A DNA stretch of 64,000 bases, taken from positions 1 to 64,000 of the forward strand of contig CAMWXJ010000003.1 in NCBI GenBank assembly GCA_947178215.1, written 5' to 3'. Source of the stretch: an uncultured Porphyromonadaceae bacterium. GTDB lineage: Bacteria > Bacteroidota > Bacteroidia > Bacteroidales > Muribaculaceae. Position 1 is the stretch's first letter; each line of letters opens with the position of its first letter. The notes beneath the pieces were generated by a model. The model was not told where the DNA came from and made no database searches. It saw nothing but the letters and a program-made list of their open reading frames with translations. Below are positions 1 through 64,000 of this stretch, one piece after another. The position numbers were made by a program, and so were the translations under genes.

Positions 1-1
1 G

Positions 2-89
2 CGGAGTGACCGAGATTCGAACTCGGGATACCCTTTTGGGGTATACACGCTTTCCAGGCGTGCCTCTTCAGCCACTCGAGCATCACTCC
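2..89 (-). tRNA. tRNA-Ser(GGA)
   Basis: Read on the minus strand, the segment folds as a class II tRNA. The 7-bp acceptor stem pairs GGAGTGA (83-89) with TCACTCC (3-9). The anticodon loop CTGGAAA gives anticodon GGA for serine. A long variable arm (TACCCC / AAAAGGGTA) and a T-arm with GTTCGAATC follow. The long variable arm is typical of tRNA-Ser. The CCA end is not clearly encoded. It is a stand-alone tRNA with no neighbouring RNA genes in the window. Confidence 0.95.
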
Positions 90-263
90 ATTGCTGTCTA
101 AAAAGTTGCGTGGCCGCTTTTACGGCTGCAAAGGTAGTCATTATTTTTGAATCGGCAATGATTAGCCTCCGTTTTTTCGCAACATTATTCATTAATGTGC
201 AAAAAAGCGGAGGCTGTAATGCTTGGGGGCGGCCTGTTTTCACTCGGGCCTATGTCGGGCAAC

Positions 264-2552
264 TCACGTAAGAGCTATTCTCCCCGATATATTCTGGCGG
301 CCTGAATAGTTGTTGTCACGCATCTTGGCATAGGCTCGCAAGAACTTGCGTATGCCCGACACCATTTCTTGTGTCTCTTGGAGCAGGTTGAGGTACACGT
401 ACAGTACAGTCATAGCGTCGGGGTCACCCTCGCGCAAATGCTCATAGAGCTTGTGATATTTGTCGGAGATGCAGTCCTTGATTTCGTCGCAATGGCGGCG
501 CAGGAGATTCACAGTCGACACGTCCGACATATTCATCATGTCGAGCATATCATTGTAGAGCACGCCCACGGCTGTGCGGACCTCCTCATAGTCGGCAAGA
601 TATTCTTTCGGCAGCGGACGGAAATTATTTTCCACATGCTCTTTGCATATTTCGTTGATGCGACGGAGATTATAGAGAATCGACATGCAGCAGTTGTTGC
701 CGAGATAAAACCACGTGCTCTTTTCGAGAGCCGTCTCGTGGCTCAGACGTCGCAGGCACAGCGTAGCGCGCCTGCGGTTGCTTTTGAGCATATCTTTCCA
801 TTTTGAAAGCAGCCTGTCGCTCCTACCGAGCGTGCGCACATCATCCTTGACAAAGGCTTCCGTTACAGCGCGATATGCGTCGCCGGCCACCGTTAAGAAC
901 TTAATCTGAGAGCCGTTGAGATAGGTAAGGAAAAGCGGCCATGCCTGGGCTGTGTCGTTGGTCGAGAGAATGGTCTGGAACAGAGTATCACCTTCCTCCT
1001 CCACCTTTTTCATGCGGAAACGACGGTTGCTCCTTATAATCAGCACCACAGTCAGCACCGCGGCGAGCATCATCACCCATTGTCCGCCGTAGTGCATGCC
1101 GAGCACTATTATGCCGGCACCGATAAATGCGACACCCGCGGTGAGAAACCATCCGCCGATAACCGAAATGACGCCGGTGATACGGAACACAGCACTCTCG
1201 CGCCCCCAGGCGCGGTCGGCCAGCGAAGTACCCATAGCCACCATAAATGTCACAAAAGTGGTAGAGAGCGGCAATTTGAGCGAAGTGCCCACAGCTATCA
1301 GCGCGCCGGCGAGAACGAGGTTGACCGAACCGCGGATAAGGTCGAAAGCCGCACCCTGATCCATTATGGTCTCATCGGTGTTGAATCGTCTGTTGAACCA
1401 GCGGCGCACGCGCGGAGGTGTGACACTGCGTACCCATGCCACGAACGCTAGCGACCAGCGCACCAGGCGGCGTGCTATACGCGACGAGCCAAACATCTCG
1501 TCTCCGCCCGACTGGCTGCCGAGGCCGATTTCGGTCTGCGACACTCGGCGCGCCTTTTTCGACGTTACGAGCGCCACCACCATGATGATTCCTGCACCCA
1601 CGAGGAAAAACAGCGGGGTGTTCGACGGACCGTTGAGCGAGCCCATAAGGAAGCCCTTGGCGTCGCCGGCGCCGTTGGCAGCGTAGTCCTGGAACGAGGC
1701 GAGGCCGGTAAGCGGCACGCCGATAAAGTTTACGAGGTCGTTGCCGGCAAAAGCCATGGCGAGAGCAAATGTACCCAAAAGCACAATCACCTTCAACACA
1801 TTTACTTTCAGCACGTGGAGCAATTGCATAAGCAGGGTGAAGAATGCAAAGCACGCACCTATTATAAGCCATGTGTTGTCCTTAATCCACGCCTTGACAT
1901 CGGGCGTCATGAAAGCGAGGTCCTTGGCACCCTTGATAAGCAGGAAGTAGATGATTGCGGTAGAGCATATGCCACCGAATATGCCTATCTTCCATTTCAG
2001 CCGGCTGCGATAGTTGAAAGAGAACACTATGCGCGACAGGAACTGCACAACTGTGCCGAACACAAAGGCTATCGCCACCGACAAGAATATGCCTATGATG
2101 ACCGACAGGGCCTTGCCGGTGTTGAGCAGGTCGCCCAATCCGAGGCCGGTGTCATCGGCCGCGAGTTTGAGAAGCGCTACCACAAAGGAGGCACCGAGCA
2201 ACTCAAACACCATAGACACGGTGGTCGACGTAGGCATGCCGAGCGTGTTGAACACGTCAAGAAGGATGATGTCGGTCACCATCACAGCCATGAAGATGCA
2301 GGTCAGGTCATAATACGAAAAATGCTCGGGCCTGAAAATGCCGTGTCGGGCTATGTCCATCATGCCGTTGCTCATTGCGGCGCCTATGAACACACCTATC
2401 GACGCAACAATCATGATGCGCTTGAAGGAGGCCGCCTTAGAGCCTATCGCGGAATTGAGAAAGTTGACAGCGTCGTTGCTCACCCCCACCGACAGGTCGA
2501 AGATTGCGAGCAGGAACAGGAATATCACGACGCAAAGAAACAAAATGTCCAT
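264..2552 (-). CDS. PiT-family inorganic phosphate transporter with PhoU-like C-terminal region
   Basis: This is an inner-membrane phosphate permease of the PiT (inorganic phosphate transporter / SLC20) family. The N-terminal signature is visible (GVSNDAVNFLNSAIGSKAAS near residue 23), as is the repeated partner motif TLGMPTSTTVSMVFEL in the first half and a second copy of the family repeat (LKLPLSTTFVTFMVAMGTSLADRAWG) past residue 400. Many hydrophobic segments lie between residues 1 and 520. The last ~200 residues are soluble and helical and resemble PhoU. At 762 residues it is longer than a basic PiT protein, which fits the transporter-plus-PhoU-like architecture common in Bacteroidota. 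It reads away from the two-component pair just upstream (2607-4770, same strand), so control by that pair is possible but not shown. Confidence 0.9.
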   Translation of the reverse strand: MDILFLCVVIFLFLLAIFDLSVGVSNDAVNFLNSAIGSKAASFKRIMIVASIGVFIGAAMSNGMMDIARHGIFRPEHFSYYDLTCIFMAVMVTDIILLDVFNTLGMPTSTTVSMVFELLGASFVVALLKLAADDTGLGLGDLLNTGKALSVIIGIFLSVAIAFVFGTVVQFLSRIVFSFNYRSRLKWKIGIFGGICSTAIIYFLLIKGAKDLAFMTPDVKAWIKDNTWLIIGACFAFFTLLMQLLHVLKVNVLKVIVLLGTFALAMAFAGNDLVNFIGVPLTGLASFQDYAANGAGDAKGFLMGSLNGPSNTPLFFLVGAGIIMVVALVTSKKARRVSQTEIGLGSQSGGDEMFGSSRIARRLVRWSLAFVAWVRSVTPPRVRRWFNRRFNTDETIMDQGAAFDLIRGSVNLVLAGALIAVGTSLKLPLSTTFVTFMVAMGTSLADRAWGRESAVFRITGVISVIGGWFLTAGVAFIGAGIIVLGMHYGGQWVMMLAAVLTVVLIIRSNRRFRMKKVEEEGDTLFQTILSTNDTAQAWPLFLTYLNGSQIKFLTVAGDAYRAVTEAFVKDDVRTLGRSDRLLSKWKDMLKSNRRRATLCLRRLSHETALEKSTWFYLGNNCCMSILYNLRRINEICKEHVENNFRPLPKEYLADYEEVRTAVGVLYNDMLDMMNMSDVSTVNLLRRHCDEIKDCISDKYHKLYEHLREGDPDAMTVLYVYLNLLQETQEMVSGIRKFLRAYAKMRDNNYSGRQNISGRIALT

Positions 2553-2585
2553 TAATTCTTAGTTACCTTAGTTCTTATACTATAA

Positions 2586-2593
2586 CAAAGGTA
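2586..2593 (-). promoter_or_regulatory. Bacteroidota -7 box upstream of the PiT gene
   Basis: On the minus strand the sequence reads TACCTTTG, a perfect TAnnTTTG -7 element, about 33 bases upstream of the start codon at 2552. No good TTG -33 element lies at the expected spacing. The PiT gene may therefore be transcribed separately from the kinase gene that ends at 2607. Confidence 0.5.
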
Positions 2594-2606
2594 AGGCAAG
2601 AATATG

Positions 2607-4073
2607 TCATAAATGTTTCAAAATTTTTAAGCTTGTGTTAAGCCTTGATGCCGGGAGAGAAAAAATAAATTCCAGCCCGCCGGTGCAGAGATTGGTGGCC
2701 GTGATGCTGCCGCCGTGCCACAGCACAGCGTTCTTGACTATCGCCAGGCCCAGGCCCGTACCACCCACCTGACGCGACCGCCCTTTGTCGACACGGTAAA
2801 AACGCTCGAATATACGCTCGATATGCTCCGGTGCGACACCGGAGCCGTTATCGGCCACGCTAAACTCTATCATGCCGCCCGACACCGGATGCGCGCCAAG
2901 AGTCACGATACTGCCCCCGGAATATTTAATGGCATTGTCGATGAGATTGCGAAACACCGAAGTAAGCAGCGAGGCGTTTCCGTCGACCATGCATTCCGAT
3001 GGGATGTTGTCGATGATAGAGATACCCTTGTCGGCAGCCATATGACTGAACTCCTCGCATACCTCGGCCACGAGCCTACCTGCGTCGACCGGCTCACGCG
3101 CAATATTGTCGCCTCCGTCCTCAATACGCGTTATCACCGACACGTCGGCAAGCAGTCGGCTGAGGCGTGAGTTGGCCTGATAGCAGCGTTCGAGAAACTC
3201 TTTCCGCTTGTCGACATTCATGTCGGGGTGGTCGATGAGCGTTTCGAGGCATACTTGCATGGCAGCCACGGGAGTTTTCAGCTCATGGTTGATGTTGTTT
3301 GTCAGCTCGCGCTTTATACGTATCTTCTCACGCTCCTGCCAGAGGGCTATCTTGTGCTGTCGGTCGCGGTCGGCCACGGCCTGCTGCAACTTCGCATACA
3401 TCCTCACGATATGATTAGATATGTCGCCAAGCTCGTCGTGCGGAAACGGCTGCGCGTCGTAGATGCGGTCGCCGCGTTCGGCCTTTTTGGCAAAGTCGCG
3501 CAACCGCTCCACATATCGCCCTATGCGTCTTGTGGCAAAAAAGCCGGCGAGGCTCATCATTATAGTAACCACAAGCATGAACCATAGAAACGCATAGTCG
3601 GCCGACAGCAACTGATGCAGCGACACGGAATATGGAATCGCCGTACGCACGATAAACCTTTCACCACTCTTGGCCGCATAAAAATACGTGTTGCCGGTGC
3701 TCTTGCTATGGCGGCGCAACGCATATCCCTCCCCTTTGTGTATGGCAGCAGCAATCTCTTCGCGGTCAAGATGATTGGTGCCCGGCAGCGAGTCGAGCGA
3801 GTTGTCGTATACCACATTGCCGGCGTGGTCTATCACGCTGACACGTATATCGGAGGGAAGCGGTATCGTAGGGAGCGACACATCTCCGGAGCGCTCCATA
3901 TTCTCCAGTATAGCGTCATTGACGGTTTGGAGCCTGACGTTAAGCTCCTCGGCCTTGAATTGCTTCTCACGGTTGTACTGAAACAGGGCGAAGCAGCCGA
4001 GCAGCAGCCATGAATAGGCGAACAGACCGAGAAACAGTCGGCGGTGATAAGTCAGCTTAAACACTGAAACCAT
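2607..4073 (-). CDS. membrane sensor histidine kinase (PhoR/HAMP type)
   Basis: A transmembrane histidine kinase of 488 residues from the ATG at 4071-4073. This start makes the protein begin MVSVFKLTYHRR and overlap the response-regulator stop by 17 bases. A longer frame from 4148 adds 25 residues with no membrane character and runs deep into the regulator gene. TM1 is at about 13-32, followed by an extracytoplasmic sensor stretch, TM2 at about 161-180, a HAMP linker, a HisKA H-box (NNINHELKTPVAA, His about 263), an N-box NLIDNAIKYS, and G-boxes DNGSGVAPEH and GGTGLGLAIVK. It pairs with the OmpR-type regulator directly upstream. The position next to a phosphate transporter makes a PhoR-like role plausible, but that is inference. 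Confidence 0.9.
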   Translation of the reverse strand: MVSVFKLTYHRRLFLGLFAYSWLLLGCFALFQYNREKQFKAEELNVRLQTVNDAILENMERSGDVSLPTIPLPSDIRVSVIDHAGNVVYDNSLDSLPGTNHLDREEIAAAIHKGEGYALRRHSKSTGNTYFYAAKSGERFIVRTAIPYSVSLHQLLSADYAFLWFMLVVTIMMSLAGFFATRRIGRYVERLRDFAKKAERGDRIYDAQPFPHDELGDISNHIVRMYAKLQQAVADRDRQHKIALWQEREKIRIKRELTNNINHELKTPVAAMQVCLETLIDHPDMNVDKRKEFLERCYQANSRLSRLLADVSVITRIEDGGDNIAREPVDAGRLVAEVCEEFSHMAADKGISIIDNIPSECMVDGNASLLTSVFRNLIDNAIKYSGGSIVTLGAHPVSGGMIEFSVADNGSGVAPEHIERIFERFYRVDKGRSRQVGGTGLGLAIVKNAVLWHGGSITATNLCTGGLEFIFSLPASRLNTSLKILKHL

Positions 4074-4770
4074 AGCCGTAAGCTGGTTTTGTGACGATAA
4101 ACCTGCCATAAGCCCCGAGTTTTGAGCGCAAACGCGTGATGTTGACATCGACGACGCGGTCCACGACTATCACCTCCTCGGGCCACACGGCTTTCAGTAT
4201 CTCTTCGCGAGTAAACACCCTGCCGGGGTTACGCATAAGCAGCGAGAGTATCTCGAACTCCTTGCGCGGCATCCGCACCTCCTCGCCGTCGACACGGCAT
4301 ATCTTACGCTCCGGCGAGAGTGACAAGCCGTCGAAAGTGATGAAGCCTTCTTCGTTATGCTCCCGTCCTACTGCACCGGCCGGTGCCTGCCCCGCCGTGC
4401 GGCGAAGCACAGTCTTCACCCTCGCAAGCACATTGCGTATTGAATAGGGCTTGGTGATATAGTCGTCGGCACCGAGTTCAAGGCCGGCAATCATATCGTC
4501 CTCGGCATCCTTGGCGGTGCAGAAAATCACCGGTATCGACGCCGTGGCCTGGCGCTTTTTGAGAATAGAAGCGAGCTGTGTGCCGCTTATATCGCCCATC
4601 ATTATGTCAAGCAATATAAGCGACACACCGCTAAGGTCGAGCGCAAGCACCTCCTCGGCGCTATGGGCCGTCACCACGTCATAGCCTGCTTCCACGAGGT
4701 TAAAACGCAGTGCCTCACATAAGGTCTCTTCGTCGTCTACGACAAGTATCTTCGGTTTGTTTTGTGCCAT
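4057..4770 (-). CDS. OmpR/PhoB-family response regulator
   Basis: A DNA-binding response regulator of 237 residues. The receiver domain (about 5-120) has the acidic pair VDDEE, the phospho-acceptor Asp in LILLDIMMGD (about D55) and the conserved Lys in DYITKPYS. The C-terminal winged helix (about 140-237) contains the OmpR signatures REEILKAVWP and VDVNITRLRSKLG and ends ITRLRSKLGAYGRF...YGYGFSV. It is the first gene of a two-gene unit with the histidine kinase. The kinase start lies inside the end of this gene, so translation is probably coupled. The downstream PiT gene suggests, but does not prove, a PhoB-like function. Confidence 0.93.
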   Translation of the reverse strand: MAQNKPKILVVDDEETLCEALRFNLVEAGYDVVTAHSAEEVLALDLSGVSLILLDIMMGDISGTQLASILKKRQATASIPVIFCTAKDAEDDMIAGLELGADDYITKPYSIRNVLARVKTVLRRTAGQAPAGAVGREHNEEGFITFDGLSLSPERKICRVDGEEVRMPRKEFEILSLLMRNPGRVFTREEILKAVWPEEVIVVDRVVDVNITRLRSKLGAYGRFIVTKPAYGYGFSV

Positions 4771-4811
4771 ATCTCTGCAAACGGGGGCGGAAGTTCGAGT
4801 GTTCCCGGCTA

Positions 4812-4819
4812 CAAAGATA
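4812..4819 (-). promoter_or_regulatory. -7 box upstream of the response regulator
   Basis: The minus strand reads TATCTTTG, a TAnnTTTG element about 41 bases before the ATG at 4770. No TTG is found 19-21 bases further upstream, so the -33 part is weak. Confidence 0.5.
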
Positions 4820-4883
4820 TAGCTTAAAACATTAGTTTGGATTTTGTCACCGGTATCTTTAACAAAAACTTAACGGCAACGCG

Positions 4884-7118
4884 TCATTTCGGCAACAGAA
4901 TCGAGGTCACGCTCTGCGCCGGCGCCATAAACAGGCGGGCACGTATCTGGCAGCCCTGCGGGGCGCTGAACGGCCCGGTGTAGAGCGTGGAGGCCGATGT
5001 CGGTTCGGTGCCGTCGAGTGTGTAGCGTATCTCGCCCATGCCGTCGGGATAGGCCGTGTTCATCGTCACCGTGCCATCGGAAATCATGATTCCAGGCTGG
5101 CGGAGATAGAAGTCATGGCCGTCGGCGGCCCAGCGGGGCATCTCGGCGGTGACAAGACCGAAGTAGTCGGCGTCGGCTATCGTTGCCGACGCATTGTGGG
5201 CGCGCTCGGCCAGACCGAGTATGCGCGGCAGCAGGTAGCGCTCCACCATGGCGCGCGAGCGTACCGTCTCGGCAAAGAGCGTGGCCGAAATACCCTCGGC
5301 GGCGGGAGCTCCGGGAGCTACCTCCTCGCGTGTGGCGTGGAGCGGCTTGAACTCATCCACGATGCCGCCCCAGGTCAGGCCCGGCTCTTCGGGATGACCG
5401 GTATATTTCATATCGAAATACAGATAGTCGACATTAGAGAGCACCACAGGATAGCCCTTGTGCGACGTCTGATAGTCGCGCTTGCCGGAATAGGTCCAGC
5501 GGTTGACATAAAATGTCACGGGGCGCACCACGGCGTCGTATTCCAGCGAGTGGTCGAGAGCTATCTCTTCCCAGCCGGCAATCTTTATCCCTCGCTCAGC
5601 GGCCAGACGTGCCACACGCTCGTTGAAGTAGGCGTGCACGCCGCGCTGGTCGGCGATGCCGTTGGCGGATTTCAGAGCGGCCACGGCGGGCGAGCCGTCC
5701 CACGCGTAGTCGGCTACCTCGTCGCCTCCGATATGTATGGCGGGCAGCTTTATGTCGGCCTTGGCGTAAATATCCTTTATGCCATCCATTACCGCGCCAA
5801 GAAATCTGTATGTTCCCTCTATGGCCGGGTTTATGATGTTGTCGGTGTAGTCCTGTGCAGTGACATACCTCGAGGTGTCGCCCTGCTCCGCAAGAGTCAT
5901 GGACGCGTCGCCGGCGTGGCGCCTACGGTAGTTCATCGCCATGATTGCAGCGCGGCTATGGCCCGGAGTATCGAGCTCGGGAAGAATCGTCACGCCCTTG
6001 CTGTCGGCATATTTGAGCAGTTCAACAAAATCGTCAACGGAATAATAGCCGCTTGCCGGCGCTCCCGAGTCGGGATTGCCGTCGCCGCTGTAACTCCCTT
6101 TGAGATAGGGCACGTCGTCGGTCTCGGTATATCCGCGGCGGGCGCCCACGGAAGTTAACTCGGGCAATCCGGGTATCTCAATGCGCCAGCCCTCGTCGTC
6201 GCCGAGATGAAAGTGAAGAGTATTGAGGCCGTAACGCGCCAACAGGTCGATTATCTGCTTGACATCCTCCTTACCGATAAAGTTGCGCGACACGTCGAGC
6301 ATGAAACCGCGATAACGATAGTCGGCCCAATCCTCGATTGTGGCCTCCGGAACATTGCCTTCTCCGTCGGCGCTCTCTGCGATACGTCGCTCCAACATGG
6401 CGACAATTGCGTCGGGATGCTCGCTGTTGGTCATCACCATTACAGTGTCGGCGCCTATTTCCGCGCGGTAATAGTCCGTGCGGCCATCATCGACCCGGAC
6501 CACTTTTACAGGACCGGGCTTAACGTTGCCCTTGCCGAGAGTTACCGACTTGGGCGTAGGAATCTGCATGTACGCACCGGCGTGGAAAGCGGAGCGCAGA
6601 CTATCGTTCACTGCATACGCTTCGTCACCGTACACCATTGAGTCGTGGCCGTCGACTGTGCGCCACTGCTCGGGACGCATCGTGATAGGCTTGCGCTCCA
6701 CAGTGGCAGCAACAGGCTTGCCTGCCGCTACGAGGTGCATGCCGTCGGGGCGGAAGCTCTGTGTGGTGAGTGCGCCGGCAGTCGCTATGTCGACTATTAT
6801 GGTGTCGCCGGCCACCGCTTCGGCGAAGCGCGGAGAGCCCACCGCCACATAACCCGGCAATATCTCTATCACAGTGTCGGCGCGGTCGACGGGCGTCATG
6901 GCCGACTTGAACATCTTGAAGGCGAGACGGTCAAACGGACCGTCGGCAACGATTGTAAACCTTTGTGTCCAGCTCTTGTTGCCTTGCTCATCTATACTGT
7001 TGCCAAGAGTTTCCCAAATTATCTGCGGTTGCGCAGCTTCTTTGGCGGGAGTACACATTGACAGCGATGTAGCTATCGCCACCGCCGCACCTGTCTTTAT
7101 CACGGTATCTTTAATCAT
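4884..7118 (-). CDS. GH20 beta-N-acetylhexosaminidase lipoprotein
   Basis: A secreted exo-acting beta-N-acetylhexosaminidase, 744 residues. It removes terminal GlcNAc/GalNAc from host glycans, chitobiose-type or peptidoglycan-derived sugars. The N-terminus carries a lipoprotein signal ending SLSMC (lipobox Cys about 22). A GH20b-like domain precedes the TIM barrel, which starts near RGFMLDVSRNF. The barrel contains HLGDDEGWRIEIPGLPEL and the catalytic Asp-Glu pair in HIGGDEVADYAW (about D466/E467). A C-terminal chitobiase-like beta domain follows (residues about 665-740, RYTLDGTEP). No adjacent SusCD or other glycosidase is present, so it is not in an obvious polysaccharide utilization locus. 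Confidence 0.93.
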   Translation of the reverse strand: MIKDTVIKTGAAVAIATSLSMCTPAKEAAQPQIIWETLGNSIDEQGNKSWTQRFTIVADGPFDRLAFKMFKSAMTPVDRADTVIEILPGYVAVGSPRFAEAVAGDTIIVDIATAGALTTQSFRPDGMHLVAAGKPVAATVERKPITMRPEQWRTVDGHDSMVYGDEAYAVNDSLRSAFHAGAYMQIPTPKSVTLGKGNVKPGPVKVVRVDDGRTDYYRAEIGADTVMVMTNSEHPDAIVAMLERRIAESADGEGNVPEATIEDWADYRYRGFMLDVSRNFIGKEDVKQIIDLLARYGLNTLHFHLGDDEGWRIEIPGLPELTSVGARRGYTETDDVPYLKGSYSGDGNPDSGAPASGYYSVDDFVELLKYADSKGVTILPELDTPGHSRAAIMAMNYRRRHAGDASMTLAEQGDTSRYVTAQDYTDNIINPAIEGTYRFLGAVMDGIKDIYAKADIKLPAIHIGGDEVADYAWDGSPAVAALKSANGIADQRGVHAYFNERVARLAAERGIKIAGWEEIALDHSLEYDAVVRPVTFYVNRWTYSGKRDYQTSHKGYPVVLSNVDYLYFDMKYTGHPEEPGLTWGGIVDEFKPLHATREEVAPGAPAAEGISATLFAETVRSRAMVERYLLPRILGLAERAHNASATIADADYFGLVTAEMPRWAADGHDFYLRQPGIMISDGTVTMNTAYPDGMGEIRYTLDGTEPTSASTLYTGPFSAPQGCQIRARLFMAPAQSVTSILLPK

Positions 7119-7168
7119 GTTGTTTTTTTGGGGATGATTGGCTTGCGCCCCTGTCGGGGGCTTCGGTA

Positions 7169-7176
7169 CAAAGATA
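7169..7176 (-). promoter_or_regulatory. -7 box upstream of the GH20 gene
   Basis: The minus strand reads TATCTTTG, a TAnnTTTG element 50 bases before the ATG at 7118. The -33 element is not clear. Confidence 0.5.
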
Positions 7177-7233
7177 GTCTCTTTTTACGAATAAATCGCA
7201 CCGGCACACAATAAACCGGCACCACTTTTCGTT

Positions 7234-7252
7234 GCAGTAGCGACGCTACTGC
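7234..7252. promoter_or_regulatory. 19-bp palindrome between divergent genes (possible operator)
   Basis: The arms GCAGTAGCG and CGCTACTGC are perfect reverse complements around a single A. A one-base centre is too small for an RNA hairpin loop, so a binding site for a dimeric regulator is more likely. It lies about 80 bp before the GltD-like start at 7331 and 58 bp upstream of the GH20 -7 box, so it could serve either gene. Confidence 0.4.
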
Positions 7253-7330
7253 GTATGCCGCGCAGGCAACTCATCCGCAGTAACGTTTCAGTCAACCATT
7301 TAGAATCTTCACGTATTTTAATTTCCGACA

Positions 7331-8656
7331 ATGGAAGGAAACTTCAAGGAAGTAAACGAAAGCTACACGGTGGCCGAAGCTATCGCCGAAGCCAAACGCT
7401 GCCTTCACTGCAAGGTGCCTTCATGCAAGAAGGGTTGCCCGATAAGCAACGACATCCCCGACTGGATAGGCGAGCTTGCCAAAGGCAACTTCGGCAACGC
7501 CGTAGCTATTATCAACCGTCGCAGCAACCTCCCGGCCGTATGCGGCCGTGTGTGTGCCCATGAGCAACAGTGCGAAGGCAACTGTGTCCTCAACAAGAAA
7601 GGGGCGCATATCAACATCGGCAAGCTCGAACGCTTTGTCGCCGACTTCGACTCAAACGTACACCTCAACCACGAAGCTATCCCCGAGAAGAGCCGAGGCC
7701 GAGTGGCCGTAGTTGGCAGCGGACCGGCCGGACTGACTATCGCCGGCGATCTATCGCGCCGAGGCTTCGCCGTAGAGATATTCGAGATGGAGGGTGAGGC
7801 CGGAGGCGTACTTATGTTCGGCATCCCGGAATACCGCCTGCCCAAAGAGGTGGTGCGCCGCGAAATCAAGAAAATCGAAAACCTCGGCGTGGTGTTTCAT
7901 CTTCAGACCACTATCGGCGTAGAGATTACAATCGACGACCTTTTCGCCCACGGCTTCGACGCCATTTTCATCGGCACCGGTACCGGTGTGCCCAAACGCC
8001 TCACCGTCCCCGGCAACCGTCATCCCGCAGTACGCCAGGCCATACGCTATCTGCGCCGCGTGAGCCTCTACGAGAACGGCTACATACCCCAGGCCGATGT
8101 CATAGTAGGCAAGAACGACCGCGTGTTTATCGTAGGGTGCGGCAACACAGCCATGGATGCCGCCCGTACCGCTCTGCGCATGGGCGCAGCCGAAGTCACT
8201 GTCATCTACCACCGCACCATAAACGAGATGACGGCTCTCCGCGCTGAGTACGACGACGCCGTTAAAGAGGGCGTCAAGTTTTTGTGGAAGTCATCGATAA
8301 CCGAAATCAAAGGGCGCCCCGAAAGCCCGAAGCTCGATAGCATAATCATCGATATCGACGGCGAAACAACCGAATTGCCGGCCGACCATGTCGTAATGGC
8401 GATAGGCAGCGCGCCGGCGGCACGCATCGTGTCGAGCACCAAAGGCATCAAAATCGACAACAAGGGCTATGTAATCACCACCGACACTCCCTACGGCATG
8501 AGCACCCGAAAGGGCGTGTTTGCCGGAGGCGACGTGACAAACCGTCCCGCCACTGTGGTCCACGCCATGCAGGACGCCAAGCTTGTGGCCGACGGCATCG
8601 CACGTTACGTCGACGCTATAAAGCTGCTCGACATCATCGACAACCACAAAGAGTGA
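7331..8656 (+). CDS. gltD: GltD-type NADPH-dependent FAD oxidoreductase (glutamate synthase small-chain family)
   Basis: A cytosolic FAD/NAD(P)H flavoprotein of the glutamate-synthase beta-subunit family, 441 residues. The N-terminal Fe-S region is complete: CLHCKVPSCKKGCP at about 24-37 and CGRVCAHEQQCEGNC at about 64-78. The FAD-binding site is VVGSGPAGLTIAGDLSRRG (about 131). A second dinucleotide site VGCGNTAMDAARTALRMGA binds NADPH, and GVFAGGDV closes the FAD fold. No large glutamate-synthase subunit or NfnA/SudB-like partner lies next to it. It could be a homomeric glutamate synthase-like enzyme or a partner of a subunit encoded elsewhere. Nearby glutamine genes are about 20 kb away. 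The exact substrate is not decided by the sequence. Confidence 0.85.
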   Translation: MEGNFKEVNESYTVAEAIAEAKRCLHCKVPSCKKGCPISNDIPDWIGELAKGNFGNAVAIINRRSNLPAVCGRVCAHEQQCEGNCVLNKKGAHINIGKLERFVADFDSNVHLNHEAIPEKSRGRVAVVGSGPAGLTIAGDLSRRGFAVEIFEMEGEAGGVLMFGIPEYRLPKEVVRREIKKIENLGVVFHLQTTIGVEITIDDLFAHGFDAIFIGTGTGVPKRLTVPGNRHPAVRQAIRYLRRVSLYENGYIPQADVIVGKNDRVFIVGCGNTAMDAARTALRMGAAEVTVIYHRTINEMTALRAEYDDAVKEGVKFLWKSSITEIKGRPESPKLDSIIIDIDGETTELPADHVVMAIGSAPAARIVSSTKGIKIDNKGYVITTDTPYGMSTRKGVFAGGDVTNRPATVVHAMQDAKLVADGIARYVDAIKLLDIIDNHKE

Positions 8657-8687
8657 TCCCACCCCGGTAAGGACGCACCACAACGAC

Positions 8688-8740
8688 ATCATAAGCCGGA
8701 CTCACCGCACACCTACGTGCAGGTCAGTCCGGCTTATGAT
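8688..8740. terminator. bidirectional terminator hairpin between convergent genes
   Basis: Perfect 15-bp inverted repeat: ATCATAAGCCGGACT (8688-8702) pairs with AGTCCGGCTTATGAT (8726-8740), with a 23-base loop containing a small GCAC/GTGC stem. It sits between the convergent gltD-like gene (ends 8656) and xylulokinase gene (ends 8765). There is no long U tract. Confidence 0.7.
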
Positions 8741-8764
8741 ATATCCCTGTTAGGATAAGAACGA

Positions 8765-10246
8765 TTATCGGAGTTCGCGTTCGAGTATCGACTTCCAGCG
8801 GGCGTATGCTTCGAGATAGGGAGCGCGGTCGGCTGCCGGAGCTATCTCGGCTATCGTGGCGAGCGACGCGAACGCCTCTTTATTATCCTTGTAGTAACCT
8901 ATGCCTATGCCGGCGCCCTTGGCTGCGCCCGCAGCTCCGTCGGTATCTACCAGACGGATTACGGCGCCCGACACACCTGCAAGTGTCTCTCGGAACACGG
9001 GGCTTAGGAACATGTTGGCGTTGCCGGCATGAATAGTGTCAATCTGCATGCCTATGCTCTTCATTATCTCCATGCCGTACATAAACGAGAACACGATGCC
9101 CTCCTGAGACGCGCGGAGTATGTGGCGTCGGTCATGGAGATTGAAGTTTATACCGTGCATCGAGCAGCCCACGGTACGGTTTTCGAGCACACGCTCCGCG
9201 CCGTTGCCAAATGGCAAGACTGTGACACCGGCGCTTCCGACAGGCACCTCGGCGGCAAGCCCGTTCATGGCCTGATACGACAGGTCCGGGGCTATGTTGC
9301 GTCGAATCCACGAATTGAGTATGCCGGTGCCGTTGATACAGGTCATGACGCCTATGCGCGTGTGGCCGGGACTATGGTTGACGTGGGCGAAGTTGTTGAC
9401 ACGCGACCGCGGGTCGTAGTCAACCGTGCCGTTGATGCCGTAGACCACTCCCGACGTTCCGGCGGTGGACGCCACTTCGCCAGGCTCGAAGACGTTAAGC
9501 GATAACGCGTTGTTGGGCTGGTCGCCGGCACGGTAGGTTATCGGCGTACCCTCGGCCAGGCCGAAAATCGACGCCGCCTCGGCCGTGAGCCGTCCCTGGA
9601 TGCCAAACGAGGGGGTTACGTCGGGGAATATGTCGGCGGGGAAGCCGAAATAGTCCATGAGGAAGCGCGCCGGGGTGTCGATGCTGAAATCCCACAGCAT
9701 ATACTCTGAAAGCCCCTCCGGATTGGTCGTGATACAGCCCGTGAGGCGATAAGCTATGTAATCGGCGGGAAGCATCACCTTGTAGATTCTCTCAAACAGC
9801 TGCGGCTCGTTTTCCTTGACCCACGCGAGCTTGGTAGCCGTGAAGTTGCCGGGCAGATTGAGTATATGTTTCAGACACTCCTCGTGGCCGAGCGCGTCGG
9901 CCGCCTGCTCGCCATAGGGCACTCCGCGCGAATCACACCATATTATTGAGTCGCGGAGCACGCGGCCCTCCCTGTCGATGGCGACAAGGCCGTGCATCTG
10001 GTATGAAAATCCTATCGCCTTGATGTCGGCGGGGTCTATGTCGGTCTTGGCGAGAGCTCCGCGTGTTGCCTCGACAAGATATTCCATCCAGTCGTCGGGG
10101 TTCTGCTCAGCCCAGCCGGCTTTAAGCGACTTTATCGGTGCCTCGTTCCTGGGATAGAAGTCGGAGGCCACACAACTGCCGGTGGCGCCGTCGACGATAG
10201 CCACTTTCACCGACGAGGTGCCTATATCATATCCTAACAAATACAT
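8765..10246 (-). CDS. xylB: xylulokinase
   Basis: An FGGY-family carbohydrate kinase of 493 residues, the usual length for XylB. It phosphorylates D-xylulose to xylulose 5-phosphate for entry into the pentose phosphate pathway. The N-terminal ATPase fold starts LLGYDIGTSSVKVAIVDG. Substrate-site motifs include GFSYQMHGLVAIDREG and IIWCDSRG. The second domain carries GTSGVVYGINGTVD and the nucleotide-binding QIDTIHAGNANMF followed by DTDGAAGAAKGAGIG. No xylose isomerase or transporter is adjacent. Another FGGY kinase specificity is possible, but these motifs fit XylB best. Confidence 0.9.
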   Translation of the reverse strand: MYLLGYDIGTSSVKVAIVDGATGSCVASDFYPRNEAPIKSLKAGWAEQNPDDWMEYLVEATRGALAKTDIDPADIKAIGFSYQMHGLVAIDREGRVLRDSIIWCDSRGVPYGEQAADALGHEECLKHILNLPGNFTATKLAWVKENEPQLFERIYKVMLPADYIAYRLTGCITTNPEGLSEYMLWDFSIDTPARFLMDYFGFPADIFPDVTPSFGIQGRLTAEAASIFGLAEGTPITYRAGDQPNNALSLNVFEPGEVASTAGTSGVVYGINGTVDYDPRSRVNNFAHVNHSPGHTRIGVMTCINGTGILNSWIRRNIAPDLSYQAMNGLAAEVPVGSAGVTVLPFGNGAERVLENRTVGCSMHGINFNLHDRRHILRASQEGIVFSFMYGMEIMKSIGMQIDTIHAGNANMFLSPVFRETLAGVSGAVIRLVDTDGAAGAAKGAGIGIGYYKDNKEAFASLATIAEIAPAADRAPYLEAYARWKSILERELR

Positions 10247-10277
10247 ATTCCGGTATGGTCATTAAGGTTATTTTCTG

Positions 10278-10285
10278 CAAATTTA
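10278..10285 (-). promoter_or_regulatory. -7 box upstream of xylB
   Basis: The minus strand reads TAAATTTG, a TAnnTTTG element about 31 bases before the ATG at 10246. No TTG is seen at -33 spacing. Confidence 0.5.
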
Positions 10286-10330
10286 GCCACAAAAATGGTA
10301 TTCCCTCCCCTCCGGCCCCCACTTTTTATG

Positions 10331-10370
10331 AAAAGGTCCCGGGCCAACCTTCACAGGCACGTCCGGGACC
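10331..10370 (-). terminator. intrinsic terminator of the sigma-factor operon
   Basis: On the minus strand GGTCCCGG (10363-10370) pairs with CCGGGACC (10335-10342), followed by a U-rich tail TTTTCATAAAAAG. It lies about 135 bases past the last gene of the minus-strand sigma / anti-sigma / secreted-protein run. The space between 10247 and 10504 holds this hairpin and the xylB promoter; nothing else is seen there. Confidence 0.65.
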
Positions 10371-10504
10371 GACAATTTCTTTGACCGCGATTGCTTGCTG
10401 CGGCCGGCGTTTGTCTAACTGATAATTATGAAAAGTCTGTCATTAACAATGTTATGAAAGAAAAGAGGTTGAGAGGGAAATAGTTGTCGGAGAGAGGCGG
10501 CGAT

Positions 10505-10930
10505 TCAGTCGTCTTCGTTGCGGATTGTGATGCTTAGCATCCAGTCGCCGTGCTTTTTATTTGACGTCTGGCCGGCGATGGGTCCCGTTGCGGATTTGAG
10601 GAGCGAGTAGGTGGATACCTTGCCGTCATCCTCAAACTTAACTGTAACGACCCCTGTGACTTTTGTAAAACGTACCGACTCGGCGGCGTCGGCTTCCAGA
10701 GCGCGGAGCAGCTTGTTGTACTCATCCTGATCACTCATGGATATTACTTGGGTCACACGTTCCAGCTTATGGGTTTTAGGGGTGCGGTACTCGCTGTAAG
10801 TGATGCGGGCATCGGGATATTTCTTCGTCAGAGCCGCCAGAGCGGCTTCAATGTTCTTTTGGGCCGAAGCCGATACTGCCGTCATCAGCATGATGACGAG
10901 CATGGTTGCGATATGTCGGAATTTAAGCAT
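10505..10930 (-). CDS. small secreted protein of unknown function in a sigma-factor operon
   Basis: A 141-residue exported protein with an N-terminal signal peptide that ends near SASAQ. The mature part (KNIEAALAALTKKYPDARIT...) is a small alpha/beta domain with charged helices. It looks like the short DUF4252/DUF5024-type proteins often encoded after ECF sigma and anti-sigma genes in Bacteroides, but I cannot assign a family firmly. It is the last gene of a minus-strand run, 17 bases after the anti-sigma-like gene. It may be a target or an envelope sensor of the sigma system, which is inferred from position only. Confidence 0.7.
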   Translation of the reverse strand: MLKFRHIATMLVIMLMTAVSASAQKNIEAALAALTKKYPDARITYSEYRTPKTHKLERVTQVISMSDQDEYNKLLRALEADAAESVRFTKVTGVVTVKFEDDGKVSTYSLLKSATGPIAGQTSNKKHGDWMLSITIRNEDD

Positions 10931-10947
10931 AGCTGTGAATGTGATTA

Positions 10948-11523
10948 TTAACGGTCTTCAAGGAGATTGATTATTAATTGGGCTGCATAGGGATTTGTCG
11001 GGTAGGCGTTGCGCACGGCTTCGGCTACAAGCCGGTCGGGGTCATCATAGTCGCTGCCTATCGACGCAAGGCTTTCGGCGATAGCCTCGGCGCGAAGTAT
11101 CTCGTCGCGTATCAGCTCCGGGTCGGTGATTTTCTTGCCGTCGCGTATCACGTAGCTGCCGGCGTAGAGAGTGGCGAAGCTGTCGTCGCTCTCCTTGTGG
11201 CCGAGCGAGAGCGCCGTGACGCCAATCCCGATAAGCACTGCGGCCGACGCCGCCGCTCCAAGCAGCCCTGAGCGCATCTTGCGGAGGCGCGAGGGGCGTG
11301 CCGCTGACTCCGTCTTAGCCGGCTCGCCCACGCATCCACCCTCATACCACGCCATGAGTCCACGCATAGGTTCGAGGTCGGCCGGCAGGGCGGCGCGACG
11401 GAAATATGCATATAGGTCCCGCTCCTCGTCGACCGAGGTAAGCCCCTCGTCGAAGCGCTCCAACAGGCGACGTGCATCGTCGTCGGCAAGCGGTCGTAAT
11501 ATATGTGTATTGTCAGTTTTCAT
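10948..11523 (-). CDS. single-pass membrane protein, probable anti-sigma factor
   Basis: A 191-residue protein with a soluble N-terminal part (about 1-90: DDARRLLERFDEGLTSVDEERDLYAYFRR), one membrane segment (about 95-113: LLGAAASAAVLIGIGVTAL) and a periplasmic tail. This topology and the partner gene fit an anti-sigma factor that holds the ECF sigma factor at the membrane. The classic zinc-binding HxxxCxxC motif is absent, so it would be a zinc-less type. Its ATG overlaps the sigma-factor stop (ATGA, 11520-11523), which indicates translational coupling. The functional assignment rests on context. Confidence 0.7.
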   Translation of the reverse strand: MKTDNTHILRPLADDDARRLLERFDEGLTSVDEERDLYAYFRRAALPADLEPMRGLMAWYEGGCVGEPAKTESAARPSRLRKMRSGLLGAAASAAVLIGIGVTALSLGHKESDDSFATLYAGSYVIRDGKKITDPELIRDEILRAEAIAESLASIGSDYDDPDRLVAEAVRNAYPTNPYAAQLIINLLEDR

Positions 11524-12044
11524 ATTGCTTCGTTGGTGGAGTTGAGATACAGTTCTCTGAGCCGCGCGCGGCCACGGGAAAGGAGTGTACGAACATTGCC
11601 TTCGCTCATGCCTGTCATCGCCGCTATCTCGTCGAATTCGAGCCCGTCGGCGTGGCGCATCTTCACGACAAGCGCCTGGCGATCGGGAAGACGGCCCAGA
11701 AGCAGCGACGCGAGCTGTTCGGCGAGCGACGTGTCGAGCATATCATCGGCTGCGGGAGCGTCGTCGAGAGCCGACAGCCCCTCTTCCAGAGCCTGCGACG
11801 GGCGCGCTCCGATGCGACGTATGGCGTCAAGAGCCACGTGTCGTGCCGTGACCATGACCACGGCGTCGGGAGAGCGGTAACCGTCAAGACGGTCGCGCAG
11901 GGTCCACAGCCTGAGAAGCGTGTCCTGCACTATATCGTCGGGAGCGTCACAGCCCCGCGGTGCATCGGCAAGCCATCGGGCAGCAGCGGCCCTGATTGCG
12001 GGACGCATTCGTGCGGCAAGAGAGTTGAAGACATCAAGGTCCAT
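11520..12044 (-). CDS. ECF-type RNA polymerase sigma factor
   Basis: A 174-residue sigma-70 family protein of the ECF class. Region 2 is seen as CDAPDDIVQDTLLRLWTLRDRLDG, with the -10 recognition helix in VTARHVALDAIRR. Region 4 is LGRLPDRQALVVKMRHADGLEFDEIAAMTGMSEGNVRTLLSRGRARLRE, with the helix-turn-helix near the end. It starts a coupled unit with the membrane protein and the small secreted protein downstream. The NUDIX gene ends 44 bases upstream on the same strand, so read-through from that promoter is possible. It probably responds to an envelope signal; its target promoters are not evident here. Confidence 0.92.
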   Translation of the reverse strand: MDLDVFNSLAARMRPAIRAAAARWLADAPRGCDAPDDIVQDTLLRLWTLRDRLDGYRSPDAVVMVTARHVALDAIRRIGARPSQALEEGLSALDDAPAADDMLDTSLAEQLASLLLGRLPDRQALVVKMRHADGLEFDEIAAMTGMSEGNVRTLLSRGRARLRELYLNSTNEAI

Positions 12045-12088
12045 ACACCCTTATGACGGATGTGCCGCACCCTTTGTTACACTCCTCA

Positions 12089-12634
12089 TCAACTTTTTTT
12101 CATCTCCTCGTAAAAAAATTTCCACAGCGGGGCTGCCATGAGCGCCTGCTTCATGGTGTCGGTGCTGATGAGGTCAAACACCTCGTCGCGCGACATAAGC
12201 CTCACGGCAACATCTTCGGTGTCGTCGAGATGTCGGCGTCCCGACGGCTTCACGCCGCGGGCGATAAAGCTGTAACTAAGATTGTTCTGGCTGCCGGGAT
12301 TGGCCGACAATACGGTATTGAGCGTCCACTCACCTCCGGTGTAGCCGGTCTCCTCTTCAAGCTCCCGGCGCGCGGCCTGCTCCGGGGTCTCCCCTTCTTC
12401 GGCTACTCCCGCCACGAGTTCGGTAAAAATGTCGTCGAGGCCGTGGCGATACTGCTCCACCATGACGAAGCGCCCCTCGGTGTCAATGGCGATGACATTG
12501 ACCCAGGTGGGGTATTCGAGCACATAATACTCGGGGTGGATATGCCCGTTGGGCATCATCAGCTTGTCGCGGCGCGCCGTAAGCCACGGACGCCGTATCA
12601 GATATTCGCTTTCAAGCGTGGTCCATTTCTCCAT
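12089..12634 (-). CDS. NUDIX hydrolase (ADP-ribose / nucleoside diphosphate-sugar type)
   Basis: A 181-residue NUDIX hydrolase from the ATG at 12632-12634 (MEKWTTLESEYLIRR). The open frame extends upstream to 12826, but that part would cross the -7 promoter at 12712-12719 and has no domain, so the shorter start is chosen. The Nudix box is GVAEEGETPEQAARRELEEETG with the REx2E-x-E Mg-binding core. The N-terminal layout (YYVLEYPTWVNVIAID) is like ADP-ribose pyrophosphatases of the NudF/YffH type. The substrate is not defined by sequence alone. Confidence 0.88.
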   Translation of the reverse strand: MEKWTTLESEYLIRRPWLTARRDKLMMPNGHIHPEYYVLEYPTWVNVIAIDTEGRFVMVEQYRHGLDDIFTELVAGVAEEGETPEQAARRELEEETGYTGGEWTLNTVLSANPGSQNNLSYSFIARGVKPSGRRHLDDTEDVAVRLMSRDEVFDLISTDTMKQALMAAPLWKFFYEEMKKS

Positions 12635-12711
12635 GTCGTCAATAAATAAATGCGAAATAAATGCGGATAGGGATATGTCGGTATCGGTTCGGTCACGACA
12701 CACCTTATTTA

Positions 12712-12719
12712 CAAAGTTA
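12712..12719 (-). promoter_or_regulatory. -7 box upstream of the NUDIX gene
   Basis: The minus strand reads TAACTTTG, 78 bases before the chosen ATG. It supports the short start of the NUDIX gene. The -33 element is unclear. Confidence 0.5.
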
Positions 12720-12761
12720 GGTATTTTTTGACAATGACACCGCCCCGACATGAGTAAAAAA

Positions 12762-12813
12762 GCAAGCCGGAGGGGATACATAAACAAGCCTGCATAAAAT
12801 AAGCAAGCCGGAG
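12762..12813. repeat. direct repeat GCAAGCCGGAG, two copies
   Basis: GCAAGCCGGAG occurs at 12762-12772 and again at 12803-12813. The second copy is one arm of the hairpin at 12805-12842. Read on the minus strand, each copy is followed by a U-rich stretch, so the same upstream arm could pair with either copy. Confidence 0.6.
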
Positions 12814-12958
12814 CGGACGATTTCACATCGACGCTCCGGCTTATTGCTTATATCAATCTATCAATCAATCTATCACTTTAACTTATCACTATCTGAATAA
12901 CGTGTCACCGGGGTTGGCCCGGAGAGTGAAAGTGCTCGACTGTCTCATCGACCTTTCA
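12795..12958 (-). ncRNA. candidate small RNA ending in a strong hairpin
   Basis: Inferred, not certain. On the minus strand a TAATTTTG -7 box lies at 12964-12971. About 150 bases downstream is a strong hairpin, AAGCCGGAGCG (minus 12842-12832) pairing with CGCTCCGGCTT (minus 12815-12805), followed by a U-rich tail. No open reading frame of note lies between. Near the 5' end GTGAAAG and CTTTCAC could form a second stem. The hairpin does not follow any gene: the flanking genes diverge from this gap. The rest of 12635-13151 holds the NUDIX promoter and the exporter-1 control sites. Confidence 0.35.
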
Positions 12959-13064
12959 CGCTGCAAAATTACATCACAATTAACTGACTAAACACTAAGA
13001 CAAATTAATGATTGTTAAAATTATTGCCCGGTTGTTACACCCTCAGCTCTCTACGGAGTGCCAA

Positions 13065-13080
13065 TGTACGGAATCGTACA
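13065..13080. promoter_or_regulatory. perfect dyad upstream of exporter locus 1 (putative regulator site)
   Basis: TGTACGGAATCGTACA: half-sites TGTACG and CGTACA around GAAT. The same 14 bases TGTACGGAATCGTA occur at 42300-42313 upstream of the paralogous exporter locus 2. The dyad centre is about 79 bp upstream of the predicted transcription start. The probable ligand is the Fis-type HTH regulator encoded at 17679, or its paralogue at 48612. That is inferred from the near-identical recognition helices of the two regulators. Confidence 0.6.
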
Positions 13081-13116
13081 TTTTCGCCTTCATAACATAT
13101 TGATTATCAAACACAG

Positions 13117-13147
13117 TTGACTCGACACAGAAAATATCATAGTTTTG
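13117..13147 (+). promoter_or_regulatory. housekeeping-type promoter of exporter locus 1
   Basis: TTG (13117-13119), a 20-bp spacer and TAGTTTTG (13140-13147) fit the Bacteroidota -33/-7 consensus. The ATG begins only 4 bases after the -7 box, so the transcript would be leaderless or nearly so. No GG-N10-GC sigma-54 element is found here. Confidence 0.6.
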
Positions 13148-13151
13148 CAAC

Positions 13152-14405
13152 ATGGACAGACAGATTTCTCTTAAAGAGCAAAGACTCGCCACGCTGCGCA
13201 AAGCCGCCCCCTACATAATCGGAGCCGCGGTAGTGATTGTGGGCGTAGTGATAGCCATGACGTCGATAAGCCCGTCGGTAAACATAAGCGACCTGCGCTT
13301 CTCCGAGGTGCAGACGGGCAATCTCACCGTAGCCATTCCGGCCACAGGCAGGGTGGTGCCGCTCAGCGAGCAGATACTCACCTCGCCTGTGTCGTCGCGC
13401 ATAGTAAAGGTCTACCGTCAGCCGGGCGACAGCGTCACCGCCGGCGAACCCCTCATCGAGCTCGACCTCGAAAGCGTGCGCACCGAATACGAAAAGATGC
13501 TCAATGACCAACAGATCAAGCGCGAGTCGCTGCGGCAGCTGGAACTCAACAGCAGCACCGGCCTCAACGAGCTCGAACTCCAGATTCAAGTCAAGGAAAT
13601 GGAGCTCAAGCAGCTTGCAATAGAGGTGGACAACGAACGGCGCCTCGACAGTCTCGGTTCAGGCACAGGCGACCGCGTGCGCCAGGCCGAGTCGGCTCGC
13701 CTCACCGCTTCGCTCGAACTGAACCATATGCGTCAGCGCCTCGCCAACGAACGACTCCGCACCGAGGCAGCACATCGCATCGAGACTCTCGGCGTGGAAA
13801 GCTTCGACAAGGATATACGCCTGATGGAGCGCACGCTCACCGAAGGACGCATACCCGCCCCCTACTCCGGTATCCTAACATATATCAACACCGAGATAGG
13901 CCGCAACGTGAGCGCCGGAGAAAAGCTTGCCGTGGTGGCCGACCTCACCCGCTACCGTATCGAGGGAGAGATCGCTGAGCTGTCGGCTTCACGCATCAAT
14001 GCTGGCTCCGACGTGAGCATACGCATCGGAAGCACCGAACTCGAAGGCACCCTAACCAACATCAACCCTCAGGCACAGGGCGGATCCATATCCATAGTGG
14101 TGATGCCATCCAACCCCTCCGACCCACATCTCCGCTCGGGACGCCGAGTTGACCTCGACATCAACGAGGGCTTCAAAGACGGCGCCCTGATGATGGCCAA
14201 CGGTGTCTATTATAAAGGTGCCGGCGAATACGAGCTGTTTGTACTCGAAGACGACAACTCTCTCAAAAAGCGTAAGGTACGCCTCGGCGACAGCAACCGC
14301 CGAATGGTTGAGGTCCTTTCAGGCCTCGCTCCGGGCGACAAAATAGTAGTGAGCGACATGTCTAACTACGACGACCGCAACACACTCACAATCCGTGAAA
14401 ACTGA
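13152..14405 (+). CDS. HlyD/MacA-type periplasmic adaptor (exporter locus 1)
   Basis: A membrane-fusion protein of 417 residues that should link an inner-membrane ABC exporter to an outer-membrane channel. One N-terminal membrane anchor lies at about 18-37. A lipoyl-like half (RIVKVYRQPGDSVTAGEPLIELD, about 83-105) is followed by a long charged helical hairpin (about 110-220) and the second lipoyl-like half (GRIPAPYSGILTYINTEIGRNVSAGEKL). Beta-barrel regions follow to the end. It is the first gene of the unit with the ATPase 27 bases downstream. It is a clear paralogue of the protein at 42471: both start MDR(Q/E)IS and share ERRLDSLGSGTGD / EQRLDSLGSGTGD. Confidence 0.9.
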   Translation: MDRQISLKEQRLATLRKAAPYIIGAAVVIVGVVIAMTSISPSVNISDLRFSEVQTGNLTVAIPATGRVVPLSEQILTSPVSSRIVKVYRQPGDSVTAGEPLIELDLESVRTEYEKMLNDQQIKRESLRQLELNSSTGLNELELQIQVKEMELKQLAIEVDNERRLDSLGSGTGDRVRQAESARLTASLELNHMRQRLANERLRTEAAHRIETLGVESFDKDIRLMERTLTEGRIPAPYSGILTYINTEIGRNVSAGEKLAVVADLTRYRIEGEIAELSASRINAGSDVSIRIGSTELEGTLTNINPQAQGGSISIVVMPSNPSDPHLRSGRRVDLDINEGFKDGALMMANGVYYKGAGEYELFVLEDDNSLKKRKVRLGDSNRRMVEVLSGLAPGDKIVVSDMSNYDDRNTLTIREN

Positions 14406-14432
14406 AATCCGTAATTCTTCATACACCGCATC

Positions 14433-15104
14433 ATGCCTATAATCAAAATCAGCAGCGTAGGCAAAGTCTACCGCACGAAAGAAATCGAGACCACAGCGCT
14501 CGAAAATGTCAACCTCACCGTAGAACAGGGCGAGTTCGTGAGCATCATGGGCCCCTCGGGCTGCGGCAAGTCCACGCTTCTCAACATCATCGGCCTCCTC
14601 GACAAACCCACATCGGGCAAGGTAGAACTAATGGACACCGATTGCAGTAGCCTCGGCGACACTGCAATAGCAGCATTCCGCAACGCCAATCTCGGCTTTG
14701 TGTTCCAGAGCTTCCATCTTATCCCTACCCTAAACGTGTATGCCAACGTAGAAATGCCCCTCACCTACCGCAGCATGGGACACTCCGAACGCTCCCGCCG
14801 CGTACACGAGACACTCGAACACCTCGGAATGAGCCACCGCATACGTCACTATCCGACACAACTCTCAGGCGGCCAGTGCCAGCGAGTGGCCATAGCCCGC
14901 GCCATTGTTGGGCGACCCTCGATAATCCTCGCCGACGAGCCCACCGGCAACCTTGACTCCACCATGGGCGAAGAGGTTATGAACCTCCTCCACAAGCTCA
15001 ACAAAGAGGACGGACACACAATAGTAATGGTGACACACAATGAGGCTCAGGCGCGCAAGACCGACCGAATAATCCGCTTCTTCGACGGCCGTATCATCTC
15101 TTAA
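14433..15104 (+). CDS. ABC transporter ATPase, MacB/LolD type (exporter locus 1)
   Basis: A 223-residue nucleotide-binding subunit. Walker [10 protein letters not shown] is at about 40-48, the Q-loop is [13 protein letters not shown], the ABC signature [14 protein letters not shown] lies near 143, Walker B is [13 protein letters not shown] and the H-loop is MVTHN. These features place it in the MacB/LolD/FtsE group, which powers mechanotransmission or extrusion rather than uptake. It lies between the adaptor gene and the first permease gene (15 bases downstream) and should energise the two permeases. It is closely similar to the ATPase at 43775; the first 50 residues differ at only a few places. 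Confidence 0.94.
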
Positions 15105-15119
15105 CCCGTTCTCCCGACA

Positions 15120-16394
15120 ATGAAAACCAAGATAATCCAGATTTACCGCGACCTGCGGAGCCAGCCGGTGATAGCGTGGGTCACTTTGCTTGGCACCACT
15201 CTCTCGATGTTCCTGTTCATGACAGTGCTGATGGGAGAGCAGATAAAATATGTGCCGTTTCCGCCCGAGGGCAACCGCGGACGCCTTGTCTACGGCATGA
15301 ACTACGAACTCAACGCGCCCGACTATTCAATGTCAAGTTATCTCGGCTTCGAACAGGCACGGCTGTTTTACGACAATCTCCAAGGCGTAGAGAAGCAGGC
15401 ATGGCTCGAACAGAACACCTCGCCCGGCTTTGCCGGCTCCGACCGCACATCCGCAATTGACGCCGAAAGCCGCCGCGTCGACAGCAACTACTGGAAGCTG
15501 TTCAATCACACACTTGTCGACGGACGCCTGTTTAACGAAAACGAGACACAGTCGGCGAGCAATTCGGTGGTACTCACCGAGAGCCTCGCCCGGAAGCTGT
15601 TTGGCACCGCCAAGGCCGCCGGTATGACATTTACCTACAACCTCGAACCGCAGACGGTGGTAGGCGTAGTGAAAGACGTGTCGCCGCTCGCATCGATATG
15701 CTATGCGGAAGTGTATCTGCCGCTCAACCACGCCGACACCCTGCTGAGCAAAAACTGCGGAATCATGGTGGCGATGTTGCCCGAGCAGGGCACCGGCATC
15801 GAAGCACTGCGCGCTCAGGTCGAAGGCCGCTATGCCACTGAAAACACCCGCCTCCTCCCCGACAGCACCCGATACGTGTACCACGGCCAACCTTACGATC
15901 ACGAGCAATATAGCTCCGATACTATTTGGTCCAACACCACTCCCGACACCAGAGAAGCCCGTCGCAAGCAGCTCCTGACCTACATCATACTGCTGCTTGT
16001 ACCTGCTATCAACCTCAGCAGCATGCTCAACAGCCGTCTGCGTCAGCGTGTGGGCGAGTTCGGCATCCGCCGCGCCTACGGCTGCACACGAGGCCGCATC
16101 ATCACCGACGTGCTGTGGGAAAACTTGTTAGTGACCCTTGCGGGAGGCATCATCGGCATTATCCTCGCCATAATGGTGGCAGTGCTCAACCCCGACATCG
16201 TACTGTCGAGCAAAGGCATTTTCTCGCCCGTATATTCCGAATACCACATCTCGGCAGGAATGCTTCTCAACTGGCGCATGATAGGGATGGCTTTCCTCGC
16301 TTGCCTAATACTCAACATCATTAGCGCGTCGGTGCCCGCATGGAGGGCTTCGCGCGTATCACCAATCGACGCCATCTCGGCATGTAACGCCTGA
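15120..16394 (+). CDS. FtsX/MacB-type ABC permease A (exporter locus 1)
   Basis: A 424-residue inner-membrane permease. An N-terminal membrane helix (about 18-40, VIAWVTLLGTTLSMFLFMTVLM) precedes a ~250-residue periplasmic MacB_PCD-like domain with NNxxWK-type features (DSNYWKLFNHTLVDGRLF). Three C-terminal helices follow, with the FtsX signature LLLVPAINLSSMLNSRLRQRVGEFGIRRAYGCTRG across about 284-324. Its paralogue is the protein at 44498, which has the matching VPAINLSAMTQSRLKQR motif. It likely forms a heterodimer with the next permease, because both loci keep two different permease genes in the same order. Confidence 0.88.
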   Translation: MKTKIIQIYRDLRSQPVIAWVTLLGTTLSMFLFMTVLMGEQIKYVPFPPEGNRGRLVYGMNYELNAPDYSMSSYLGFEQARLFYDNLQGVEKQAWLEQNTSPGFAGSDRTSAIDAESRRVDSNYWKLFNHTLVDGRLFNENETQSASNSVVLTESLARKLFGTAKAAGMTFTYNLEPQTVVGVVKDVSPLASICYAEVYLPLNHADTLLSKNCGIMVAMLPEQGTGIEALRAQVEGRYATENTRLLPDSTRYVYHGQPYDHEQYSSDTIWSNTTPDTREARRKQLLTYIILLLVPAINLSSMLNSRLRQRVGEFGIRRAYGCTRGRIITDVLWENLLVTLAGGIIGIILAIMVAVLNPDIVLSSKGIFSPVYSEYHISAGMLLNWRMIGMAFLACLILNIISASVPAWRASRVSPIDAISACNA

Positions 16395-16399
16395 TCAAT

Positions 16400-17623
16400 A
16401 TGAAACGACACTTATTCTCACAAATGGCCACGGAGTGGCGCAGCAACCTGTGGCTCTGCATCCAGCTCATCATTGTCGGGCTCGTGCTATGGTTCTTTTC
16501 ATGGCAGCTTGTCGATATCCGTGACACATACTCATCCGACAACGCTTTCGACTACCACAACGTATATTACGGAAGCATCAAGTACATCAACGAATCGTCG
16601 TCGGCCTTTGTGCAGCAACCCGAAGGACATACGGATGCCGACGACCTCAATCTTATAATCTCGACATTGCGCGCCAACCCGTATGTCGAGGAAGCCGGCT
16701 ATGGCATCAACGCCCTTCCCTACAATTTTACTTACTATGGAGGCGCCTGCATGCTACCAGGCGATACCGTGACGCCATATTATTCCTTCAACGCGCGCTG
16801 GATGACTCCCGAAATGCTTAGAGTGCTTAGAATCGAAGGTGTCGACGGCGAGTCGACCGAAGATCTCGTCAGGCTGCTCCAAAACCACAAAGTCATCATA
16901 TCACGCAACGAAAAGATCAAAGACATAAGCGAAAGCTACCGCGGCAAGGACGCGATACATACGGCCGACAGCTCGAATGTCTTGTCGATAGGCGCCATCA
17001 TCAAGCCTTTCCGCCGCAACGATTTCGAGCCTCAGAGAGCAGGCAACGTCATCATGCTGCTCGATTATCCCGCCAACGGATTCCCCTCGAACATCGCCAT
17101 GCGGGTCAAGGAGGGGGTCAGCCCTCAGCAGTTCCTTGAATCGCTCAAACCGTCGGACCTGCATGTCGGAAACGTGCTTGTCTACGACATCACATCGCTC
17201 GAAGCGACCCGCCGCTCGGCCCAGCATAGTTACTGGGACAAAGTACGCACAGCCGTTAGCGGCAGCGTCTTCCTCCTGGTGATTGTGTTTCTCGGATTCA
17301 TCGGCACGTTCTGGTTCCGTACCCGTCAGCGCCGCTCGGAGATAGCTATACGCAAAGTCAACGGCGCTACCGACGGCAACATATACCGCCGCCTCTTCTC
17401 CGAAGGTCTGACAATACTGCTTGTTGCGGCCATCATAGACCTGCCGCTGGCCTATCTCGCTATCGGCAAGCTGAACATCGGACAGGAATTGAACCGACAG
17501 ATGTGCTGGCCGTCGTTTGCCTTGTCGGTGCTGCTCATGGCTGTGATGATACTGGTAGGCGTGTGGTTCCCGGCGCGCAACGCCATGAAAATTCAGCCGT
17601 CCGACGCGCTCCACGATGAGTGA
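16400..17623 (+). CDS. FtsX/MacB-type ABC permease B (exporter locus 1)
   Basis: The second permease, 407 residues, starting 5 bases after permease A. It begins KRHLFSQMATEWRSNLWLCIQ, with TM1 at about 21-38. A periplasmic domain spans about 40-280, and three C-terminal helices carry FLGFIGTFWFRTRQRRSEIAIRKVNGATDG, the FtsX-type coupling-helix region. The protein ends PARNAMKIQPSDALHDE, the usual end of MacB-like permeases. It is paralogous to the protein at 45836 (same FLGLLGTFWFRTQQR motif and ARRAMKIKPAVALKDE end). The substrate of the exporter is unknown. Confidence 0.88.
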   Translation: MKRHLFSQMATEWRSNLWLCIQLIIVGLVLWFFSWQLVDIRDTYSSDNAFDYHNVYYGSIKYINESSSAFVQQPEGHTDADDLNLIISTLRANPYVEEAGYGINALPYNFTYYGGACMLPGDTVTPYYSFNARWMTPEMLRVLRIEGVDGESTEDLVRLLQNHKVIISRNEKIKDISESYRGKDAIHTADSSNVLSIGAIIKPFRRNDFEPQRAGNVIMLLDYPANGFPSNIAMRVKEGVSPQQFLESLKPSDLHVGNVLVYDITSLEATRRSAQHSYWDKVRTAVSGSVFLLVIVFLGFIGTFWFRTRQRRSEIAIRKVNGATDGNIYRRLFSEGLTILLVAAIIDLPLAYLAIGKLNIGQELNRQMCWPSFALSVLLMAVMILVGVWFPARNAMKIQPSDALHDE

Positions 17624-17640
17624 CCTTTGCCACGGCACAC

Positions 17641-17671
17641 TTGCTTCTGACCGTCAAAACACTTAACTTTG
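17641..17671 (+). promoter_or_regulatory. internal promoter before the locus 1 regulator gene
   Basis: TTG (17641-17643), 20-bp spacer, TAACTTTG (17664-17671): a full Bacteroidota consensus. The ATG at 17679 is 7 bases after the -7 box, giving a leader of only a few bases. Confidence 0.7.
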
Positions 17672-17678
17672 CACCACT

Positions 17679-18206
17679 ATGATACTGATTATCGACGACG
17701 ACCAGGCAGTAAGGATGAGCCTGTCGCTCCTCTTCAAGCAGGCCGGATTCGACAGCGAGGCGGTGGGCAACGCCGCCGACGCCATAGAGGTGGTGCGCAA
17801 CCGCGAGCCTCAGCTCGTGATGCTCGACATGAACCTGTCGCTCTCCACCACGGGGCGCGACGGCATAGAGCTGCTGCGCAAAATCAAGGTGTTCTGCCCC
17901 GACACGCCGGTGATACTCATCTCGGCCTGGGGCACAATAGCTCTCGCCGTGGAGGGTATGGCTCATGGAGCCGCCGATTTCGTCACCAAGCCGTGGAGCA
18001 ACCGCGACCTCATGGCAAAAGTCCGCAAGGTCATAGGAAGCAAAAACACGCCGGCTGCCCCACCCACCCTCGAAGAAATGGAGCGGCAGGCCATAATCGA
18101 CGCTCTGCGGCGCAACAACTACAACCAGTCGCTCGCGGCCGACGAGCTGGGCATCACCCGCCAGTCGCTCTACCGCCGCATTAGCAAATACGGTATTCCT
18201 GTATGA
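17679..18206 (+). CDS. response regulator with receiver and Fis-type HTH only (no AAA+ domain)
   Basis: A 175-residue regulator. The receiver (about 1-120) has IDDD, phospho-acceptor D50 in VMLDMN, a Ser in ISAWG and K104 in TKPW. After a short Pro/Ala linker it goes directly into a C-terminal HTH_8/Fis domain (about 131-175, DELGITRQSLYRRISKYGI). The paralogue at 48612 is 445 residues and has a complete sigma-54 AAA+ domain between the same two modules. Here that part is cleanly absent, giving an ActR/RegA-like architecture. It cannot activate sigma-54 polymerase, which agrees with the ordinary promoter of locus 1. It overlaps the kinase gene by ATGA. Confidence 0.93.
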   Translation: MILIIDDDQAVRMSLSLLFKQAGFDSEAVGNAADAIEVVRNREPQLVMLDMNLSLSTTGRDGIELLRKIKVFCPDTPVILISAWGTIALAVEGMAHGAADFVTKPWSNRDLMAKVRKVIGSKNTPAAPPTLEEMERQAIIDALRRNNYNQSLAADELGITRQSLYRRISKYGIPV

Positions 18207-19420
18207 TGCTCTACCGCTTCTCGCTGACCGCGCTCGCCGTGGCCCTCGCCGCAATCCTTGCCCTCGCCCTGCTCGACGGGCCAAAGATATGGATTGCCGT
18301 GGCGGGCGCGGCCGGCGCGGTGGCGTTCATCGTCACGGTGTGGGCCGTGGTAAAGCCGCTCAACGCCGTGCAAAACGGCATCTACCTGCTGCAATCGCAG
18401 GACTACAGCAGCCGCCTGCGTGCAGTGGGGCAGCCCGACGCCGACCGCATAGCCCGGTTTTTCAACCGGCTCATGCAGGCCCTCCACGACGAGCGTCTCA
18501 AAAATGAGGAGCGCAACAAATTCTTGCAGCAGCTCATCGACGCGTCGCCCATGGGCATAGCGATATGCGACTTCGACGGAGTGCCACAAAGCTCCAACAC
18601 CGCCTACCGCTCGTTCAGCTCCCCCGAACTCGATGCTGCGATAGCCGCATTGGCCGAGGAGGAGTCGGCCACGCTGCGCCTCGGCTCGTCGAGCGTGTTC
18701 CGCATCTCACGCCTGTGGTTTATGGACTGCGGATTCCGCCGACCGTTCATACTCGTGGAGCAACTCACCGACGAGATACGCCAGGCCGAGCGCGAACTTT
18801 ACAGCCGCATCGTGCGCACCATAGGCCACGAAACCAACAACACTCTGTCGAGCGTAATGTCGGTAATGGAGACGATAGGCATGATGCACGCCGACGACCG
18901 CGACATCACCGCCACACTCGCGAGCTGTCACGGCAGCTGCTCGGCGCTATCGCAGTTCGTGAGCCGCTACGCCGAGATTGTCAAGCTCCCCGCCCCCGAA
19001 AAGGAACCTGTCGACCTCAACGCCTTTGTCGAGGAGATGATGCCCATGCTCTCTCGCATGGCATCGGAAAAGATTGCCTTCACCGCCTCGCTCGACCCCG
19101 ATGCCGGCGTCATCGCCGCCGACAGGGCCATGTTGGAGCGCGTCATGGTCAACATAGTGCGCAACGCCATAGAGAGCATAGCAGGCCACGGCACCGTGGC
19201 CGTCGCCACCGCTCCGGGAAGCATCGCCGTGACCGACAGCGGAGCCGGCATCGACCCGGCGGCGGCAGGGCGACTCTTCACTCCGTTTTTCTCCACAAAG
19301 CCCTCCGGCCACGGCCTCGGACTTATGCTCGTGTCTGAAATACTCCACTCCCACAACGCCACTTTCAGCCTCCGCACCGACGACACCACCTCACTCACCA
19401 CATTCACTATCAATTTTTAA
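18203..19420 (+). CDS. membrane histidine kinase, NtrY/NtrB-like (locus 1)
   Basis: A 405-residue kinase translationally coupled to the regulator (ATGA at 18203-18206; a second ATG follows immediately at 18206). Two N-terminal membrane helices (about 8-24 and 30-50) enclose almost no periplasmic loop, so it may sense membrane state or a partner protein. A HAMP-like and a PAS-like segment (about 105-190) come next. The H-box is TIGHETNNTLSSVMSVM (His about 209). The N-box is NIVRNAIESIAGHG, and the G-boxes are TDSGAGIDPA and GHGLGLMLVSEIL. The HExNN-type H-box is shared with the paralogue at 49946. Confidence 0.9.
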   Translation: MMLYRFSLTALAVALAAILALALLDGPKIWIAVAGAAGAVAFIVTVWAVVKPLNAVQNGIYLLQSQDYSSRLRAVGQPDADRIARFFNRLMQALHDERLKNEERNKFLQQLIDASPMGIAICDFDGVPQSSNTAYRSFSSPELDAAIAALAEEESATLRLGSSSVFRISRLWFMDCGFRRPFILVEQLTDEIRQAERELYSRIVRTIGHETNNTLSSVMSVMETIGMMHADDRDITATLASCHGSCSALSQFVSRYAEIVKLPAPEKEPVDLNAFVEEMMPMLSRMASEKIAFTASLDPDAGVIAADRAMLERVMVNIVRNAIESIAGHGTVAVATAPGSIAVTDSGAGIDPAAAGRLFTPFFSTKPSGHGLGLMLVSEILHSHNATFSLRTDDTTSLTTFTINF

Positions 19421-19452
19421 TTTGGCATTGTCGCAAAAAAGCATTACCTTTG
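19421..19452 (+). promoter_or_regulatory. promoter of rpsO
   Basis: TTTG (19421-19424), 20-bp spacer, TACCTTTG (19445-19452). This is a perfect match to the Bacteroidota consensus, with a leader of about 50 bases before the rpsO ATG. Confidence 0.75.
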
Positions 19453-19510
19453 CACCCGGAAATAACAATCCACTATATAATAATCATCATTAACAATCAC
19501 TTCCGAAAGA

Positions 19511-19786
19511 ATGTATCTTAATTCTGAAGAAAAGACCGGAATCTTTGAGAAATACGGTAAGGGCAAGACTGATACTGGCTCACCCGAAGCTCAGATAGCA
19601 TTATTCTCAGTCCGTATTGCTCATTTGACTCAGCACCTGAAGTCAAATCACAAAGATTATACCACCGCTCGCGCTCTTAAAGCACTCGTAGGTAAGCGTC
19701 GTCGCCTCCTTGACTATCTCATGAGGAAAGACATCAACCGCTACCGCGCTCTCATCGCTAAGAAAGAGCTTGGTATCCGCAAGTAA
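19511..19786 (+). CDS. rpsO: 30S ribosomal protein S15
   Basis: Ribosomal protein S15, 91 residues, which binds 16S rRNA in the platform of the small subunit. Family features are clear: TGSPEAQIALFSVRIAHLTQHLKSNHKDY, then RALKALVGKRRRLLDYLMRKDINRYRALIAKKELGIRK. The length matches the usual 88-91. It is monocistronic with its own promoter. Its codon use is visibly less GC-biased than that of its neighbours, as expected for a highly expressed ribosomal gene. Between its end and the SusD gene (19787-20123) lie only the CAGT tract and a terminator. Confidence 0.97.
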   Translation: MYLNSEEKTGIFEKYGKGKTDTGSPEAQIALFSVRIAHLTQHLKSNHKDYTTARALKALVGKRRRLLDYLMRKDINRYRALIAKKELGIRK

Positions 19787-19958
19787 AGAGCTCGCAGAGC
19801 TCCGCGCTTAACGATTACATCGACCCTCTACCGATGGCGCCCGGCATCCCTGCCGGACGCCATTGCTATATTACCACGCCAACTCAAAAAACACACCGGT
19901 TTTGGCGCCAGCTAAAACGCGAGCCACCCCCACGCCTTAGCCTGAGGATTGCTCGCCG

Positions 19959-20009
19959 CAGTCAGTCAGTCAGTCAGTCAGTCAGTCAGTCAGTCAGTCA
20001 GTCAGTCAG
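19959..20009. repeat. CAGT tetranucleotide tract (about 12.75 units)
   Basis: The 51 bases repeat CAGT without a mismatch. The tract lies between the convergent rpsO and susD genes. An open frame through it would encode a Ser-Gln-Ser-Val repeat, but it has no other coding character. Perfect tetranucleotide runs of this length are prone to slippage. Confidence 0.9.
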
Positions 20010-20038
20010 AATCATCCGAGCCGTCCGCAAAAAAATAA

Positions 20039-20067
20039 GAGGCCGTACCCCCCAAGGGCACGGCCTC
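20039..20067 (-). terminator. intrinsic terminator of the SusC/SusD operon
   Basis: GAGGCCGT (20039-20046) pairs with ACGGCCTC (20060-20067). Read on the minus strand, the stem is followed directly by TTATTTTTTTG, a good U tract. It lies about 57 bases past the SusD stop. Confidence 0.8.
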
Positions 20068-20123
20068 CCGCTAATGTTACCTATTTATTAATAACAATAA
20101 CTAAGCATGATTAAGAAGAGGAA

Positions 20124-22046
20124 TTACATAACATTAGGACCATCACCCCACTGAGGAGCACCTTCATCCTGCCATACACGCTCACGGTTGAGAGTAGCTC
20201 CGTCAACAGCGCCGGCTGTGAAGCCCTGAGTGCTGTAAGAAGCCTGGAGCTGATCCTTCATGAGGTCGGTGGGGCTGATTACGCCGAGCGACGAACGACG
20301 TCCGAACGCCGAAGCGGGGAAGTTGTTGGCCGAGTAATCGACGCGGGGGAGCAGAGTGGAGTTGAACGAGGGCACACCCGAGCGACGACCGGTCACGAAG
20401 AGATCCTTGGGGAAGTAGGAGAAGTTGATTTCCTGCTGGAGGAACACCTTCTCGAGGTCCTCGGCCTTGTTGCCGGTCAACTGATAGGCGGGGTGAGCAA
20501 GCATAGCCTCGATTTCGCCGTCCTTGAGAGCGATGGTAGCCTCATGCGGGTCGTAACCGTAAGTCTCACTGTAATAAGGAATCTGATTCTTTTCGGCGAG
20601 ATTGTCGTAAGCCTCGACAGAGAGGCGGATACCGCGCTGGAAGTAGGTGTTGGCGTCGCCGCTTACGGCACCGTAGAGGGCAAACTCGGCGAGATAGAGG
20701 TTGACCTCAGCCGAAGTCATGTACAGGCCGTACCAGGGACGGGGTTCGGTGCGGGTAACCACTACGTCGGATTCAGGCGCGGTGGGGAGAGTAAACGAGT
20801 AGCGGCCTTGGAGCATGTATTCGCTGTAACGCGACACGCCGCCGTAGCTCTTGTTGCCGGGGATTTCGCGCTGATAGTCGCCAAGATGGAAATACTGGCG
20901 GTAGTAGTCGGTCTGATCGCTGGGAGCGTTGTATTCGGTGGGGATACCGTAGTAGCGCACCCAAGGTTCGCCCTTGCCCTTCCAGGCCTTGAAAGTCTCT
21001 TTGCCGTCTACGATCTGGGTCTCTACATTGTCGAGCACATACCAGGGGAGGTCAGATTTACGATTGTTCTCGATAAACCAGCGCACAACCTCGGAGTTGA
21101 AGCTGTTCTTGGTGTAGAAGAAGCGCACGCGGGGGTCTTCATTCTCCAGCAGGAACTCCACGAGCTGCTTGGTGGGAGCCATGCCGCTGTAAGCCACGGT
21201 GGTGTTTGTGGTATTGTAGGCAATATCGCCGCGGTCGAGCTTTGAGCCGCTGCCGGTGGTGATAGTCTCGGTAGCCTTGTTGAACATCACGTCGTCGCTG
21301 AGCGAGTTCATGTAGCCGCAGGGAGCGGCCACCACCTGTTGGGCGATAGTCTTCGCACGATTGAAGTCGCGGTGGATAAGTCGGGCGGCAATTTTGAGCT
21401 TGAGCGAGTTGGCCCACTTGGCCCACTTCGACCAGTCGCTGCCAAACACGAGGTCGTTCTTGCTAAGACCTGTCTGGTTGGTGTTGTTCTGGAAACCGGC
21501 TATGGCGTTGTCGAGCCATTCGATCCAGAGAGTGTAGAGGTCCTCCACGCGGTCATACTTCGGAGTGAGAGTGCCGCCGAAGCGGGCCTGGGCGGCTTCG
21601 GTGAAGGGTATGTCGCCGGAGTCGTCGGAGTCGAAGATGCCGAGATACACAATCAGCACGTCGAGCGCAGCCTGAATGTTCTTATACTTGGAGGCTTCAT
21701 CCTCGCCCATGGCAGCAAGCTCGTTTTCGAGAGCGTACTTGTAGCCGAGAACGTTGATTACCTGGAAGCCCTGGCGGGGAGCGGTGGCTTCGAGCAGGTC
21801 CTGCGTAACACCGCCGGTAGTGATGGACAGGCCGGTCTGCACGGCGGCGCGGTGTGCAAACGAGAACCATATGCCGTAGCTGCAAGGCTGCCACTCATAG
21901 ATGGCCTGGGTGAAGAGCTGTTGGGGAGAAGCTACGGAAATCGACGAGGGGTCCTGATTTATCTCGGTGAACTCGTCGCGACAGCTTGTCGCGGAGAATA
22001 CGAGTCCGCCGGCCATAGCCGCTGCCAGATATTTATAGAGTTTCAT
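20124..22046 (-). CDS. SusD/RagB-family outer-membrane lipoprotein (SusD_2 type)
   Basis: A 640-residue cell-surface substrate-binding lipoprotein that pairs with the TonB-dependent transporter encoded 21 bases upstream. The N-terminus is a lipoprotein signal ending FSATSC, with mature start CRDEFTEINQDPSSI. The motif (EINxDP) is typical of SusD-like_2 proteins. Tetratricopeptide-like helices follow, and the C-terminal part contains GRRSGVPSFNSTLLPRVDY, a common SusD-family feature. No polysaccharide-degrading enzyme, sensor or sigma factor lies next to the pair, so its ligand (glycan, peptide or other) cannot be told. Confidence 0.92.
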   Translation of the reverse strand: MKLYKYLAAAMAGGLVFSATSCRDEFTEINQDPSSISVASPQQLFTQAIYEWQPCSYGIWFSFAHRAAVQTGLSITTGGVTQDLLEATAPRQGFQVINVLGYKYALENELAAMGEDEASKYKNIQAALDVLIVYLGIFDSDDSGDIPFTEAAQARFGGTLTPKYDRVEDLYTLWIEWLDNAIAGFQNNTNQTGLSKNDLVFGSDWSKWAKWANSLKLKIAARLIHRDFNRAKTIAQQVVAAPCGYMNSLSDDVMFNKATETITTGSGSKLDRGDIAYNTTNTTVAYSGMAPTKQLVEFLLENEDPRVRFFYTKNSFNSEVVRWFIENNRKSDLPWYVLDNVETQIVDGKETFKAWKGKGEPWVRYYGIPTEYNAPSDQTDYYRQYFHLGDYQREIPGNKSYGGVSRYSEYMLQGRYSFTLPTAPESDVVVTRTEPRPWYGLYMTSAEVNLYLAEFALYGAVSGDANTYFQRGIRLSVEAYDNLAEKNQIPYYSETYGYDPHEATIALKDGEIEAMLAHPAYQLTGNKAEDLEKVFLQQEINFSYFPKDLFVTGRRSGVPSFNSTLLPRVDYSANNFPASAFGRRSSLGVISPTDLMKDQLQASYSTQGFTAGAVDGATLNRERVWQDEGAPQWGDGPNVM

Positions 22047-22067
22047 GATGGATATGCGACTTAAAGA

Positions 22068-25000
22068 TTAGAAGGTAGCATTGATAGTGAAAGTGTAGCT
22101 CGAAGTCACACCGTCGTAGTTACGGATACGGAACTCGTGACCTACGGTAGAGCGCACCGACTCGGGGTTCTCGTTGTTGGGGAGCGAGTTGAGGAGATAG
22201 CCGAGGTTGTGGCCGGTAGCCGACACGCGGAGAGCACGGGCGCCGATTTTGCTTGCCCAGTTGGAGGGAAGCGAGTACGACACCGAAATCTCGCGGAGGG
22301 CGATATAGTTGAGCTTGTGTAAGGTCTCGGGAGTGATGACACCCCAGTTGGTGCTTGTGTTGATCCACTGGTTGTTGCGGTAGTGCCATACGTTGGCGTG
22401 GGTGGGGTCGATGACGCCCTTCTCCATGAGCTCCTTATATGTCTCACCCGACGAATACTGGCCTGAACCAACTACGTAGTACGAGCCGTCGGTCTGCATG
22501 ATGTTGGTGCCTGCGGGGAAGATACCGTCGGGCACTACACCGTCGTGATAGGTCTTGTTGTCCCAGCGCGATACATAGGTCACGCCGCCGTGGGCTTCGT
22601 CACGATAGGCCATAGAAGTACCGGAGAAACCGTAGGCAGTACCGTAACGGCCGTTGTAAGATGCTACATAGCCACCGAAGCGACCGTCGAGCGACACATT
22701 GAGAGAGAGGTCTTTCCAGCGGAGACCGGTGCTGAACGAGCCCATGAATTTGGGGTTGATGTCGCCCACTTCCTGCATCTTGCCGGAGCGGAGCATGGCT
22801 GCACCCTTGTGGCCGTCGTTCCAGCGGAGGCATACGAGACCCGACTCTTCGTCAACTTCGGGCATCGAGTCGGAGAGGAGAAGACCGTAGGCGCCACCCA
22901 CCTGTGCTACCGAGCCGATACGGAAGTTACCGTAGTCGGGGTCGCCGGAGAGCTTGATGTAGTCGGCCACATTCTCGTGGAGCGAGATAATCTTCGAGCG
23001 GTTACGGGTGTAGGTGAAGCCCAGAGTCCACTGCCAGTCACGGTTCTCAAACGGAGTGGCGTTGATTGCGAGTTCGACACCCTGGTTCTGGATGTTACCG
23101 GCGTTTACATACTGGCTGGTGATACCCGAAACGGAAGGAACGGAAATCTGCATAATCTGGTCCTTGGTGTTCTCCTTATAGTATGTGAAGTCGATGCCGA
23201 TGCGGTTGTTGATAAAGCGCCAGTCGAGACCTACCTCCCACGAGTTCTTGCGTTCGGGTTTGAGGGCGTTGTCGTAAACGGTGTTGGAGAGCTCGGCGCC
23301 TGCCACACGGTCGGAGCCCACAAGACCCGAGTTGAGGATGTAGGCGGTGTTGACCTTGTAGGGGTCGGTGTCGTTACCTACCTGTGCCCACGAAGCGCGC
23401 ACCTTACCGAAGGTAATCCATTCGGGGAGGTTGCGGAATGTGTTGGTGATGAGCCACGAACCCGAAATCGAGGGATAGAAGTAGGAGTAAGTGCCGTGAC
23501 CGTCGGCGTATACGAGCGACGACGACCAGTCGTTACGGCCGGTGACATCAAGGAATATCTGGTCCTTCCAGCTTGCGCCCACCATGCCGGCTACCGAAGC
23601 CATGCGCTTCTTGCCGCTGATGTAGCCGCTGTAAGTCGGAGTGTTGACAGAGTTGTTGATGAAGAACTTGTTGTAGGCGATGAGGCCGCCGTTGGTGTTC
23701 ATGCCCATGTACTGCATGTAGGAGTTGAAGTACTCGTAGCGGAGCATGCCGTGCACTTCCCAGTCCTCGAAGTTCTTGTTGGCGTTGAGGTTGACGTTGA
23801 GGTTGGTCTGCTCCTTGGTGGTCTGGTTGAGACCATAGTAGCCGCCCTCGCCTGCGTAACCCGAACCGGGCTGTTTTGTTTCAGAGCGCACGTAGTAGTA
23901 GTTGAAGCTGCCCTCGGCGATGAATTTGAGCCAGTCGAGAATGTCGACGGTGAGTTTCACATTCGGGCGCACCACTGTTTCTTTCTGGTCGGTGGTGTTC
24001 TTGTTGAGCTGCCAGAAGATACCCATGCCGGGCACATTGCCGTACTCGTCACCGTAGCTGGTGCTTACCACACCGCCGTGAGCCGCCTGATACTTGTCCT
24101 TGAAGAAGTTCACGTCGTAGTTGCGGGCGAATGTGCCGTCGGAGAAGAGCTCGCCGTAGTTGCCGGCAGCGTTGCGGGGGTTGGAGTTGGAGAAGTTGAC
24201 GCCACCCTCGATGAGCACGCGTTTGCTGAGCTGATGCGATGCTTTGAGGAGTACGTTGAAACGCGTGAAATCGTTGCGTGTCACAAGACCTTCGGCATAC
24301 TTGTAGCCCATGGAGAGGTAGAAGTTGGTCTTGTCGTTACCGCCCTGGATAGACGCATTGGTAGTGGAGTTGAAGCCGGTGCGATAGAAGTCGTAGTAGT
24401 TGTTGTTGAGAGCTACGTAGGGACGATAGCTGCCGTCGACATACTCTACCATGCTGCCGTCGAATTTAGGACCCCAGCCGAAGTAGGCGCCTTCCATAAG
24501 CTCCTTGACGGAGTTATTGCCTTCGGAGTTGACGATGAAGGCGGTGTTGTCGTAGATACTTTCGGCCCACGAGCAATAGCCAGAAAGGTAACCGGGGCCG
24601 TATTCATTCTGGAACGAGGGGGCGTTGGTCATCTTGTCGAAACCGAAGGTCTGCGATACGGTCACGCCGTAGCCCTTCATGCCCTTGCCGCTCTTGGTGG
24701 TGATGACCACGGCACCGTTAAGACCGCGCGAACCGTAGAGGGCTGTGGCGGCGGCGCCTTTCAGCACCGAGATGCTCTCGAAGTCGGCGGGGTTGAGGTT
24801 TTTGAGCTCGTTACCGTAGTCGTTGCTGTCGCTGTTCCAGTCGGCCGAGCTTGAATGCACGCTATTGTCGAGGATGATACCGTCGACCACATAGATAGGC
24901 TGGTTGTTGGAACCGAGGGTGGAAGCACCGCGAATCTGAATCTTTGATGTGCCGAAGAGACCGCCGTCCGACTGGTTGATTTCGACACCTGCCACCTTAC

Positions 25001-25460
25001 CTTGGAGGGCGTTGGTGGGGTTGATGATGTTGGCGTTGAGGTCCTCGCCCTTGACTTCTGTCACGGCATAACCGAGAGCCTTTTTGTCGCGCTTCATACC
25101 GAGAGCGGTCACGACCACCTCGTTGAGCACTTGCGAATCGTCTTGAAGAGTTACGGTTATAGGCTTGCCGTCCCACACCACGTCGACTGGCTTGCAGCCT
25201 ATGCTGGCGATTCGGATTTTTGCGCCGGGCTTAACGTTGCGCAGAGAGAAGTTGCCGTCTATGTCGGTTGCGGCGCCATTGTTTGAGCCTACAACCATGA
25301 CCGATGCACCGATGATAGGCTCACCGGTGGAGTCTACGACAGTACCCGTACAGGCCTCATTCGCCTGTATCGTGTTGGTAGTCTGAGCATTTACCCCCCC
25401 CAATACAGGAATTGTGCCGAGGCAGGAAGCCAGAACCAATTTGACTAATTGTTGTGACAT
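22068..25460 (-). CDS. SusC/RagA-family TonB-dependent outer-membrane transporter
   Basis: A 1130-residue nutrient importer. A signal peptide (about 1-25, ending VNAQ) is followed by a carboxypeptidase D-like domain (about 36-112: GTVVDSTGEPIIGASVMV). The TonB-box-like LNEVVVTALG comes next, then a plug domain (about 125-250: LQGKVAGVEIN, ISVLKGAAATALYGSRG) and a 22-strand barrel to the C-terminal aromatic YTFTINATF. There is no N-terminal extension for an anti-sigma factor, so regulation is not by a linked sigma system. The leader is about 170 bases from the -7 box at 25638. It forms an operon with the SusD protein; the substrate is unknown. Confidence 0.94.
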   Translation of the reverse strand: MSQQLVKLVLASCLGTIPVLGGVNAQTTNTIQANEACTGTVVDSTGEPIIGASVMVVGSNNGAATDIDGNFSLRNVKPGAKIRIASIGCKPVDVVWDGKPITVTLQDDSQVLNEVVVTALGMKRDKKALGYAVTEVKGEDLNANIINPTNALQGKVAGVEINQSDGGLFGTSKIQIRGASTLGSNNQPIYVVDGIILDNSVHSSSADWNSDSNDYGNELKNLNPADFESISVLKGAAATALYGSRGLNGAVVITTKSGKGMKGYGVTVSQTFGFDKMTNAPSFQNEYGPGYLSGYCSWAESIYDNTAFIVNSEGNNSVKELMEGAYFGWGPKFDGSMVEYVDGSYRPYVALNNNYYDFYRTGFNSTTNASIQGGNDKTNFYLSMGYKYAEGLVTRNDFTRFNVLLKASHQLSKRVLIEGGVNFSNSNPRNAAGNYGELFSDGTFARNYDVNFFKDKYQAAHGGVVSTSYGDEYGNVPGMGIFWQLNKNTTDQKETVVRPNVKLTVDILDWLKFIAEGSFNYYYVRSETKQPGSGYAGEGGYYGLNQTTKEQTNLNVNLNANKNFEDWEVHGMLRYEYFNSYMQYMGMNTNGGLIAYNKFFINNSVNTPTYSGYISGKKRMASVAGMVGASWKDQIFLDVTGRNDWSSSLVYADGHGTYSYFYPSISGSWLITNTFRNLPEWITFGKVRASWAQVGNDTDPYKVNTAYILNSGLVGSDRVAGAELSNTVYDNALKPERKNSWEVGLDWRFINNRIGIDFTYYKENTKDQIMQISVPSVSGITSQYVNAGNIQNQGVELAINATPFENRDWQWTLGFTYTRNRSKIISLHENVADYIKLSGDPDYGNFRIGSVAQVGGAYGLLLSDSMPEVDEESGLVCLRWNDGHKGAAMLRSGKMQEVGDINPKFMGSFSTGLRWKDLSLNVSLDGRFGGYVASYNGRYGTAYGFSGTSMAYRDEAHGGVTYVSRWDNKTYHDGVVPDGIFPAGTNIMQTDGSYYVVGSGQYSSGETYKELMEKGVIDPTHANVWHYRNNQWINTSTNWGVITPETLHKLNYIALREISVSYSLPSNWASKIGARALRVSATGHNLGYLLNSLPNNENPESVRSTVGHEFRIRNYDGVTSSYTFTINATF

Positions 25461-25637
25461 ATGATAGGTATAAATAGATATGTAAGGTGCAAATGTGAAA
25501 TGTGTAATGAAGTGGCAATCCGAAGTGTATTGACCTAAACCGATTTATCGACCGAGCGCGATTTTTCAATCTAAGGACTACACCGTGGAGTTGTTTTCAT
25601 GGGTATGGTAGTCGGTTACTTTCGGGGAAAGTAGGCG

Positions 25638-25645
25638 CAAAGATA
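25638..25645 (-). promoter_or_regulatory. -7 box upstream of susC-like gene
   Basis: The minus strand reads TATCTTTG. The transcript would carry a leader of about 170 bases before the ATG at 25460. I see no recognisable riboswitch in that leader. The gap 25461-25837 holds only this promoter and the divergent dapF promoter. Confidence 0.55.
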
Positions 25646-25757
25646 GGAATTTTTTCTATAACAAATGCAAAATTTTGTGTGAATTGTTTATTTTTGCGTA
25701 TTCCCCGGTCACGGTCGCACCCCCCTGTGCACCCCACAGGCAAGAATCTGCATTTTT

Positions 25758-25790
25758 TTTGGGCCAATCGGAGGATTATGTATATCTTTG
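25758..25790 (+). promoter_or_regulatory. promoter of the dapF-dapL unit
   Basis: TTTG (25758-25761), 21-bp spacer, TATCTTTG (25783-25790). The start codon follows 47 bases after the -7 box. Confidence 0.7.
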
Positions 25791-25837
25791 CACCTTAAAA
25801 CATAAATCATCAACGCCGATAACACAGTTTCTATAAG

Positions 25838-26701
25838 GTGATCCGCATACCATTTACCAAAATGCACGGTGCCGGCAACGATTATCTATACATCGACTGC
25901 ACCGCAACCCCCGCGCCCGACAATCTTCCCGAGCTCGCCCGCGAGATGAGCGACCGACACTTCGGTGCGGGAGGCGACGGCATTATCCTCATACTCCTCT
26001 CCGACAAAGCCGATTTCAGAATGAGAATGTTCAACGCCGACGGCTCCGAGGCGCAGATGTGCGGCAACGGCATCCGTTGCGTCGGAAAATATGTTTACGA
26101 CAGCGGCTACACCGGCGGACGCACCGTTTTTTCCGTCGAGACACTCGGTGGCATCAAGATACTCGACATCCACCCCGGCGCCAACGGCGAAGCCGAGACC
26201 GTGACTGTGGATATGGGCGAGCCCCGCACGCTGTGCGCCGAGATTCCTGTCGTGCCTCAGGGCGACGACGACACCTTTATTAATAAGGCCGTGGCAACAT
26301 CGCGCGGCCCGGTAGAGGTGACAGCAGTGTCGATGGGCAACCCCCACGGCGTGGTGTTTACCGACGGCGAGCTTACCGACGACCTCATCCACGTCCTCGG
26401 CCGCGAGATGGAGACGCTCCCCTGCTGGCCGGAGCGAGCCAACATGGAGTTTGCGCGCGTCACCGGCCCCGAGGACATAGAGATGCGCGTGTGGGAGCGC
26501 GGCTCGGGCGAGACCCTCGCCTGCGGCACCGGCGCCTGCGCCACTCTTGTGGCAGCGGCCCTCACCGGACGCACCGGGCGCCACGCACGTCTGCACCTGC
26601 TTGGCGGCACGCTCGACATAGAATGGCGCGAGAGCGACGGCCACGTGATGATGACCGGCCCCGCCGCCACAGTGGCCTCCGGCGTCTACTTCCGCCGCTG
26701 A
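25838..26701 (+). CDS. dapF: diaminopimelate epimerase
   Basis: Converts LL-diaminopimelate to meso-diaminopimelate for lysine and peptidoglycan synthesis; cytosolic, 287 residues. It starts with GTG at 25838, giving [20 protein letters not shown], where the [10 protein letters not shown] motif is the family N-terminus. The two catalytic cysteines are present: C75 in MCGNGIRC and C229 in [10 protein letters not shown]. The next gene encodes LL-diaminopimelate aminotransferase, the enzyme that makes its substrate, 56 bases downstream. Together they form the DapL branch of the pathway. Confidence 0.96.
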
Positions 26702-26757
26702 CACACATATCCCCTACGACAATACAATACCCCTCCTTCACTCATACAATAACTACA

Positions 26758-28011
26758 GTGGTTCAGGTCAACGATAATTTCCTTAAGCTACCCGCGTCGT
26801 ATCTTTTCAGCGAGATAGCGCGCAAGGTAGAGCAATTCAGAAAAGAAAATCCCGACGCCCCGGTAATCCGCATGGGCATCGGCGACGTGACGCGCCCCGT
26901 GTGCCAGGCTGCTATTCAGGGACTACACCGCGGTGTCGACGACGAAGCCCGCGAATCGACATTCCACGGCTACGGCCCCGAGCAAGGCTACGACTTCCTG
27001 CGCAAGGCTATCGCCGACACCGACTACCGCGGCCGCGGCATAGACATCGATGACGACGAGATATTCATCTCCGACGGCGCCAAGAGCGACACCGGCAACA
27101 TAGGCGACATCTTCGCACGCTCGTGCAAAGTGGCGGTCACCGACCCGGTATACCCCGTATACGTCGACACAAACGTAATGGCCGGCCGCGCCGGCGAACA
27201 TCTGCCCGACGGCCATTGGAGCAACATCGAATATCTCCCCTGCACCGCCGACAACGGATTCGTGCCCGCCCTTCCCACAGGCGACCCCGACCTCATCTAC
27301 CTCTGCTACCCCAACAATCCCACAGGCACCAGCCTCAACCGCGAGCAGCTCAAAGAGTGGGTTGACTACGCCCGCAGCCACGGCGCAATCATACTCTTCG
27401 ACTCAGCCTACGAGGCCTACATCTGCCAGCCCGACGTCCCCCACTCAATCTACGAAATCGAGGGCGCCAAGGAGTGCGCGATTGAGTTCCGCTCGTTCTC
27501 CAAGACAGCAGGCTTCACCGGCCTGCGTCTCGGCTACACCATAGTGCCCAAGGCCCTCAAAGGCGCGGCACCCGACGGAACCCCCGTCGACATCAACCGC
27601 CTGTGGCTCCGCCGCCAGACCACCAAGTTCAACGGCGCGAGCTACGTGGTGCAGCGCGGCGCCGAAGGTCTCTATACCACCGAAGGCCGTCGCCAGATAG
27701 AGAAGACCGTAGCCTATTACATGCGCAACGCCGACATGCTACGTCGCGGCCTCACCGAAGCCGGCCTCGAAGTCTACGGCGGCATCAACGCCCCCTATAT
27801 CTGGATCAAGACCCCGGGCGGCATGAGCTCATGGGAGTTCTTTGACAAGCTCCTCCACGAGTGCAACATCGTAGGCACCCCGGGCGTGGGATTCGGCCCC
27901 TCGGGCGAGGGCTACTTCCGCCTCACCGCCTTCGGGCGCTACGAAGACACCCTCGAAGCCGTCGACCGCCTGAAGCGGCTCGACCTCGCGTCGTCGACCA
28001 GCGCCAACTGA
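26758..28011 (+). CDS. dapL: LL-diaminopimelate aminotransferase
   Basis: A PLP-dependent fold-type I aminotransferase that converts tetrahydrodipicolinate directly to LL-diaminopimelate using glutamate. The best start is GTG at 26758 ([20 protein letters not shown]), giving 417 residues, near the family's ~410. A longer open frame back to 26491 lies inside dapF and is rejected. Motifs seen: [53 protein letters not shown], the Schiff-base lysine K249 in [17 protein letters not shown], and [21 protein letters not shown]. Its neighbour dapF acts on its product. Confidence 0.96.
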
Positions 28012-28027
28012 CACTGACCCATTCCCC

Positions 28028-28064
28028 GGCGGGGGCGTGGCGCCCCCGGCGCCTCGCCCCCGCC
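28028..28064. terminator. GC-rich hairpin after dapL
   Basis: GGCGGGGGCG (28028-28037) pairs with CGCCCCCGCC (28055-28064), a 10-bp stem with a 17-base loop. No U tract follows, so it may slow or partly end transcription before glnN rather than act as a strong terminator. Confidence 0.45.
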
Positions 28065-28154
28065 AACGTTTTACCACCCCTCTCCCCACCCCACGCGACA
28101 AACAATAAGTATCCAGAATAATCAACTATCATCAATATACCAAATCATCGGTTT

Positions 28155-30344
28155 ATGCCATCATTGAGATTCAAAGTGGTCGATGAAGCCTTCAACCGCA
28201 AGGCCGACCCAGTAGAGATTCCGTCGGAGAGCCCCGAAAAATATTTCGGCAAGCTGGTGTTCAACCGTCAGCGCATGTTTGAATACCTTCCCGCAGCCAC
28301 GTTCGAGGCACTCACCTCTGCCATCGACAACAAGCAGCTACTCCCCCGCGAAGTCGCCGATTCCGTGGCCGAAGGCTTGAAGAAATGGGCCATCGACAAC
28401 GGCGCCCGCCACTACACACACTGGTTCCAGCCGCTTACCGAAAGCACCGCCGAAAAGCACGACTCGTTTATCGAGCACGACGGCAAAGGCGGAGTGGTGG
28501 AGAAATTCAATGGCAAACTGCTCGTACAGCAGGAACCCGACGCATCGTCGTTTCCCAACGGCGGCATACGCAACACTTTCGAGGCGCGCGGCTACTCGGC
28601 ATGGGATATATCATCGCCGGCGTTCATACTCGGAGGCACACTTTGCATACCAACGGTGTTCATCTCCTATACCGGCGAGAGCCTCGACTACAAGACCCCG
28701 CTTCTCCGCGCCCTCAACAGCGTAGACCGCGCCGCCACCGCCGTGGCACGCTACTTCAATCCCGAAGTCAACCATGTGCGCTCATATCTCGGATGGGAGC
28801 AGGAATACTTCCTCGTCGACGAAAGCCTCTACTCGGCACGTCCCGACCTGATGCTCACCGGCCGCACCCTCATGGGCCACGAGAGCGCCAAGAACCAGCA
28901 GCTCGAAGACCACTACTTCGGCTCGATACCATCGCGCGTAGAGGCATTCATGCTCGACCTCGAAATCGAGTGCCACAAACTCGGCATTCCCGCCAAGACC
29001 CGCCACAACGAGGTGGCGCCAAACCAGTTTGAGCTCGCACCCATATTCGAGGAAACAAACCTTGCCAACGACCACAACCTGCTGCTCATGTCGCTGATGA
29101 CCGAAGTGGCGCGCCGACACCACTTCCGCGTCCTGCTCCACGAAAAACCGTTTGCCGGCATCAACGGCTCGGGCAAACACAACAACTGGAGCCTCGGCAC
29201 CGACACCGGCACACTGCTCTTCGCCCCCGGCAAGACACCGAAAGAGAATCTCCAGTTCATCACCTTTACCGTCAACGTGATGAACGCCGTACACCGTCAC
29301 AACGCGCTGCTCAAAGCCTCGATTGCCAGCGCTACCAACGCCCACCGTCTCGGCGCCAACGAGGCTCCGCCCGCAATCATCTCCATCTTCACCGGCACTG
29401 AGCTTGCGAAGATTCTCGACCATATCGCCAACAGCACTGACGACGAGCTCGAAAACCTGTCGCAGAAAGAAGAAATCAACGTGGGCGTGAGCCAGATTCC
29501 GGAAATCATACTCGACGCCACCGACCGCAACCGCACATCGCCATTCGCCTTCACAGGCAACCGCTTCGAGTTCCGTGCCGTAGGTTCGAGCGCCAACTGC
29601 GCCTCGGCCATGATTGCCCTCAACGCCGCCGTAGCACAGCAGCTCGACGAGTTCCATGCCAAGGTCGAGAGCCGCATCGCCGCCGGCGAGACCCTCCGCC
29701 ACGCTCTGCTCCAGGAGATACGGGCCCTCATACGCGAATCGGCCCCTATCCACTTCGACGGCAACGGCTACTCCGACGAGTGGAAAGCCGAAGCCGAGCG
29801 CCGAGGCCTCGACTGCGAGACATCGGTGCCCCTCATCTTCGACGCCTACCTCCGCCCCGACACAATCGAGATGTTCAAGTCGACAGGAGTGTTCAACGAG
29901 GTTGAGCTCCAAGCCCGCAACGAGGTTAAGTGGGAGATGTATACCAAGAAGATACAGATTGAAGCCCGCGTGCTCGGCGACCTCGCCATCAACCACATCG
30001 TGCCGGTAGCCACACGCTACCAGTCGATGCTGCTCGACAAGGTGGCCAAGATTCGCGACATATTCCCCACCGAAAAAGCAGCCGACCTCTCGGCCGCCGA
30101 TATCGAGGCCATCGAGGGCATCGCCGCTCACATCAAGGCAATACAGACCGAGACCGCCGAGATGATCGAGGCGCGCCGCGTAGCCAACCGTATCGACAGC
30201 GAGCGCGAGAAAGCGATAGCCTACCACGACACCGTGGTACCCCGCATGGAGTCAATCCGCGACAACATCGACAAGCTCGAGCTAATGGTCGACAACGAGA
30301 TATGGCCGCTGCCAAAATACCGCGAGCTGCTCTTCATACGCTGA
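28155..30344 (+). CDS. glnN: glutamine synthetase type III
   Basis: ATP-dependent ligation of ammonia to glutamate; 729 residues, the size of GSIII enzymes and much longer than GSI. The N-terminus has the GSIII block EKYFGKLVFNRQRM. Active-site motifs include LGWEQEYFLVDE, KTRHNEVAPNQFELAP, FAGINGSGKHNNWSL and NRTSPFAFTGNRFEFRAVGSS. A C-terminal ~150-residue helical extension follows. It forms a hexameric or dodecameric cytosolic enzyme in Bacteroides. The cluster with a glutamine-using PurF-like gene directly downstream is consistent with nitrogen assimilation and use. Confidence 0.96.
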   Translation: MPSLRFKVVDEAFNRKADPVEIPSESPEKYFGKLVFNRQRMFEYLPAATFEALTSAIDNKQLLPREVADSVAEGLKKWAIDNGARHYTHWFQPLTESTAEKHDSFIEHDGKGGVVEKFNGKLLVQQEPDASSFPNGGIRNTFEARGYSAWDISSPAFILGGTLCIPTVFISYTGESLDYKTPLLRALNSVDRAATAVARYFNPEVNHVRSYLGWEQEYFLVDESLYSARPDLMLTGRTLMGHESAKNQQLEDHYFGSIPSRVEAFMLDLEIECHKLGIPAKTRHNEVAPNQFELAPIFEETNLANDHNLLLMSLMTEVARRHHFRVLLHEKPFAGINGSGKHNNWSLGTDTGTLLFAPGKTPKENLQFITFTVNVMNAVHRHNALLKASIASATNAHRLGANEAPPAIISIFTGTELAKILDHIANSTDDELENLSQKEEINVGVSQIPEIILDATDRNRTSPFAFTGNRFEFRAVGSSANCASAMIALNAAVAQQLDEFHAKVESRIAAGETLRHALLQEIRALIRESAPIHFDGNGYSDEWKAEAERRGLDCETSVPLIFDAYLRPDTIEMFKSTGVFNEVELQARNEVKWEMYTKKIQIEARVLGDLAINHIVPVATRYQSMLLDKVAKIRDIFPTEKAADLSAADIEAIEGIAAHIKAIQTETAEMIEARRVANRIDSEREKAIAYHDTVVPRMESIRDNIDKLELMVDNEIWPLPKYRELLFIR

Positions 30345-30403
30345 TATTGATATTAGGTCGTTCTCCCCTTTCCTCACCTCTCTCCACACATTAACACCAT
30401 TTT

Positions 30404-32293
30404 ATGGAACCTCTTAAACATGAATGTGGCGTAGCGATGCTGCGCCTAAGAAAGCCTCTCGAATACTACCGGGAGAAATACGGGTCGTATGCCTACGGCC
30501 TGTCGAAGCTCTATCTCATGATGGAGAAGCAGCACAACCGCGGACAGGAAGGCGCCGGCGTGGGTGTCGTAAAGCTCACGGCACCTCCCGGCTCGGAATA
30601 CATCTACCGTGAACGCGCCCTCGGCACAGGAGCGATACGCGAGATTTTCGACGCCATAATGCCCAAGATCGAAGCATGTCGCCTCGACGAGATGACACCT
30701 CAGGAGGCCGACATGTACGCGCCGTTCATCGGTCAGCTCTACATGGGTCATCTGCGCTACTCCACCACCGGCAAGAGCGGCATAAGCTACGTGCATCCTT
30801 TCCTTCGCCGCAACAACTGGCCGTCGCGCACGCTCATGCTCTGCGGCAACTTCAACATGACGAATGTCGACGAGATATTCAACCGCATCGTGGAGCGCGG
30901 CCAGCATCCGCGCATCTACTCCGACACCATAATGATTCTCGAACAGCTCGGCTCGGCTCTCGACGACGAGAATCAGCGTCTGTACCGCCAGTTCCGCTAC
31001 GCCCTGCCGGAGCCGGCCCTGACCCACACCATAGAGAAGCGGCTCGACATGAGCCGCGTGCTCCGCGAATGCTCTCCGGTGTGGGACGGCGGCTTCGTCA
31101 TCTGCGGCAACACCGGCTCGGGCGACATGTTCGCCCTACGCGACTCGCGCGGCATACGCCCGGCGTTTTATTACGCCGACGACGAGATTATCGCCCTCGC
31201 CTCGGAGCGCCCGGTGATACAGACAGTATTCAACGTACCACTCTCGGCAGTAAAGGAGCTTGAACCCGGCGCCGCCCTCATCGTGGAGCCCGACGCCACC
31301 TACCGCATAGAGCAGATATTGGAACCGAAGGCCAACAGCCGCTGCTCGTTTGAGCGCATCTATTTCTCGCGCGGCTCCGACGCCGACATCTACCGCGAGC
31401 GCAAGGAGCTGGGACGCCTGCTCATCCCAAAGATTCTCGACGCCGTGGACCACGACCTCGACCACTCCGTATTCTCGTTCATCCCTAACACTGCCGAAGT
31501 GGCTTTTATAGGCATGTGCGAGGGGCTGGAAAAGCAGCTCGCCGACGAGAAGTGCGGACTGATAGCTCAGGCGTCGGCCGACGGCACCCTCACCCCCGAC
31601 CGGCTACACACCATAATGGATCGTCGCCTGCGCATCGAGAAAATAGCCATAAAGGATATTAAGCTCCGCACTTTCATATCCGAGGGTTCCACGCGCGACG
31701 ACCTCGCCGCCCATGTCTACGACGTGACCTACGGCTGTGTGGCCAATGATGTCGACGCCCTCGTCGTTATCGACGACTCGATAGTGCGCGGCACCACCCT
31801 GCGTAACTCCATACTCCGCATCCTCGACCGCCTGCATCCGCGCAAGATAGTAGTGGTGTCGTCGGCGCCGCAGGTGCGCTACCCTGACTGCTACGGCATC
31901 GACATGTCGCGCATGGGCGAGTTTATCGCTTTCCGTGCCGCCGTGGAGCTGCTTAAAGAGCGCGGTATGCAGAGCGTGCTCGACGAGACCTATCACCGCT
32001 GCCTCGAATCCCTCGCCCCCGGAGGCAACGCCTCGGAGGTCAATCATGTCAAGGCGGTCTACAAGCCGTTCACTCCCGAGGAAATATCGGCCAAGATTGC
32101 CGACATGCTCACGCCAGCCGAAGTCAAAGCCGACGTAGAGATTATCTACCAGAGCCTCGAAGGGCTTCACGAGGCGGTGCCCACCTGCCCCGGCGACTGG
32201 TATTTCTCCGGCGACTATCCCACGCCCGGAGGCATGCGTCTTGTCAACCGCGCCTTCGTCAACTTCTACGAGGGCAATCTCGACAAGCGGTGA
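30404..32293 (+). CDS. purF: PurF-like class II glutamine amidotransferase / phosphoribosyltransferase
   Basis: A 629-residue two-domain enzyme. The N-terminal Ntn glutaminase starts MEPLKHECGVAML. If the first seven residues are removed, Cys8 becomes the N-terminal nucleophile, as in propeptide-bearing PurF enzymes. Glutaminase motifs RGQEGAGVGVV, GHLRYSTTG and CGNFNMTN follow. The C-terminal phosphoribosyltransferase has the PRPP-binding loop ALVVIDDSIVRGTTLRNSI. It would make phosphoribosylamine from PRPP and glutamine, the first step of purine synthesis. It is about 130-150 residues longer than typical PurF, so a specialised paralogue is possible. Confidence 0.82.
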   Translation: MEPLKHECGVAMLRLRKPLEYYREKYGSYAYGLSKLYLMMEKQHNRGQEGAGVGVVKLTAPPGSEYIYRERALGTGAIREIFDAIMPKIEACRLDEMTPQEADMYAPFIGQLYMGHLRYSTTGKSGISYVHPFLRRNNWPSRTLMLCGNFNMTNVDEIFNRIVERGQHPRIYSDTIMILEQLGSALDDENQRLYRQFRYALPEPALTHTIEKRLDMSRVLRECSPVWDGGFVICGNTGSGDMFALRDSRGIRPAFYYADDEIIALASERPVIQTVFNVPLSAVKELEPGAALIVEPDATYRIEQILEPKANSRCSFERIYFSRGSDADIYRERKELGRLLIPKILDAVDHDLDHSVFSFIPNTAEVAFIGMCEGLEKQLADEKCGLIAQASADGTLTPDRLHTIMDRRLRIEKIAIKDIKLRTFISEGSTRDDLAAHVYDVTYGCVANDVDALVVIDDSIVRGTTLRNSILRILDRLHPRKIVVVSSAPQVRYPDCYGIDMSRMGEFIAFRAAVELLKERGMQSVLDETYHRCLESLAPGGNASEVNHVKAVYKPFTPEEISAKIADMLTPAEVKADVEIIYQSLEGLHEAVPTCPGDWYFSGDYPTPGGMRLVNRAFVNFYEGNLDKR

Positions 32294-32351
32294 GCCGCTT
32301 CTGAATTTCGACACGTCACGCCTTCTGCACCGGCACGGATGACAAAAACCG

Positions 32352-32383
32352 TTTGCGGGAGAGGGGAAAATGCGCTAACTTTG
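32352..32383 (+). promoter_or_regulatory. promoter of ligA
   Basis: TTTG (32352-32355), 20-bp spacer, TAACTTTG (32376-32383), 47 bases before the ligA ATG. Confidence 0.7.
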
Positions 32384-32430
32384 CAGTTGGGAGCGGCATT
32401 TCCCCCTCTCCCGTTTTCTATTAAACCGAC

Positions 32431-34440
32431 ATGACACCCGCCCAACGTGTGGCCGAGCTCCGCCGCGAGCTCGACCGACATACCCGCCTATATTACATCG
32501 AGAACGCTCCCGAGATTTCCGACCGCGATTTCGACATGATGATGCACGAGCTCGAAGAGCTCGAAAAAGCACATCCGGAGCTTGACGACCCGCTGTCGCC
32601 CACCCATCGCGTGGGCAGCGACCTCGCCGCAAAAGGATTTTTGCAGGCCGAACACATCAACCCCATGCTGTCGCTCGCCAATACCTACTCCGTTGGCGAG
32701 GTCGACGACTTCGTAGGGCGTTGCCGCGATGGCCTCATGGGTGAGGACTTCGAGATTGTTGGCGAGCTGAAATACGACGGCACGTCAATATCGCTCATCT
32801 ACGAGCACGGGCGCCTGGTAAGGGCCGTAACGCGCGGCGACGGCACCCGAGGCGACATTGTGACCGACAACGTGCTCACTATCCGCTCTATTCCGGCGGT
32901 AGTAGAGGGGCCCGGCATACCCGACTCTTTCGAGATACGCGGCGAGATTCTGCTCCCATGGGCAGCATTTGACCGCCTCAACGCCGAGCGTGAGGCCAAC
33001 GGCGACTCTCTCTTCGCCAACCCGCGCAACGCGGCAGCCGGCACGCTGAAAACCCTCAACTCGGCCGAAGTGGCACGCCGAGGCCTCGACGCTGTGTTCT
33101 ATTACCTCATCGGCGACAATCTCCCCTCTGACAACCACTACGACAATCTAATGGCGGCGCGCAGCTGGGGATTCAAGGTGGCGCCGCACATGCAGCTGCT
33201 CCGCTCAATCGAGGAGGTCGACACATTCATCAACCGCTGGGACACCGAACGCCGCACCCTCCCGGTAGCCACCGACGGCCTTGTGTTCAAGATAAATTCG
33301 CTTCGCCAGCAGCTCAATCTCGGCTACACCGCCAAGAGCCCGCGCTGGGCCATAGCCTACAAATTTCCCGCCGAGAGAGCGCTCACTAAGCTGCGCTTTG
33401 TATCGTTTGAAGTTGGGCGCATGGGCGTAATAACCCCCGTGGCCAACCTCGACCCGGTGCTGTTGTCGGGCACCATAGTGAAACGTGCGTCACTCCACAA
33501 CGCTGATATCGTGGCTACACTCGACATCCACCATGGCGATATGCTCTATGTGGAAAAGGGGGGTGAGATAATTCCCAAGATTACCGGTGTCGACACTGAC
33601 GCGCGCGTCCCCGAGGCCGCTCCGGTGGAATTTGTCACCCACTGTCCGGCGTGCGGCACACCGCTTATCCGCGTCGAGGGTGAGGCGTCGTGGGTGTGCC
33701 CCAACAAATACGGCTGCCCGCCACAGATAGTGGGCCGCATAGAACATTTCGTTGGGCGTCACATGATGGACATCGACGGCATAGGCGAGGAAGTGGCGCA
33801 GAAGCTCTACGACCTGGGCTATGTGTGCGACATCGCCGACCTTTACAGCCTCACCGAAGAGAAGCTGCTCAACGTCGAGGGCTTCAAGGAACGCTCGGCC
33901 CAGCGTGTACTCGACGGGCTCAAAGCCTCGCTGCAAGTGCCGTTCGAGCGGTCGCTATATGCGCTGTCAATACCCTTTGTGGGCGAGACCGGCAGCAAGA
34001 AGCTCGCCCGCGCGGTAGGCTCGATTGACCGCCTCATGGCTATGAGCGAGGAGGAGCTTACCGTCGTGCCCGACATAGGCCCCCGCACCGCCCGCGCAAT
34101 CCGCGAGTTCTTTGCCGAGCCGGTCAACATATCCATCGTGAACCGACTCAAAGAAGCAGGGGTACGTATGGAGGTCGACAGCTCGGCGCAAGCCACCACC
34201 GACAGGCTCCAAGGCAAGACGTTCGTCATCTCGGGCGTGTTCGCAAAGCACTCGCGCGAGCAGTACAAGGATATGATAGAAGCCAACGGTGGACGCAACT
34301 CCGGCTCTATCTCCAAGAAGACCGACTATGTGCTCGCCGGCGACAACATGGGTCCCTCCAAGCTCGAAAAGGCATCCCGACTCGGCATACCGGTAATCGA
34401 CGAGGACACTTTCCTCGCCATGATTCAGGACGAAGACTGA
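32431..34440 (+). CDS. ligA: NAD-dependent DNA ligase
   Basis: Seals nicks in DNA during replication and repair; 669 residues. Domain order is canonical: domain Ia (1-60, with YYIENAPEISDRDFD), the adenylation domain with K114 in ELKYDGTSIS, the OB fold (EVGRMGVITPVANL), a Cys4 zinc finger (CPACGTPL...CPNKYGCPP, about 405-430), helix-hairpin-helix repeats (VVPDIGPRTARAI) and a C-terminal BRCT domain (about 590-669, GKTFVISGVFAKHSREQ). The S9 peptidase follows after 51 bases. Confidence 0.98.
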   Translation: MTPAQRVAELRRELDRHTRLYYIENAPEISDRDFDMMMHELEELEKAHPELDDPLSPTHRVGSDLAAKGFLQAEHINPMLSLANTYSVGEVDDFVGRCRDGLMGEDFEIVGELKYDGTSISLIYEHGRLVRAVTRGDGTRGDIVTDNVLTIRSIPAVVEGPGIPDSFEIRGEILLPWAAFDRLNAEREANGDSLFANPRNAAAGTLKTLNSAEVARRGLDAVFYYLIGDNLPSDNHYDNLMAARSWGFKVAPHMQLLRSIEEVDTFINRWDTERRTLPVATDGLVFKINSLRQQLNLGYTAKSPRWAIAYKFPAERALTKLRFVSFEVGRMGVITPVANLDPVLLSGTIVKRASLHNADIVATLDIHHGDMLYVEKGGEIIPKITGVDTDARVPEAAPVEFVTHCPACGTPLIRVEGEASWVCPNKYGCPPQIVGRIEHFVGRHMMDIDGIGEEVAQKLYDLGYVCDIADLYSLTEEKLLNVEGFKERSAQRVLDGLKASLQVPFERSLYALSIPFVGETGSKKLARAVGSIDRLMAMSEEELTVVPDIGPRTARAIREFFAEPVNISIVNRLKEAGVRMEVDSSAQATTDRLQGKTFVISGVFAKHSREQYKDMIEANGGRNSGSISKKTDYVLAGDNMGPSKLEKASRLGIPVIDEDTFLAMIQDED

Positions 34441-34491
34441 AACCGTCCCTTCTCCCCACCACGCAAACCAATCATCACAAAGCATATCGTT

Positions 34492-36963
34492 ATGAGACAA
34501 TTTATGATAGTCGCGGCAGCCGCAGCCGCTCTCGGAGCGTCGGCGCAGACTCCCGACACCCTGCGTGTTGAACGCATGGATATGAGCAACCCGCTCCCCC
34601 TTGTCGCACCGCTCATGATTGACACGGTCGACGTCAACGGCAAGAAATTTGACACGGCGACACTCATCGAGACCAACCGTCACGCGTCGCTCGGCTACGC
34701 CGGCCCCGTGGCGCGCGGTGAAGCGCTCCCCTCCGTGACCATGCCCTCGCTCCAACGCCTCACTTTCCGCGCCGACGTAAAGCGCTTCACAAAAGACGTA
34801 AGTGTTGTGGCCCCCGACGGTGCCAAGGTCTACATCAACGGCGCTCCCACCGACGCGAAGATGAATCTCAAACCCGGCTCCTACAAGGTGGAGGTCGACA
34901 TGGTCAACACCCCGTCGGCAACCGCCAAAGCCGACGTGGCCCTCGCCGTTCCAGCCGGGAGAGCCGCCAACATCAGCATACGCCCTTACTCCGACGCCGG
35001 CAAACGCATGCCCTCGCTCAACGATTTCAGCGACGGCACCCACGCTTCGGGCCTCAGCCTCTCACCCGACGGCCGATACCTTAGAGTCAACTACTCGACC
35101 GTAGCTCCCGGCGGCAGGAAGCACGACTATTTCAGCCGCACGTTCACAACCGCCGACGGCAAGCCCGCCGACGCGCTCACCCGCGACAACATGCGTTGGA
35201 TGCCCGTTTCCAATCTGCTCTGGGCCACCCGCACGGCCGACGACGGCACCCTGACGCTCTACACCGTCAATCCCGATACCAACACCGAGACCATTCTTGC
35301 CACCGGGCTCCCCGAGGGTAACATAACCATATCTCCGACCGAGAATTTCGCCATTCTCACCACTTACACCGAGGGCCCGGCCGAGGGCGACGTCTACCAG
35401 ATAATCGAGCCCGAGGACCGTCAGCCAGGCTGGCGCAACCGTGCCCGCCTGTGGCGCGTCGACTTCGCCACCGGAGCGGTGACGCCCGTCACCTACGGCT
35501 ATCGTCAGCTCTATCTCAACAATATTTCCAACGACGGCACAAAAATTCTCGTCACCACCCAGCACAACCGCTACGAGAAGCGCCCCACCACCCTGCGCGA
35601 CATCCTCTCTATCGACCTCGCCACTCTCAGCGCCGACACTATCGTTGCCGGCGACGGCTTCGTCGGAATGGCGCTTTTCTCGCCCGATGCAAGCAAGGTT
35701 CTTGTTAGCGGCACTCCCGAGTCGCTCGGCGGAATAGGCCTCGACCTCCCCGAAGGACGCACAGCATCGATGACAGAAAACGAACTCTTCATTATCGACG
35801 CAGCCGACAAGTCGGTCGACCCTATAACCAAGCATTTCAATCCGTCGGTGGAGAGCGCATCATGGAACGCCGCCGACGGCCGCATCTACTTCACCGCCGA
35901 GGATTACGACCGCAAGCCGCTCTTTGTCTACGACCCCGCCAAGCACACGTTCACCGACCTTACCTCCGACCGCGAGGATATGGTACAGAGCTATGCCCTC
36001 CCCGTCAAAGGCAACCTCGTGGCATGGCGCGGCGCGTCGGCCTCCAATTCCGAGCGCGTCTATGTGACCGACACCCGCAAAGGCTCGACACGGATGATTG
36101 ACTATCCGTCGGCCGACCGCCTCGCCGACGTCGCCCTCGGCGAAGTCAAGCCTTTTGAATATGTCACCTCACGCGGCGACACCATATACGCCCGCTACTA
36201 CCTCCCCGCCAACTTCGACCCCACCCGGAAATATCCGGTCATAGTCAATTACTACGGCGGCTGCTCCCCCACCGGACGCAACTTCGAGAGTCGCTATCCT
36301 CACCACCTCTATGCCGCACAGGGCTACGCCGTGCTCGTCATCAACCCGAGCGGCTGCACAGGCCGCGGCCAGGAATGGGCCTCACGACACGTCAACACCG
36401 CAGGCGAGGGTGTGGCGCAGGACATCATTGAGGGCACGCAGCAGTTCTGCCGCGCCAACGAATGGGCCGACTCCACCGCTCTCGGCTGCATAGGTGCCAG
36501 CTACGGCGGCTTCATGACGCAATATCTCCAGACCCAAACCCCGATGTTTGCCGCCGCGATAAGCCACGCAGGCATCAGCGACCACACTTCCTACTGGGGC
36601 GAAGGTTACTGGGGATACAGTTACAGCGAGGTTTCCATGGCCAACAGCTACCCCTGGACTCGCAAGGATATTTACGTTGACCGCAGCCCGCTCTACCTTG
36701 CCGATAAAATCAACACCCCGCTTCTCTTCCTCCACGGCGACAGCGACAACAATGTGCCGGTAGGCGAGAGCATACAGATGTTCACCGCCCTCAAAATCTT
36801 AGGCCGTCCGACCGCTTTCGTGGCCGTAGCCGACCAGGACCACCATATCCTTGACTACGACAAGCGCATCAAGTGGCAGGACACTATCTTCGCATGGTTT
36901 GAAAAATATCTCAAACACGATTCCACGTGGTGGGACACTCTCTATCCCCCCAAATCACTCTGA
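34492..36963 (+). CDS. secreted S9-family prolyl oligopeptidase / DPP IV-like peptidase
   Basis: An 823-residue exported serine peptidase. The signal peptide covers about 1-18 (ending LGASA). The middle is a beta-propeller domain (about 170-560). The C-terminal alpha/beta hydrolase domain contains the Ser nucleophile S670 in GASYGGFM, the acid D752 in HGDSDNNV and a His in DQDHHILD (784/785). This triad order is that of dipeptidyl peptidase IV and related enzymes that cut X-Pro or other dipeptides. It is likely periplasmic and used for peptide use. It follows ligA, but a functional link is not evident. Confidence 0.92.
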   Translation: MRQFMIVAAAAAALGASAQTPDTLRVERMDMSNPLPLVAPLMIDTVDVNGKKFDTATLIETNRHASLGYAGPVARGEALPSVTMPSLQRLTFRADVKRFTKDVSVVAPDGAKVYINGAPTDAKMNLKPGSYKVEVDMVNTPSATAKADVALAVPAGRAANISIRPYSDAGKRMPSLNDFSDGTHASGLSLSPDGRYLRVNYSTVAPGGRKHDYFSRTFTTADGKPADALTRDNMRWMPVSNLLWATRTADDGTLTLYTVNPDTNTETILATGLPEGNITISPTENFAILTTYTEGPAEGDVYQIIEPEDRQPGWRNRARLWRVDFATGAVTPVTYGYRQLYLNNISNDGTKILVTTQHNRYEKRPTTLRDILSIDLATLSADTIVAGDGFVGMALFSPDASKVLVSGTPESLGGIGLDLPEGRTASMTENELFIIDAADKSVDPITKHFNPSVESASWNAADGRIYFTAEDYDRKPLFVYDPAKHTFTDLTSDREDMVQSYALPVKGNLVAWRGASASNSERVYVTDTRKGSTRMIDYPSADRLADVALGEVKPFEYVTSRGDTIYARYYLPANFDPTRKYPVIVNYYGGCSPTGRNFESRYPHHLYAAQGYAVLVINPSGCTGRGQEWASRHVNTAGEGVAQDIIEGTQQFCRANEWADSTALGCIGASYGGFMTQYLQTQTPMFAAAISHAGISDHTSYWGEGYWGYSYSEVSMANSYPWTRKDIYVDRSPLYLADKINTPLLFLHGDSDNNVPVGESIQMFTALKILGRPTAFVAVADQDHHILDYDKRIKWQDTIFAWFEKYLKHDSTWWDTLYPPKSL

Positions 36964-36974
36964 TTCCACGCCTT

Positions 36975-37538
36975 ATGCATGATATGACAGAAGCAGTGTC
37001 GCTGACCGACCGCCAGTTTCACGACGCGCTCGACAGTTGCCGCGCCATATTTGCCGCCAAGCTCGCCGACTACGGGGCGAGCTGGCGCATCATGCGCCCC
37101 GCCTCAATCACTGACCAGATTTTCATCAAGGCCAAGCGCATACGTTCGCTCGAAACAAAGGGGTGCGCCATGATTGACGACGACGCCCTCAGCGAGTTCC
37201 GCGCTATCGTAAACTATGGCATCACCGGCCTGATACAGCTCGAACTCGGAGCCGCCGACAACACAGACATCACTGCCGACAAGGCGCTCGAACTCTACGA
37301 CAGCAACGCCGCCGGCGCCTACGAGCTTATGGTGCGCAAGAACCACGACTACGACGAGGCATGGCGCGGTATGAGAGTCAACTCCTACACCGACTTCATC
37401 CTCACAAAGCTCCAGCGCATAAAAGAGATTGAGGACCATGCAGGAGTGACACGCGTGAGCGAGGGCATCGACTCCAATTATCTAGACATCATCAACTATG
37501 CCACATTCGGCATAATCAAACTCACCGAAAACCAATGA
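36975..37538 (+). CDS. DUF1599-family protein
   Basis: A 187-residue soluble protein. Two start codons are possible (36975 and 36984); a more distal one at 36927 lies inside the peptidase gene and is rejected. Two similar halves are visible: CRAIFAAKLADYGASWRIMRPASITDQIFIKAKRIRSLE and YELMVRKNHDYDEAWRGMRVNSYTDFILTKLQRIKEIE. This indicates an internal duplication of a DUF1599 (nucleotide-modification-associated) unit. The biochemical function is not known. It overlaps the next gene by ATGA (37535-37538), so translation is coupled. Confidence 0.82.
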   Translation: MHDMTEAVSLTDRQFHDALDSCRAIFAAKLADYGASWRIMRPASITDQIFIKAKRIRSLETKGCAMIDDDALSEFRAIVNYGITGLIQLELGAADNTDITADKALELYDSNAAGAYELMVRKNHDYDEAWRGMRVNSYTDFILTKLQRIKEIEDHAGVTRVSEGIDSNYLDIINYATFGIIKLTENQ

Positions 37539-38869
37539 CACCCGACACCCGGAAGAAGCTCGTGAAGTGGGGCGTAGCCGCCGCACGTGTCGTCATCGGA
37601 GCCGTGTTCATCATATCGGGCCTGAGCAAAGGCATCGATCTGTGGGGCACCGTGTTCAAGATTGAGGACTACCTCCACGTGTGGGGGATGCACCAGCCCC
37701 GCACCATAGTGTTTATGGGCGCGTTGCTCCTCAGTGGCACCGAGTTTCTGCTCGGCGCGCTGCTACTTCTCGGCTGCTGCCGACGCTGGACGCCTATCTT
37801 TCTCACCGCAGTCATGGCGGTGATGCTGCCGCTGTCGCTCTACATCTATATCGCCAATCCGGTGAGCGACTGCGGCTGCTTCGGCGACTTCTGGGTAATA
37901 AGCAATGCCGCAACATTCTGGAAAAACGTCGTCATCACCGCCGGCGTCATCTTCCTGGTGTGCTTCAACCGGCGCCTCGCGCCCTGGTTCACCCCCTACG
38001 TGCAGTGGCTTGTCATCGCTCTTCTCACCGCCTATCTGCTCATAATCGGCCTTTACGGCTACAACATTCAGCCCATGGTCGACTTCCGCTCCTTCCCGGT
38101 CGGGGCGTCGCTACTCCCGTCCGACAATGACGAAGCGGCCGACAGCGACGACTCCGCCGCCATAACGTTTGTCTACGAAAAGAACGGCGAGCGGCGCGAA
38201 TTTACAATCGACAGCCTCCCCGATTCGACATGGACCTTTGTCGACAGCAACGTCAATACGTCGGGCATCGACACCGCCACCGAGCTCGTGGTCTACGACC
38301 GCGACGGCAACGAGGCCACCGACATCGCCATAAGCGACGAAGGCGAAGAGATGATTCTCGTCATCCCGCAACTCAACCGCGCAGAAGTGGCGTGGACCTA
38401 CTTCCTCAACGAGCTGAGCGACTACATGGCCAGCCGCGGCGGCATGATGGTGGCCCTTGTGGCGGGCGACGACGCCTCCGTAGACGCCTGGGATGACCTC
38501 TCGATGGCCTCCTATCCTATCTACACCGCTGAGTCGACTACACTCAAAGAGCTGGCGCGCGGCAACATGAGCCTCGTCTATGCCCGTGACGGCCGCGTGG
38601 TGTGGAAACGCAACATGGCGCTCATCGACACCTCCATGACCGACTCAATCAGCTTTGACAACGACGACCCGGCCACATTCGCCAACCATGGACGCGAATG
38701 GTTCCGCAACCTCACCGTACTGCTCCTCGCCGCCCTCGCGCTCCTGTATGCGCTCGACTCTACGGGGCGCCTCGTAAAATGGCGCATCAACCGCCGCAAG
38801 GCCGCTGCCCGCAGCCGCACCGACAAAGGCGCTGACAAGGACGACGACAAGCCGGAAAGCCAACCCTGA
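37535..38869 (+). CDS. DoxX/MauE-like integral membrane protein with periplasmic domain
   Basis: A 444-residue inner-membrane protein. The first ~180 residues hold four or five helices with the DoxX/MauE-like pattern (RVVIGAVFIISGLSKGIDLWGTVFKIEDYL, GTEFLLGALLLLG, NPVSDCGCFGDF). The CGC in the loop resembles the redox cysteines of MauE/DoxD relatives. A soluble extracytoplasmic domain of ~200 residues follows, then one C-terminal helix (about 390-412) and a charged tail. It is like the 'BT_3928 family' proteins found next to tpiA in Bacteroides. A role in thiol or redox balance of the envelope is possible but unproven. Confidence 0.75.
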   Translation: MTPDTRKKLVKWGVAAARVVIGAVFIISGLSKGIDLWGTVFKIEDYLHVWGMHQPRTIVFMGALLLSGTEFLLGALLLLGCCRRWTPIFLTAVMAVMLPLSLYIYIANPVSDCGCFGDFWVISNAATFWKNVVITAGVIFLVCFNRRLAPWFTPYVQWLVIALLTAYLLIIGLYGYNIQPMVDFRSFPVGASLLPSDNDEAADSDDSAAITFVYEKNGERREFTIDSLPDSTWTFVDSNVNTSGIDTATELVVYDRDGNEATDIAISDEGEEMILVIPQLNRAEVAWTYFLNELSDYMASRGGMMVALVAGDDASVDAWDDLSMASYPIYTAESTTLKELARGNMSLVYARDGRVVWKRNMALIDTSMTDSISFDNDDPATFANHGREWFRNLTVLLLAALALLYALDSTGRLVKWRINRRKAAARSRTDKGADKDDDKPESQP

Positions 38870-38921
38870 CGACCCGCTCCGTTATTTGGCTCCGCATTGC
38901 AGATATGTCACTATTTTTGAC

Positions 38922-38929
38922 TAATTTTG
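38922..38929 (+). promoter_or_regulatory. -7 box upstream of tpiA
   Basis: TAATTTTG (38922-38929) 57 bases before the tpiA ATG. A TTG at 38896-38898 is 23 bp upstream, slightly too far for the best spacing. Confidence 0.5.
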
Positions 38930-38986
38930 CAGCGGATGTAAACCCCGACAACGAAAACAACAATACTTCAATATAACAAAACTGAA

Positions 38987-39745
38987 ATGAGAAAGCATAT
39001 TGTAGCAGGCAACTGGAAGATGAACACCACGCTGCCTGAAGGCGTAGCTCTCGCCAAAGAAGTAAACGCAGCTCTCGCTGCCAAGGATGCAAACTGCGAC
39101 GTAATCATCTGCGTACCCTTCACACATCTCGCCACTATCGCCGGCGTGATTGACCAGAACAAGCTTGGCCTCGGTGCCGAGAACTGCGCCGACCACAAGA
39201 GCGGCGCCTACACCGGCGAAGTTTCCGCTCCTATGGTTGCCTCGACAGGTGCCACCTACGTTATCCTCGGCCACTCGGAGCGTCGCCAGTACTACGGCGA
39301 GACCTCCGAGACTCTCCGCGAAAAGGTAGCCCTCGCCCTCGAAAACGGCCTCACCCCCATTTTCTGCATCGGTGAGGTTCTCGCCGAGCGTGAAGCCGGC
39401 CAGCACTTCGAGGTTGTCAAGAAGCAGATTGAAGAGGGTCTCTTCAACCTCTCCGCCGAGGACTTCGGCAAAATCATCCTCGCCTACGAGCCCGTATGGG
39501 CTATCGGCACCGGCAAGACCGCTACCGACGACCAGGCCGAAGAGATTCACGCCTACATCCGCAGCGTCATTGCCGACAAGTACGGCAAGGAAGTGGCCGA
39601 AGAGACCTCTATCCTCTACGGCGGCAGCTGCAAGCCCTCCAACGCCAAGGCCCTCTTCGCCAAACCCAATGTTGACGGCGGCCTCATCGGCGGCGCTTCG
39701 CTCAAATGCGCCGACTTCATGGGCATCGTAGAAGCCTGGGACTAA
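38987..39745 (+). CDS. tpiA: triosephosphate isomerase
   Basis: Interconverts dihydroxyacetone phosphate and glyceraldehyde 3-phosphate in glycolysis; 252 residues, full length. The active-site residues are all visible: GNWKMN with K11, H96 in [12 protein letters not shown], and E168 in [11 protein letters not shown]. The C-terminal phosphate-binding [10 protein letters not shown] and GGLIGGASL motifs are intact. The codon use is typical of a highly expressed gene. It lies between the membrane-protein gene and the SPOR gene. Confidence 0.98.
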
Positions 39746-39772
39746 TCCCCGGATAGCTTTTTCACCTGATTT

Positions 39773-39815
39773 TGCAGGCTGCATTGACGCAAATTGCGTA
39801 TCTTTGCAGCCTGCA
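39773..39815. promoter_or_regulatory. nested inverted repeats containing the SPOR-gene -7 box
   Basis: Outer arms TGCAGGCTGCA (39773-39783) and TGCAGCCTGCA (39805-39815) are exact reverse complements. Inside them, ACGCAA and TTGCGT (39787-39799) form a second dyad. A TATCTTTG -7 box occupies 39799-39806. The structure could end tpiA transcription and also control the start of the next unit. Confidence 0.5.
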
Positions 39816-39831
39816 ATTATTATATTCCCAC

Positions 39832-40320
39832 ATGAGCCACTACCGCCACCACATACTCTCGCTCGCCGCTGCCATGCTGCTCGGCATAGCATCCGCCATG
39901 GCCGACGTCAACACTATCGTCGACAATATCACTGCCGGCGGCCGCAACACAGTGGAGCAGCCTGAGGCCCTGACCCTGCTGCTCGTGCGCCGCGAGCTAC
40001 CCGCCGAGCCGGAGACACCCGGACTGTCGGGCGAGGCCGCCACGCGCCAGCGCACAGGCGGATACCGCGTACAGGTGTTCCTCGACAACAACCCCTCTAC
40101 CGCGAAGTCAACCGCCCGAAGCCGCGCCAACGCGATCAGCAGCCGATTCCCGGAGTTGCGCACTTACGTGACCTACAACTCCCCCTACTGGCGCCTGCGC
40201 GTAGGCGATTTCCGCACACAGGCCGAAGCTGCCGCCGCCGCCGAAGAGCTGCGTCAGGCTTTCCCCCGCTCGGCCAAGGAAATACGTGTAGTGCGCGACA
40301 ACATCAACAGTGTCAACTGA
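39832..40320 (+). CDS. exported SPOR-domain protein
   Basis: A 162-residue protein from the ATG at 39832, which sits 25 bases after the -7 box; an ATG at 39772 would precede the promoter and is rejected. A signal peptide covers about 1-24 (LSLAAAMLLGIASAMA). The C-terminal SPOR domain (about 82-160) reads GGYRVQVFLDNNPSTAKSTA...PYWRLRVGDFRTQAEAAAAAEELR. SPOR domains bind septal peptidoglycan lacking stem peptides, so a cell-division or cell-wall role is likely. Its end overlaps the folE start by 11 bases. Confidence 0.85.
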   Translation: MSHYRHHILSLAAAMLLGIASAMADVNTIVDNITAGGRNTVEQPEALTLLLVRRELPAEPETPGLSGEAATRQRTGGYRVQVFLDNNPSTAKSTARSRANAISSRFPELRTYVTYNSPYWRLRVGDFRTQAEAAAAAEELRQAFPRSAKEIRVVRDNINSVN

Positions 40321-40993
40321 TACATTTCCCGACCCTATCATATCTATCCGACAAATGAAACCGGCAAAACCAACAGCTCCCAACGGCGACTTCCCCGAAG
40401 CCGACGATGCCACCTCTGCCGCGACTATAAAAGAGATTGCCTCGCACGTTGAGGCCATCATAAACCTCCTCGGCGAAGACTGCACGCGCGAGGGCCTTGT
40501 CAAGACCCCGATGCGCGCGGCCCGCGCCCTCCACTTCCTCACCCGAGGCTACCGCCAGAACATTGATGAAGTGATCAACGGAGCCGTGTTCGCCACCGAA
40601 AGCAACGGCATGGTGAGCGTCGACGATATCGAGTTCTACTCCATGTGCGAGCACCACATCCTCCCCTTCTTCGGCACCATCTCGATAGGTTACATGCCTT
40701 CGGGCCACGTCCTCGGCATCAGTAAGCTCGGTCGCATAGTCGACTACCACGCCCGCAGGCTCCAGCTGCAAGAGCGCCTCACACGAAGCGTTGCCCAGGA
40801 AGTGGCGCGCGAAGCCGGCACCACTGATGTCATAGTCATGTGTCGCGCCGCCCACATGTGCATGCGCATGCGTGGAGTACAGAAAGAGCGCTCCGAGACC
40901 GTTACTGTCGAGACCCTGGGCCGCTTCGCTACCGACCCGTCTCTCCGGATGCAGTTTTTCGCCACAGCGCGCGGCGCCAATCTGCTCGGGTAG
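40310..40993 (+). CDS. folE: GTP cyclohydrolase I
   Basis: Converts GTP to 7,8-dihydroneopterin triphosphate, the first step of folate synthesis; 227 residues. The start at 40310 overlaps the SPOR gene; an inner ATG at 40355 would also leave the domain intact. Zinc ligands are conserved: C113 and H116 in SMCEHHILPF, and C184 in AAHMCMRMRGV. The GTP-site motifs REGLVKTPMRAARAL and SKLGRIVDYHARRLQLQERLT are present. It is the zinc-type FolE (IA), not the FolE2 form. Confidence 0.97.
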   Translation: MSTDTFPDPIISIRQMKPAKPTAPNGDFPEADDATSAATIKEIASHVEAIINLLGEDCTREGLVKTPMRAARALHFLTRGYRQNIDEVINGAVFATESNGMVSVDDIEFYSMCEHHILPFFGTISIGYMPSGHVLGISKLGRIVDYHARRLQLQERLTRSVAQEVAREAGTTDVIVMCRAAHMCMRMRGVQKERSETVTVETLGRFATDPSLRMQFFATARGANLLG

Positions 40994-41027
40994 TCACCCA
41001 CACCACCCCACTTTCACCTCTACCGTC

Positions 41028-42251
41028 ATGACAGCCACAGCCACACCCACCCCCGAGAACACACACAGCCGCCGCAGGCCGCCGCTACTTCTGCTTATAG
41101 CAATCGCAATCGCCGCCGGCATAGGCGCAGGCTACTGTTTCCCGGTGTGGCTCGCGCGCGTCTTCGTAACTGTCAATTCTCTGTTCAGCCAGTTTCTCGG
41201 CTTTATAATCCCGCTGCTGATCCTCGGTCTCGTGGCTCCCGCTATCGTCGAGATAGGCAACCGAGCAGGCAAGATGCTCGTATTTACCGTCCTGCTTGCC
41301 TACGGCGCCACTATCCTCGCCGGACTGTTCAGCTACTTCACCGGCTCGACGTTCTTTCCGTCACTTATCCCAGTCGACCGCTACATAGAGGCGGAGACTA
41401 ACTCCGTTGATCTCAGCCCATACTTCACAATCGAGATGACACCGCTCATGAGCGTCACATCGGCACTGGTGCTTGCTTTCACCCTCGGCCTGTGTGTGGC
41501 CCGCTTCGCTCCCCACCAGTCAGCACTGTGTGAGGTACTCACCGACTTCCGCACCGTCATAATCATGGTGATACGCAGCGTAATAGTGCCACTGCTACCG
41601 CTCTACATCTTCGGCATCTTCCTCACCATGACCCTCTCCGGCGAAGTAGGCGGCATGCTCGTAACCTTTATCAAAGTGATAGGGATAATATTCGTGATGC
41701 ACGTGGTACTTCTCGTGGCGCAATATCTCATCGGCGCTGCTATCGACCGCAAGAATCCGTTCAAGTGCCTTGCCACCATGATGCCGGCCTACTTCACCGC
41801 CCTCGGCACTGCATCGTCGGCGGCCACCATTCCGGTGACGCTGCGCCAGGCCAAGGTCATGGGCATAGACCCCGCCGTGGCCGACTTCACCGTGCCTCTC
41901 TGCGCCACGATACACATGTCGGGCTCTACAATGAAAATCACGGCCTGCGCCCTCGCGCTGATGATAGCCCACTCCATGCCCTACGACTTCCCTATGTTTG
42001 CCGGCTTCATCGCCATGCTCGGCATCACCATAGTGGCGGCTCCCGGCGTACCCGGCGGCGCTATCATGGCCTCGCTCGGTCTCTTGTCGTCGATGCTCGG
42101 ATTCAGCGAGGCCGACAACGCCCTCATGATAGCCCTATATGTGGCCATGGACAGCTTCGGCACTGCATGCAATGTGACCGGCGACGGCGCCCTCGCCCTC
42201 ATCGTCGACCGCTTCTTCGGCGGCCGCACGGCTCCGACAGAGAGCCGTTAA
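41028..42251 (+). CDS. dicarboxylate / amino acid:cation symporter (DAACS family)
   Basis: A 407-residue secondary transporter with about eight membrane helices plus hairpins. The start at 41028 (MTATATPTPENTHSRRR) is chosen because the open frame upstream lies over folE. Family motifs are visible: a serine-rich hairpin ALGTASSAATIPVTLRQAK, the ion-binding CATIHMSGSTMKITACA and the second hairpin GVPGGAIMASLGLLSSMLG. These belong to glutamate/aspartate/C4-dicarboxylate symporters. Aspartate uptake would fit the aspartate decarboxylase encoded 9 kb downstream, but the two are not in one operon. Confidence 0.92.
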   Translation: MTATATPTPENTHSRRRPPLLLLIAIAIAAGIGAGYCFPVWLARVFVTVNSLFSQFLGFIIPLLILGLVAPAIVEIGNRAGKMLVFTVLLAYGATILAGLFSYFTGSTFFPSLIPVDRYIEAETNSVDLSPYFTIEMTPLMSVTSALVLAFTLGLCVARFAPHQSALCEVLTDFRTVIIMVIRSVIVPLLPLYIFGIFLTMTLSGEVGGMLVTFIKVIGIIFVMHVVLLVAQYLIGAAIDRKNPFKCLATMMPAYFTALGTASSAATIPVTLRQAKVMGIDPAVADFTVPLCATIHMSGSTMKITACALALMIAHSMPYDFPMFAGFIAMLGITIVAAPGVPGGAIMASLGLLSSMLGFSEADNALMIALYVAMDSFGTACNVTGDGALALIVDRFFGGRTAPTESR

Positions 42252-42299
42252 CCCCACACCTAATTTTTTCCGTCAACAGCCGTAACCGTACGCCCGGGG

Positions 42300-42333
42300 T
42301 GTACGGAATCGTAAAAGCGTCCGTTTTCGTACA
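42300..42333. promoter_or_regulatory. two dyads upstream of exporter locus 2 (putative activator sites)
   Basis: Site one is TGTACG-GAAT-CGTAAA (42300-42315). Site two is CGTCCG-TTTT-CGTACA (42318-42333). Their centres are 18 bp apart and lie about 97 and 79 bp before the predicted sigma-54 transcription start. The first 14 bases are identical to the perfect dyad at 13065 before locus 1. They are good candidates for enhancer sites of the NtrC-type regulator encoded at 48612. Confidence 0.6.
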
Positions 42334-42377
42334 TCCGCCTGAATTGCTAATCCGATGATTACCAACGATTGGCACGA

Positions 42378-42394
42378 TTGGCACGACATTTGCA
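42378..42394 (+). promoter_or_regulatory. sigma-54 promoter of exporter locus 2
   Basis: TTGGCACG-ACAT-TTGCA matches the sigma-54 consensus, with GG at 42380-42381 and GC at 42392-42393 separated by exactly ten bases. A second partial -24 copy (TTGGCACG at 42369-42376) lacks a matching -12. The predicted start is near 42405, about 66 bases before the first gene. A gene for a GAFTGA-bearing activator lies in the same locus. Confidence 0.85.
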
Positions 42395-42470
42395 ATTATT
42401 ATTTGTGCGACACCATGCGTGTGCCATGCATCTCCACTCCCTTAAAAAAACATCATCACTATACCATTAT

Positions 42471-43718
42471 ATGGACAGAGAAATATCCAAGACTTTTCTA
42501 CTCCGGCAGAAACGCAAGCGCATCATAAGAGCCGTAGCGATCTGCGTGGCGGCGGTTATCGTCATAGTCCTCGCCATAACACTCATGCGCACCGGCGTGA
42601 AGGCCTCCGACCTCCGACTCAGCACCGCCGAAAGGGGCACTATCGAGACTTCGGTCAGCGCGACAGGCCGTGTGGCTCCGGCTTTCGAGGAAATAATCAA
42701 CTCGCCTATCACCACCAAGATTGTCGAAGTTTACAGCAAAGCCGGCGACAGTGTAGCCGAGGGTACTCCCCTGCTGCGCCTCGACCTCCAATCGGCCGAG
42801 ACCGAAGTCAACAAGATGAACGACGAAGGCCGCATGAAGCGTCTCGACTACGAGAAGCTCAAACTCAACAACAGTACCTACCTGACCAACCTCGAAATGC
42901 AGATACGTGTCAAAGAGATGTCGGTCAACCGTCTCGCCACCGAAGTGCTCAACGAGCAGCGCCTCGACAGCCTCGGCTCAGGCACCGGCGACAAGGTGCG
43001 TGAAGCGCGACTGGCCTACGAGACAAGCCGCCTGGAACTCGAACAGCTACGCAAGCAGTTTGTCAACGAACGCAGCGTGCGTCAGGCCGACGAGAAAATG
43101 AAAGAGCTCGAACTGTCAATCTTCGACCGCAATCTCGCCGAGACGATGCGCACGTTTGAGGACGCGAAGATTAAGTCTCCCCGCCGTGCCACACTAACAT
43201 ATATCAACGACCACATAGGCCACCAGATTAACCAGGGCGAGCGCGTGGCGGTGATAGCCGACCTCAGCCACTTTAAAATCAACGGCGAGATAGCCGACAC
43301 CTACGGCGAGCGTGTAGCCATCGGCGCACCTGCCGTGGTACGCATAGGAAAGGAATCGCTACGCGGCACTATCAGCAATGTCACCCCGCTCTCCAACAAC
43401 GGCGTAATAGCCTTTACCATAGAGCTTGAACAAGACGACTATCCAAGGTTACGCTCCGGCTTGAAGACCGACGTCTACGTGATGTGCGACGTCCACGACG
43501 ACGTGATACGAATCGCCAACGGTCCCTACTACCGCGGCCCGGGCATCTACGACCTGTTCGTCCGCACCTCTGACAGCGATGTCGAGAAACGCAAGGTAAA
43601 GCTCGGCGACAGCAACTACGAGTTTGTAGAAGTGCTCGAAGGAGTCAAACCTGGCGAAGAGGTAGTCACCGCCGACATGAGCGAATACCGCGACAAAAAT
43701 CGCCTCAAACTCCGCTGA
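42471..43718 (+). CDS. HlyD/MacA-type periplasmic adaptor (exporter locus 2)
   Basis: A 415-residue membrane-fusion protein. The ATG at 42471 gives MDREISKTFLLRQKRK, matching the start of the paralogue at 13152; an upstream ATG at 42369 would sit on the sigma-54 promoter and is rejected. One N-terminal helix at about 21-38 is followed by a lipoyl-like half (TKIVEVYSKAGDSVAEGTPLLRLD), a coiled-coil region (about 110-220) and a second lipoyl-like half. The C-terminal beta domain ends DMSEYRDKNRLKLR. It should join the two permeases to the TolC-type channel encoded in the same unit. Confidence 0.9.
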   Translation: MDREISKTFLLRQKRKRIIRAVAICVAAVIVIVLAITLMRTGVKASDLRLSTAERGTIETSVSATGRVAPAFEEIINSPITTKIVEVYSKAGDSVAEGTPLLRLDLQSAETEVNKMNDEGRMKRLDYEKLKLNNSTYLTNLEMQIRVKEMSVNRLATEVLNEQRLDSLGSGTGDKVREARLAYETSRLELEQLRKQFVNERSVRQADEKMKELELSIFDRNLAETMRTFEDAKIKSPRRATLTYINDHIGHQINQGERVAVIADLSHFKINGEIADTYGERVAIGAPAVVRIGKESLRGTISNVTPLSNNGVIAFTIELEQDDYPRLRSGLKTDVYVMCDVHDDVIRIANGPYYRGPGIYDLFVRTSDSDVEKRKVKLGDSNYEFVEVLEGVKPGEEVVTADMSEYRDKNRLKLR

Positions 43719-43774
43719 ATTTCCATATCTCACTATCATAACATCACTCCCACTCCGCTTAAAACCCCACCATC

Positions 43775-44449
43775 ATGGCAATAATCAACATAAAAGACCT
43801 GACCAAGATTTATCGCACCAACGAGATTGAGACCGTAGCTCTCGAAAATGTCAATATAAGCATCGAGAAAGGCGAATTTGTAAGCATCATGGGCCCGTCG
43901 GGTTGCGGCAAGTCGACGTTGCTCAACATAATCGGCCTGCTCGACGCCCCCACCGAAGGCTCGGTAGAAATCGACGGACGCACCACCAACGGCATGAGCG
44001 ACTCCGCTCTTGCCGAGTTCCGCAACCGCTACCTCGGATTCGTATTCCAGAGCTTCCACCTCATACCGTCGCTCAACGTAATCGACAACGTGGAGATACC
44101 GCTCATCTACCGCAAAGGCGTGAGCGACAAGGAGCGCACCGCCCGCGCCCGCGAGGTGCTCGAGCGCATGGAGCTGCCCCACCGCATGCGCCACATGCCC
44201 TCGCAGCTCTCGGGCGGACAGTGCCAGCGCGTGGCCATAGCACGTGCCATTGTGGGCAAGCCCGAAATAATCCTTGCCGACGAACCCACCGGCAACCTTG
44301 ACTCGAAGATGGGCGCCGAAGTGATGGACATACTCCACCGACTCAACAAGGAGGACGGCTGCACCATCGTCATGGTAACCCACAACGAGCCCCAGGCCAA
44401 GCAGACCGACCGCATAATCCGCTTCCTCGACGGCCGCCAGGTCCAGTAA
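43775..44449 (+). CDS. ABC transporter ATPase, MacB/LolD type (exporter locus 2)
   Basis: A 224-residue ATPase. Walker [10 protein letters not shown] (about 40-48), Q-loop [13 protein letters not shown], signature [17 protein letters not shown], Walker [17 protein letters not shown] and H-loop [21 protein letters not shown] are all intact. It drives the permease pair encoded just downstream, 48 bases away. It is very similar to the ATPase at 14433, which supports a duplication of the whole locus. Confidence 0.94.
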
Positions 44450-44497
44450 TGAATCTCCCAATCTTCCTACAACTCCCATCACTCCCATAAAGCCATA

Positions 44498-45787
44498 ATG
44501 AAACTCACTACCATATTCCGCTCCACGTGGTTTCAGATGCGCCATCAGCCGGTGCTGAGCATCGTCACCATAGCGGGCACAGCCCTATCCATCTTCCTCA
44601 TCATGATCGTGGTGATGATGCAGGAGGTGACCACCGCCCCCTTCGCCCCTGAAAGCAACCGCTACCGCTTACTTTACTACTCCTTCCTCTCTTCCTCCTA
44701 TGAGGACGGAGACGGCGAATGCAACGGCCCCATGGCCTATACCACGGCGCGACAGATGCTTCTCTCGCTCCAGACACCCGAAGCGGCAACCGCCTATCAG
44801 GGAATCGTCACATCGGCTGCCCTGTCTATTCCCAAAAGCCCGAATGTAAAGGTGGATATGCGCCCCGTCGACAACAACTACTGGAAGGTGTTTGACTTCA
44901 CCTTCATCGACGGCGCTCCATTCACACAGGCCGACTTCGACGCCGGACTCCCCAAGATAGTCATCACCGAGAGTATCGCACGCAAGGTGTTCGGCACTAC
45001 CGAAGTCGCCGGCCGCGAGATTCTCGTCAACCTCGCTCCGTTCACGGTGTCGGGCGTGGTGAAAGATGTGTCTACTCTCGCCGCCAAAGCCTACGCCCAG
45101 GCATGGACCAACCTCTCGGCCACCAACACCTTTGAACAGAGCTGGAACACGATACATGGAATGTTGAGCGTTGCGATTCTGGCCAATAGCCGCGACGACT
45201 TCGACAAGATACGCGAAGAATACGAGAAAGCGCATGACAAATACGAGGACGAGATAAAGTCGACCGGCAGGAAAATCAAGTCACTCAGCCGTCCGTATGA
45301 CCAAGAGACCGAAGCGATAGCATTTGCCTCCAACATCGAGCCCGACCTTCCCGGCGAACGCCGCAGCCGACTGATAGTGTATCTGATACTCCTCATCGTG
45401 CCCGCCATCAACCTCAGCGCCATGACGCAGAGCCGCCTGAAGCAGCGCACGGCCGAGATAGGTGTCCGCCGCTCGTTCGGCTGCACCCGCAGCCGCATTA
45501 TCCTCGACATCATCACCGAAAACCTTGCCATCACCGTCATAGCCGGCATCATCGGACTCATACTGAGTGTGATATTCGGCTATCTCTGCAACAACCTGCT
45601 GTTCGCGCAGCCCTTCTCGCAGACCATGAACGCTCCAGCAGTCGACAGTTCGATTCTGCTCCACTGGTCGACATTCGGCTGGGCCATGATCTTCTGCTTC
45701 ATTCTCAACATTCTCAGCAGCGGCCTGCCTGCTATCAACGCATCACGCACCGGTCTGGTCAACGCTCTCAACGGCCGTGCCAACTGA
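44498..45787 (+). CDS. FtsX/MacB-type ABC permease A (exporter locus 2)
   Basis: A 429-residue permease with TM1 at about 19-42 (VLSIVTIAGTALSIFLIMIVVMM) and a periplasmic MacB_PCD-like domain (NNYWKVFDFTFIDGAPFTQADF). The C-terminal three-helix FtsX domain reads YLILLIVPAINLSAMTQSRL and then VRRSFGCTRSRI. It is the orthologous position to the gene at 15120, with the same order and motifs. It most likely works as a heterodimer with permease B. The cargo is unknown. Confidence 0.88.
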   Translation: MKLTTIFRSTWFQMRHQPVLSIVTIAGTALSIFLIMIVVMMQEVTTAPFAPESNRYRLLYYSFLSSSYEDGDGECNGPMAYTTARQMLLSLQTPEAATAYQGIVTSAALSIPKSPNVKVDMRPVDNNYWKVFDFTFIDGAPFTQADFDAGLPKIVITESIARKVFGTTEVAGREILVNLAPFTVSGVVKDVSTLAAKAYAQAWTNLSATNTFEQSWNTIHGMLSVAILANSRDDFDKIREEYEKAHDKYEDEIKSTGRKIKSLSRPYDQETEAIAFASNIEPDLPGERRSRLIVYLILLIVPAINLSAMTQSRLKQRTAEIGVRRSFGCTRSRIILDIITENLAITVIAGIIGLILSVIFGYLCNNLLFAQPFSQTMNAPAVDSSILLHWSTFGWAMIFCFILNILSSGLPAINASRTGLVNALNGRAN

Positions 45788-45835
45788 CCGGATGCATGAC
45801 CGCCACTCAAGTCACACTTCCCGCACTCACCAAAG

Positions 45836-47086
45836 ATGAATAAAAAACTCTTCACCCAGATAAAGAACGAATGGCGCACCAACCTGTGGCTCATCATCGA
45901 GCTGCTGGTGGTAAGCGTGGTGCTCTGGTATATCGTCGACTTCTTCTATACCAAAATCTCTGTCCGCACCCTGCCGCGCGGATTCAACACCGAGCACTGC
46001 TACCGCATCGACTTCAACTATGTCAACATCAAGAGCCCCGAATTCAATCCCGACATCAACGACTCGATCAATGCCGTACACATGCGCGAGCTCCTCGACC
46101 GCATCAGTCGCCGACCCGAGGTAGAAGCTGCAAGCTTGTCACAGAATTCCTATCCCTACAATGGCTCAAACAGCGGCATTTGGGTTTACTATGCCGATGA
46201 CCGCGACACACTCCAGAACGATGGCTACGTCGTACGCCGCTGGGTGACACCCGACTTCGTAAGGGTGTTCCGTTACACCGGCGCGGCCGGCGAGACCTCC
46301 GAGCAACTGGCTGAGATGCTCAAGGAGAACAAGATTCTTATAAACAACGACCTGTTCATGTACAGAGGCGTAGAGCTGAAGGACTATGCCGGCAAGAAAT
46401 TCGCGCTTGATGACACGACCATGATACATACACTCGGCGCCGCCATCACGACTCCCCGCTACAGCGACTATCAGACATGGGGCAGCACCGTCCTGATAAA
46501 TGTACTCAATGACCGGCAGGTTGGATGGTGCGGAGAACTGTGTATCCGCGTAAAGCCCGACATGGACCACGATGTGATCGAGAACATAATGAAAGACGCT
46601 CCATCGCAATACCGCATAGGCAACCTTATGGTGACCGACGTGGTGTCGTTTGACGACATCCGCGACAACTTCCAGCGCCTGTGGTCAAACCAGGAGCGCA
46701 ACTATTACGCCGGCATGGGCTTCCTGCTCTTCAACATCTTCCTCGGGCTGCTCGGCACCTTCTGGTTCCGCACCCAGCAGCGCGTGAGCGAGATTGCCAT
46801 ACGCAAGGCCAACGGCGCCACATCCACCGACATATTCAGGCGCCTAATCTCCGAGGGTCTGCTGCTTCTGGTGGTCGCCACCATCCCTGCCACACTTATC
46901 GACATCGGCCTGTCATGGTATGGTTACAACCAGTGGTTTGATGACGGATACATGGGCTGGGTACGCACTCCCGCAACCATTCTCATCTCTTTCGCGCTCA
47001 TGGCCCTGATGATTGTGCTCGGCATACTCATCCCTGCACGCCGAGCCATGAAAATAAAACCCGCCGTAGCACTCAAAGACGAATAA
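45836..47086 (+). CDS. FtsX/MacB-type ABC permease B (exporter locus 2)
   Basis: A 416-residue permease starting KKLFTQIKNEWRTNLWLIIE, with TM1 at about 20-40. A periplasmic domain spans about 45-285. The C-terminal helices carry FNIFLGLLGTFWFRTQQRVSEIAIRKANGATST, and the protein ends PARRAMKIKPAVALKDE. It pairs with permease A and is paralogous to the gene at 16400. The outer-membrane channel gene begins two bases after its stop codon. Confidence 0.88.
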   Translation: MNKKLFTQIKNEWRTNLWLIIELLVVSVVLWYIVDFFYTKISVRTLPRGFNTEHCYRIDFNYVNIKSPEFNPDINDSINAVHMRELLDRISRRPEVEAASLSQNSYPYNGSNSGIWVYYADDRDTLQNDGYVVRRWVTPDFVRVFRYTGAAGETSEQLAEMLKENKILINNDLFMYRGVELKDYAGKKFALDDTTMIHTLGAAITTPRYSDYQTWGSTVLINVLNDRQVGWCGELCIRVKPDMDHDVIENIMKDAPSQYRIGNLMVTDVVSFDDIRDNFQRLWSNQERNYYAGMGFLLFNIFLGLLGTFWFRTQQRVSEIAIRKANGATSTDIFRRLISEGLLLLVVATIPATLIDIGLSWYGYNQWFDDGYMGWVRTPATILISFALMALMIVLGILIPARRAMKIKPAVALKDE

Positions 47087-47088
47087 TC

Positions 47089-48567
47089 ATGATGAAGTGT
47101 TCAAGAGTGATTGTCACCGTCGCCGCACTCGCCGCGACGCTTGCCGCCGGCGCCGAGACCATAACCATAACGCTCGACGACGCCATAGCCCGCGCACGCG
47201 TGCAGAGCGTCAACGCCGCCGTGGCGCTCAACGAGCTGCGCACCGCCTATTGGGAGTTCCGCACCTACAAGGCCGAGCTGCTCCCCGAAATCAATTTTAA
47301 TTCCAAAATTCCCGGCTACTACAAGCGCTACTCCACTTATCAGGAATCCGATGGCTCTTACAGCTTCGTGCGCAACAACTATCTGCAGATGACAGGCGAG
47401 CTTTCGGTCGACCAGAAGATATGGGCTACGGGCGGCACACTGTCGCTCAACACCTCGCTTGACTTCATGCGCCAGCTCGACGGCGTAAAGCAGAACCGTT
47501 TCATGTCGATACCGGTGGCCCTGACGCTCAGTCAGCCTATCTTCGGCGTCAACACCGTGAAGTGGGACCGCCGTATCGAGCCGGTGAGATATGCCGAGTC
47601 GAAAGCCGCGTTCCTCACCGCCACCGAGGAGGTGGCGATGACGGCTGTGCAGCATTTTTTCAACCTCCTCATGGCACGCGAGAGCCTTGATATAGCCCGC
47701 CAGAACCTCGACAACGCCACCCGGCTCTATGAGGTTGCCAAGGTGAAGCGCGAAATGGGCCAGATAAGCCAGAACGACCTGCTGCAAATGGAGCTCAACC
47801 TGCTCAACGCCACAGCCGAATACACCGACTGCGAGAGCTCGCTCAAAAGCAATATGTATCAGCTCCGCTCGTTTCTCAACTACGACGAGACGGTCGACCT
47901 GCAACCGGTGGTGCCCTCCACGGTGCCGGTAATAGACGTGGTATACGCCGACGCGCTCGAACGCGCCCTCGCCAATAACATGTTCGCCAAAAACATACGC
48001 CGCCGTCAGCTTGAAGCCGACTACGAAGTAGCCAAGGCCAAGGGCAACATGCGCGAGATATCGCTCTACGCCCAGGTGGGCTACACAGGCACCGACCGCA
48101 TATTCGGACATGCCTACGACGACCTGCGGAGCAATCAGGTGGTGGAGGTAGGCGTTAAGATACCGCTCCTCGACTGGGGTAAGCGCCGCGGCGCCGTAAA
48201 GGTGGCCGAGAGCAACCGCGAGGTGGTGGAGAGCCGTCTGCGACAAGAGACGCTCAACTTCAACCAGGACCTCTTTATCCTCGTGGAGCGTTTCAACAAT
48301 CAGCGCAGGCAGCTCAACATAGCCAACAAGGCCGACGAGATTGCGCAGCGCCGCTACAACACCAACGTCGAGACTTTTCTCATAGGCAAAATCTCGACTC
48401 TCGACCTCAACGACTCGCAGACCAAGAAAGACGAATCCCGCAAGCAGTATGTCAGCGAACTCTTCTACTACTGGTACTACTTCTATCAGCTCAGGAGCGT
48501 GACACTCTGGGACTACGAGCGCGCCACCGGCATCGATGCCGACATAGAGCGCATGGTGCGTGACTGA
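47089..48567 (+). CDS. TolC-family outer-membrane efflux protein (exporter locus 2)
   Basis: A 492-residue outer-membrane channel. A signal peptide covers about 1-20 (VTVAALAATLAAGAE). Two TolC/OEP repeats follow, the first with ITLDDAIARARVQSVNAAVALNELRTAYWEFRTYKAELLPEI and the second with GVKIPLLDWGKRRGAVKVAESNREVVESRLRQETLNF. Long helical stretches form the periplasmic tunnel. It completes a tripartite exporter with the adaptor and the ABC core. Locus 1 has no counterpart, so locus 1 may share this channel or use another. Confidence 0.9.
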   Translation: MMKCSRVIVTVAALAATLAAGAETITITLDDAIARARVQSVNAAVALNELRTAYWEFRTYKAELLPEINFNSKIPGYYKRYSTYQESDGSYSFVRNNYLQMTGELSVDQKIWATGGTLSLNTSLDFMRQLDGVKQNRFMSIPVALTLSQPIFGVNTVKWDRRIEPVRYAESKAAFLTATEEVAMTAVQHFFNLLMARESLDIARQNLDNATRLYEVAKVKREMGQISQNDLLQMELNLLNATAEYTDCESSLKSNMYQLRSFLNYDETVDLQPVVPSTVPVIDVVYADALERALANNMFAKNIRRRQLEADYEVAKAKGNMREISLYAQVGYTGTDRIFGHAYDDLRSNQVVEVGVKIPLLDWGKRRGAVKVAESNREVVESRLRQETLNFNQDLFILVERFNNQRRQLNIANKADEIAQRRYNTNVETFLIGKISTLDLNDSQTKKDESRKQYVSELFYYWYYFYQLRSVTLWDYERATGIDADIERMVRD

Positions 48568-48599
48568 CACCGCCGCTCCCCGGTCTGAAAAAATTTCGC

Positions 48600-48607
48600 T
48601 ATATTTG
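48600..48607 (+). promoter_or_regulatory. -7 box before the locus 2 regulator gene
   Basis: TATATTTG, a TAnnTTTG element ending 4 bases before the ATG at 48612, so the transcript would be close to leaderless. No TTG is found at the -33 position. Confidence 0.45.
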
Positions 48608-48611
48608 CTTC

Positions 48612-49949
48612 ATGATACTAATTGTTGACGATGATAAGGTGATACGCCTCTCGCTGAGCATGCTGCTCAAACGAGCGGGGTATGAGACTCTCACCGCTTC
48701 CGACGCCGCCGAGGCGCTCGAAGCGGTGAGGCGTCATCCGTTCAGGCTCATTGTTATGGATATGAATTACTCGCGCAACACTTCGGGCGAGGAGGGGCTT
48801 GAACTTTTGCGAAAGGTGAAGATTTTTCAGCCCGAAGTGCCTGTGATACTCATCACCGCCTGGGGCAGCATACCTCTTGCCGTGGAGGGAATGAAAGCGG
48901 GCGCGTTTGATTTCATCACCAAGCCGTGGAACAATTATTTCCTGCTTCAACGCATAGAGACTGCGCTTAAACTGTCGGAAGCGCCTCTTCCAAGCGACGA
49001 ACGCGATGCCGACGACTTCGACCGCGCCGGCATCATAGGTGAGAGCGAGGGGCTTATGAGGGTGCTCGACACAGTGAAGCGCGTGGCCAAGACCGACGCG
49101 CCGATACTCGTTACCGGCGAGACCGGCACCGGCAAGGAGCTGATAGCCCGCGCCGTCCACGTCAACAGCCGTCGCTGCGGCGGCCCGCTCGTCACGGTCA
49201 ATCTCGGAGGCATATCGCAGTCGTTGTTTGAAAGCGAGATGTTTGGCCACGCCAAGGGCGCTTTCACAGGCGCCACAGGCAGCCGCAAAGGCCGCTTCGA
49301 GCTTGCCGACACCGGCACGATATTCCTCGACGAGATAGGCGACCTCGACATGAGCTGTCAGGTGAAGCTGCTGCGCGTGCTCCAGCAGCACACGTTCGAG
49401 GCGCTAGGCGACAGCACTCCCCGCAAGACCGACATACGCGTGGTGTGCGCCACCAACGCCGACCTCCCCGCCATGGTGTCACAACGGCGTTTCCGCGAGG
49501 ACCTGCTCTACCGCATCAACCTCATCACCCTCCACCTGCCCCCGCTGCGCGAACGCCGTGAGGATATTCCGCTGCTCGTACGCCATTTCGCATCCATGTC
49601 GGGGCGCCGCGACGCAGAATTCTCAAGCGACGCCATGACGCTGCTCACCCGCCTCCCCTATTACGGCAACATACGCGAGCTCAAAAACATAGTGGAGCGC
49701 ACGATACTGGTGTCGGCAAGCGACATCATCACCGCCGCCGACGTGGAGCGCAACCTGCCGCAAATCACAGTGCCCGACACCGTGCAGACCACACCGATGA
49801 CGGGAATGACCCTCGAAGACATGGAGCGGGCCGCCATACAGCAAGCCCTCGTCGCCACGGGAGGCAACCTTACGCAGATGGCATCCAAACTCGGCATAAC
49901 GCGCCAGTCGCTCTATCGCCGCATGGAAAAATACGGAATCAAGCCATGA
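48612..49949 (+). CDS. NtrC-family sigma-54-dependent response regulator
   Basis: A 445-residue activator. The receiver domain (1-120) has IVDDD, phospho-acceptor D50 in IVMDMN and the Lys in ITKPW. The AAA+ domain (about 140-370) has Walker A GETGTGKE (169-176), the sigma-54 contact loop GAFTGA (216-221), Walker B FLDE (238-241) and the R-finger region FREDLLYRINL. The C-terminal Fis-type HTH is SKLGITRQSLYRRMEKYGI. It is expected to bind upstream dyads and open the sigma-54 promoter at 42378. The gene overlaps the kinase gene by ATGA. Confidence 0.95.
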   Translation: MILIVDDDKVIRLSLSMLLKRAGYETLTASDAAEALEAVRRHPFRLIVMDMNYSRNTSGEEGLELLRKVKIFQPEVPVILITAWGSIPLAVEGMKAGAFDFITKPWNNYFLLQRIETALKLSEAPLPSDERDADDFDRAGIIGESEGLMRVLDTVKRVAKTDAPILVTGETGTGKELIARAVHVNSRRCGGPLVTVNLGGISQSLFESEMFGHAKGAFTGATGSRKGRFELADTGTIFLDEIGDLDMSCQVKLLRVLQQHTFEALGDSTPRKTDIRVVCATNADLPAMVSQRRFREDLLYRINLITLHLPPLRERREDIPLLVRHFASMSGRRDAEFSSDAMTLLTRLPYYGNIRELKNIVERTILVSASDIITAADVERNLPQITVPDTVQTTPMTGMTLEDMERAAIQQALVATGGNLTQMASKLGITRQSLYRRMEKYGIKP

Positions 49950-51220
49950 AGTTCAAGATAGTGTTCTACATACTCGCCGGGGTGCTCATAGCAATGTTGC
50001 TGTTCACACTTGTGATGCGGCCTCCGGTAATGTGGGCGTATGTCACGGGCGAACTGCTTGCGCTCGTCATCACCTTAGTGATGTATTTCGCGCTCGTGCG
50101 CCCGGTAAGTTCGATACTGCTCGGAATGGATCTCATAAAGGGGCACGACTTCGGCAGCCGTCTCGCCAAGGTAGGACAGCTCGACGCCGAAAAGCTCATC
50201 GACCTCTTCAACACCATGATGACCAACATAAAGAACGAGCGCGTGTACCGCCAGGAGCAGAATTACTTCATGGAACAGCTAATCGACGCCTCACCTATCG
50301 GCATCATAATGCTCGACCTCGAAGGCAAAGTGTCGCAGACCAACCAGGCCGCGGTGAAGATGCTCGGCCTTGGCTCATACGACGAGATGAAATACCGCGC
50401 ACCCGAAGCTATCGACTCGCCCCTCGCCCGGAGCCTGTCGCAGCTCGCCGACGGCGAATCGCGCACTGTGCGTCTTGCCGACACCATTATATACCGCTGT
50501 TCAAGCCTGTCGTTTATCGACACGGGACTCCCCCGCCGCTTCTATCTCATCGAGAGCCTTACCGACGAGGTAATGGAGGCCGAGAAGCAGGCCTACGAGA
50601 AGGTGATACGCATGATAGCCCACGAGGTCAACAACACGGTGACGGGAGTCAGCTCGCTGCTCGAAGCCGCCGCGGCGGTGTTCGAAGCCACCGACGAAGA
50701 GCTGTTTGAGGCACTGTCGAGCTGCCGCGAACGCATCGAGGGGCTGAGCGCATTCATCACATCGTATGCCAACCTCGTCAAGATTCCGCCGCTCCAGCTC
50801 GAAGCGGTCGACATCAACGAGCAACTTATGCTCAATATGCCTTTTCTCGAAAGTATCGGCGCGCCGCGCGGCGTGAAGCTCACGGCACACCTCAGCGACA
50901 AACCGGTGCCCGCGGCAATCGACCGCGTGCTCATGGAACAAGTGATTGTCAACGTGGTGAAGAACGCCGTGGAGAGCATAGGACACGACGGCGAGGTGAT
51001 TATTTCCACTACCCCCACGGCCCTTACCGTCACCGACAACGGCGCGGGCATCTCGCCCGAGGTTGCAAGCCATATCTTCTCGCCGTTCTACTCCACCAAG
51101 CCCGACGGCCAAGGCCTTGGACTGATGTTTGTCAACGAGGTACTCCGCCGCCACGGCTTCCGCTTCTCCCTCGCCACCGACCCCGCCGACGGCCTCACAC
51201 GCTTCACCATACGGTTCTGA
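49946..51220 (+). CDS. membrane histidine kinase, NtrY/NtrB-like (locus 2)
   Basis: A 424-residue kinase, coupled to the regulator by ATGA (49946-49949). Two membrane helices (about 5-24 and 30-50) have almost no loop between them, and HAMP-like and PAS-like segments follow (about 55-200). The H-box is MIAHEVNNTVTGVSSLL (His about 226), the N-box NVVKNAVESIGHDG, and the G-boxes TDNGAGISPEVASHIFSPFYSTKPDGQGLGL. It is the paralogue of the kinase at 18203; the two share the IDASP(M/I)GI block in the PAS-like region. The signal is unknown. Confidence 0.9.
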   Translation: MKFKIVFYILAGVLIAMLLFTLVMRPPVMWAYVTGELLALVITLVMYFALVRPVSSILLGMDLIKGHDFGSRLAKVGQLDAEKLIDLFNTMMTNIKNERVYRQEQNYFMEQLIDASPIGIIMLDLEGKVSQTNQAAVKMLGLGSYDEMKYRAPEAIDSPLARSLSQLADGESRTVRLADTIIYRCSSLSFIDTGLPRRFYLIESLTDEVMEAEKQAYEKVIRMIAHEVNNTVTGVSSLLEAAAAVFEATDEELFEALSSCRERIEGLSAFITSYANLVKIPPLQLEAVDINEQLMLNMPFLESIGAPRGVKLTAHLSDKPVPAAIDRVLMEQVIVNVVKNAVESIGHDGEVIISTTPTALTVTDNGAGISPEVASHIFSPFYSTKPDGQGLGLMFVNEVLRRHGFRFSLATDPADGLTRFTIRF

Positions 51221-51306
51221 CCCTCGCCGACCGGGAAACAATAGGGGCCTGCGGCTTGTTACTATCGGTAGATTACGCAAAAACGCCTGTATCACCTTTA
51301 TAGTAT

Positions 51307-52950
51307 ATGAACAACACCGCCCCAAATCCCGAGAGCCGCAGCTATGAAAAGGAGCTGTCAAAGCTGAGCCCTTTTGAGGTCAAAAGCATTCTTATCAGTC
51401 TTGCCGAAAAAGACACGCAACGCTCCACCGCCACATTTCTTCTTAACGCCGGACGAGGCAACCCCAACTGGTTGCTGTCACGCCCGCGAAGCGCGTTTTT
51501 CCTGCTGGGTATGTTTGCAGTGAGCGAAGCAGCCCGCAAGACCTACGACGCCGGACTCGGCATTCTCGCCTCACCCGCTCAGGCCGGCGTAGCCGAGCGC
51601 TATCTGGCCTTTATCGACGCCCACAAGGACAACGAGGGTGCCGCGGTGCTCCGACACTACTACGATTATATGGTGGAGACACACAGGGTGGACCCCGACG
51701 ACTTCGTGTTTGAAATGGTCGACGGCATACTCGGCGACCACTACCCCACGCCTCCGCGCGCACTCAAATATACCGAAATCATAACCCGCGATTACCTGCG
51801 CTGGGCCATGGGAGGAGGCGACGACACCACCGTCTACGACCTGTTCCCCACCGAAGGCTCCACCGCCGGCATGTGTTACACGTTCAATAGCCTCCGACAG
51901 AATTTTTTGCTCAACGAGGGCGACAAACTCGCTCTCTTCACCCCCTGCTTCACCCCGTATATCGAGATTCCGCACCTGCAACAGTTTGGCTACGACGTGG
52001 TTGAGATATCGGCCAACAAGGTCGAGAAAAACGGCTATCACCAGTGGCAGTACCCCGACGAGGAGCTCGACAAGCTGCGCGACCCGGCCATAAAGGCTGT
52101 ATGTATCACCAACCCCTCCAATCCGCCAAGCGTATGTCTTGACAGCAAAGTGCTCGACCGCCTTGTCGACATCGTAAAGAACGACAATCCCGGGCTGATG
52201 ATTATCACCGACGACGTTTACGGCACTTTCATCGAGGGATTCAGGTCGCTGATGTATGTGTTGCCCTACAACACCCTCTGCCTCTATTCCTACTCCAAAT
52301 ATTTCGGCGCAACCGGCTGGCGCGTGGCCGCAATGGCGCTACGCAGCGACAAAAACGTGTTCGACGACCGCATCGCTGCTCTCCCGGCCGACAAGAAGAA
52401 GGCCCTCCACGACCGCTACGAATCGCTCACCCTCGAACCCGAGAAGCTCAAATTCATCGACCGCCTCGTCGCCGACTCACGACTCGTGGGCCTTAACCAC
52501 ACCGCCGGCCTGTCGTGCCCGCAACAGATTCAGATGGCGCTCTTCTCGGCTGTCGGCTATCTTCACTACAAAGAGCTGCAACCAAAGCTTATAAGCATGA
52601 TTCAGAAGCGTCTCAACGACCTGTGGAGCACCACCGGCTTCACCCTGCTCCCCGACCCCGACCGCGCCGGCTATTACAGCGAAATCGACCTCATGGTGTG
52701 GGCGCGCAAGTTCTATGGCGACGACTTCGTGGAATATCTCAAAGCCAACTACGAGCCTATCGATCCGGTGATACGCCTCGCCAACAACACCGCCATAGTG
52801 CTGCTCAACGGCGACGGCTTCGACGCCCCGGAATGGTCGGTGCGCGTGTCGCTCGCCAACCTCAACGACGACGCATACCTCAAAATCGGCACCGCCATAC
52901 GCGAGATTCTCGACCAATATCACGACGCTTACCTCGCTTCCAAGAAGTGA
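51307..52950 (+). CDS. aspD: bifunctional aspartate transaminase / aspartate 4-decarboxylase
   Basis: A PLP fold-type I enzyme of 547 residues, the size of aspartate 4-decarboxylases and about 140 residues longer than common aminotransferases. It decarboxylates aspartate to alanine and CO2, with transaminase side activity. The N-terminal extension (ELSKLSPFEVKSILISLAEK) is typical of AspD. Substrate and PLP motifs are TNPSNPPSVCLDSK, ITDDVYGTFIEGFR and the Schiff-base lysine K331 in YSYSKYFGATGWRV. No AspT-type aspartate/alanine exchanger lies next to it. A DAACS symporter gene is about 9 kb upstream. Confidence 0.92.
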   Translation: MNNTAPNPESRSYEKELSKLSPFEVKSILISLAEKDTQRSTATFLLNAGRGNPNWLLSRPRSAFFLLGMFAVSEAARKTYDAGLGILASPAQAGVAERYLAFIDAHKDNEGAAVLRHYYDYMVETHRVDPDDFVFEMVDGILGDHYPTPPRALKYTEIITRDYLRWAMGGGDDTTVYDLFPTEGSTAGMCYTFNSLRQNFLLNEGDKLALFTPCFTPYIEIPHLQQFGYDVVEISANKVEKNGYHQWQYPDEELDKLRDPAIKAVCITNPSNPPSVCLDSKVLDRLVDIVKNDNPGLMIITDDVYGTFIEGFRSLMYVLPYNTLCLYSYSKYFGATGWRVAAMALRSDKNVFDDRIAALPADKKKALHDRYESLTLEPEKLKFIDRLVADSRLVGLNHTAGLSCPQQIQMALFSAVGYLHYKELQPKLISMIQKRLNDLWSTTGFTLLPDPDRAGYYSEIDLMVWARKFYGDDFVEYLKANYEPIDPVIRLANNTAIVLLNGDGFDAPEWSVRVSLANLNDDAYLKIGTAIREILDQYHDAYLASKK

Positions 52951-53000
52951 CGTAAACACCTATAAACCACGCCCGCGAGCCCGCTGGGCGGAATAACACA

Positions 53001-53040
53001 CGGAGCCGCGACCCTCCAAGGCCGCGGCTCCGCTTTTGTT
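53001..53040 (+). terminator. intrinsic terminator after aspD
   Basis: CGGAGCCGCG (53001-53010) pairs with CGCGGCTCCG (53023-53032), a 10-bp stem with a 12-base loop, followed by CTTTTGTTG. It lies about 50 bases past the aspD stop. Confidence 0.8.
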
Positions 53041-53106
53041 GTCCCCGCTGGCCATTGACACATAGCGACAGTCGCGCTGCCGCGCAACAGCCAGATTGTG
53101 TGAAAA

Positions 53107-53138
53107 TTTGCAAACGTGGAATATTTAACCTACCTTTG
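53107..53138 (+). promoter_or_regulatory. promoter of the thiamine-uptake operon
   Basis: TTTG (53107-53110), 20-bp spacer, TACCTTTG (53131-53138). The transcript would start near 53142, about 35 bases before the TPP aptamer. Confidence 0.75.
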
Positions 53139-53175
53139 CGGCGATTTAAGGACCTCGCAAGCGAGCGGGTCCAGA

Positions 53176-53266
53176 TTATTTAGGGGTGCGCCCGCGAATT
53201 TGTTCCGGGAGCTGAGATTATACCCTCCGAACCTGATCCGGGTAATACCGGCGTAGAGAAAAATAA
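53176..53266 (+). promoter_or_regulatory. TPP riboswitch (THI element)
   Basis: The conserved TPP-aptamer blocks are all present: GGGGTG at 53183, GCTGAGAT near 53211, ACCCTCCGAACCTGATCC and the CCGG-GTAATA-CCGG arm followed by GCGTAGAGA. Stem P1 pairs TTATTT (53176-53181) with AAATAA (53261-53266). P1 ends only four bases before the ATG at 53271, and there is no room for a terminator or a separate expression platform. Control is therefore probably by direct hiding of the translation start when TPP is bound. Confidence 0.95.
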
Positions 53267-53270
53267 ACCA

Positions 53271-55517
53271 ATGAAGACAACGCTTCTCAAAGCGGCCGCC
53301 GCAGTGTGCATAGCCACACCCGCCGCCGCTATGGCTGCCGCCGCGCAGCCTGCCGATTCGACCGACGTAATCAGCCTCAAAGGGGTGGAGATTACCGCCA
53401 ACCGAGCCGGCCGAAAGACCCCGGTGGCCTACACCAACGTGACACGTGCCGACCTCGCAAAGGTCAACAACGGCAAAGACCTCCCCTATCTCATCCAGGC
53501 TACCCCCTCGGTGGTGGTGACCGGCGACGCCGGCGGAGGAATAGGATATTCCGGCATACGCATACGCGGCACGGAGGGCACACGCATCAACGTCACCGCC
53601 AACGGTATTCCTATCAATGACTCGGAGAGCCACAGAGTGTATTGGGTCAATATGCCCGACCTCACGTCGTCGCTGCGCGACGTGCAGATACAGCGCGGTG
53701 CGGGCACGTCGACCAACGGCGCCGGAGCGTTCGGCGCGAGCATCAACATGATTACCGACGCGCCGTCGAGCGTTCCCTACGGCGAAGTGTCAACCTCCTA
53801 CGGCTCCTATAACTCCAACAAGCAGACCGTGCGTGCCGGCACAGGCCGCATCGGCGACCATTGGAGCGTCGACGCCCGCATAAGTCACATAGGTTCCGAC
53901 GGATACATCGACCGCGCCACATCGCAACTCTGGAGCTACTTCGGGCAGCTCGGATATGTGTCGACCGACGGCCGCTCGCTCGTGAGGCTTATCGCCTTCG
54001 GCGGCAAGGAGCGCACATACATGGCGTGGGACTACGCAAGCAAGGAGGAAATGGAGAAATATGGCCGGCGCTATAACCCGTGTGGCAAATATACTGCCGA
54101 CGACGGCACCACCGCCTTTTACCGAGACCAGTGCGACAACTTCACACAGCATCACCTGCAACTGCTCTTCAACCACACCGTCAGTCAGGCGTGGCGCATA
54201 CAGGCCGCCGCACACTATACCAAAGGCGACGGCTACTACGAGCAGTACAAGACAGGCCGCACGCTGACAGAATACGGCCTCAAACCCTACGTCAACTCCG
54301 ACGGCGAAAAGGTGAAGAAAAGCGACCTGGTGCGCCTCAAATTCAACGACTGTGACTTCGGCGGCGCCACATTCTCAGCCAACTATACCCGCGGCCGTGT
54401 CAACGCCGTGGCCGGCGCAGCCATCAACTGGTTCCGCGGACTGCACTTCGGCCGCGTACAGTGGGTGCGCAATTATATAGGCCCTATCAATCCGCTCCAA
54501 GAGTACTACAACAACACGGGCCGAAAGAGCGACGCCAACGTGTATCTCCGCGCCGACATATCGGTGAGCCGCGACTTCTCGGTGTATGCCGACGCCCAGT
54601 ACCGCAACATACACTACACCATACGCGGCGCAGGCGACAACTGGGACTACGAGACCGATGCACCGGTCGACTACGACATCACACGCAACTACAATTTCTT
54701 CAACCCAAAGGCGGGCGTGGTCTATAACAGTGGCAATCACCGCGCTTTTGCTTCATGGAGCGTGGCCCACAAAGAGCCGGTACGCGACAACTTCACCGAT
54801 GGCGACCGCAACCACATGCCGTCGGCCGAACGCCTCTTTGACTACGAGCTCGGCTACACCTTCACCAACAGCAATGTAAGCGCCGGAGCCAACATCTACT
54901 ACATGGACTACAAAGACCAGCTTGTGCTGACGGGACAGCTCTCTGACACAGGCAACCCGCTCAGCGTCAACGTGCCAAAAAGCTACCGTCTGGGCATAGA
55001 GCTGCAAGCCGCCGTAAAGGCCACCGACTGGTTCACCTGGCAGGCCAACGCCACGCTGTCGCGCAACCGCATCAAGAACTTCACGGAGTATGTGTATGAG
55101 GACGAGTGGACCAACCCAATAACAATCGACTGCGGCAACACCCCGATAGCATTCTCGCCCGACTTCACCGCCAACAACATTTTCGCCTTCAACTTCCGAG
55201 GCGCCGAAGCTGCGGTAGTGAGCCGCTACGTGTCGTCGCAATACATGAACAATGCCCGCTCGCGCGAGGCCAAGCTCGACGCCTATTTCGTGACCGACCT
55301 CAACCTCGGCTACACCTTCCGCAACCTCCACGGCATAAAGACGCTGCGCCTCGCCCTCGACATCTACAACATCTTCAACGAGAAATATTTCAACAACGGA
55401 TATACCGGCGCCGGCTACACTATCGGCGCCGACGGCAAGCCCGAAATATACCGCTATGCCGGCTTCGCCGCCCAGGCTACTACCAACCTTATGGGCAGCG
55501 TCACCCTCACATTCTGA
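53271..55517 (+). CDS. TonB-dependent outer-membrane receptor, probable thiamine transporter
   Basis: A 748-residue outer-membrane receptor. The signal peptide covers about 1-26 (ending AAAAQ). The plug region (about 45-165) has NNGKDLPYLIQATPSVVVTGDAGGGIGYSGIRIRGTEGTRI and GAGTSTNGAGAFGASINM. A 22-strand barrel ends TTNLMGSVTLTF with a terminal Phe. The TPP riboswitch directly upstream and the PnuT-type gene directly downstream point to thiamine or a derivative as the substrate. This receptor/PnuT pair is known for Bacteroides thiamine salvage. It lacks the CarboxypepD-like and SusC features. Confidence 0.9.
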   Translation: MKTTLLKAAAAVCIATPAAAMAAAAQPADSTDVISLKGVEITANRAGRKTPVAYTNVTRADLAKVNNGKDLPYLIQATPSVVVTGDAGGGIGYSGIRIRGTEGTRINVTANGIPINDSESHRVYWVNMPDLTSSLRDVQIQRGAGTSTNGAGAFGASINMITDAPSSVPYGEVSTSYGSYNSNKQTVRAGTGRIGDHWSVDARISHIGSDGYIDRATSQLWSYFGQLGYVSTDGRSLVRLIAFGGKERTYMAWDYASKEEMEKYGRRYNPCGKYTADDGTTAFYRDQCDNFTQHHLQLLFNHTVSQAWRIQAAAHYTKGDGYYEQYKTGRTLTEYGLKPYVNSDGEKVKKSDLVRLKFNDCDFGGATFSANYTRGRVNAVAGAAINWFRGLHFGRVQWVRNYIGPINPLQEYYNNTGRKSDANVYLRADISVSRDFSVYADAQYRNIHYTIRGAGDNWDYETDAPVDYDITRNYNFFNPKAGVVYNSGNHRAFASWSVAHKEPVRDNFTDGDRNHMPSAERLFDYELGYTFTNSNVSAGANIYYMDYKDQLVLTGQLSDTGNPLSVNVPKSYRLGIELQAAVKATDWFTWQANATLSRNRIKNFTEYVYEDEWTNPITIDCGNTPIAFSPDFTANNIFAFNFRGAEAAVVSRYVSSQYMNNARSREAKLDAYFVTDLNLGYTFRNLHGIKTLRLALDIYNIFNEKYFNNGYTGAGYTIGADGKPEIYRYAGFAAQATTNLMGSVTLTF

Positions 55518-55534
55518 CACACCGCGACTCATAT

Positions 55535-56125
55535 ATGACATTTGACATTGACTTCCTGCTACAAATCGCCGGACTGGCGTTGGGCCTGCTCTACCTCTGG
55601 TGGGAATATCACGCCAACTCCCGCATGTGGATTGTGGGCGCCGTGATGCCTATGGTGTCGATGTGGCTTTACTTCCGCAAAGGACTGTATGCCGACTTCG
55701 CCATCAACATCTACTATCTCATCATGGCACTCTACGGCTACATTGCCTGGACTTTCGGTTTTGCCCGCAAGAACAAGCCGCCGCTGCCCGTGCGTCACGC
55801 CCGCCCGGCTGTCGCCATAGCAAGCATCGGCGCGCTGCTCGCGGTGTGGGCGCTGCTCTACGCCTGGCTCGAATATCTCACCGACTCCAATGTGCCCGTG
55901 GCCGACGCTTTCACCACCGCAGGCAGCATTGTGGGTACATGGATGCTCGCCCGCAAGTATATCGAGCAGTGGTTCTACTGGATAGCCGTCGACATAGTGT
56001 GTGTGGGTCTTTACGTCTACAAGCAGATTCCGTTCTATGCCGCACTCTACGCCGTCTACGTCGTAGTGGCCGTGTTCGGCTACTTTAAGTGGATAAAGCT
56101 CGCCCGCGAAAACCGCCCCGCCTGA
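55535..56125 (+). CDS. pnuT: PnuC/PnuT-family inner-membrane transporter (probable thiamine uptake)
   Basis: A 196-residue membrane protein with about seven helices, from the ATG at 55535, 17 bases after the receptor stop. PnuC-family features are seen: LYLWWEYHANSRMWIVG, NIYYLIMALYGYIAW and EQWFYWIAVDIVCVGLYVYK (the WxxW/N-type substrate region), ending AVYVVVAVFGYFKW. The family moves nicotinamide riboside, riboflavin or thiamine by facilitated diffusion. The shared TPP riboswitch supports thiamine (PnuT). No thiamine pyrophosphokinase gene follows on this strand, although in Bacteroides one often does. Confidence 0.9.
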   Translation: MTFDIDFLLQIAGLALGLLYLWWEYHANSRMWIVGAVMPMVSMWLYFRKGLYADFAINIYYLIMALYGYIAWTFGFARKNKPPLPVRHARPAVAIASIGALLAVWALLYAWLEYLTDSNVPVADAFTTAGSIVGTWMLARKYIEQWFYWIAVDIVCVGLYVYKQIPFYAALYAVYVVVAVFGYFKWIKLARENRPA

Positions 56126-56152
56126 CCACATCCCAAACAACATAATAATTAC

Positions 56153-56192
56153 AGACGAGACCGAACCTGCTTCTCGGTTAGGCCTCGTTTGT
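56153..56192 (+). terminator. terminator-like hairpin after pnuT
   Basis: AGACGAG (56153-56159) can pair with CTCGTTT further on (one G-U pair), with an inner CCGA/TCGG stem. A weak U-rich tail follows. It lies about 30 bases past the pnuT stop. Confidence 0.4.
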
Positions 56193-56226
56193 GTTCAGAT
56201 ATTTCGAATCAGGACTCGGTCATCAT

Positions 56227-56844
56227 TCATTTGGCGACTTTCGGTCTGAGAGAATCAAAGATCCCCTTTATAAGCTCACGACGCTCTTCGATTGTAAGAA
56301 TCGAGCTGTTGGTCTCAAATCCCCCTTCGACGGAATAAATCTCGTCACCGATCTTTTTCATGAATATGAGCATATACCATGGTGCTTCTATCCATCGGCT
56401 GTCTTTTATCTGCCGCTCAGTGTAGGAAACGGAACCTGTAAGTGTCGAATCAGAAGTCTGCAACCATCTAATCTTGGAATTGCCCTGTGACCGATGATCT
56501 ATCATCTCGTCATAGAGACGCCTTGCCTGCGACATGTTAATCGAGGCATTTCCCTCCAGTCTAAACTGAAGAATCTCTATGTGTGCGGAGGACATGTACT
56601 CATAAGCAACAGCCTTTTCGTCTATGATATATTCAAGCTTGCCATCCTTATAGAACGGTTGGCGTAGTGCGACACCAAAATGACCCAACGGTACGCGACA
56701 CTCGTCAGGCAGCCGAAATGTTGCAAACTCACACTCATGGTCGACCCACTTACTGAGCGGAGACAGCGCCATGACGCTTTCTGCAACGAAAATCATCAGT
56801 AGAGTGCTGAATACACATCTCATTGAGACTACGATTTGATTCAT
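56227..56844 (-). CDS. exported protein of unknown function
   Basis: A 205-residue protein from the ATG at 56842-56844, which overlaps the upstream gene's stop (ATGA), so translation is coupled. A signal peptide covers about 1-25 (CVFSTLLMIFVAESVMA). The mature part has mixed alpha/beta character, with SPLSKWVDHECEFATFRLPDECRVPLG near the start and IEERRELIKGIFDSLRPK at the end. I do not recognise a family. It is the last gene of the AT-richer minus-strand block. A link to the beta-propeller-like lipoprotein just upstream is suggested by the overlap. Confidence 0.75.
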   Translation of the reverse strand: MNQIVVSMRCVFSTLLMIFVAESVMALSPLSKWVDHECEFATFRLPDECRVPLGHFGVALRQPFYKDGKLEYIIDEKAVAYEYMSSAHIEILQFRLEGNASINMSQARRLYDEMIDHRSQGNSKIRWLQTSDSTLTGSVSYTERQIKDSRWIEAPWYMLIFMKKIGDEIYSVEGGFETNSSILTIEERRELIKGIFDSLRPKVAK

Positions 56845-57827
56845 AGATTTACACGATAGATACAATTGTCATAACCGTCACCGGTAAAGTAAACGGCATT
56901 TGATTCGTCGTCGACAGTGACGGCACCGATAGGACCGGGTACATTGTAGGCTTTCATCAGATTGCCGTTCCAATCGATAGCAGCTATCACATAACCGTCA
57001 TCCATGCCTTTCTCCACATCATGGTACACAAGATATATCCCTTGTTCATTGGCATCGCAACTCGTAATATAATTGCCCTTTAGAACAGGAGCATAAGGCA
57101 TCGTCAATGTCGTGATATTCCTGCCTTCTCTATCAAATATACTGACTGAAGGATATACACGTGTACATATTGCGAAACGCGACCTGTCGGGCAACGGTAC
57201 CGCATAAGCCGTGCGTGACATCATCCTTGCACGTTCATCATTACCGGCGGCCGTTTTGATGTCATCAGGCATCGGGATGTCGAGAGTCGTGACCACATTT
57301 CCTGTCCCATCTACAATAATCCAGTCAAGAGGAAGCGTGAATTGCTGCGCCAATACTGTATCGCCGCAAAGCAACATCATGTTTTGTTCGCCAACCCAAC
57401 CATCTGGCATTTCATGACGTCTATTGTCGGTGATTCTGAATCCCGGTACCCGCATCACAGCAACTTGTGAGGGAAGTCCACTCGAAAAGGTCAGTTGGCC
57501 GGATTGAAATCCTCGGTTAAGCGACAGAGGCAGTGCTGCAATCACCTCATCGGGTCCTGATCCCTTGATGATGCCCGAGCCTGAATATACCACATCAGGA
57601 AGAGTAAACAGATCGAAAATGGTATCGCGCTTCATGTTCTGCACAACAAGATTACCACCGGTAGCTTTCATTCCCGACGGCCACATCAGCACATCAAGCT
57701 GAAAAGTATCCGGATCAGCTGTAAGTGCATCTGCGAAGTCAATCTCTTCATAGTTTGACTTAGCAGTAGAACAACCTGCAACAATGGCAGCAATCGCCAT
57801 CATTGCAATAAAAAGGCGGATTGTCAT
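56841..57827 (-). CDS. BF3164-like / TolB-like beta-propeller lipoprotein
   Basis: A 328-residue lipoprotein. The start at 57825-57827 gives MTIRLFIAMMAIAAIVAGC, with the lipobox cysteine at 19; a longer frame from 57869 would bury the signal peptide. The mature protein shows repeated beta-strand blocks (FDLFTLPDVVYSG, PDEVIAALP, RFAICTRVYPSVSIFDREGRNI, YVIAAIDWNGNLMKAY, NAVYFTGDGYDNCIYRVNL) that look like propeller blades. It resembles the BF3164-type lipoproteins of Bacteroides, which are often next to NVEALA small proteins. The NVEALA-like gene here ends four bases upstream. Function is unknown. Confidence 0.75.
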   Translation of the reverse strand: MTIRLFIAMMAIAAIVAGCSTAKSNYEEIDFADALTADPDTFQLDVLMWPSGMKATGGNLVVQNMKRDTIFDLFTLPDVVYSGSGIIKGSGPDEVIAALPLSLNRGFQSGQLTFSSGLPSQVAVMRVPGFRITDNRRHEMPDGWVGEQNMMLLCGDTVLAQQFTLPLDWIIVDGTGNVVTTLDIPMPDDIKTAAGNDERARMMSRTAYAVPLPDRSRFAICTRVYPSVSIFDREGRNITTLTMPYAPVLKGNYITSCDANEQGIYLVYHDVEKGMDDGYVIAAIDWNGNLMKAYNVPGPIGAVTVDDESNAVYFTGDGYDNCIYRVNL

Positions 57828-57831
57828 GAAG

Positions 57832-58035
57832 TTAGAAAATTCTATGACAGGTACTTCCACCGTATGCACTGGTCACAAGGTAGAACAAACCACATGGGTT
57901 GCAGCTATAGATGAAGATCGTCGTTTCATGGAACGGCTGGTCTGACTCATTGAAGTACTTAAAACATGTAATTTGCGTACCCGTCTCATTTTCAGCAAGT
58001 ACTTCTATATTATTAAGCACGAGGTCATTTATCAT
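57832..58035 (-). CDS. NVEALA-like small cysteine-containing protein
   Basis: A 67-residue protein that starts MINDLVLNNIEVLAENE. The NIEVLAENE block resembles the NVEALA motif that names a family of small Bacteroides exported proteins. Four cysteines follow (TCF, SCNPCG, STCH) with many aromatics and a GG pair. The N-terminal hydrophobic signal usual for the family is missing. No in-frame upstream extension provides one, so the gene may be truncated or may use another route. It lies four bases before the beta-propeller-like lipoprotein gene, a pairing also typical of the family. Confidence 0.55.
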   Translation of the reverse strand: MINDLVLNNIEVLAENETGTQITCFKYFNESDQPFHETTIFIYSCNPCGLFYLVTSAYGGSTCHRIF

Positions 58036-58140
58036 TTCATGAATCGCAGAAAATTGATGTTTTTTTCGTTGGTCTCATAAAAATACATCTTATAAACCTC
58101 TGATTATTAACATCATTTGCTTTACTAATTCGCTGAATAG

Positions 58141-58611
58141 TTACTCAGTATCGCCCTTACGGAACTCTTCAAGCGTCATCTTGCCGTCAAGATAGGCATG
58201 ATAGCGCTCGCTAAGCTTAGCGAAGTCAAGGAGCTCTATGTTTTCTTTGCCTATCTCGGCCTCCACTTTGTCAAGGTAGCTGTTGCTTTCCTCGAAACTA
58301 CGGAGCAACTCGCGGTAGCCCTCCCTGGAAGCACCGGCGGCTATTGCGCCCTGCTCGTCTATGTCGAGCTTGATACGGTCATTCTCATCGTAGCCCATAT
58401 TGTCGATAAGCAGCCAATAGGCACGGACACATTCTATCTGTGTCTCGGTTCTGGTCTCATATTCCTCAGGGGTGAGTGTGAGAATACGGGCATCCTCGGC
58501 GACAGCCGCAGGGTCGGTCTTCTTGCCGGTATTCGCTACAAATGAACCATTTGCACAAGACACAAAACAGCAGATTGTACAAATTGCGAGCATCAATATT
58601 GTGAAACGCAT
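58141..58611 (-). CDS. small lipoprotein of unknown function
   Basis: A 156-residue protein with a lipoprotein-like signal (FVSC, Cys about 19). The mature part is acidic and helical: LTPEEYETRTETQIECVRAYWLLIDNMGYDENDR, then LLRSFEESNSYLDKVEAEIGKENIELLDFAKLSERYHAYLDGKMTLEEFRKG. I do not recognise a family. It lies 19 bases after the AT-rich lipoprotein gene and 105 bases before the NVEALA-like gene, in the same direction, so one operon is likely. Confidence 0.75.
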   Translation of the reverse strand: MRFTILMLAICTICCFVSCANGSFVANTGKKTDPAAVAEDARILTLTPEEYETRTETQIECVRAYWLLIDNMGYDENDRIKLDIDEQGAIAAGASREGYRELLRSFEESNSYLDKVEAEIGKENIELLDFAKLSERYHAYLDGKMTLEEFRKGDTE

Positions 58612-58630
58612 AGTTAAAATGTTAATAATG

Positions 58631-59392
58631 TCATTCTATTCCCACAGCACTCCAATTACATATTCCTCCATGTAAATCGCTTGTTGCAAAGCAAACCCCG
58701 ACAATAACGCATGTCGCGACTGGCGCAACATCAACTTGAGTCAGCATACCAATACCTCCAAGTACTGACTTTACAGTCCAGTTACCTAAGGAGAAAGTCT
58801 TACATACGTATATAGGAGTGGGAGCAACACGAGACCAACAAGTGAATCTAATGTGTGAGAACTTCATTGGTAAATCACAAAAATCCTCTCCAAATTCTTG
58901 ACTCATTGTCTCTATATGACCTGAAGAACGAAAGCTTCCATTACCACTTCTTGACTCAATTAATTCAGAATTTATCAATTCTTCTACCTCAGTTGAGAAA
59001 CCATCTTTTCTTAATTTATTCGCAACTTCCTTATAATCTGCATATTCAATTATTGCTTCTTGATTCGACAGATCAGACAAAACCTCATTTGTCTTTTTTA
59101 GTTCATCATTATAATAATTAAATGTTTGCTCTCGTATGCCCTCATTAACAGCTTCTGTGGCAGTCATATTTAAATAATAAAAAGACCCCTCTCTTTCAGT
59201 TCTCGAATACAATAGTATAATTTCTTCTAAAGAATACGGATAATCTTCCGCACGAGAGACGTTGGGTTGATAGCCTGCATGTGGAGTTGATGTCTCCAAA
59301 TTTGGTTCATCTACATACTCCATCTGATTGCACCCCATAAGGCAACCTACAAGAATTATTGCCAAAATGTGAATAATTTGATTAGACTTCAT
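58631..59392 (-). CDS. AT-rich lipoprotein with a cysteine-rich C-terminal domain
   Basis: A 253-residue lipoprotein (lipobox LMGC, Cys 21). Residues about 50-150 are charged and helical with no cysteine. The last ~85 residues hold six cysteines (172, 185, 197, 228, 234, 245) together with hydrophobic Gly-rich stretches (VLGGIGMLTQVDVAP, CVIVGVCFATSDLHGGIC). This suggests a separate disulfide-bonded domain. The base composition is visibly more AT-rich than the rest of the window, a sign of possible transfer. No family is recognised. It is the first gene of the block behind the palindromic promoter. Confidence 0.75.
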   Translation of the reverse strand: MKSNQIIHILAIILVGCLMGCNQMEYVDEPNLETSTPHAGYQPNVSRAEDYPYSLEEIILLYSRTEREGSFYYLNMTATEAVNEGIREQTFNYYNDELKKTNEVLSDLSNQEAIIEYADYKEVANKLRKDGFSTEVEELINSELIESRSGNGSFRSSGHIETMSQEFGEDFCDLPMKFSHIRFTCWSRVAPTPIYVCKTFSLGNWTVKSVLGGIGMLTQVDVAPVATCVIVGVCFATSDLHGGICNWSAVGIE

Positions 59393-59401
59393 ATCGATTA
59401 G

Positions 59402-59430
59402 TACTTTAATTTTGATGCAAAATTAAAGTA
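59402..59430. promoter_or_regulatory. 29-bp perfect palindrome with promoter -7 boxes on both strands
   Basis: Arms of 13 bp (TACTTTAATTTTG and its reverse complement) flank a 3-base centre. On the minus strand TAATTTTG at 59418-59425 is a -7 box for the lipoprotein operon, whose ATG is at 59392. By symmetry the plus strand has the same element at 59407-59414. The palindrome overlaps the promoter itself, so it looks like an operator rather than an RNA hairpin. Confidence 0.55.
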
Positions 59431-59529
59431 TAATTTCATTGTATGTATATTTTTTTGTTAAATAAACTTAATAAAAATTTTTCACTTTAAAAGAAGATTT
59501 TTCGCATTATCTTCAATACCAAAACTGCG

Positions 59530-59571
59530 AAAAGAGGGCCGGCACCTGCAACGGATGTCGGCCCCTCTTTT
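59530..59571. terminator. bidirectional terminator after ahpF
   Basis: AAAAGAGGG (59530-59538) pairs with CCCTCTTTT (59563-59571), with an inner CCGGCA/TGTCGG stem. The minus-strand transcript ends in a U run. It lies about 30 bases past the ahpF stop. The gap 59431-59601 contains only this hairpin and AT-rich DNA. Confidence 0.8.
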
Positions 59572-59601
59572 CCAATTATCAAGTGTTTCGCGGGTATATC
59601 G

Positions 59602-61176
59602 TCACGACGGCGTGATGCCGCGCATACGGTCGTCGACGGCCGACAGAGCGGCTTTCGCGCCTTCGCCCATAGCAATGATAATCTGCTTATAGGGGATATC
59701 GGTGACATCGCCGGCGGCATAGAGCCCGGCAACACCGGTACGTCCGGTGGAATCGGTCACTATCTCGCCACGCTTGTTTATCTCCACCTCACCGGCAAAG
59801 GGTGCGCTGTTGGGTGTAAGTCCTATCTGGACAAAGACGCCCTCCACGTCATACTCCTTTTCTTCGCCGGAAACGCGGTCCTTGACGCGCAGGCCGGTCA
59901 CCTTAGTGCCGTTGCCGACAACTTCGGTGACGGCCGACGACAGGTGTACGTCGACGTTATCGAGCGACGCGAGGCGGTCGCGGAGCACTTCGTCGGCTTT
60001 AAGCTCGTCGAGAAATTCAAACACATCGACATGCGGGCAGAGCGCGGCCAGGTCGAGCGCGGCCTCGATGCCGGAGTTGCCTCCGCCTATCACGGCCACA
60101 CGCTTGCCGGCGTAGAACGGGCCGTCGCAATGGGTGCAAAAAGCTACACCGCGGCCTATGTAGTTGTCCTCGCCCGGCACACCGAGGCGTCGCCATGACG
60201 CGCCGGTGGCGATTATCACAATCGGGGCCTCGAATGTCTCGCCTCCCTCGACCTCAACGCTCTTGGGGAAGCCTGAGAGGCGCGTGGCCGACACCTTGCG
60301 GTTGTCGAATAGCGCGATGTCGTATTTTTCAAGATGAGTGCGGATGTCGACAGCGAGTTTTGGGCCGGTGGTAAGGGGCACCGACACAAGATTCTCAATC
60401 TCCATGGTGTCTTTCACCTGACCGCCTACACGGCCGGCTACCACAGCGGTTTTCAGACCCTTACGGGCCATGTAGATTGCAGCGGCGGCTCCCGACGGTC
60501 CGGCGCCGATAACCACGGCGTCGTAATTGTAGGTGCGCGGCGCGGAGGTCACGGCCTCGCTGCCGAATTTCTCGTCAAGCTTGGCCACAAGCTCGCCGAG
60601 GTCGGAGCGGCCCACGCTGAGGAGCTGACCGTTGGCATAGACCGTGGGCACCGACTGCACATTGTAGTCGGCCACCATCTGCTGAGCCACGGCACCGTCG
60701 ACGGTGGTGTGAGTGATGCCGGGGTTAAGCAGCGCCACAACGTTGAGCGCCTGCGCCACATCGGGACAATTGGTGCATGTGAGCGACACGAAAGTGTATA
60801 TGTCGACAGGGCCTTTGATGCGGGCGATACGTTCGCGCAGCGAATCGTCGGGCAGATTCTTGCCCTTGCCGTCGGCGTTGAGCACGGCAAGGATGAGCGA
60901 GGTGAACTCGTGGCCGTTGGGGATGCCGCAGAACGCCACGCCTGTATCTTCGCCCTCACGCATCAGTTTCATCACCGGCGCCTTCTCGATAGTCTCGCCG
61001 TCGATAAACTTCACGTTCAGTGCTTCTGACGCCGAAGCGAAATCCTCGGCAAATTCCAGCATCTGACGGGTATCATCGCGTCCGGCGACGCCTGTCACAG
61101 CCAGAGTGACCGGTGCCGCCGGATTTGCGAAGATGCCCTTTAACTGCTCAATGATATTCTTGTCAAGCATAGGCAT
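59602..61176 (-). CDS. ahpF: alkyl hydroperoxide reductase subunit F
   Basis: NADH-dependent flavoprotein that re-reduces AhpC; 524 residues, full length. The N-terminal double thioredoxin-like domain (about 1-200) carries the CTNC pair (C134/C137). The FAD site is YDAVVIGAGPSGAAAAIYMARKG (about 219). The redox-active CTHC pair is at C347/C350 in GVAFCTHCDGPFY, and the NADH site is VAVIGGGNSGIEAALDLA. It is encoded 24 bases after ahpC in one unit. A second ATG two codons in (61170) is also possible. Confidence 0.97.
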   Translation of the reverse strand: MPMLDKNIIEQLKGIFANPAAPVTLAVTGVAGRDDTRQMLEFAEDFASASEALNVKFIDGETIEKAPVMKLMREGEDTGVAFCGIPNGHEFTSLILAVLNADGKGKNLPDDSLRERIARIKGPVDIYTFVSLTCTNCPDVAQALNVVALLNPGITHTTVDGAVAQQMVADYNVQSVPTVYANGQLLSVGRSDLGELVAKLDEKFGSEAVTSAPRTYNYDAVVIGAGPSGAAAAIYMARKGLKTAVVAGRVGGQVKDTMEIENLVSVPLTTGPKLAVDIRTHLEKYDIALFDNRKVSATRLSGFPKSVEVEGGETFEAPIVIIATGASWRRLGVPGEDNYIGRGVAFCTHCDGPFYAGKRVAVIGGGNSGIEAALDLAALCPHVDVFEFLDELKADEVLRDRLASLDNVDVHLSSAVTEVVGNGTKVTGLRVKDRVSGEEKEYDVEGVFVQIGLTPNSAPFAGEVEINKRGEIVTDSTGRTGVAGLYAAGDVTDIPYKQIIIAMGEGAKAALSAVDDRMRGITPS

Positions 61177-61200
61177 CGAATTGTTGTCTAAGGGTTATGT

Positions 61201-61767
61201 TCAGATTTTACCTACGAGGTCGATGCTCGGCTTGAGGGTAGCGGCGCCCTCTTTCCACTTGGCGGGGCACACCTCGCCTGGGTGGGCGGCTACGAACTGA
61301 GCGGCCTCCACCTTGCGGAGAAGCTCGTCGGCGTTACGGCCAACGCTGTTGTCCTGAATCTCCACGAGCTTGATAAGGCCCTCGGGATCGCTGACAAAGG
61401 TGCCGCGGTAAGCCATGCCCGAAGCCTCGTCCATTACGCCGAAAGCGCGCGACAGCAGGCCGGTAGGATCGGCGAGCATAGGATAGTTGATCTTACGGAT
61501 GCTCTCCGAGGCGTCGTGCCATGCCTTATGGACGAAGTGGGAGTCGGTGCTCACCGAGTATACCTCCACGCCAAGCGATTTGAGCTTGTCGTACTTCTCC
61601 GCGAGATCCACCAGCTCGGTGGGGCACACGAAGGTAAAGTCGGCGGGGTAGAAGAAGAACACGGCCCACTTGCCGAGCACATCCTTGTCGGTCACGGTCT
61701 GAAACTGACCGTTGTGGTAGGCCTGGACGCTAAACTCGGGGATGTGAGTGTTGATGATTGTTTCCAT
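61201..61767 (-). CDS. ahpC: alkyl hydroperoxide reductase subunit C (peroxiredoxin)
   Basis: A typical 2-Cys peroxiredoxin, 188 residues, that reduces hydrogen peroxide and organic peroxides. The peroxidatic cysteine is C48 in DFTFVCPTEL; the resolving cysteine is C167 in HPGEVCPAKWKEG. GGLG/YF-type C-terminal features that make the enzyme sensitive are not obvious. A TTACTTTG sequence (minus strand, 61804-61811), one mismatch from the -7 consensus, lies about 37 bases upstream. It is followed by ahpF, and the flavodiiron gene is upstream on the same strand. Confidence 0.97.
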   Translation of the reverse strand: METIINTHIPEFSVQAYHNGQFQTVTDKDVLGKWAVFFFYPADFTFVCPTELVDLAEKYDKLKSLGVEVYSVSTDSHFVHKAWHDASESIRKINYPMLADPTGLLSRAFGVMDEASGMAYRGTFVSDPEGLIKLVEIQDNSVGRNADELLRKVEAAQFVAAHPGEVCPAKWKEGAATLKPSIDLVGKI

Positions 61768-61852
61768 GATGGTTGTTGTTATATTGGTTTTTTATTTTTG
61801 TTCCAAAGTAACAACAACTGCGGCATACCCGAGGTTCACGCCGCCGCCGGAG

Positions 61853-63043
61853 TCAGAGCCGGTCGGCTATGGCCGAGGCGAGCTCGCGCACAGCCGCCAG
61901 AGCATCCTGCGACGGAGCCTGCTTGAAGCTCACGCTGCCCGACACTATCTCCATACCGGTGTCCTGCAACAGCGCGTCCATTACCTTTACGGCCTGCGGC
62001 GCCCATGTGTGGCCCCCGATAAGTCCCGTCACGCGGTCTTTCATGCCGCGTGTCACCAGAGCGTCGACTACGCTTTTTATCGGCGGGAAAAGGGTCTCGG
62101 AATATGTGGGCGATGCTATTATAAGCCCCTTGTGGGTGAATATGTCGGCGAGGATATAGCTCAGGTCGCTTATCGCGGCGTTGTGTACCGCTATGTCTTT
62201 CACACCGCGCGCCGCGAGGGTGGCGGCGGCCTCCTCGACCATAAGCTCGGTATTGCCGTACATGGAGCCGTAGACGATGGTCACGCCGTTGTCAAACGGC
62301 TCGTAGCGGCTCATGCGATCGTAATATGCACCCACCTCGCGCATCCTTTCGCGCCACACCGGGCCGTGGGTCGAGGCGAGAGTGGATATTTCAAGGCTTT
62401 TAAGCTTGGTGAGGGCGCGCTGCACAAAGCGGCCATACTTGCCCACGATGGCGCTGTAATAGCGTATCATCTCGGGGAAATAGCGCGTGGCGTCCATGTC
62501 GGTGTCTACCACGGCGCCGTTGAGCGCGCCGAAGCAGCCGAAGCCGTCGCCCGAGAAGAGCACGCCGTCGCAGGCGAGGAAAGTCATCATCGTCTCGGGC
62601 CAGTGCACCATGGGAGTGAAATGAAACGACAACGCGACGTCGCCGCCAAGCGGCAGAGTGTCGCCATCCTTGACCGTCATGGTCGGGGCTTCGATGCCGT
62701 AGTAGCCGGCCACCATGTTGACAGTCTGGGTGTTGCCCACAATCACCATGTCGGGATAAGCGTTGAGCAGCAGAGAGATAGCCCCCGAGTGGTCGGGCTC
62801 CATATGATTGATTACCAGATAGTCGGGTGCGCGTCCGTCGGTGAGGCGGTTGATATGCTCTATCTGCTTCAAGGCATGTCCGGCCTCCACTCCGTCAATC
62901 ACGGCAATCTTGTCGCCGCCTGTCACGAGATAGGAGTTGTAGCTGACGCCAAGCGGCAGCGGCCACAGCGATTCAAAGCGATGAAGGGTGCGGTCGTTGA
63001 CACCGATATAATGTACATGTCGTGAAATCTGCGCTACATTCAT
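61853..63043 (-). CDS. flavodiiron protein (FprA-type, O2/NO reductase)
   Basis: A 396-residue A-type flavoprotein. The N-terminal metallo-beta-lactamase-like domain (about 1-245) carries the di-iron ligands in NHMEPDHSGA (HxExD) and further His/Asp motifs (FHFTPMVHWPETMMTFLACDGVLFSGDGFG; STHGPVWR). The C-terminal flavodoxin domain (about 250-396) begins TIVYGSMYGNTELM, the FMN-binding loop. It reduces O2 to water or NO to N2O with electrons from rubredoxin or similar. Its place before ahpC-ahpF gives an oxygen-defence block in an anaerobe. Confidence 0.94.
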   Translation of the reverse strand: MNVAQISRHVHYIGVNDRTLHRFESLWPLPLGVSYNSYLVTGGDKIAVIDGVEAGHALKQIEHINRLTDGRAPDYLVINHMEPDHSGAISLLLNAYPDMVIVGNTQTVNMVAGYYGIEAPTMTVKDGDTLPLGGDVALSFHFTPMVHWPETMMTFLACDGVLFSGDGFGCFGALNGAVVDTDMDATRYFPEMIRYYSAIVGKYGRFVQRALTKLKSLEISTLASTHGPVWRERMREVGAYYDRMSRYEPFDNGVTIVYGSMYGNTELMVEEAAATLAARGVKDIAVHNAAISDLSYILADIFTHKGLIIASPTYSETLFPPIKSVVDALVTRGMKDRVTGLIGGHTWAPQAVKVMDALLQDTGMEIVSGSVSFKQAPSQDALAAVRELASAIADRL

Positions 63044-63050
63044 TGTGTAT

Positions 63051-63079
63051 GGTAGTATGTGTTTTGGTAGTATGTGTTT
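63051..63079. repeat. tandem duplication of 14 bases
   Basis: GGTAGTATGTGTTT occurs at 63051-63064 and 63066-63079, separated by one base, just upstream of the flavodiiron start at 63043. It would lie in the mRNA leader. Confidence 0.7.
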
Positions 63080-63203
63080 ATTGTACCTGTTAAAACTGAC
63101 TCAGCTCAGCCACTGCGGCGGCACAAGCTTCAGGGATGCCGACGTGTCGTTTCACATTACACTTTTATAATGACTGTAAGACCGAGTAGTTTGTTATGCA
63201 CCG

Positions 63204-63211
63204 CAAAATTA
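63204..63211 (-). promoter_or_regulatory. -7 box upstream of the flavodiiron gene
   Basis: The minus strand reads TAATTTTG. It would give a leader of about 155 bases. The -33 element is weak. The gap 63044-63345 contains this site, the tandem repeat and the hairpin at 63283. Confidence 0.45.
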
Positions 63212-63282
63212 CACAAAAATTCTTTTCATCCCTTACTTTTCGTGATTTAGCCTGCCGCCCGCGCCCCGCCGGCAGGAATCGA

Positions 63283-63320
63283 AAGCGGCCCGGACCTCGA
63301 AATCGAGGCTCGGGCCGCTT
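63283..63320 (-). terminator. hairpin after the truncated secreted-protein gene
   Basis: AAGCGGCCCG (63283-63292) pairs with CGGGCCGCTT (63311-63320), with an inner CCTCGA/TCGAGG stem. It follows the stop at 63346 by about 26 bases on the minus strand. The U tract is poor. Confidence 0.6.
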
Positions 63321-63345
63321 GTATAGAGCGTATCCGCAGAGGATA

Positions 63346-64000
63346 TCAGCGGACGAGAATCTTCTTCACATCGTTGCCTTGACGACGGATGTAGATGCCG
63401 GGGGCGAGGGCGTCGCCGCTTACGCGCACACCGTTGAGGTTGTAGAACTCTACGGGAGCATTGGCCGAGTCAATCTCAATGCCGTTGATTGCTGCCGCGC
63501 CCTGGCCGTTGAATGTGCACTTGATAGGCATACCCATCCATACCACGTCAATCACGAAGCTGGCCGCACCCTTTCCGTCAACGGTGCCGTTGAGCGTTAC
63601 ATCGGCTTCTAACTCGCCGTCCAAGAGGCTGAGCGCGGGGTCGTGGCAGGTGTAGGTGTCGACACCGTCGGTGGTGGTGCGGGTAACGCCGTCGAGCTTA
63701 ATGTCGCCCACGCTGCCGATGTCGCCGAGAGTGAGGTCAGGCAGGAGGAAAGTGAAAGTGCCGTCGGTATTCTCGGTAATAAAGATAGAGGTGTTGACAG
63801 GCTCGTCGGTTAACGAATCACCGTCCATCTCTACTTCAAGCTGGCCATTGTATTCCTCGCCCGTATTCTCTGTGTCGCCGTACACGCAGTAAACGTTGTC
63901 GATGGTAAGGCTATTGCCGGCCTCGATGTCGGCTGCATCGCCGAAGTAGTCGTTGGCGGCGAAGATGACGTTGATATGCTCGGGAGTAGCGTCAGAGAGA
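63346..64000 (-). CDS. secreted protein, 3' part only (calycin-like repeats, C-terminal sorting-like tail)
   Basis: The open frame runs off the window at 64000 with no start codon, so about 217 C-terminal residues are seen. Two similar stretches rich in acidic residues and beta-strands (SLTIDNVYC...; LPDLTLGDIGSVGDIKLDGV, DGELEADVTLNGTVDG) resemble calycin-like domains of Bacteroidales exported proteins. The last ~35 residues (VEFYNLNGVRV...GIYIRRQGNDVKKILVR) match the common C-terminal tail of secreted proteins in Prevotella and Muribaculaceae, similar to type A sorting domains. The function is unknown. Confidence 0.7.
   Translation of the reverse strand, partial: LSDATPEHINVIFAANDYFGDAADIEAGNSLTIDNVYCVYGDTENTGEEYNGQLEVEMDGDSLTDEPVNTSIFITENTDGTFTFLLPDLTLGDIGSVGDIKLDGVTRTTTDGVDTYTCHDPALSLLDGELEADVTLNGTVDGKGAASFVIDVVWMGMPIKCTFNGQGAAAINGIEIDSANAPVEFYNLNGVRVSGDALAPGIYIRRQGNDVKKILVR

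Follow-up and report, generated by a model that had tools for sequence, protein, structure and literature searches.

Homologous export loci with and without a AAA-domain regulator as a probable natural example of departure from sigma-54 control

In the window (the whole stretch of DNA analysed, 64,000 nucleotides), two export loci, locus 1 (13152-19420) and locus 2 (42471-51220), support by their sequences the view that a gene system has left sigma-54 control in nature. Sigma-54 promoters require an ATP-driven activator, and a switch of sigma factor should therefore need coordinated changes in both regulator and promoter. Both states persist in related bacteria, at times side by side in a single genome, and the two have the operator and its predicted distance in common, which makes the route directly testable. 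The features of the two loci are as follows.

13065-13080, no strand: locus 1 operator palindrome TGTACGGAATCGTACA, centre -79.5 from the predicted start
13101-13109, + strand: TGATTATCA element between operator and promoter of locus 1
13117-13147, + strand: predicted sigma-A (Bacteroidota) promoter of locus 1, TTGAC-N18-TAGTTTTG, predicted start 13152, the A of the ATG (leaderless)
13152-14405, + strand: locus 1 periplasmic adaptor, HlyD/RND_mfp type (Pfam)
14433-15104, + strand: locus 1 ABC ATPase (Pfam)
15120-16394, + strand: locus 1 permease A, MacB_PCD + FtsX (Pfam)
16400-17623, + strand: locus 1 permease B, FtsX (Pfam)
17624-17678, + strand: 55-bp gap of locus 1 without TolC, the tolC slot in other AAA-less loci
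17679-18206, + strand: locus 1 response regulator, receiver + Fis HTH, no AAA (Pfam)
18203-19420, + strand: locus 1 histidine kinase (Pfam)
42300-42315, no strand: locus 2 distal operator (1 mismatch), centre -97.5, computed from coordinates
42318-42333, no strand: locus 2 proximal operator (1 mismatch), centre -79.5, computed from coordinates
42379-42393, + strand: locus 2 sigma-54 -24/-12 promoter TGGCACGACATTTGC, predicted start 42405
42471-43718, + strand: locus 2 periplasmic adaptor (Pfam)
43775-44449, + strand: locus 2 ABC ATPase (top NCBIfam model DarD, scoring under its cut-off)
44498-45787, + strand: locus 2 permease A, MacB-like
45836-47086, + strand: locus 2 permease B, FtsX (Pfam)
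47089-48567, + strand: locus 2 TolC-family outer membrane channel
48612-49949, + strand: locus 2 NtrC-type regulator, receiver + AAA (GAFTGA present) + Fis
49946-51220, + strand: locus 2 histidine kinase, PAS + HATPase (Pfam)

Pfam domains bear out the initial annotation in the common order of adaptor, ATPase, permease, permease, (TolC), regulator and kinase and in the homology of the two loci. Identity between them reaches 44% for the adaptor, 69% for the ATPase, 37% for permease A, 36% for permease B and 41% for the kinase, the regulators share 62/118 receiver and 26/45 Fis residues, and all pair scores far exceed those of shuffles (z 76-164). The contrast in control that had been described was also recovered: locus 2 combines a -24/-12 site free of mismatches with a full REC-AAA-Fis activator of NtrC type, with the AAA sigma-54 interaction domain (PF00158, E 2.3e-66) and GAFTGA in the sequence, whereas locus 1 has a sigma-A-type Bacteroidota pattern and a 175-aa regulator composed of receiver and HTH_8 only, lacking the AAA domain that marks an NtrC-type activator. 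The proposed origin of the pair by whole-locus duplication did not survive, as locus 1 is nearer to AAA-less loci of other genera than to locus 2 and the tree rules out a recent duplication within the host genome (locus 1 and locus 2 as sisters, AU p = 8e-6). Judging by this tree, the two loci are old paralogues or xenologues. That they are not sister groups counts against duplication and leaves the sigma-54 exit unaffected, because exit requires no recent duplication.

The exact motif TGGCAC-N5-TTGC occurs at a single site in the 64-kb window, 42379-42393, and with up to two mismatches 59 sites were found against 66 expected over the whole window, which is chance level. No -24/-12 promoter was found at locus 1: the best candidate differs from the motif at three positions and sits 124 nt ahead of the ATG, on the upstream side of the operator. 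By sequence, the predicted locus 1 promoter follows the Bacteroidota sigma-A pattern, with TAnnTTTG at -7 and a -33 element upstream, and TTGAC-N18-TAGTTTTG-N4-ATG (13117-13154) is the sole match to TTGAC-N16..20-TAnnTTTG-N4-ATG in the 2.55-Mb assembly. The TGATTATCA element, which resembles an IHF site and which we take to be a candidate one, has counterparts in sigma-54-type loci, more weakly. Based on the box position of -12 to -5 given in PMC9723704, from which the locus 1 start was predicted, the mRNA of locus 1 and of most scored AAA-less relatives (19/28) probably starts at the AUG. Leaderless mRNAs are put at 5.5% in Flavobacterium psychrophilum (PMC9723704), and about 3.7% of 5' UTRs in Bacteroides thetaiotaomicron are given as shorter than 10 nt (PMC7366714); the AAA-less operons would add a group of probable leaderless operons to a phylum in which such mRNAs are a small minority.

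The same operator palindrome, TGTmCGnnnnCGkACA, lies upstream of both loci with its centre 79.5 bp before the predicted start in each, the value of -79.5 in both classes hinging on the box-to-start distance assumed for each promoter type. The assembly contains two copies of its first 14 bases, TGTACGGAATCGTA, at 13065 and 42300, one upstream of each locus, and no further copy was found there even with one mismatch permitted. Regulon targets beyond the two loci were sought with the full operator. It has a single exact occurrence in the assembly, at locus 1, and 15 places match it when up to one mismatch is tolerated; the reversed control gave 22, more than this, so we claim none. The span described in the initial annotation starts at 13065, the first base of the palindrome; the common operator, its kept spacing, the probably leaderless promoter and the fact that TolC absence is special to locus 1 had been overlooked there.

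Among the first set of loci, the operator (up to one mismatch) was found upstream of 9/9 AAA-less loci, one of which (L063) is placed in this class on the strength of its adaptor only, and of 52 of the 60 AAA-type loci of the host's family, a recount omitting three Porphyromonas-type contigs (L032, L036, L037) first included among 63. It was absent from the other 8/60 and from 19/28 loci of other families, and no exact copies occurred in about 583 kb downstream of start codons. The operator centre falls at -79.5 or -80.5 in all nine AAA-less loci and at -77.5 to -80.5 in 43 of the 57 AAA-type loci of the host's family with a scorable sigma-54 site. As read from these predicted positions, the core promoter is swapped while the operator spacing is held.

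The prediction that promoter class follows regulator type, fixed before 60 new loci were gathered, was largely borne out. Held-out AAA loci (n=23) had a sigma-54 site in 23/23 cases and a sigma-A promoter in 0/23. Among the held-out AAA-less loci (n=19), a sigma-54 site was found in one, a sigma-A promoter in 16 and the operator at -78 to -82 in 18, under scoring windows slightly wider than the predicted ones (spacer 18-21 instead of 18-20, operator 1 bp more on each side). With the operator windows as originally predicted, 15/19 AAA-less loci fall within -79 to -81 and 16/23 AAA loci within -78 to -80. The three misses of the scored promoter pattern are L174 and L176, with a weak -33 box, and L189, with a 17-bp spacer. 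Shuffled upstream regions gave a sigma-54 site of like quality in 56/1380; two-mismatch sigma-54-like sites occur above this rate in 4/9 first-set AAA-less loci (L063, L066, L073, L079), where they overlap the operator or precede it. Because one event gave rise to all AAA-less loci, the match between promoter and regulator is a single evolutionary co-occurrence, and the held-out Fisher p values take no account of this common descent.

The AAA-less loci form one clade (support 100) in the 50-locus concatenated tree, and the 160-row adaptor tree (rows shorter than 330 aa excluded) contains a clade of 27 AAA-less rows and 4 rows without a readable regulator, with zero AAA members. This clade, locus 1 included, spans several genera of the host's family and counts 27 members with a readable regulator. 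In the concatenated tree it sits inside the sigma-54 lineage, the 31 AAA ingroup rows being rejected as one clade (p = 2.7e-46); the nesting derives from this tree, which was built by a short ("quick") search and for which other families' versions of the system served as outgroup. When adaptors were used alone, against a very distant outgroup, a single clade of AAA loci was not rejected (p = 0.855); the question of direction was therefore taken to the concatenated tree, whose outgroup is nearer. Outside the host's family, the regulator is receiver + AAA in 17 loci and AAA-less in none; among the other outside-family loci, L127 is truncated, L138 is divided between two frames, and the rest have no regulator in the stretch fetched. 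L033, L034 and L035 were treated as duplicates of L053, L068 and L061, L103, L105 and L107 were dropped as having no usable start, and L146-L156 were omitted as other exporters. Nesting in the concatenated tree, together with promoter class tracking regulator type in the held-out loci, supports the exit from sigma-54 control suggested by the initial annotation.

In the model that we propose, each operon encodes an export pump resembling MacAB-TolC together with a two-component system of its own. Locus 2 would represent the ancestral state, in which the phosphorylated NtrC-type regulator would bind TGTmCGnnnnCGkACA about 80 bp before the start and its AAA ATPase would open the sigma-54 polymerase complex. 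The AAA domain would then have been lost in a single ancestor of the AAA-less clade, with the receiver remaining attached to the same Fis DNA-binding domain, and the core promoter would have become a housekeeping sigma-A one (TTGAC-N17..19-TAnnTTTG) with the operator kept at a distance of about 80 bp before the new start; the clade, with locus 1 as a member, would since have become scattered through the host's family. We consider it likely that AAA loss from an ancestral NtrC-type regulator, a promoter turned sigma-A and activation of sigma-A polymerase by REC-Fis at the kept operator together describe this change. Architecture, single origin, nesting, promoter class and the operator with its spacing can be read from the sequences themselves, from which we infer phosphorylation, binding, the sign of regulation and the start sites; direct, conventional activation of sigma-A polymerase by the locus 1 regulator is the most likely form of the last step.

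Within a sample of 148 genomes from the host's family, loss of rpoN is ruled out as the cause of exit: 147 retain the gene, among them each of the nine in that sample that carry an AAA-less locus. The assembly itself yields a single match to rpoN and two strong ones to sigma-54 activators. Five of the nine genomes show no second adaptor match, keep rpoN and have exactly one strong sigma-54 activator match each. Thus, the change there was not driven by rpoN loss, and the AAA-less regulator would act independently of an AAA paralogue.

An alternative that we regard as unlikely, though the strongest of those considered, is that locus 1 did exit sigma-54 and that its regulator is a repressor or an operator competitor, the sigma-A promoter being on by default. 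Fis-type regulators can repress too, and both loci share one operator; however, this operator lies at about -80, off the promoter, with near-constant spacing (9/9 and 18/19 held-out), which suits activation, and the five genomes with the AAA-less type alone lack any AAA exporter regulator with which the AAA-less one could compete. It is highly improbable that the AAA-less regulator was recruited from a different REC-Fis regulator rather than produced by AAA loss. Such regulators without AAA do exist elsewhere in the host genome (L108, L110), but the receiver groups with the locus 2 type and apart from these two (100/96, in a receiver-only tree of modest internal support), and its Fis domain carries the helix GITRQ[SA]LYRR, seen also in locus 2 and several relatives, whereas the L108 and L110 helices differ. 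To the same slight degree, locus 1 could be a decaying copy in which AAA and TolC degenerated away and the operator is a relic: tolC is present in 26/26 other AAA-less loci with a readable regulator, so that its absence is peculiar to locus 1 (1/27), yet each of the six genes keeps an open frame and its domains, the usual motifs can be picked out by inspection, and AAA-less regulators, operator and spacing are maintained in loci of several genera. Least probable of all, an ancestral AAA-less regulator with later gain of the AAA form and the sigma-54 promoter is allowed a basal position by the adaptor-only tree and finds other REC-Fis regulators adjoining related exporters, but is rejected by the concatenated tree with its other-family outgroup and opposed by the 17 to 0 count outside the family.

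Both loci share with MacAB-TolC the adaptor, the MacB-like permease and the ATPase, and locus 2 also TolC, but have a separate ATPase and two different permeases rather than the MacB ATPase-permease fusion. Among NCBIfam equivalogs, the locus 2 ATPase and adaptor score best against DarD and DarC of the darobactin exporter DarBCD, in each case below the cut-off (DarD 261.7 of 375 bits, DarC 71.8 of 450 bits). NCBIfam and PDB sequence searches for the cargo yielded family-level relatives only, and we name an envelope-active peptide or similar stressor purely as speculation. The locus 2 regulator resembles NtrC-family sigma-54 activators (AtoC, ZraR, NtrC) in its receiver, AAA with GAFTGA and Fis domains, upstream operator and -24/-12 promoter, unlike locus 1, which has neither the AAA domain nor a sigma-54 promoter. 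RegA/PrrA/ActR regulators consist of a receiver and a Fis-type HTH without AAA and act at housekeeping promoters; the locus 1 regulator shares this architecture and has a predicted housekeeping promoter, but would derive from the NtrC-type regulator of its own exporter. NtrC-type regulators at sigma-70 promoters are described for Rhodobacter capsulatus and Caulobacter NtrC and Vibrio VspR (PMC10274813); as presented there, these have an AAA domain without the GAFTGA loop, whereas in the locus 1 regulator the entire AAA is gone and operator spacing is traceable across the promoter exchange. Sigma-54 promoters have been predicted for Bacteroidia ABC/FtsX permeases of this exporter class (PMC12316311), in an account whose available text mentions neither loss of sigma-54 control nor AAA-less regulators. 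A search of the open PMC literature found no paper on the AAA-less branch of this system.

A more tentative extension, which we hold possible but doubtful, is that AAA excision is a repeatable exit from sigma-54, a REC-Fis remnant at about -80 sufficing, combined with competition at the sigma-54 locus that interlocks both pumps. As both regulators share one operator, the AAA-less one would compete at the sigma-54 locus in genomes with both loci, the host's among them, and cross-talk between the pumps is predicted. If true, operator, spacing and signal input survive a change of sigma factor. Recurrent exit is hinted at by a second exporter family of the same bacteria. Its AAA-less regulators fall at two places of the best receiver tree, a pattern with which one origin is still strictly compatible. 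The L244 regulator of this family has a decayed AAA domain, and its TolC-like gene is preceded by TAATTTTG-N4-ATG.

Both exporter operons encode an adaptor, an ATPase, a MacB-like permease, an FtsX permease, TolC where present, a response regulator and a histidine kinase, and homology between the gene pairs of locus 1 (13152-19420) and locus 2 (42471-51220) extends over the whole operon, confirming the common gene order and pairwise likeness described in the initial annotation. Its reading of the regulators agrees with their domain content: that of locus 2 is a full NtrC-type protein with GAFTGA present, while that of locus 1 lacks the sigma-54 activator ATPase domain (AAA, PF00158) and is a receiver fused to a Fis HTH of the same kind. 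The Fis helix GITRQSLYRR is common to both loci, which fits one common binding site; other Fis helices occur in some AAA-type relatives. Among loci with a readable AAA-less regulator, all 27 have a single permease pair and 26 have TolC, locus 1 being the only one without it, and its pump presumably relies on TolC from locus 2 or on some other channel. At 30 of 79 AAA-regulator loci, and also at L032, L037, L119 and L122, a single ATPase and a single adaptor accompany at least two permease A/B pairs in tandem. Downstream of locus 1, the minus strand (20124-25460) carries a SusD-like and TonB-dependent receptor pair.

The promoters assigned earlier, sigma-54 at locus 2 and an ordinary Bacteroidota type at locus 1, are both seen in the sequence:

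13101-13109: TGATTwTCA-like element of locus 1, TGATTATCA, between operator and promoter
13117-13154: predicted sigma-A promoter of locus 1, TTGAC-N18-TAGTTTTG-CAAC-ATG, the pattern's sole match in the assembly
42356-42364: TGATTwTCA-like element of locus 2, TGATTACCA, between operator and promoter
42379-42393: sigma-54 site of locus 2, TGGCAC-N5-TTGC, the sole exact match in the window

Looser matches to TGGCAC-N5-TTGC in the window do not exceed chance level. Given that the TAnnTTTG box of Flavobacterium promoters spans -12 to -5 (PMC9723704), the predicted start of locus 1 is the A of ATG, and its mRNA should be leaderless.

Upstream of both promoters lies a 16-bp palindrome to which the regulators are predicted to bind, with the consensus TGTmCGnnnnCGkACA across relatives. 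The locus 1 copy begins with TGTACGGAATCGTA, a 14-mer that the assembly contains only ahead of these two loci, even when one mismatch is tolerated; one-mismatch copies of the operator across the whole assembly showed no enrichment (15 places versus 22 in the reversed control). Locus 1 has a single operator centered at -79.5 from the predicted start, and locus 2 has two one-mismatch operators at -97.5 and -79.5. With at most one mismatch, the operator precedes 9/9 AAA-less loci of the first set (those collected initially), 52/60 AAA-type loci of the family, 3/3 named Porphyromonas-type loci and 9/28 loci belonging to other families within the order, and control regions downstream of start codons (52.5, 365.6 and 164.5 kb) held no exact and two one-mismatch copies. 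Its center is at -79.5 or -80.5 in all nine first-set AAA-less loci. Among the 57 of 60 AAA-type family loci having a sigma-54 site with at most two mismatches, 43 have their nearest operator at -77.5 to -80.5 and 7 have none with up to one mismatch; in the remaining 7 it sits near -98 to -103 (three loci), near -90 (three) or downstream (one). The TGATTwTCA element, possibly a bending-protein site, recurs in relatives of both types roughly 50 bp ahead of the start, strong in AAA-less and weaker in AAA-type loci. The consistent difference between the two types of upstream region is the core promoter, and the operator spacing is, as judged from predicted sites, maintained through the promoter switch.

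With the prediction fixed beforehand, we examined 60 held-out loci from genomes not previously examined, accepting a sigma-54 site with at most two mismatches or a sigma-A promoter with at most one mismatch and a spacer of 18 to 21. The 23 AAA loci gave 23 sigma-54 sites and no sigma-A promoter, and the 19 AAA-less loci gave 1 and 16, respectively; because all AAA-less loci belong to a single clade, the figures attest that one event has been conserved. Of the AAA-less exceptions to the sigma-A pattern, L189 fits on inspection with a 17-bp spacer, and L174 and L176 have TTGGA replacing TTGAC. Predicted leader length was 0 in 13/19 AAA-less loci. The operator lay at -78 to -82 in 18/19 of them (15/19 inside the preset -79 to -81), and in AAA loci at -77 to -81 in 17/23 (16 inside the preset -78 to -80), near -98 in 5 and absent in 1; as a cross-control, it fell inside the sigma-54 window for 5/19 AAA-less loci and inside the sigma-A window for 2/23 AAA loci. 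Of the 18 loci whose regulator could not be read, 14 had a sigma-54 site, 3 a sigma-A promoter and 1 neither.

Two-mismatch sigma-54 matches occur in 4/9 first-set AAA-less loci (L063, L066, L073, L079) and 1/19 held-out ones (L179), all five upstream of or overlapping the operator and none between operator and gene. Shuffled upstream regions gave matches of such quality in 56/1380 cases, placing the first-set rate above chance; those four sites may be relics or chance matches.

In a concatenated tree of 50 loci (short search, with loci of this system from other families as the outgroup), the AAA-less loci formed one clade (support 100) nested within AAA loci (98 and 99). A single clade of the 31 AAA ingroup rows was rejected (p = 2.7e-46), as was sisterhood of locus 1 and locus 2 (p = 8.2e-6), so that their proposed duplication as sister loci does not stand. 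A clade of AAA loci was not rejected (p = 0.855) in a tree built from the adaptor alone with a distant outgroup, and AAA-less receivers grouped in the receiver-only tree (99/98), where support for their precise position was modest. FastTree on 160 adaptor rows placed all 27 AAA-less rows, together with 4 lacking a readable regulator, in a single clade with support 100 that contained no AAA row. Genera are intermixed there, e.g., locus 1 with its sister L214 from another genus and L071 with L079, which suggests transfer between genera. Outside the family, 17 loci had receiver and AAA in one frame and none had an AAA-less regulator; L127 is truncated, L138 is split over two frames, and the retrieved sequence of the remaining loci shows no regulator. 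In AAA regulators from outside the family, e.g., L117, L124-L126, L128, L129 and L132-L137, the sigma-54 contact loop is GAFTDA, not GAFTGA, as it is in some loci inside the family.

Adaptor matches (E up to 1e-20) occur in 78 of 148 sampled family genomes, and nine genomes of the sample have the AAA-less type as judged from either the regulator or the adaptor. Four of these (the window's own genome G000, G003, G073, G133) have a second core-type locus. The other five (G008, G037, G058, G083, G097) have the AAA-less type alone; the AAA-less regulator thus occurs without its AAA relative, although G097 is 89% complete and may be missing a gene. Each of the five retains rpoN, which rules out rpoN loss as the cause there, and has exactly one strong PF00158 match.

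In the ancestral state, a phosphorylated AAA activator would open sigma-54 polymerase; in the derived state, the receiver-Fis protein at -80 would assist housekeeping polymerase. An operator clear of the promoter and at near-constant position across genera argues for this protein being an activator rather than a repressor. That sigma-54 controls exporters of this class in Bacteroidia was already predicted (PMC12316311), and NtrC proteins without GAFTGA acting at sigma-70 promoters are known (PMC10274813), whereas here the entire AAA domain is gone. In the open-access literature searched, we found no report of a branch with the whole domain gone and a traceable promoter exchange with operator and spacing kept.

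Exit by AAA loss possibly recurs in a second, distant exporter family of the same bacteria, where 18 regulators read comprised 12 AAA, 5 AAA-less and 1 decayed AAA without GAFTGA (L244). Four adaptor matches (E up to 1e-20) in the window's genome adjoin an AAA regulator once (locus 2) and AAA-less regulators three times (locus 1, L108, L110); L108 (contig 9) and L110 (contig 17) are exporters of this distant, Dar-like family with receiver-Fis regulators. Sigma-54 sites lie near only some operon starts of the AAA members, so any link between regulator and promoter type in this family is tentative. TAnnTTTG was not found before the scanned genes at L108, L110, L246, L249 and L250, which may not be the first of their operons; TAATTTTG-TGAC-ATG precedes the TolC-like gene adjoining the regulator of L244. 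The best receiver tree requires two changes for the AAA-less label, with a single change in 0/200 bootstrap trees; the strongly supported branches on their own are compatible with one AAA-less origin.
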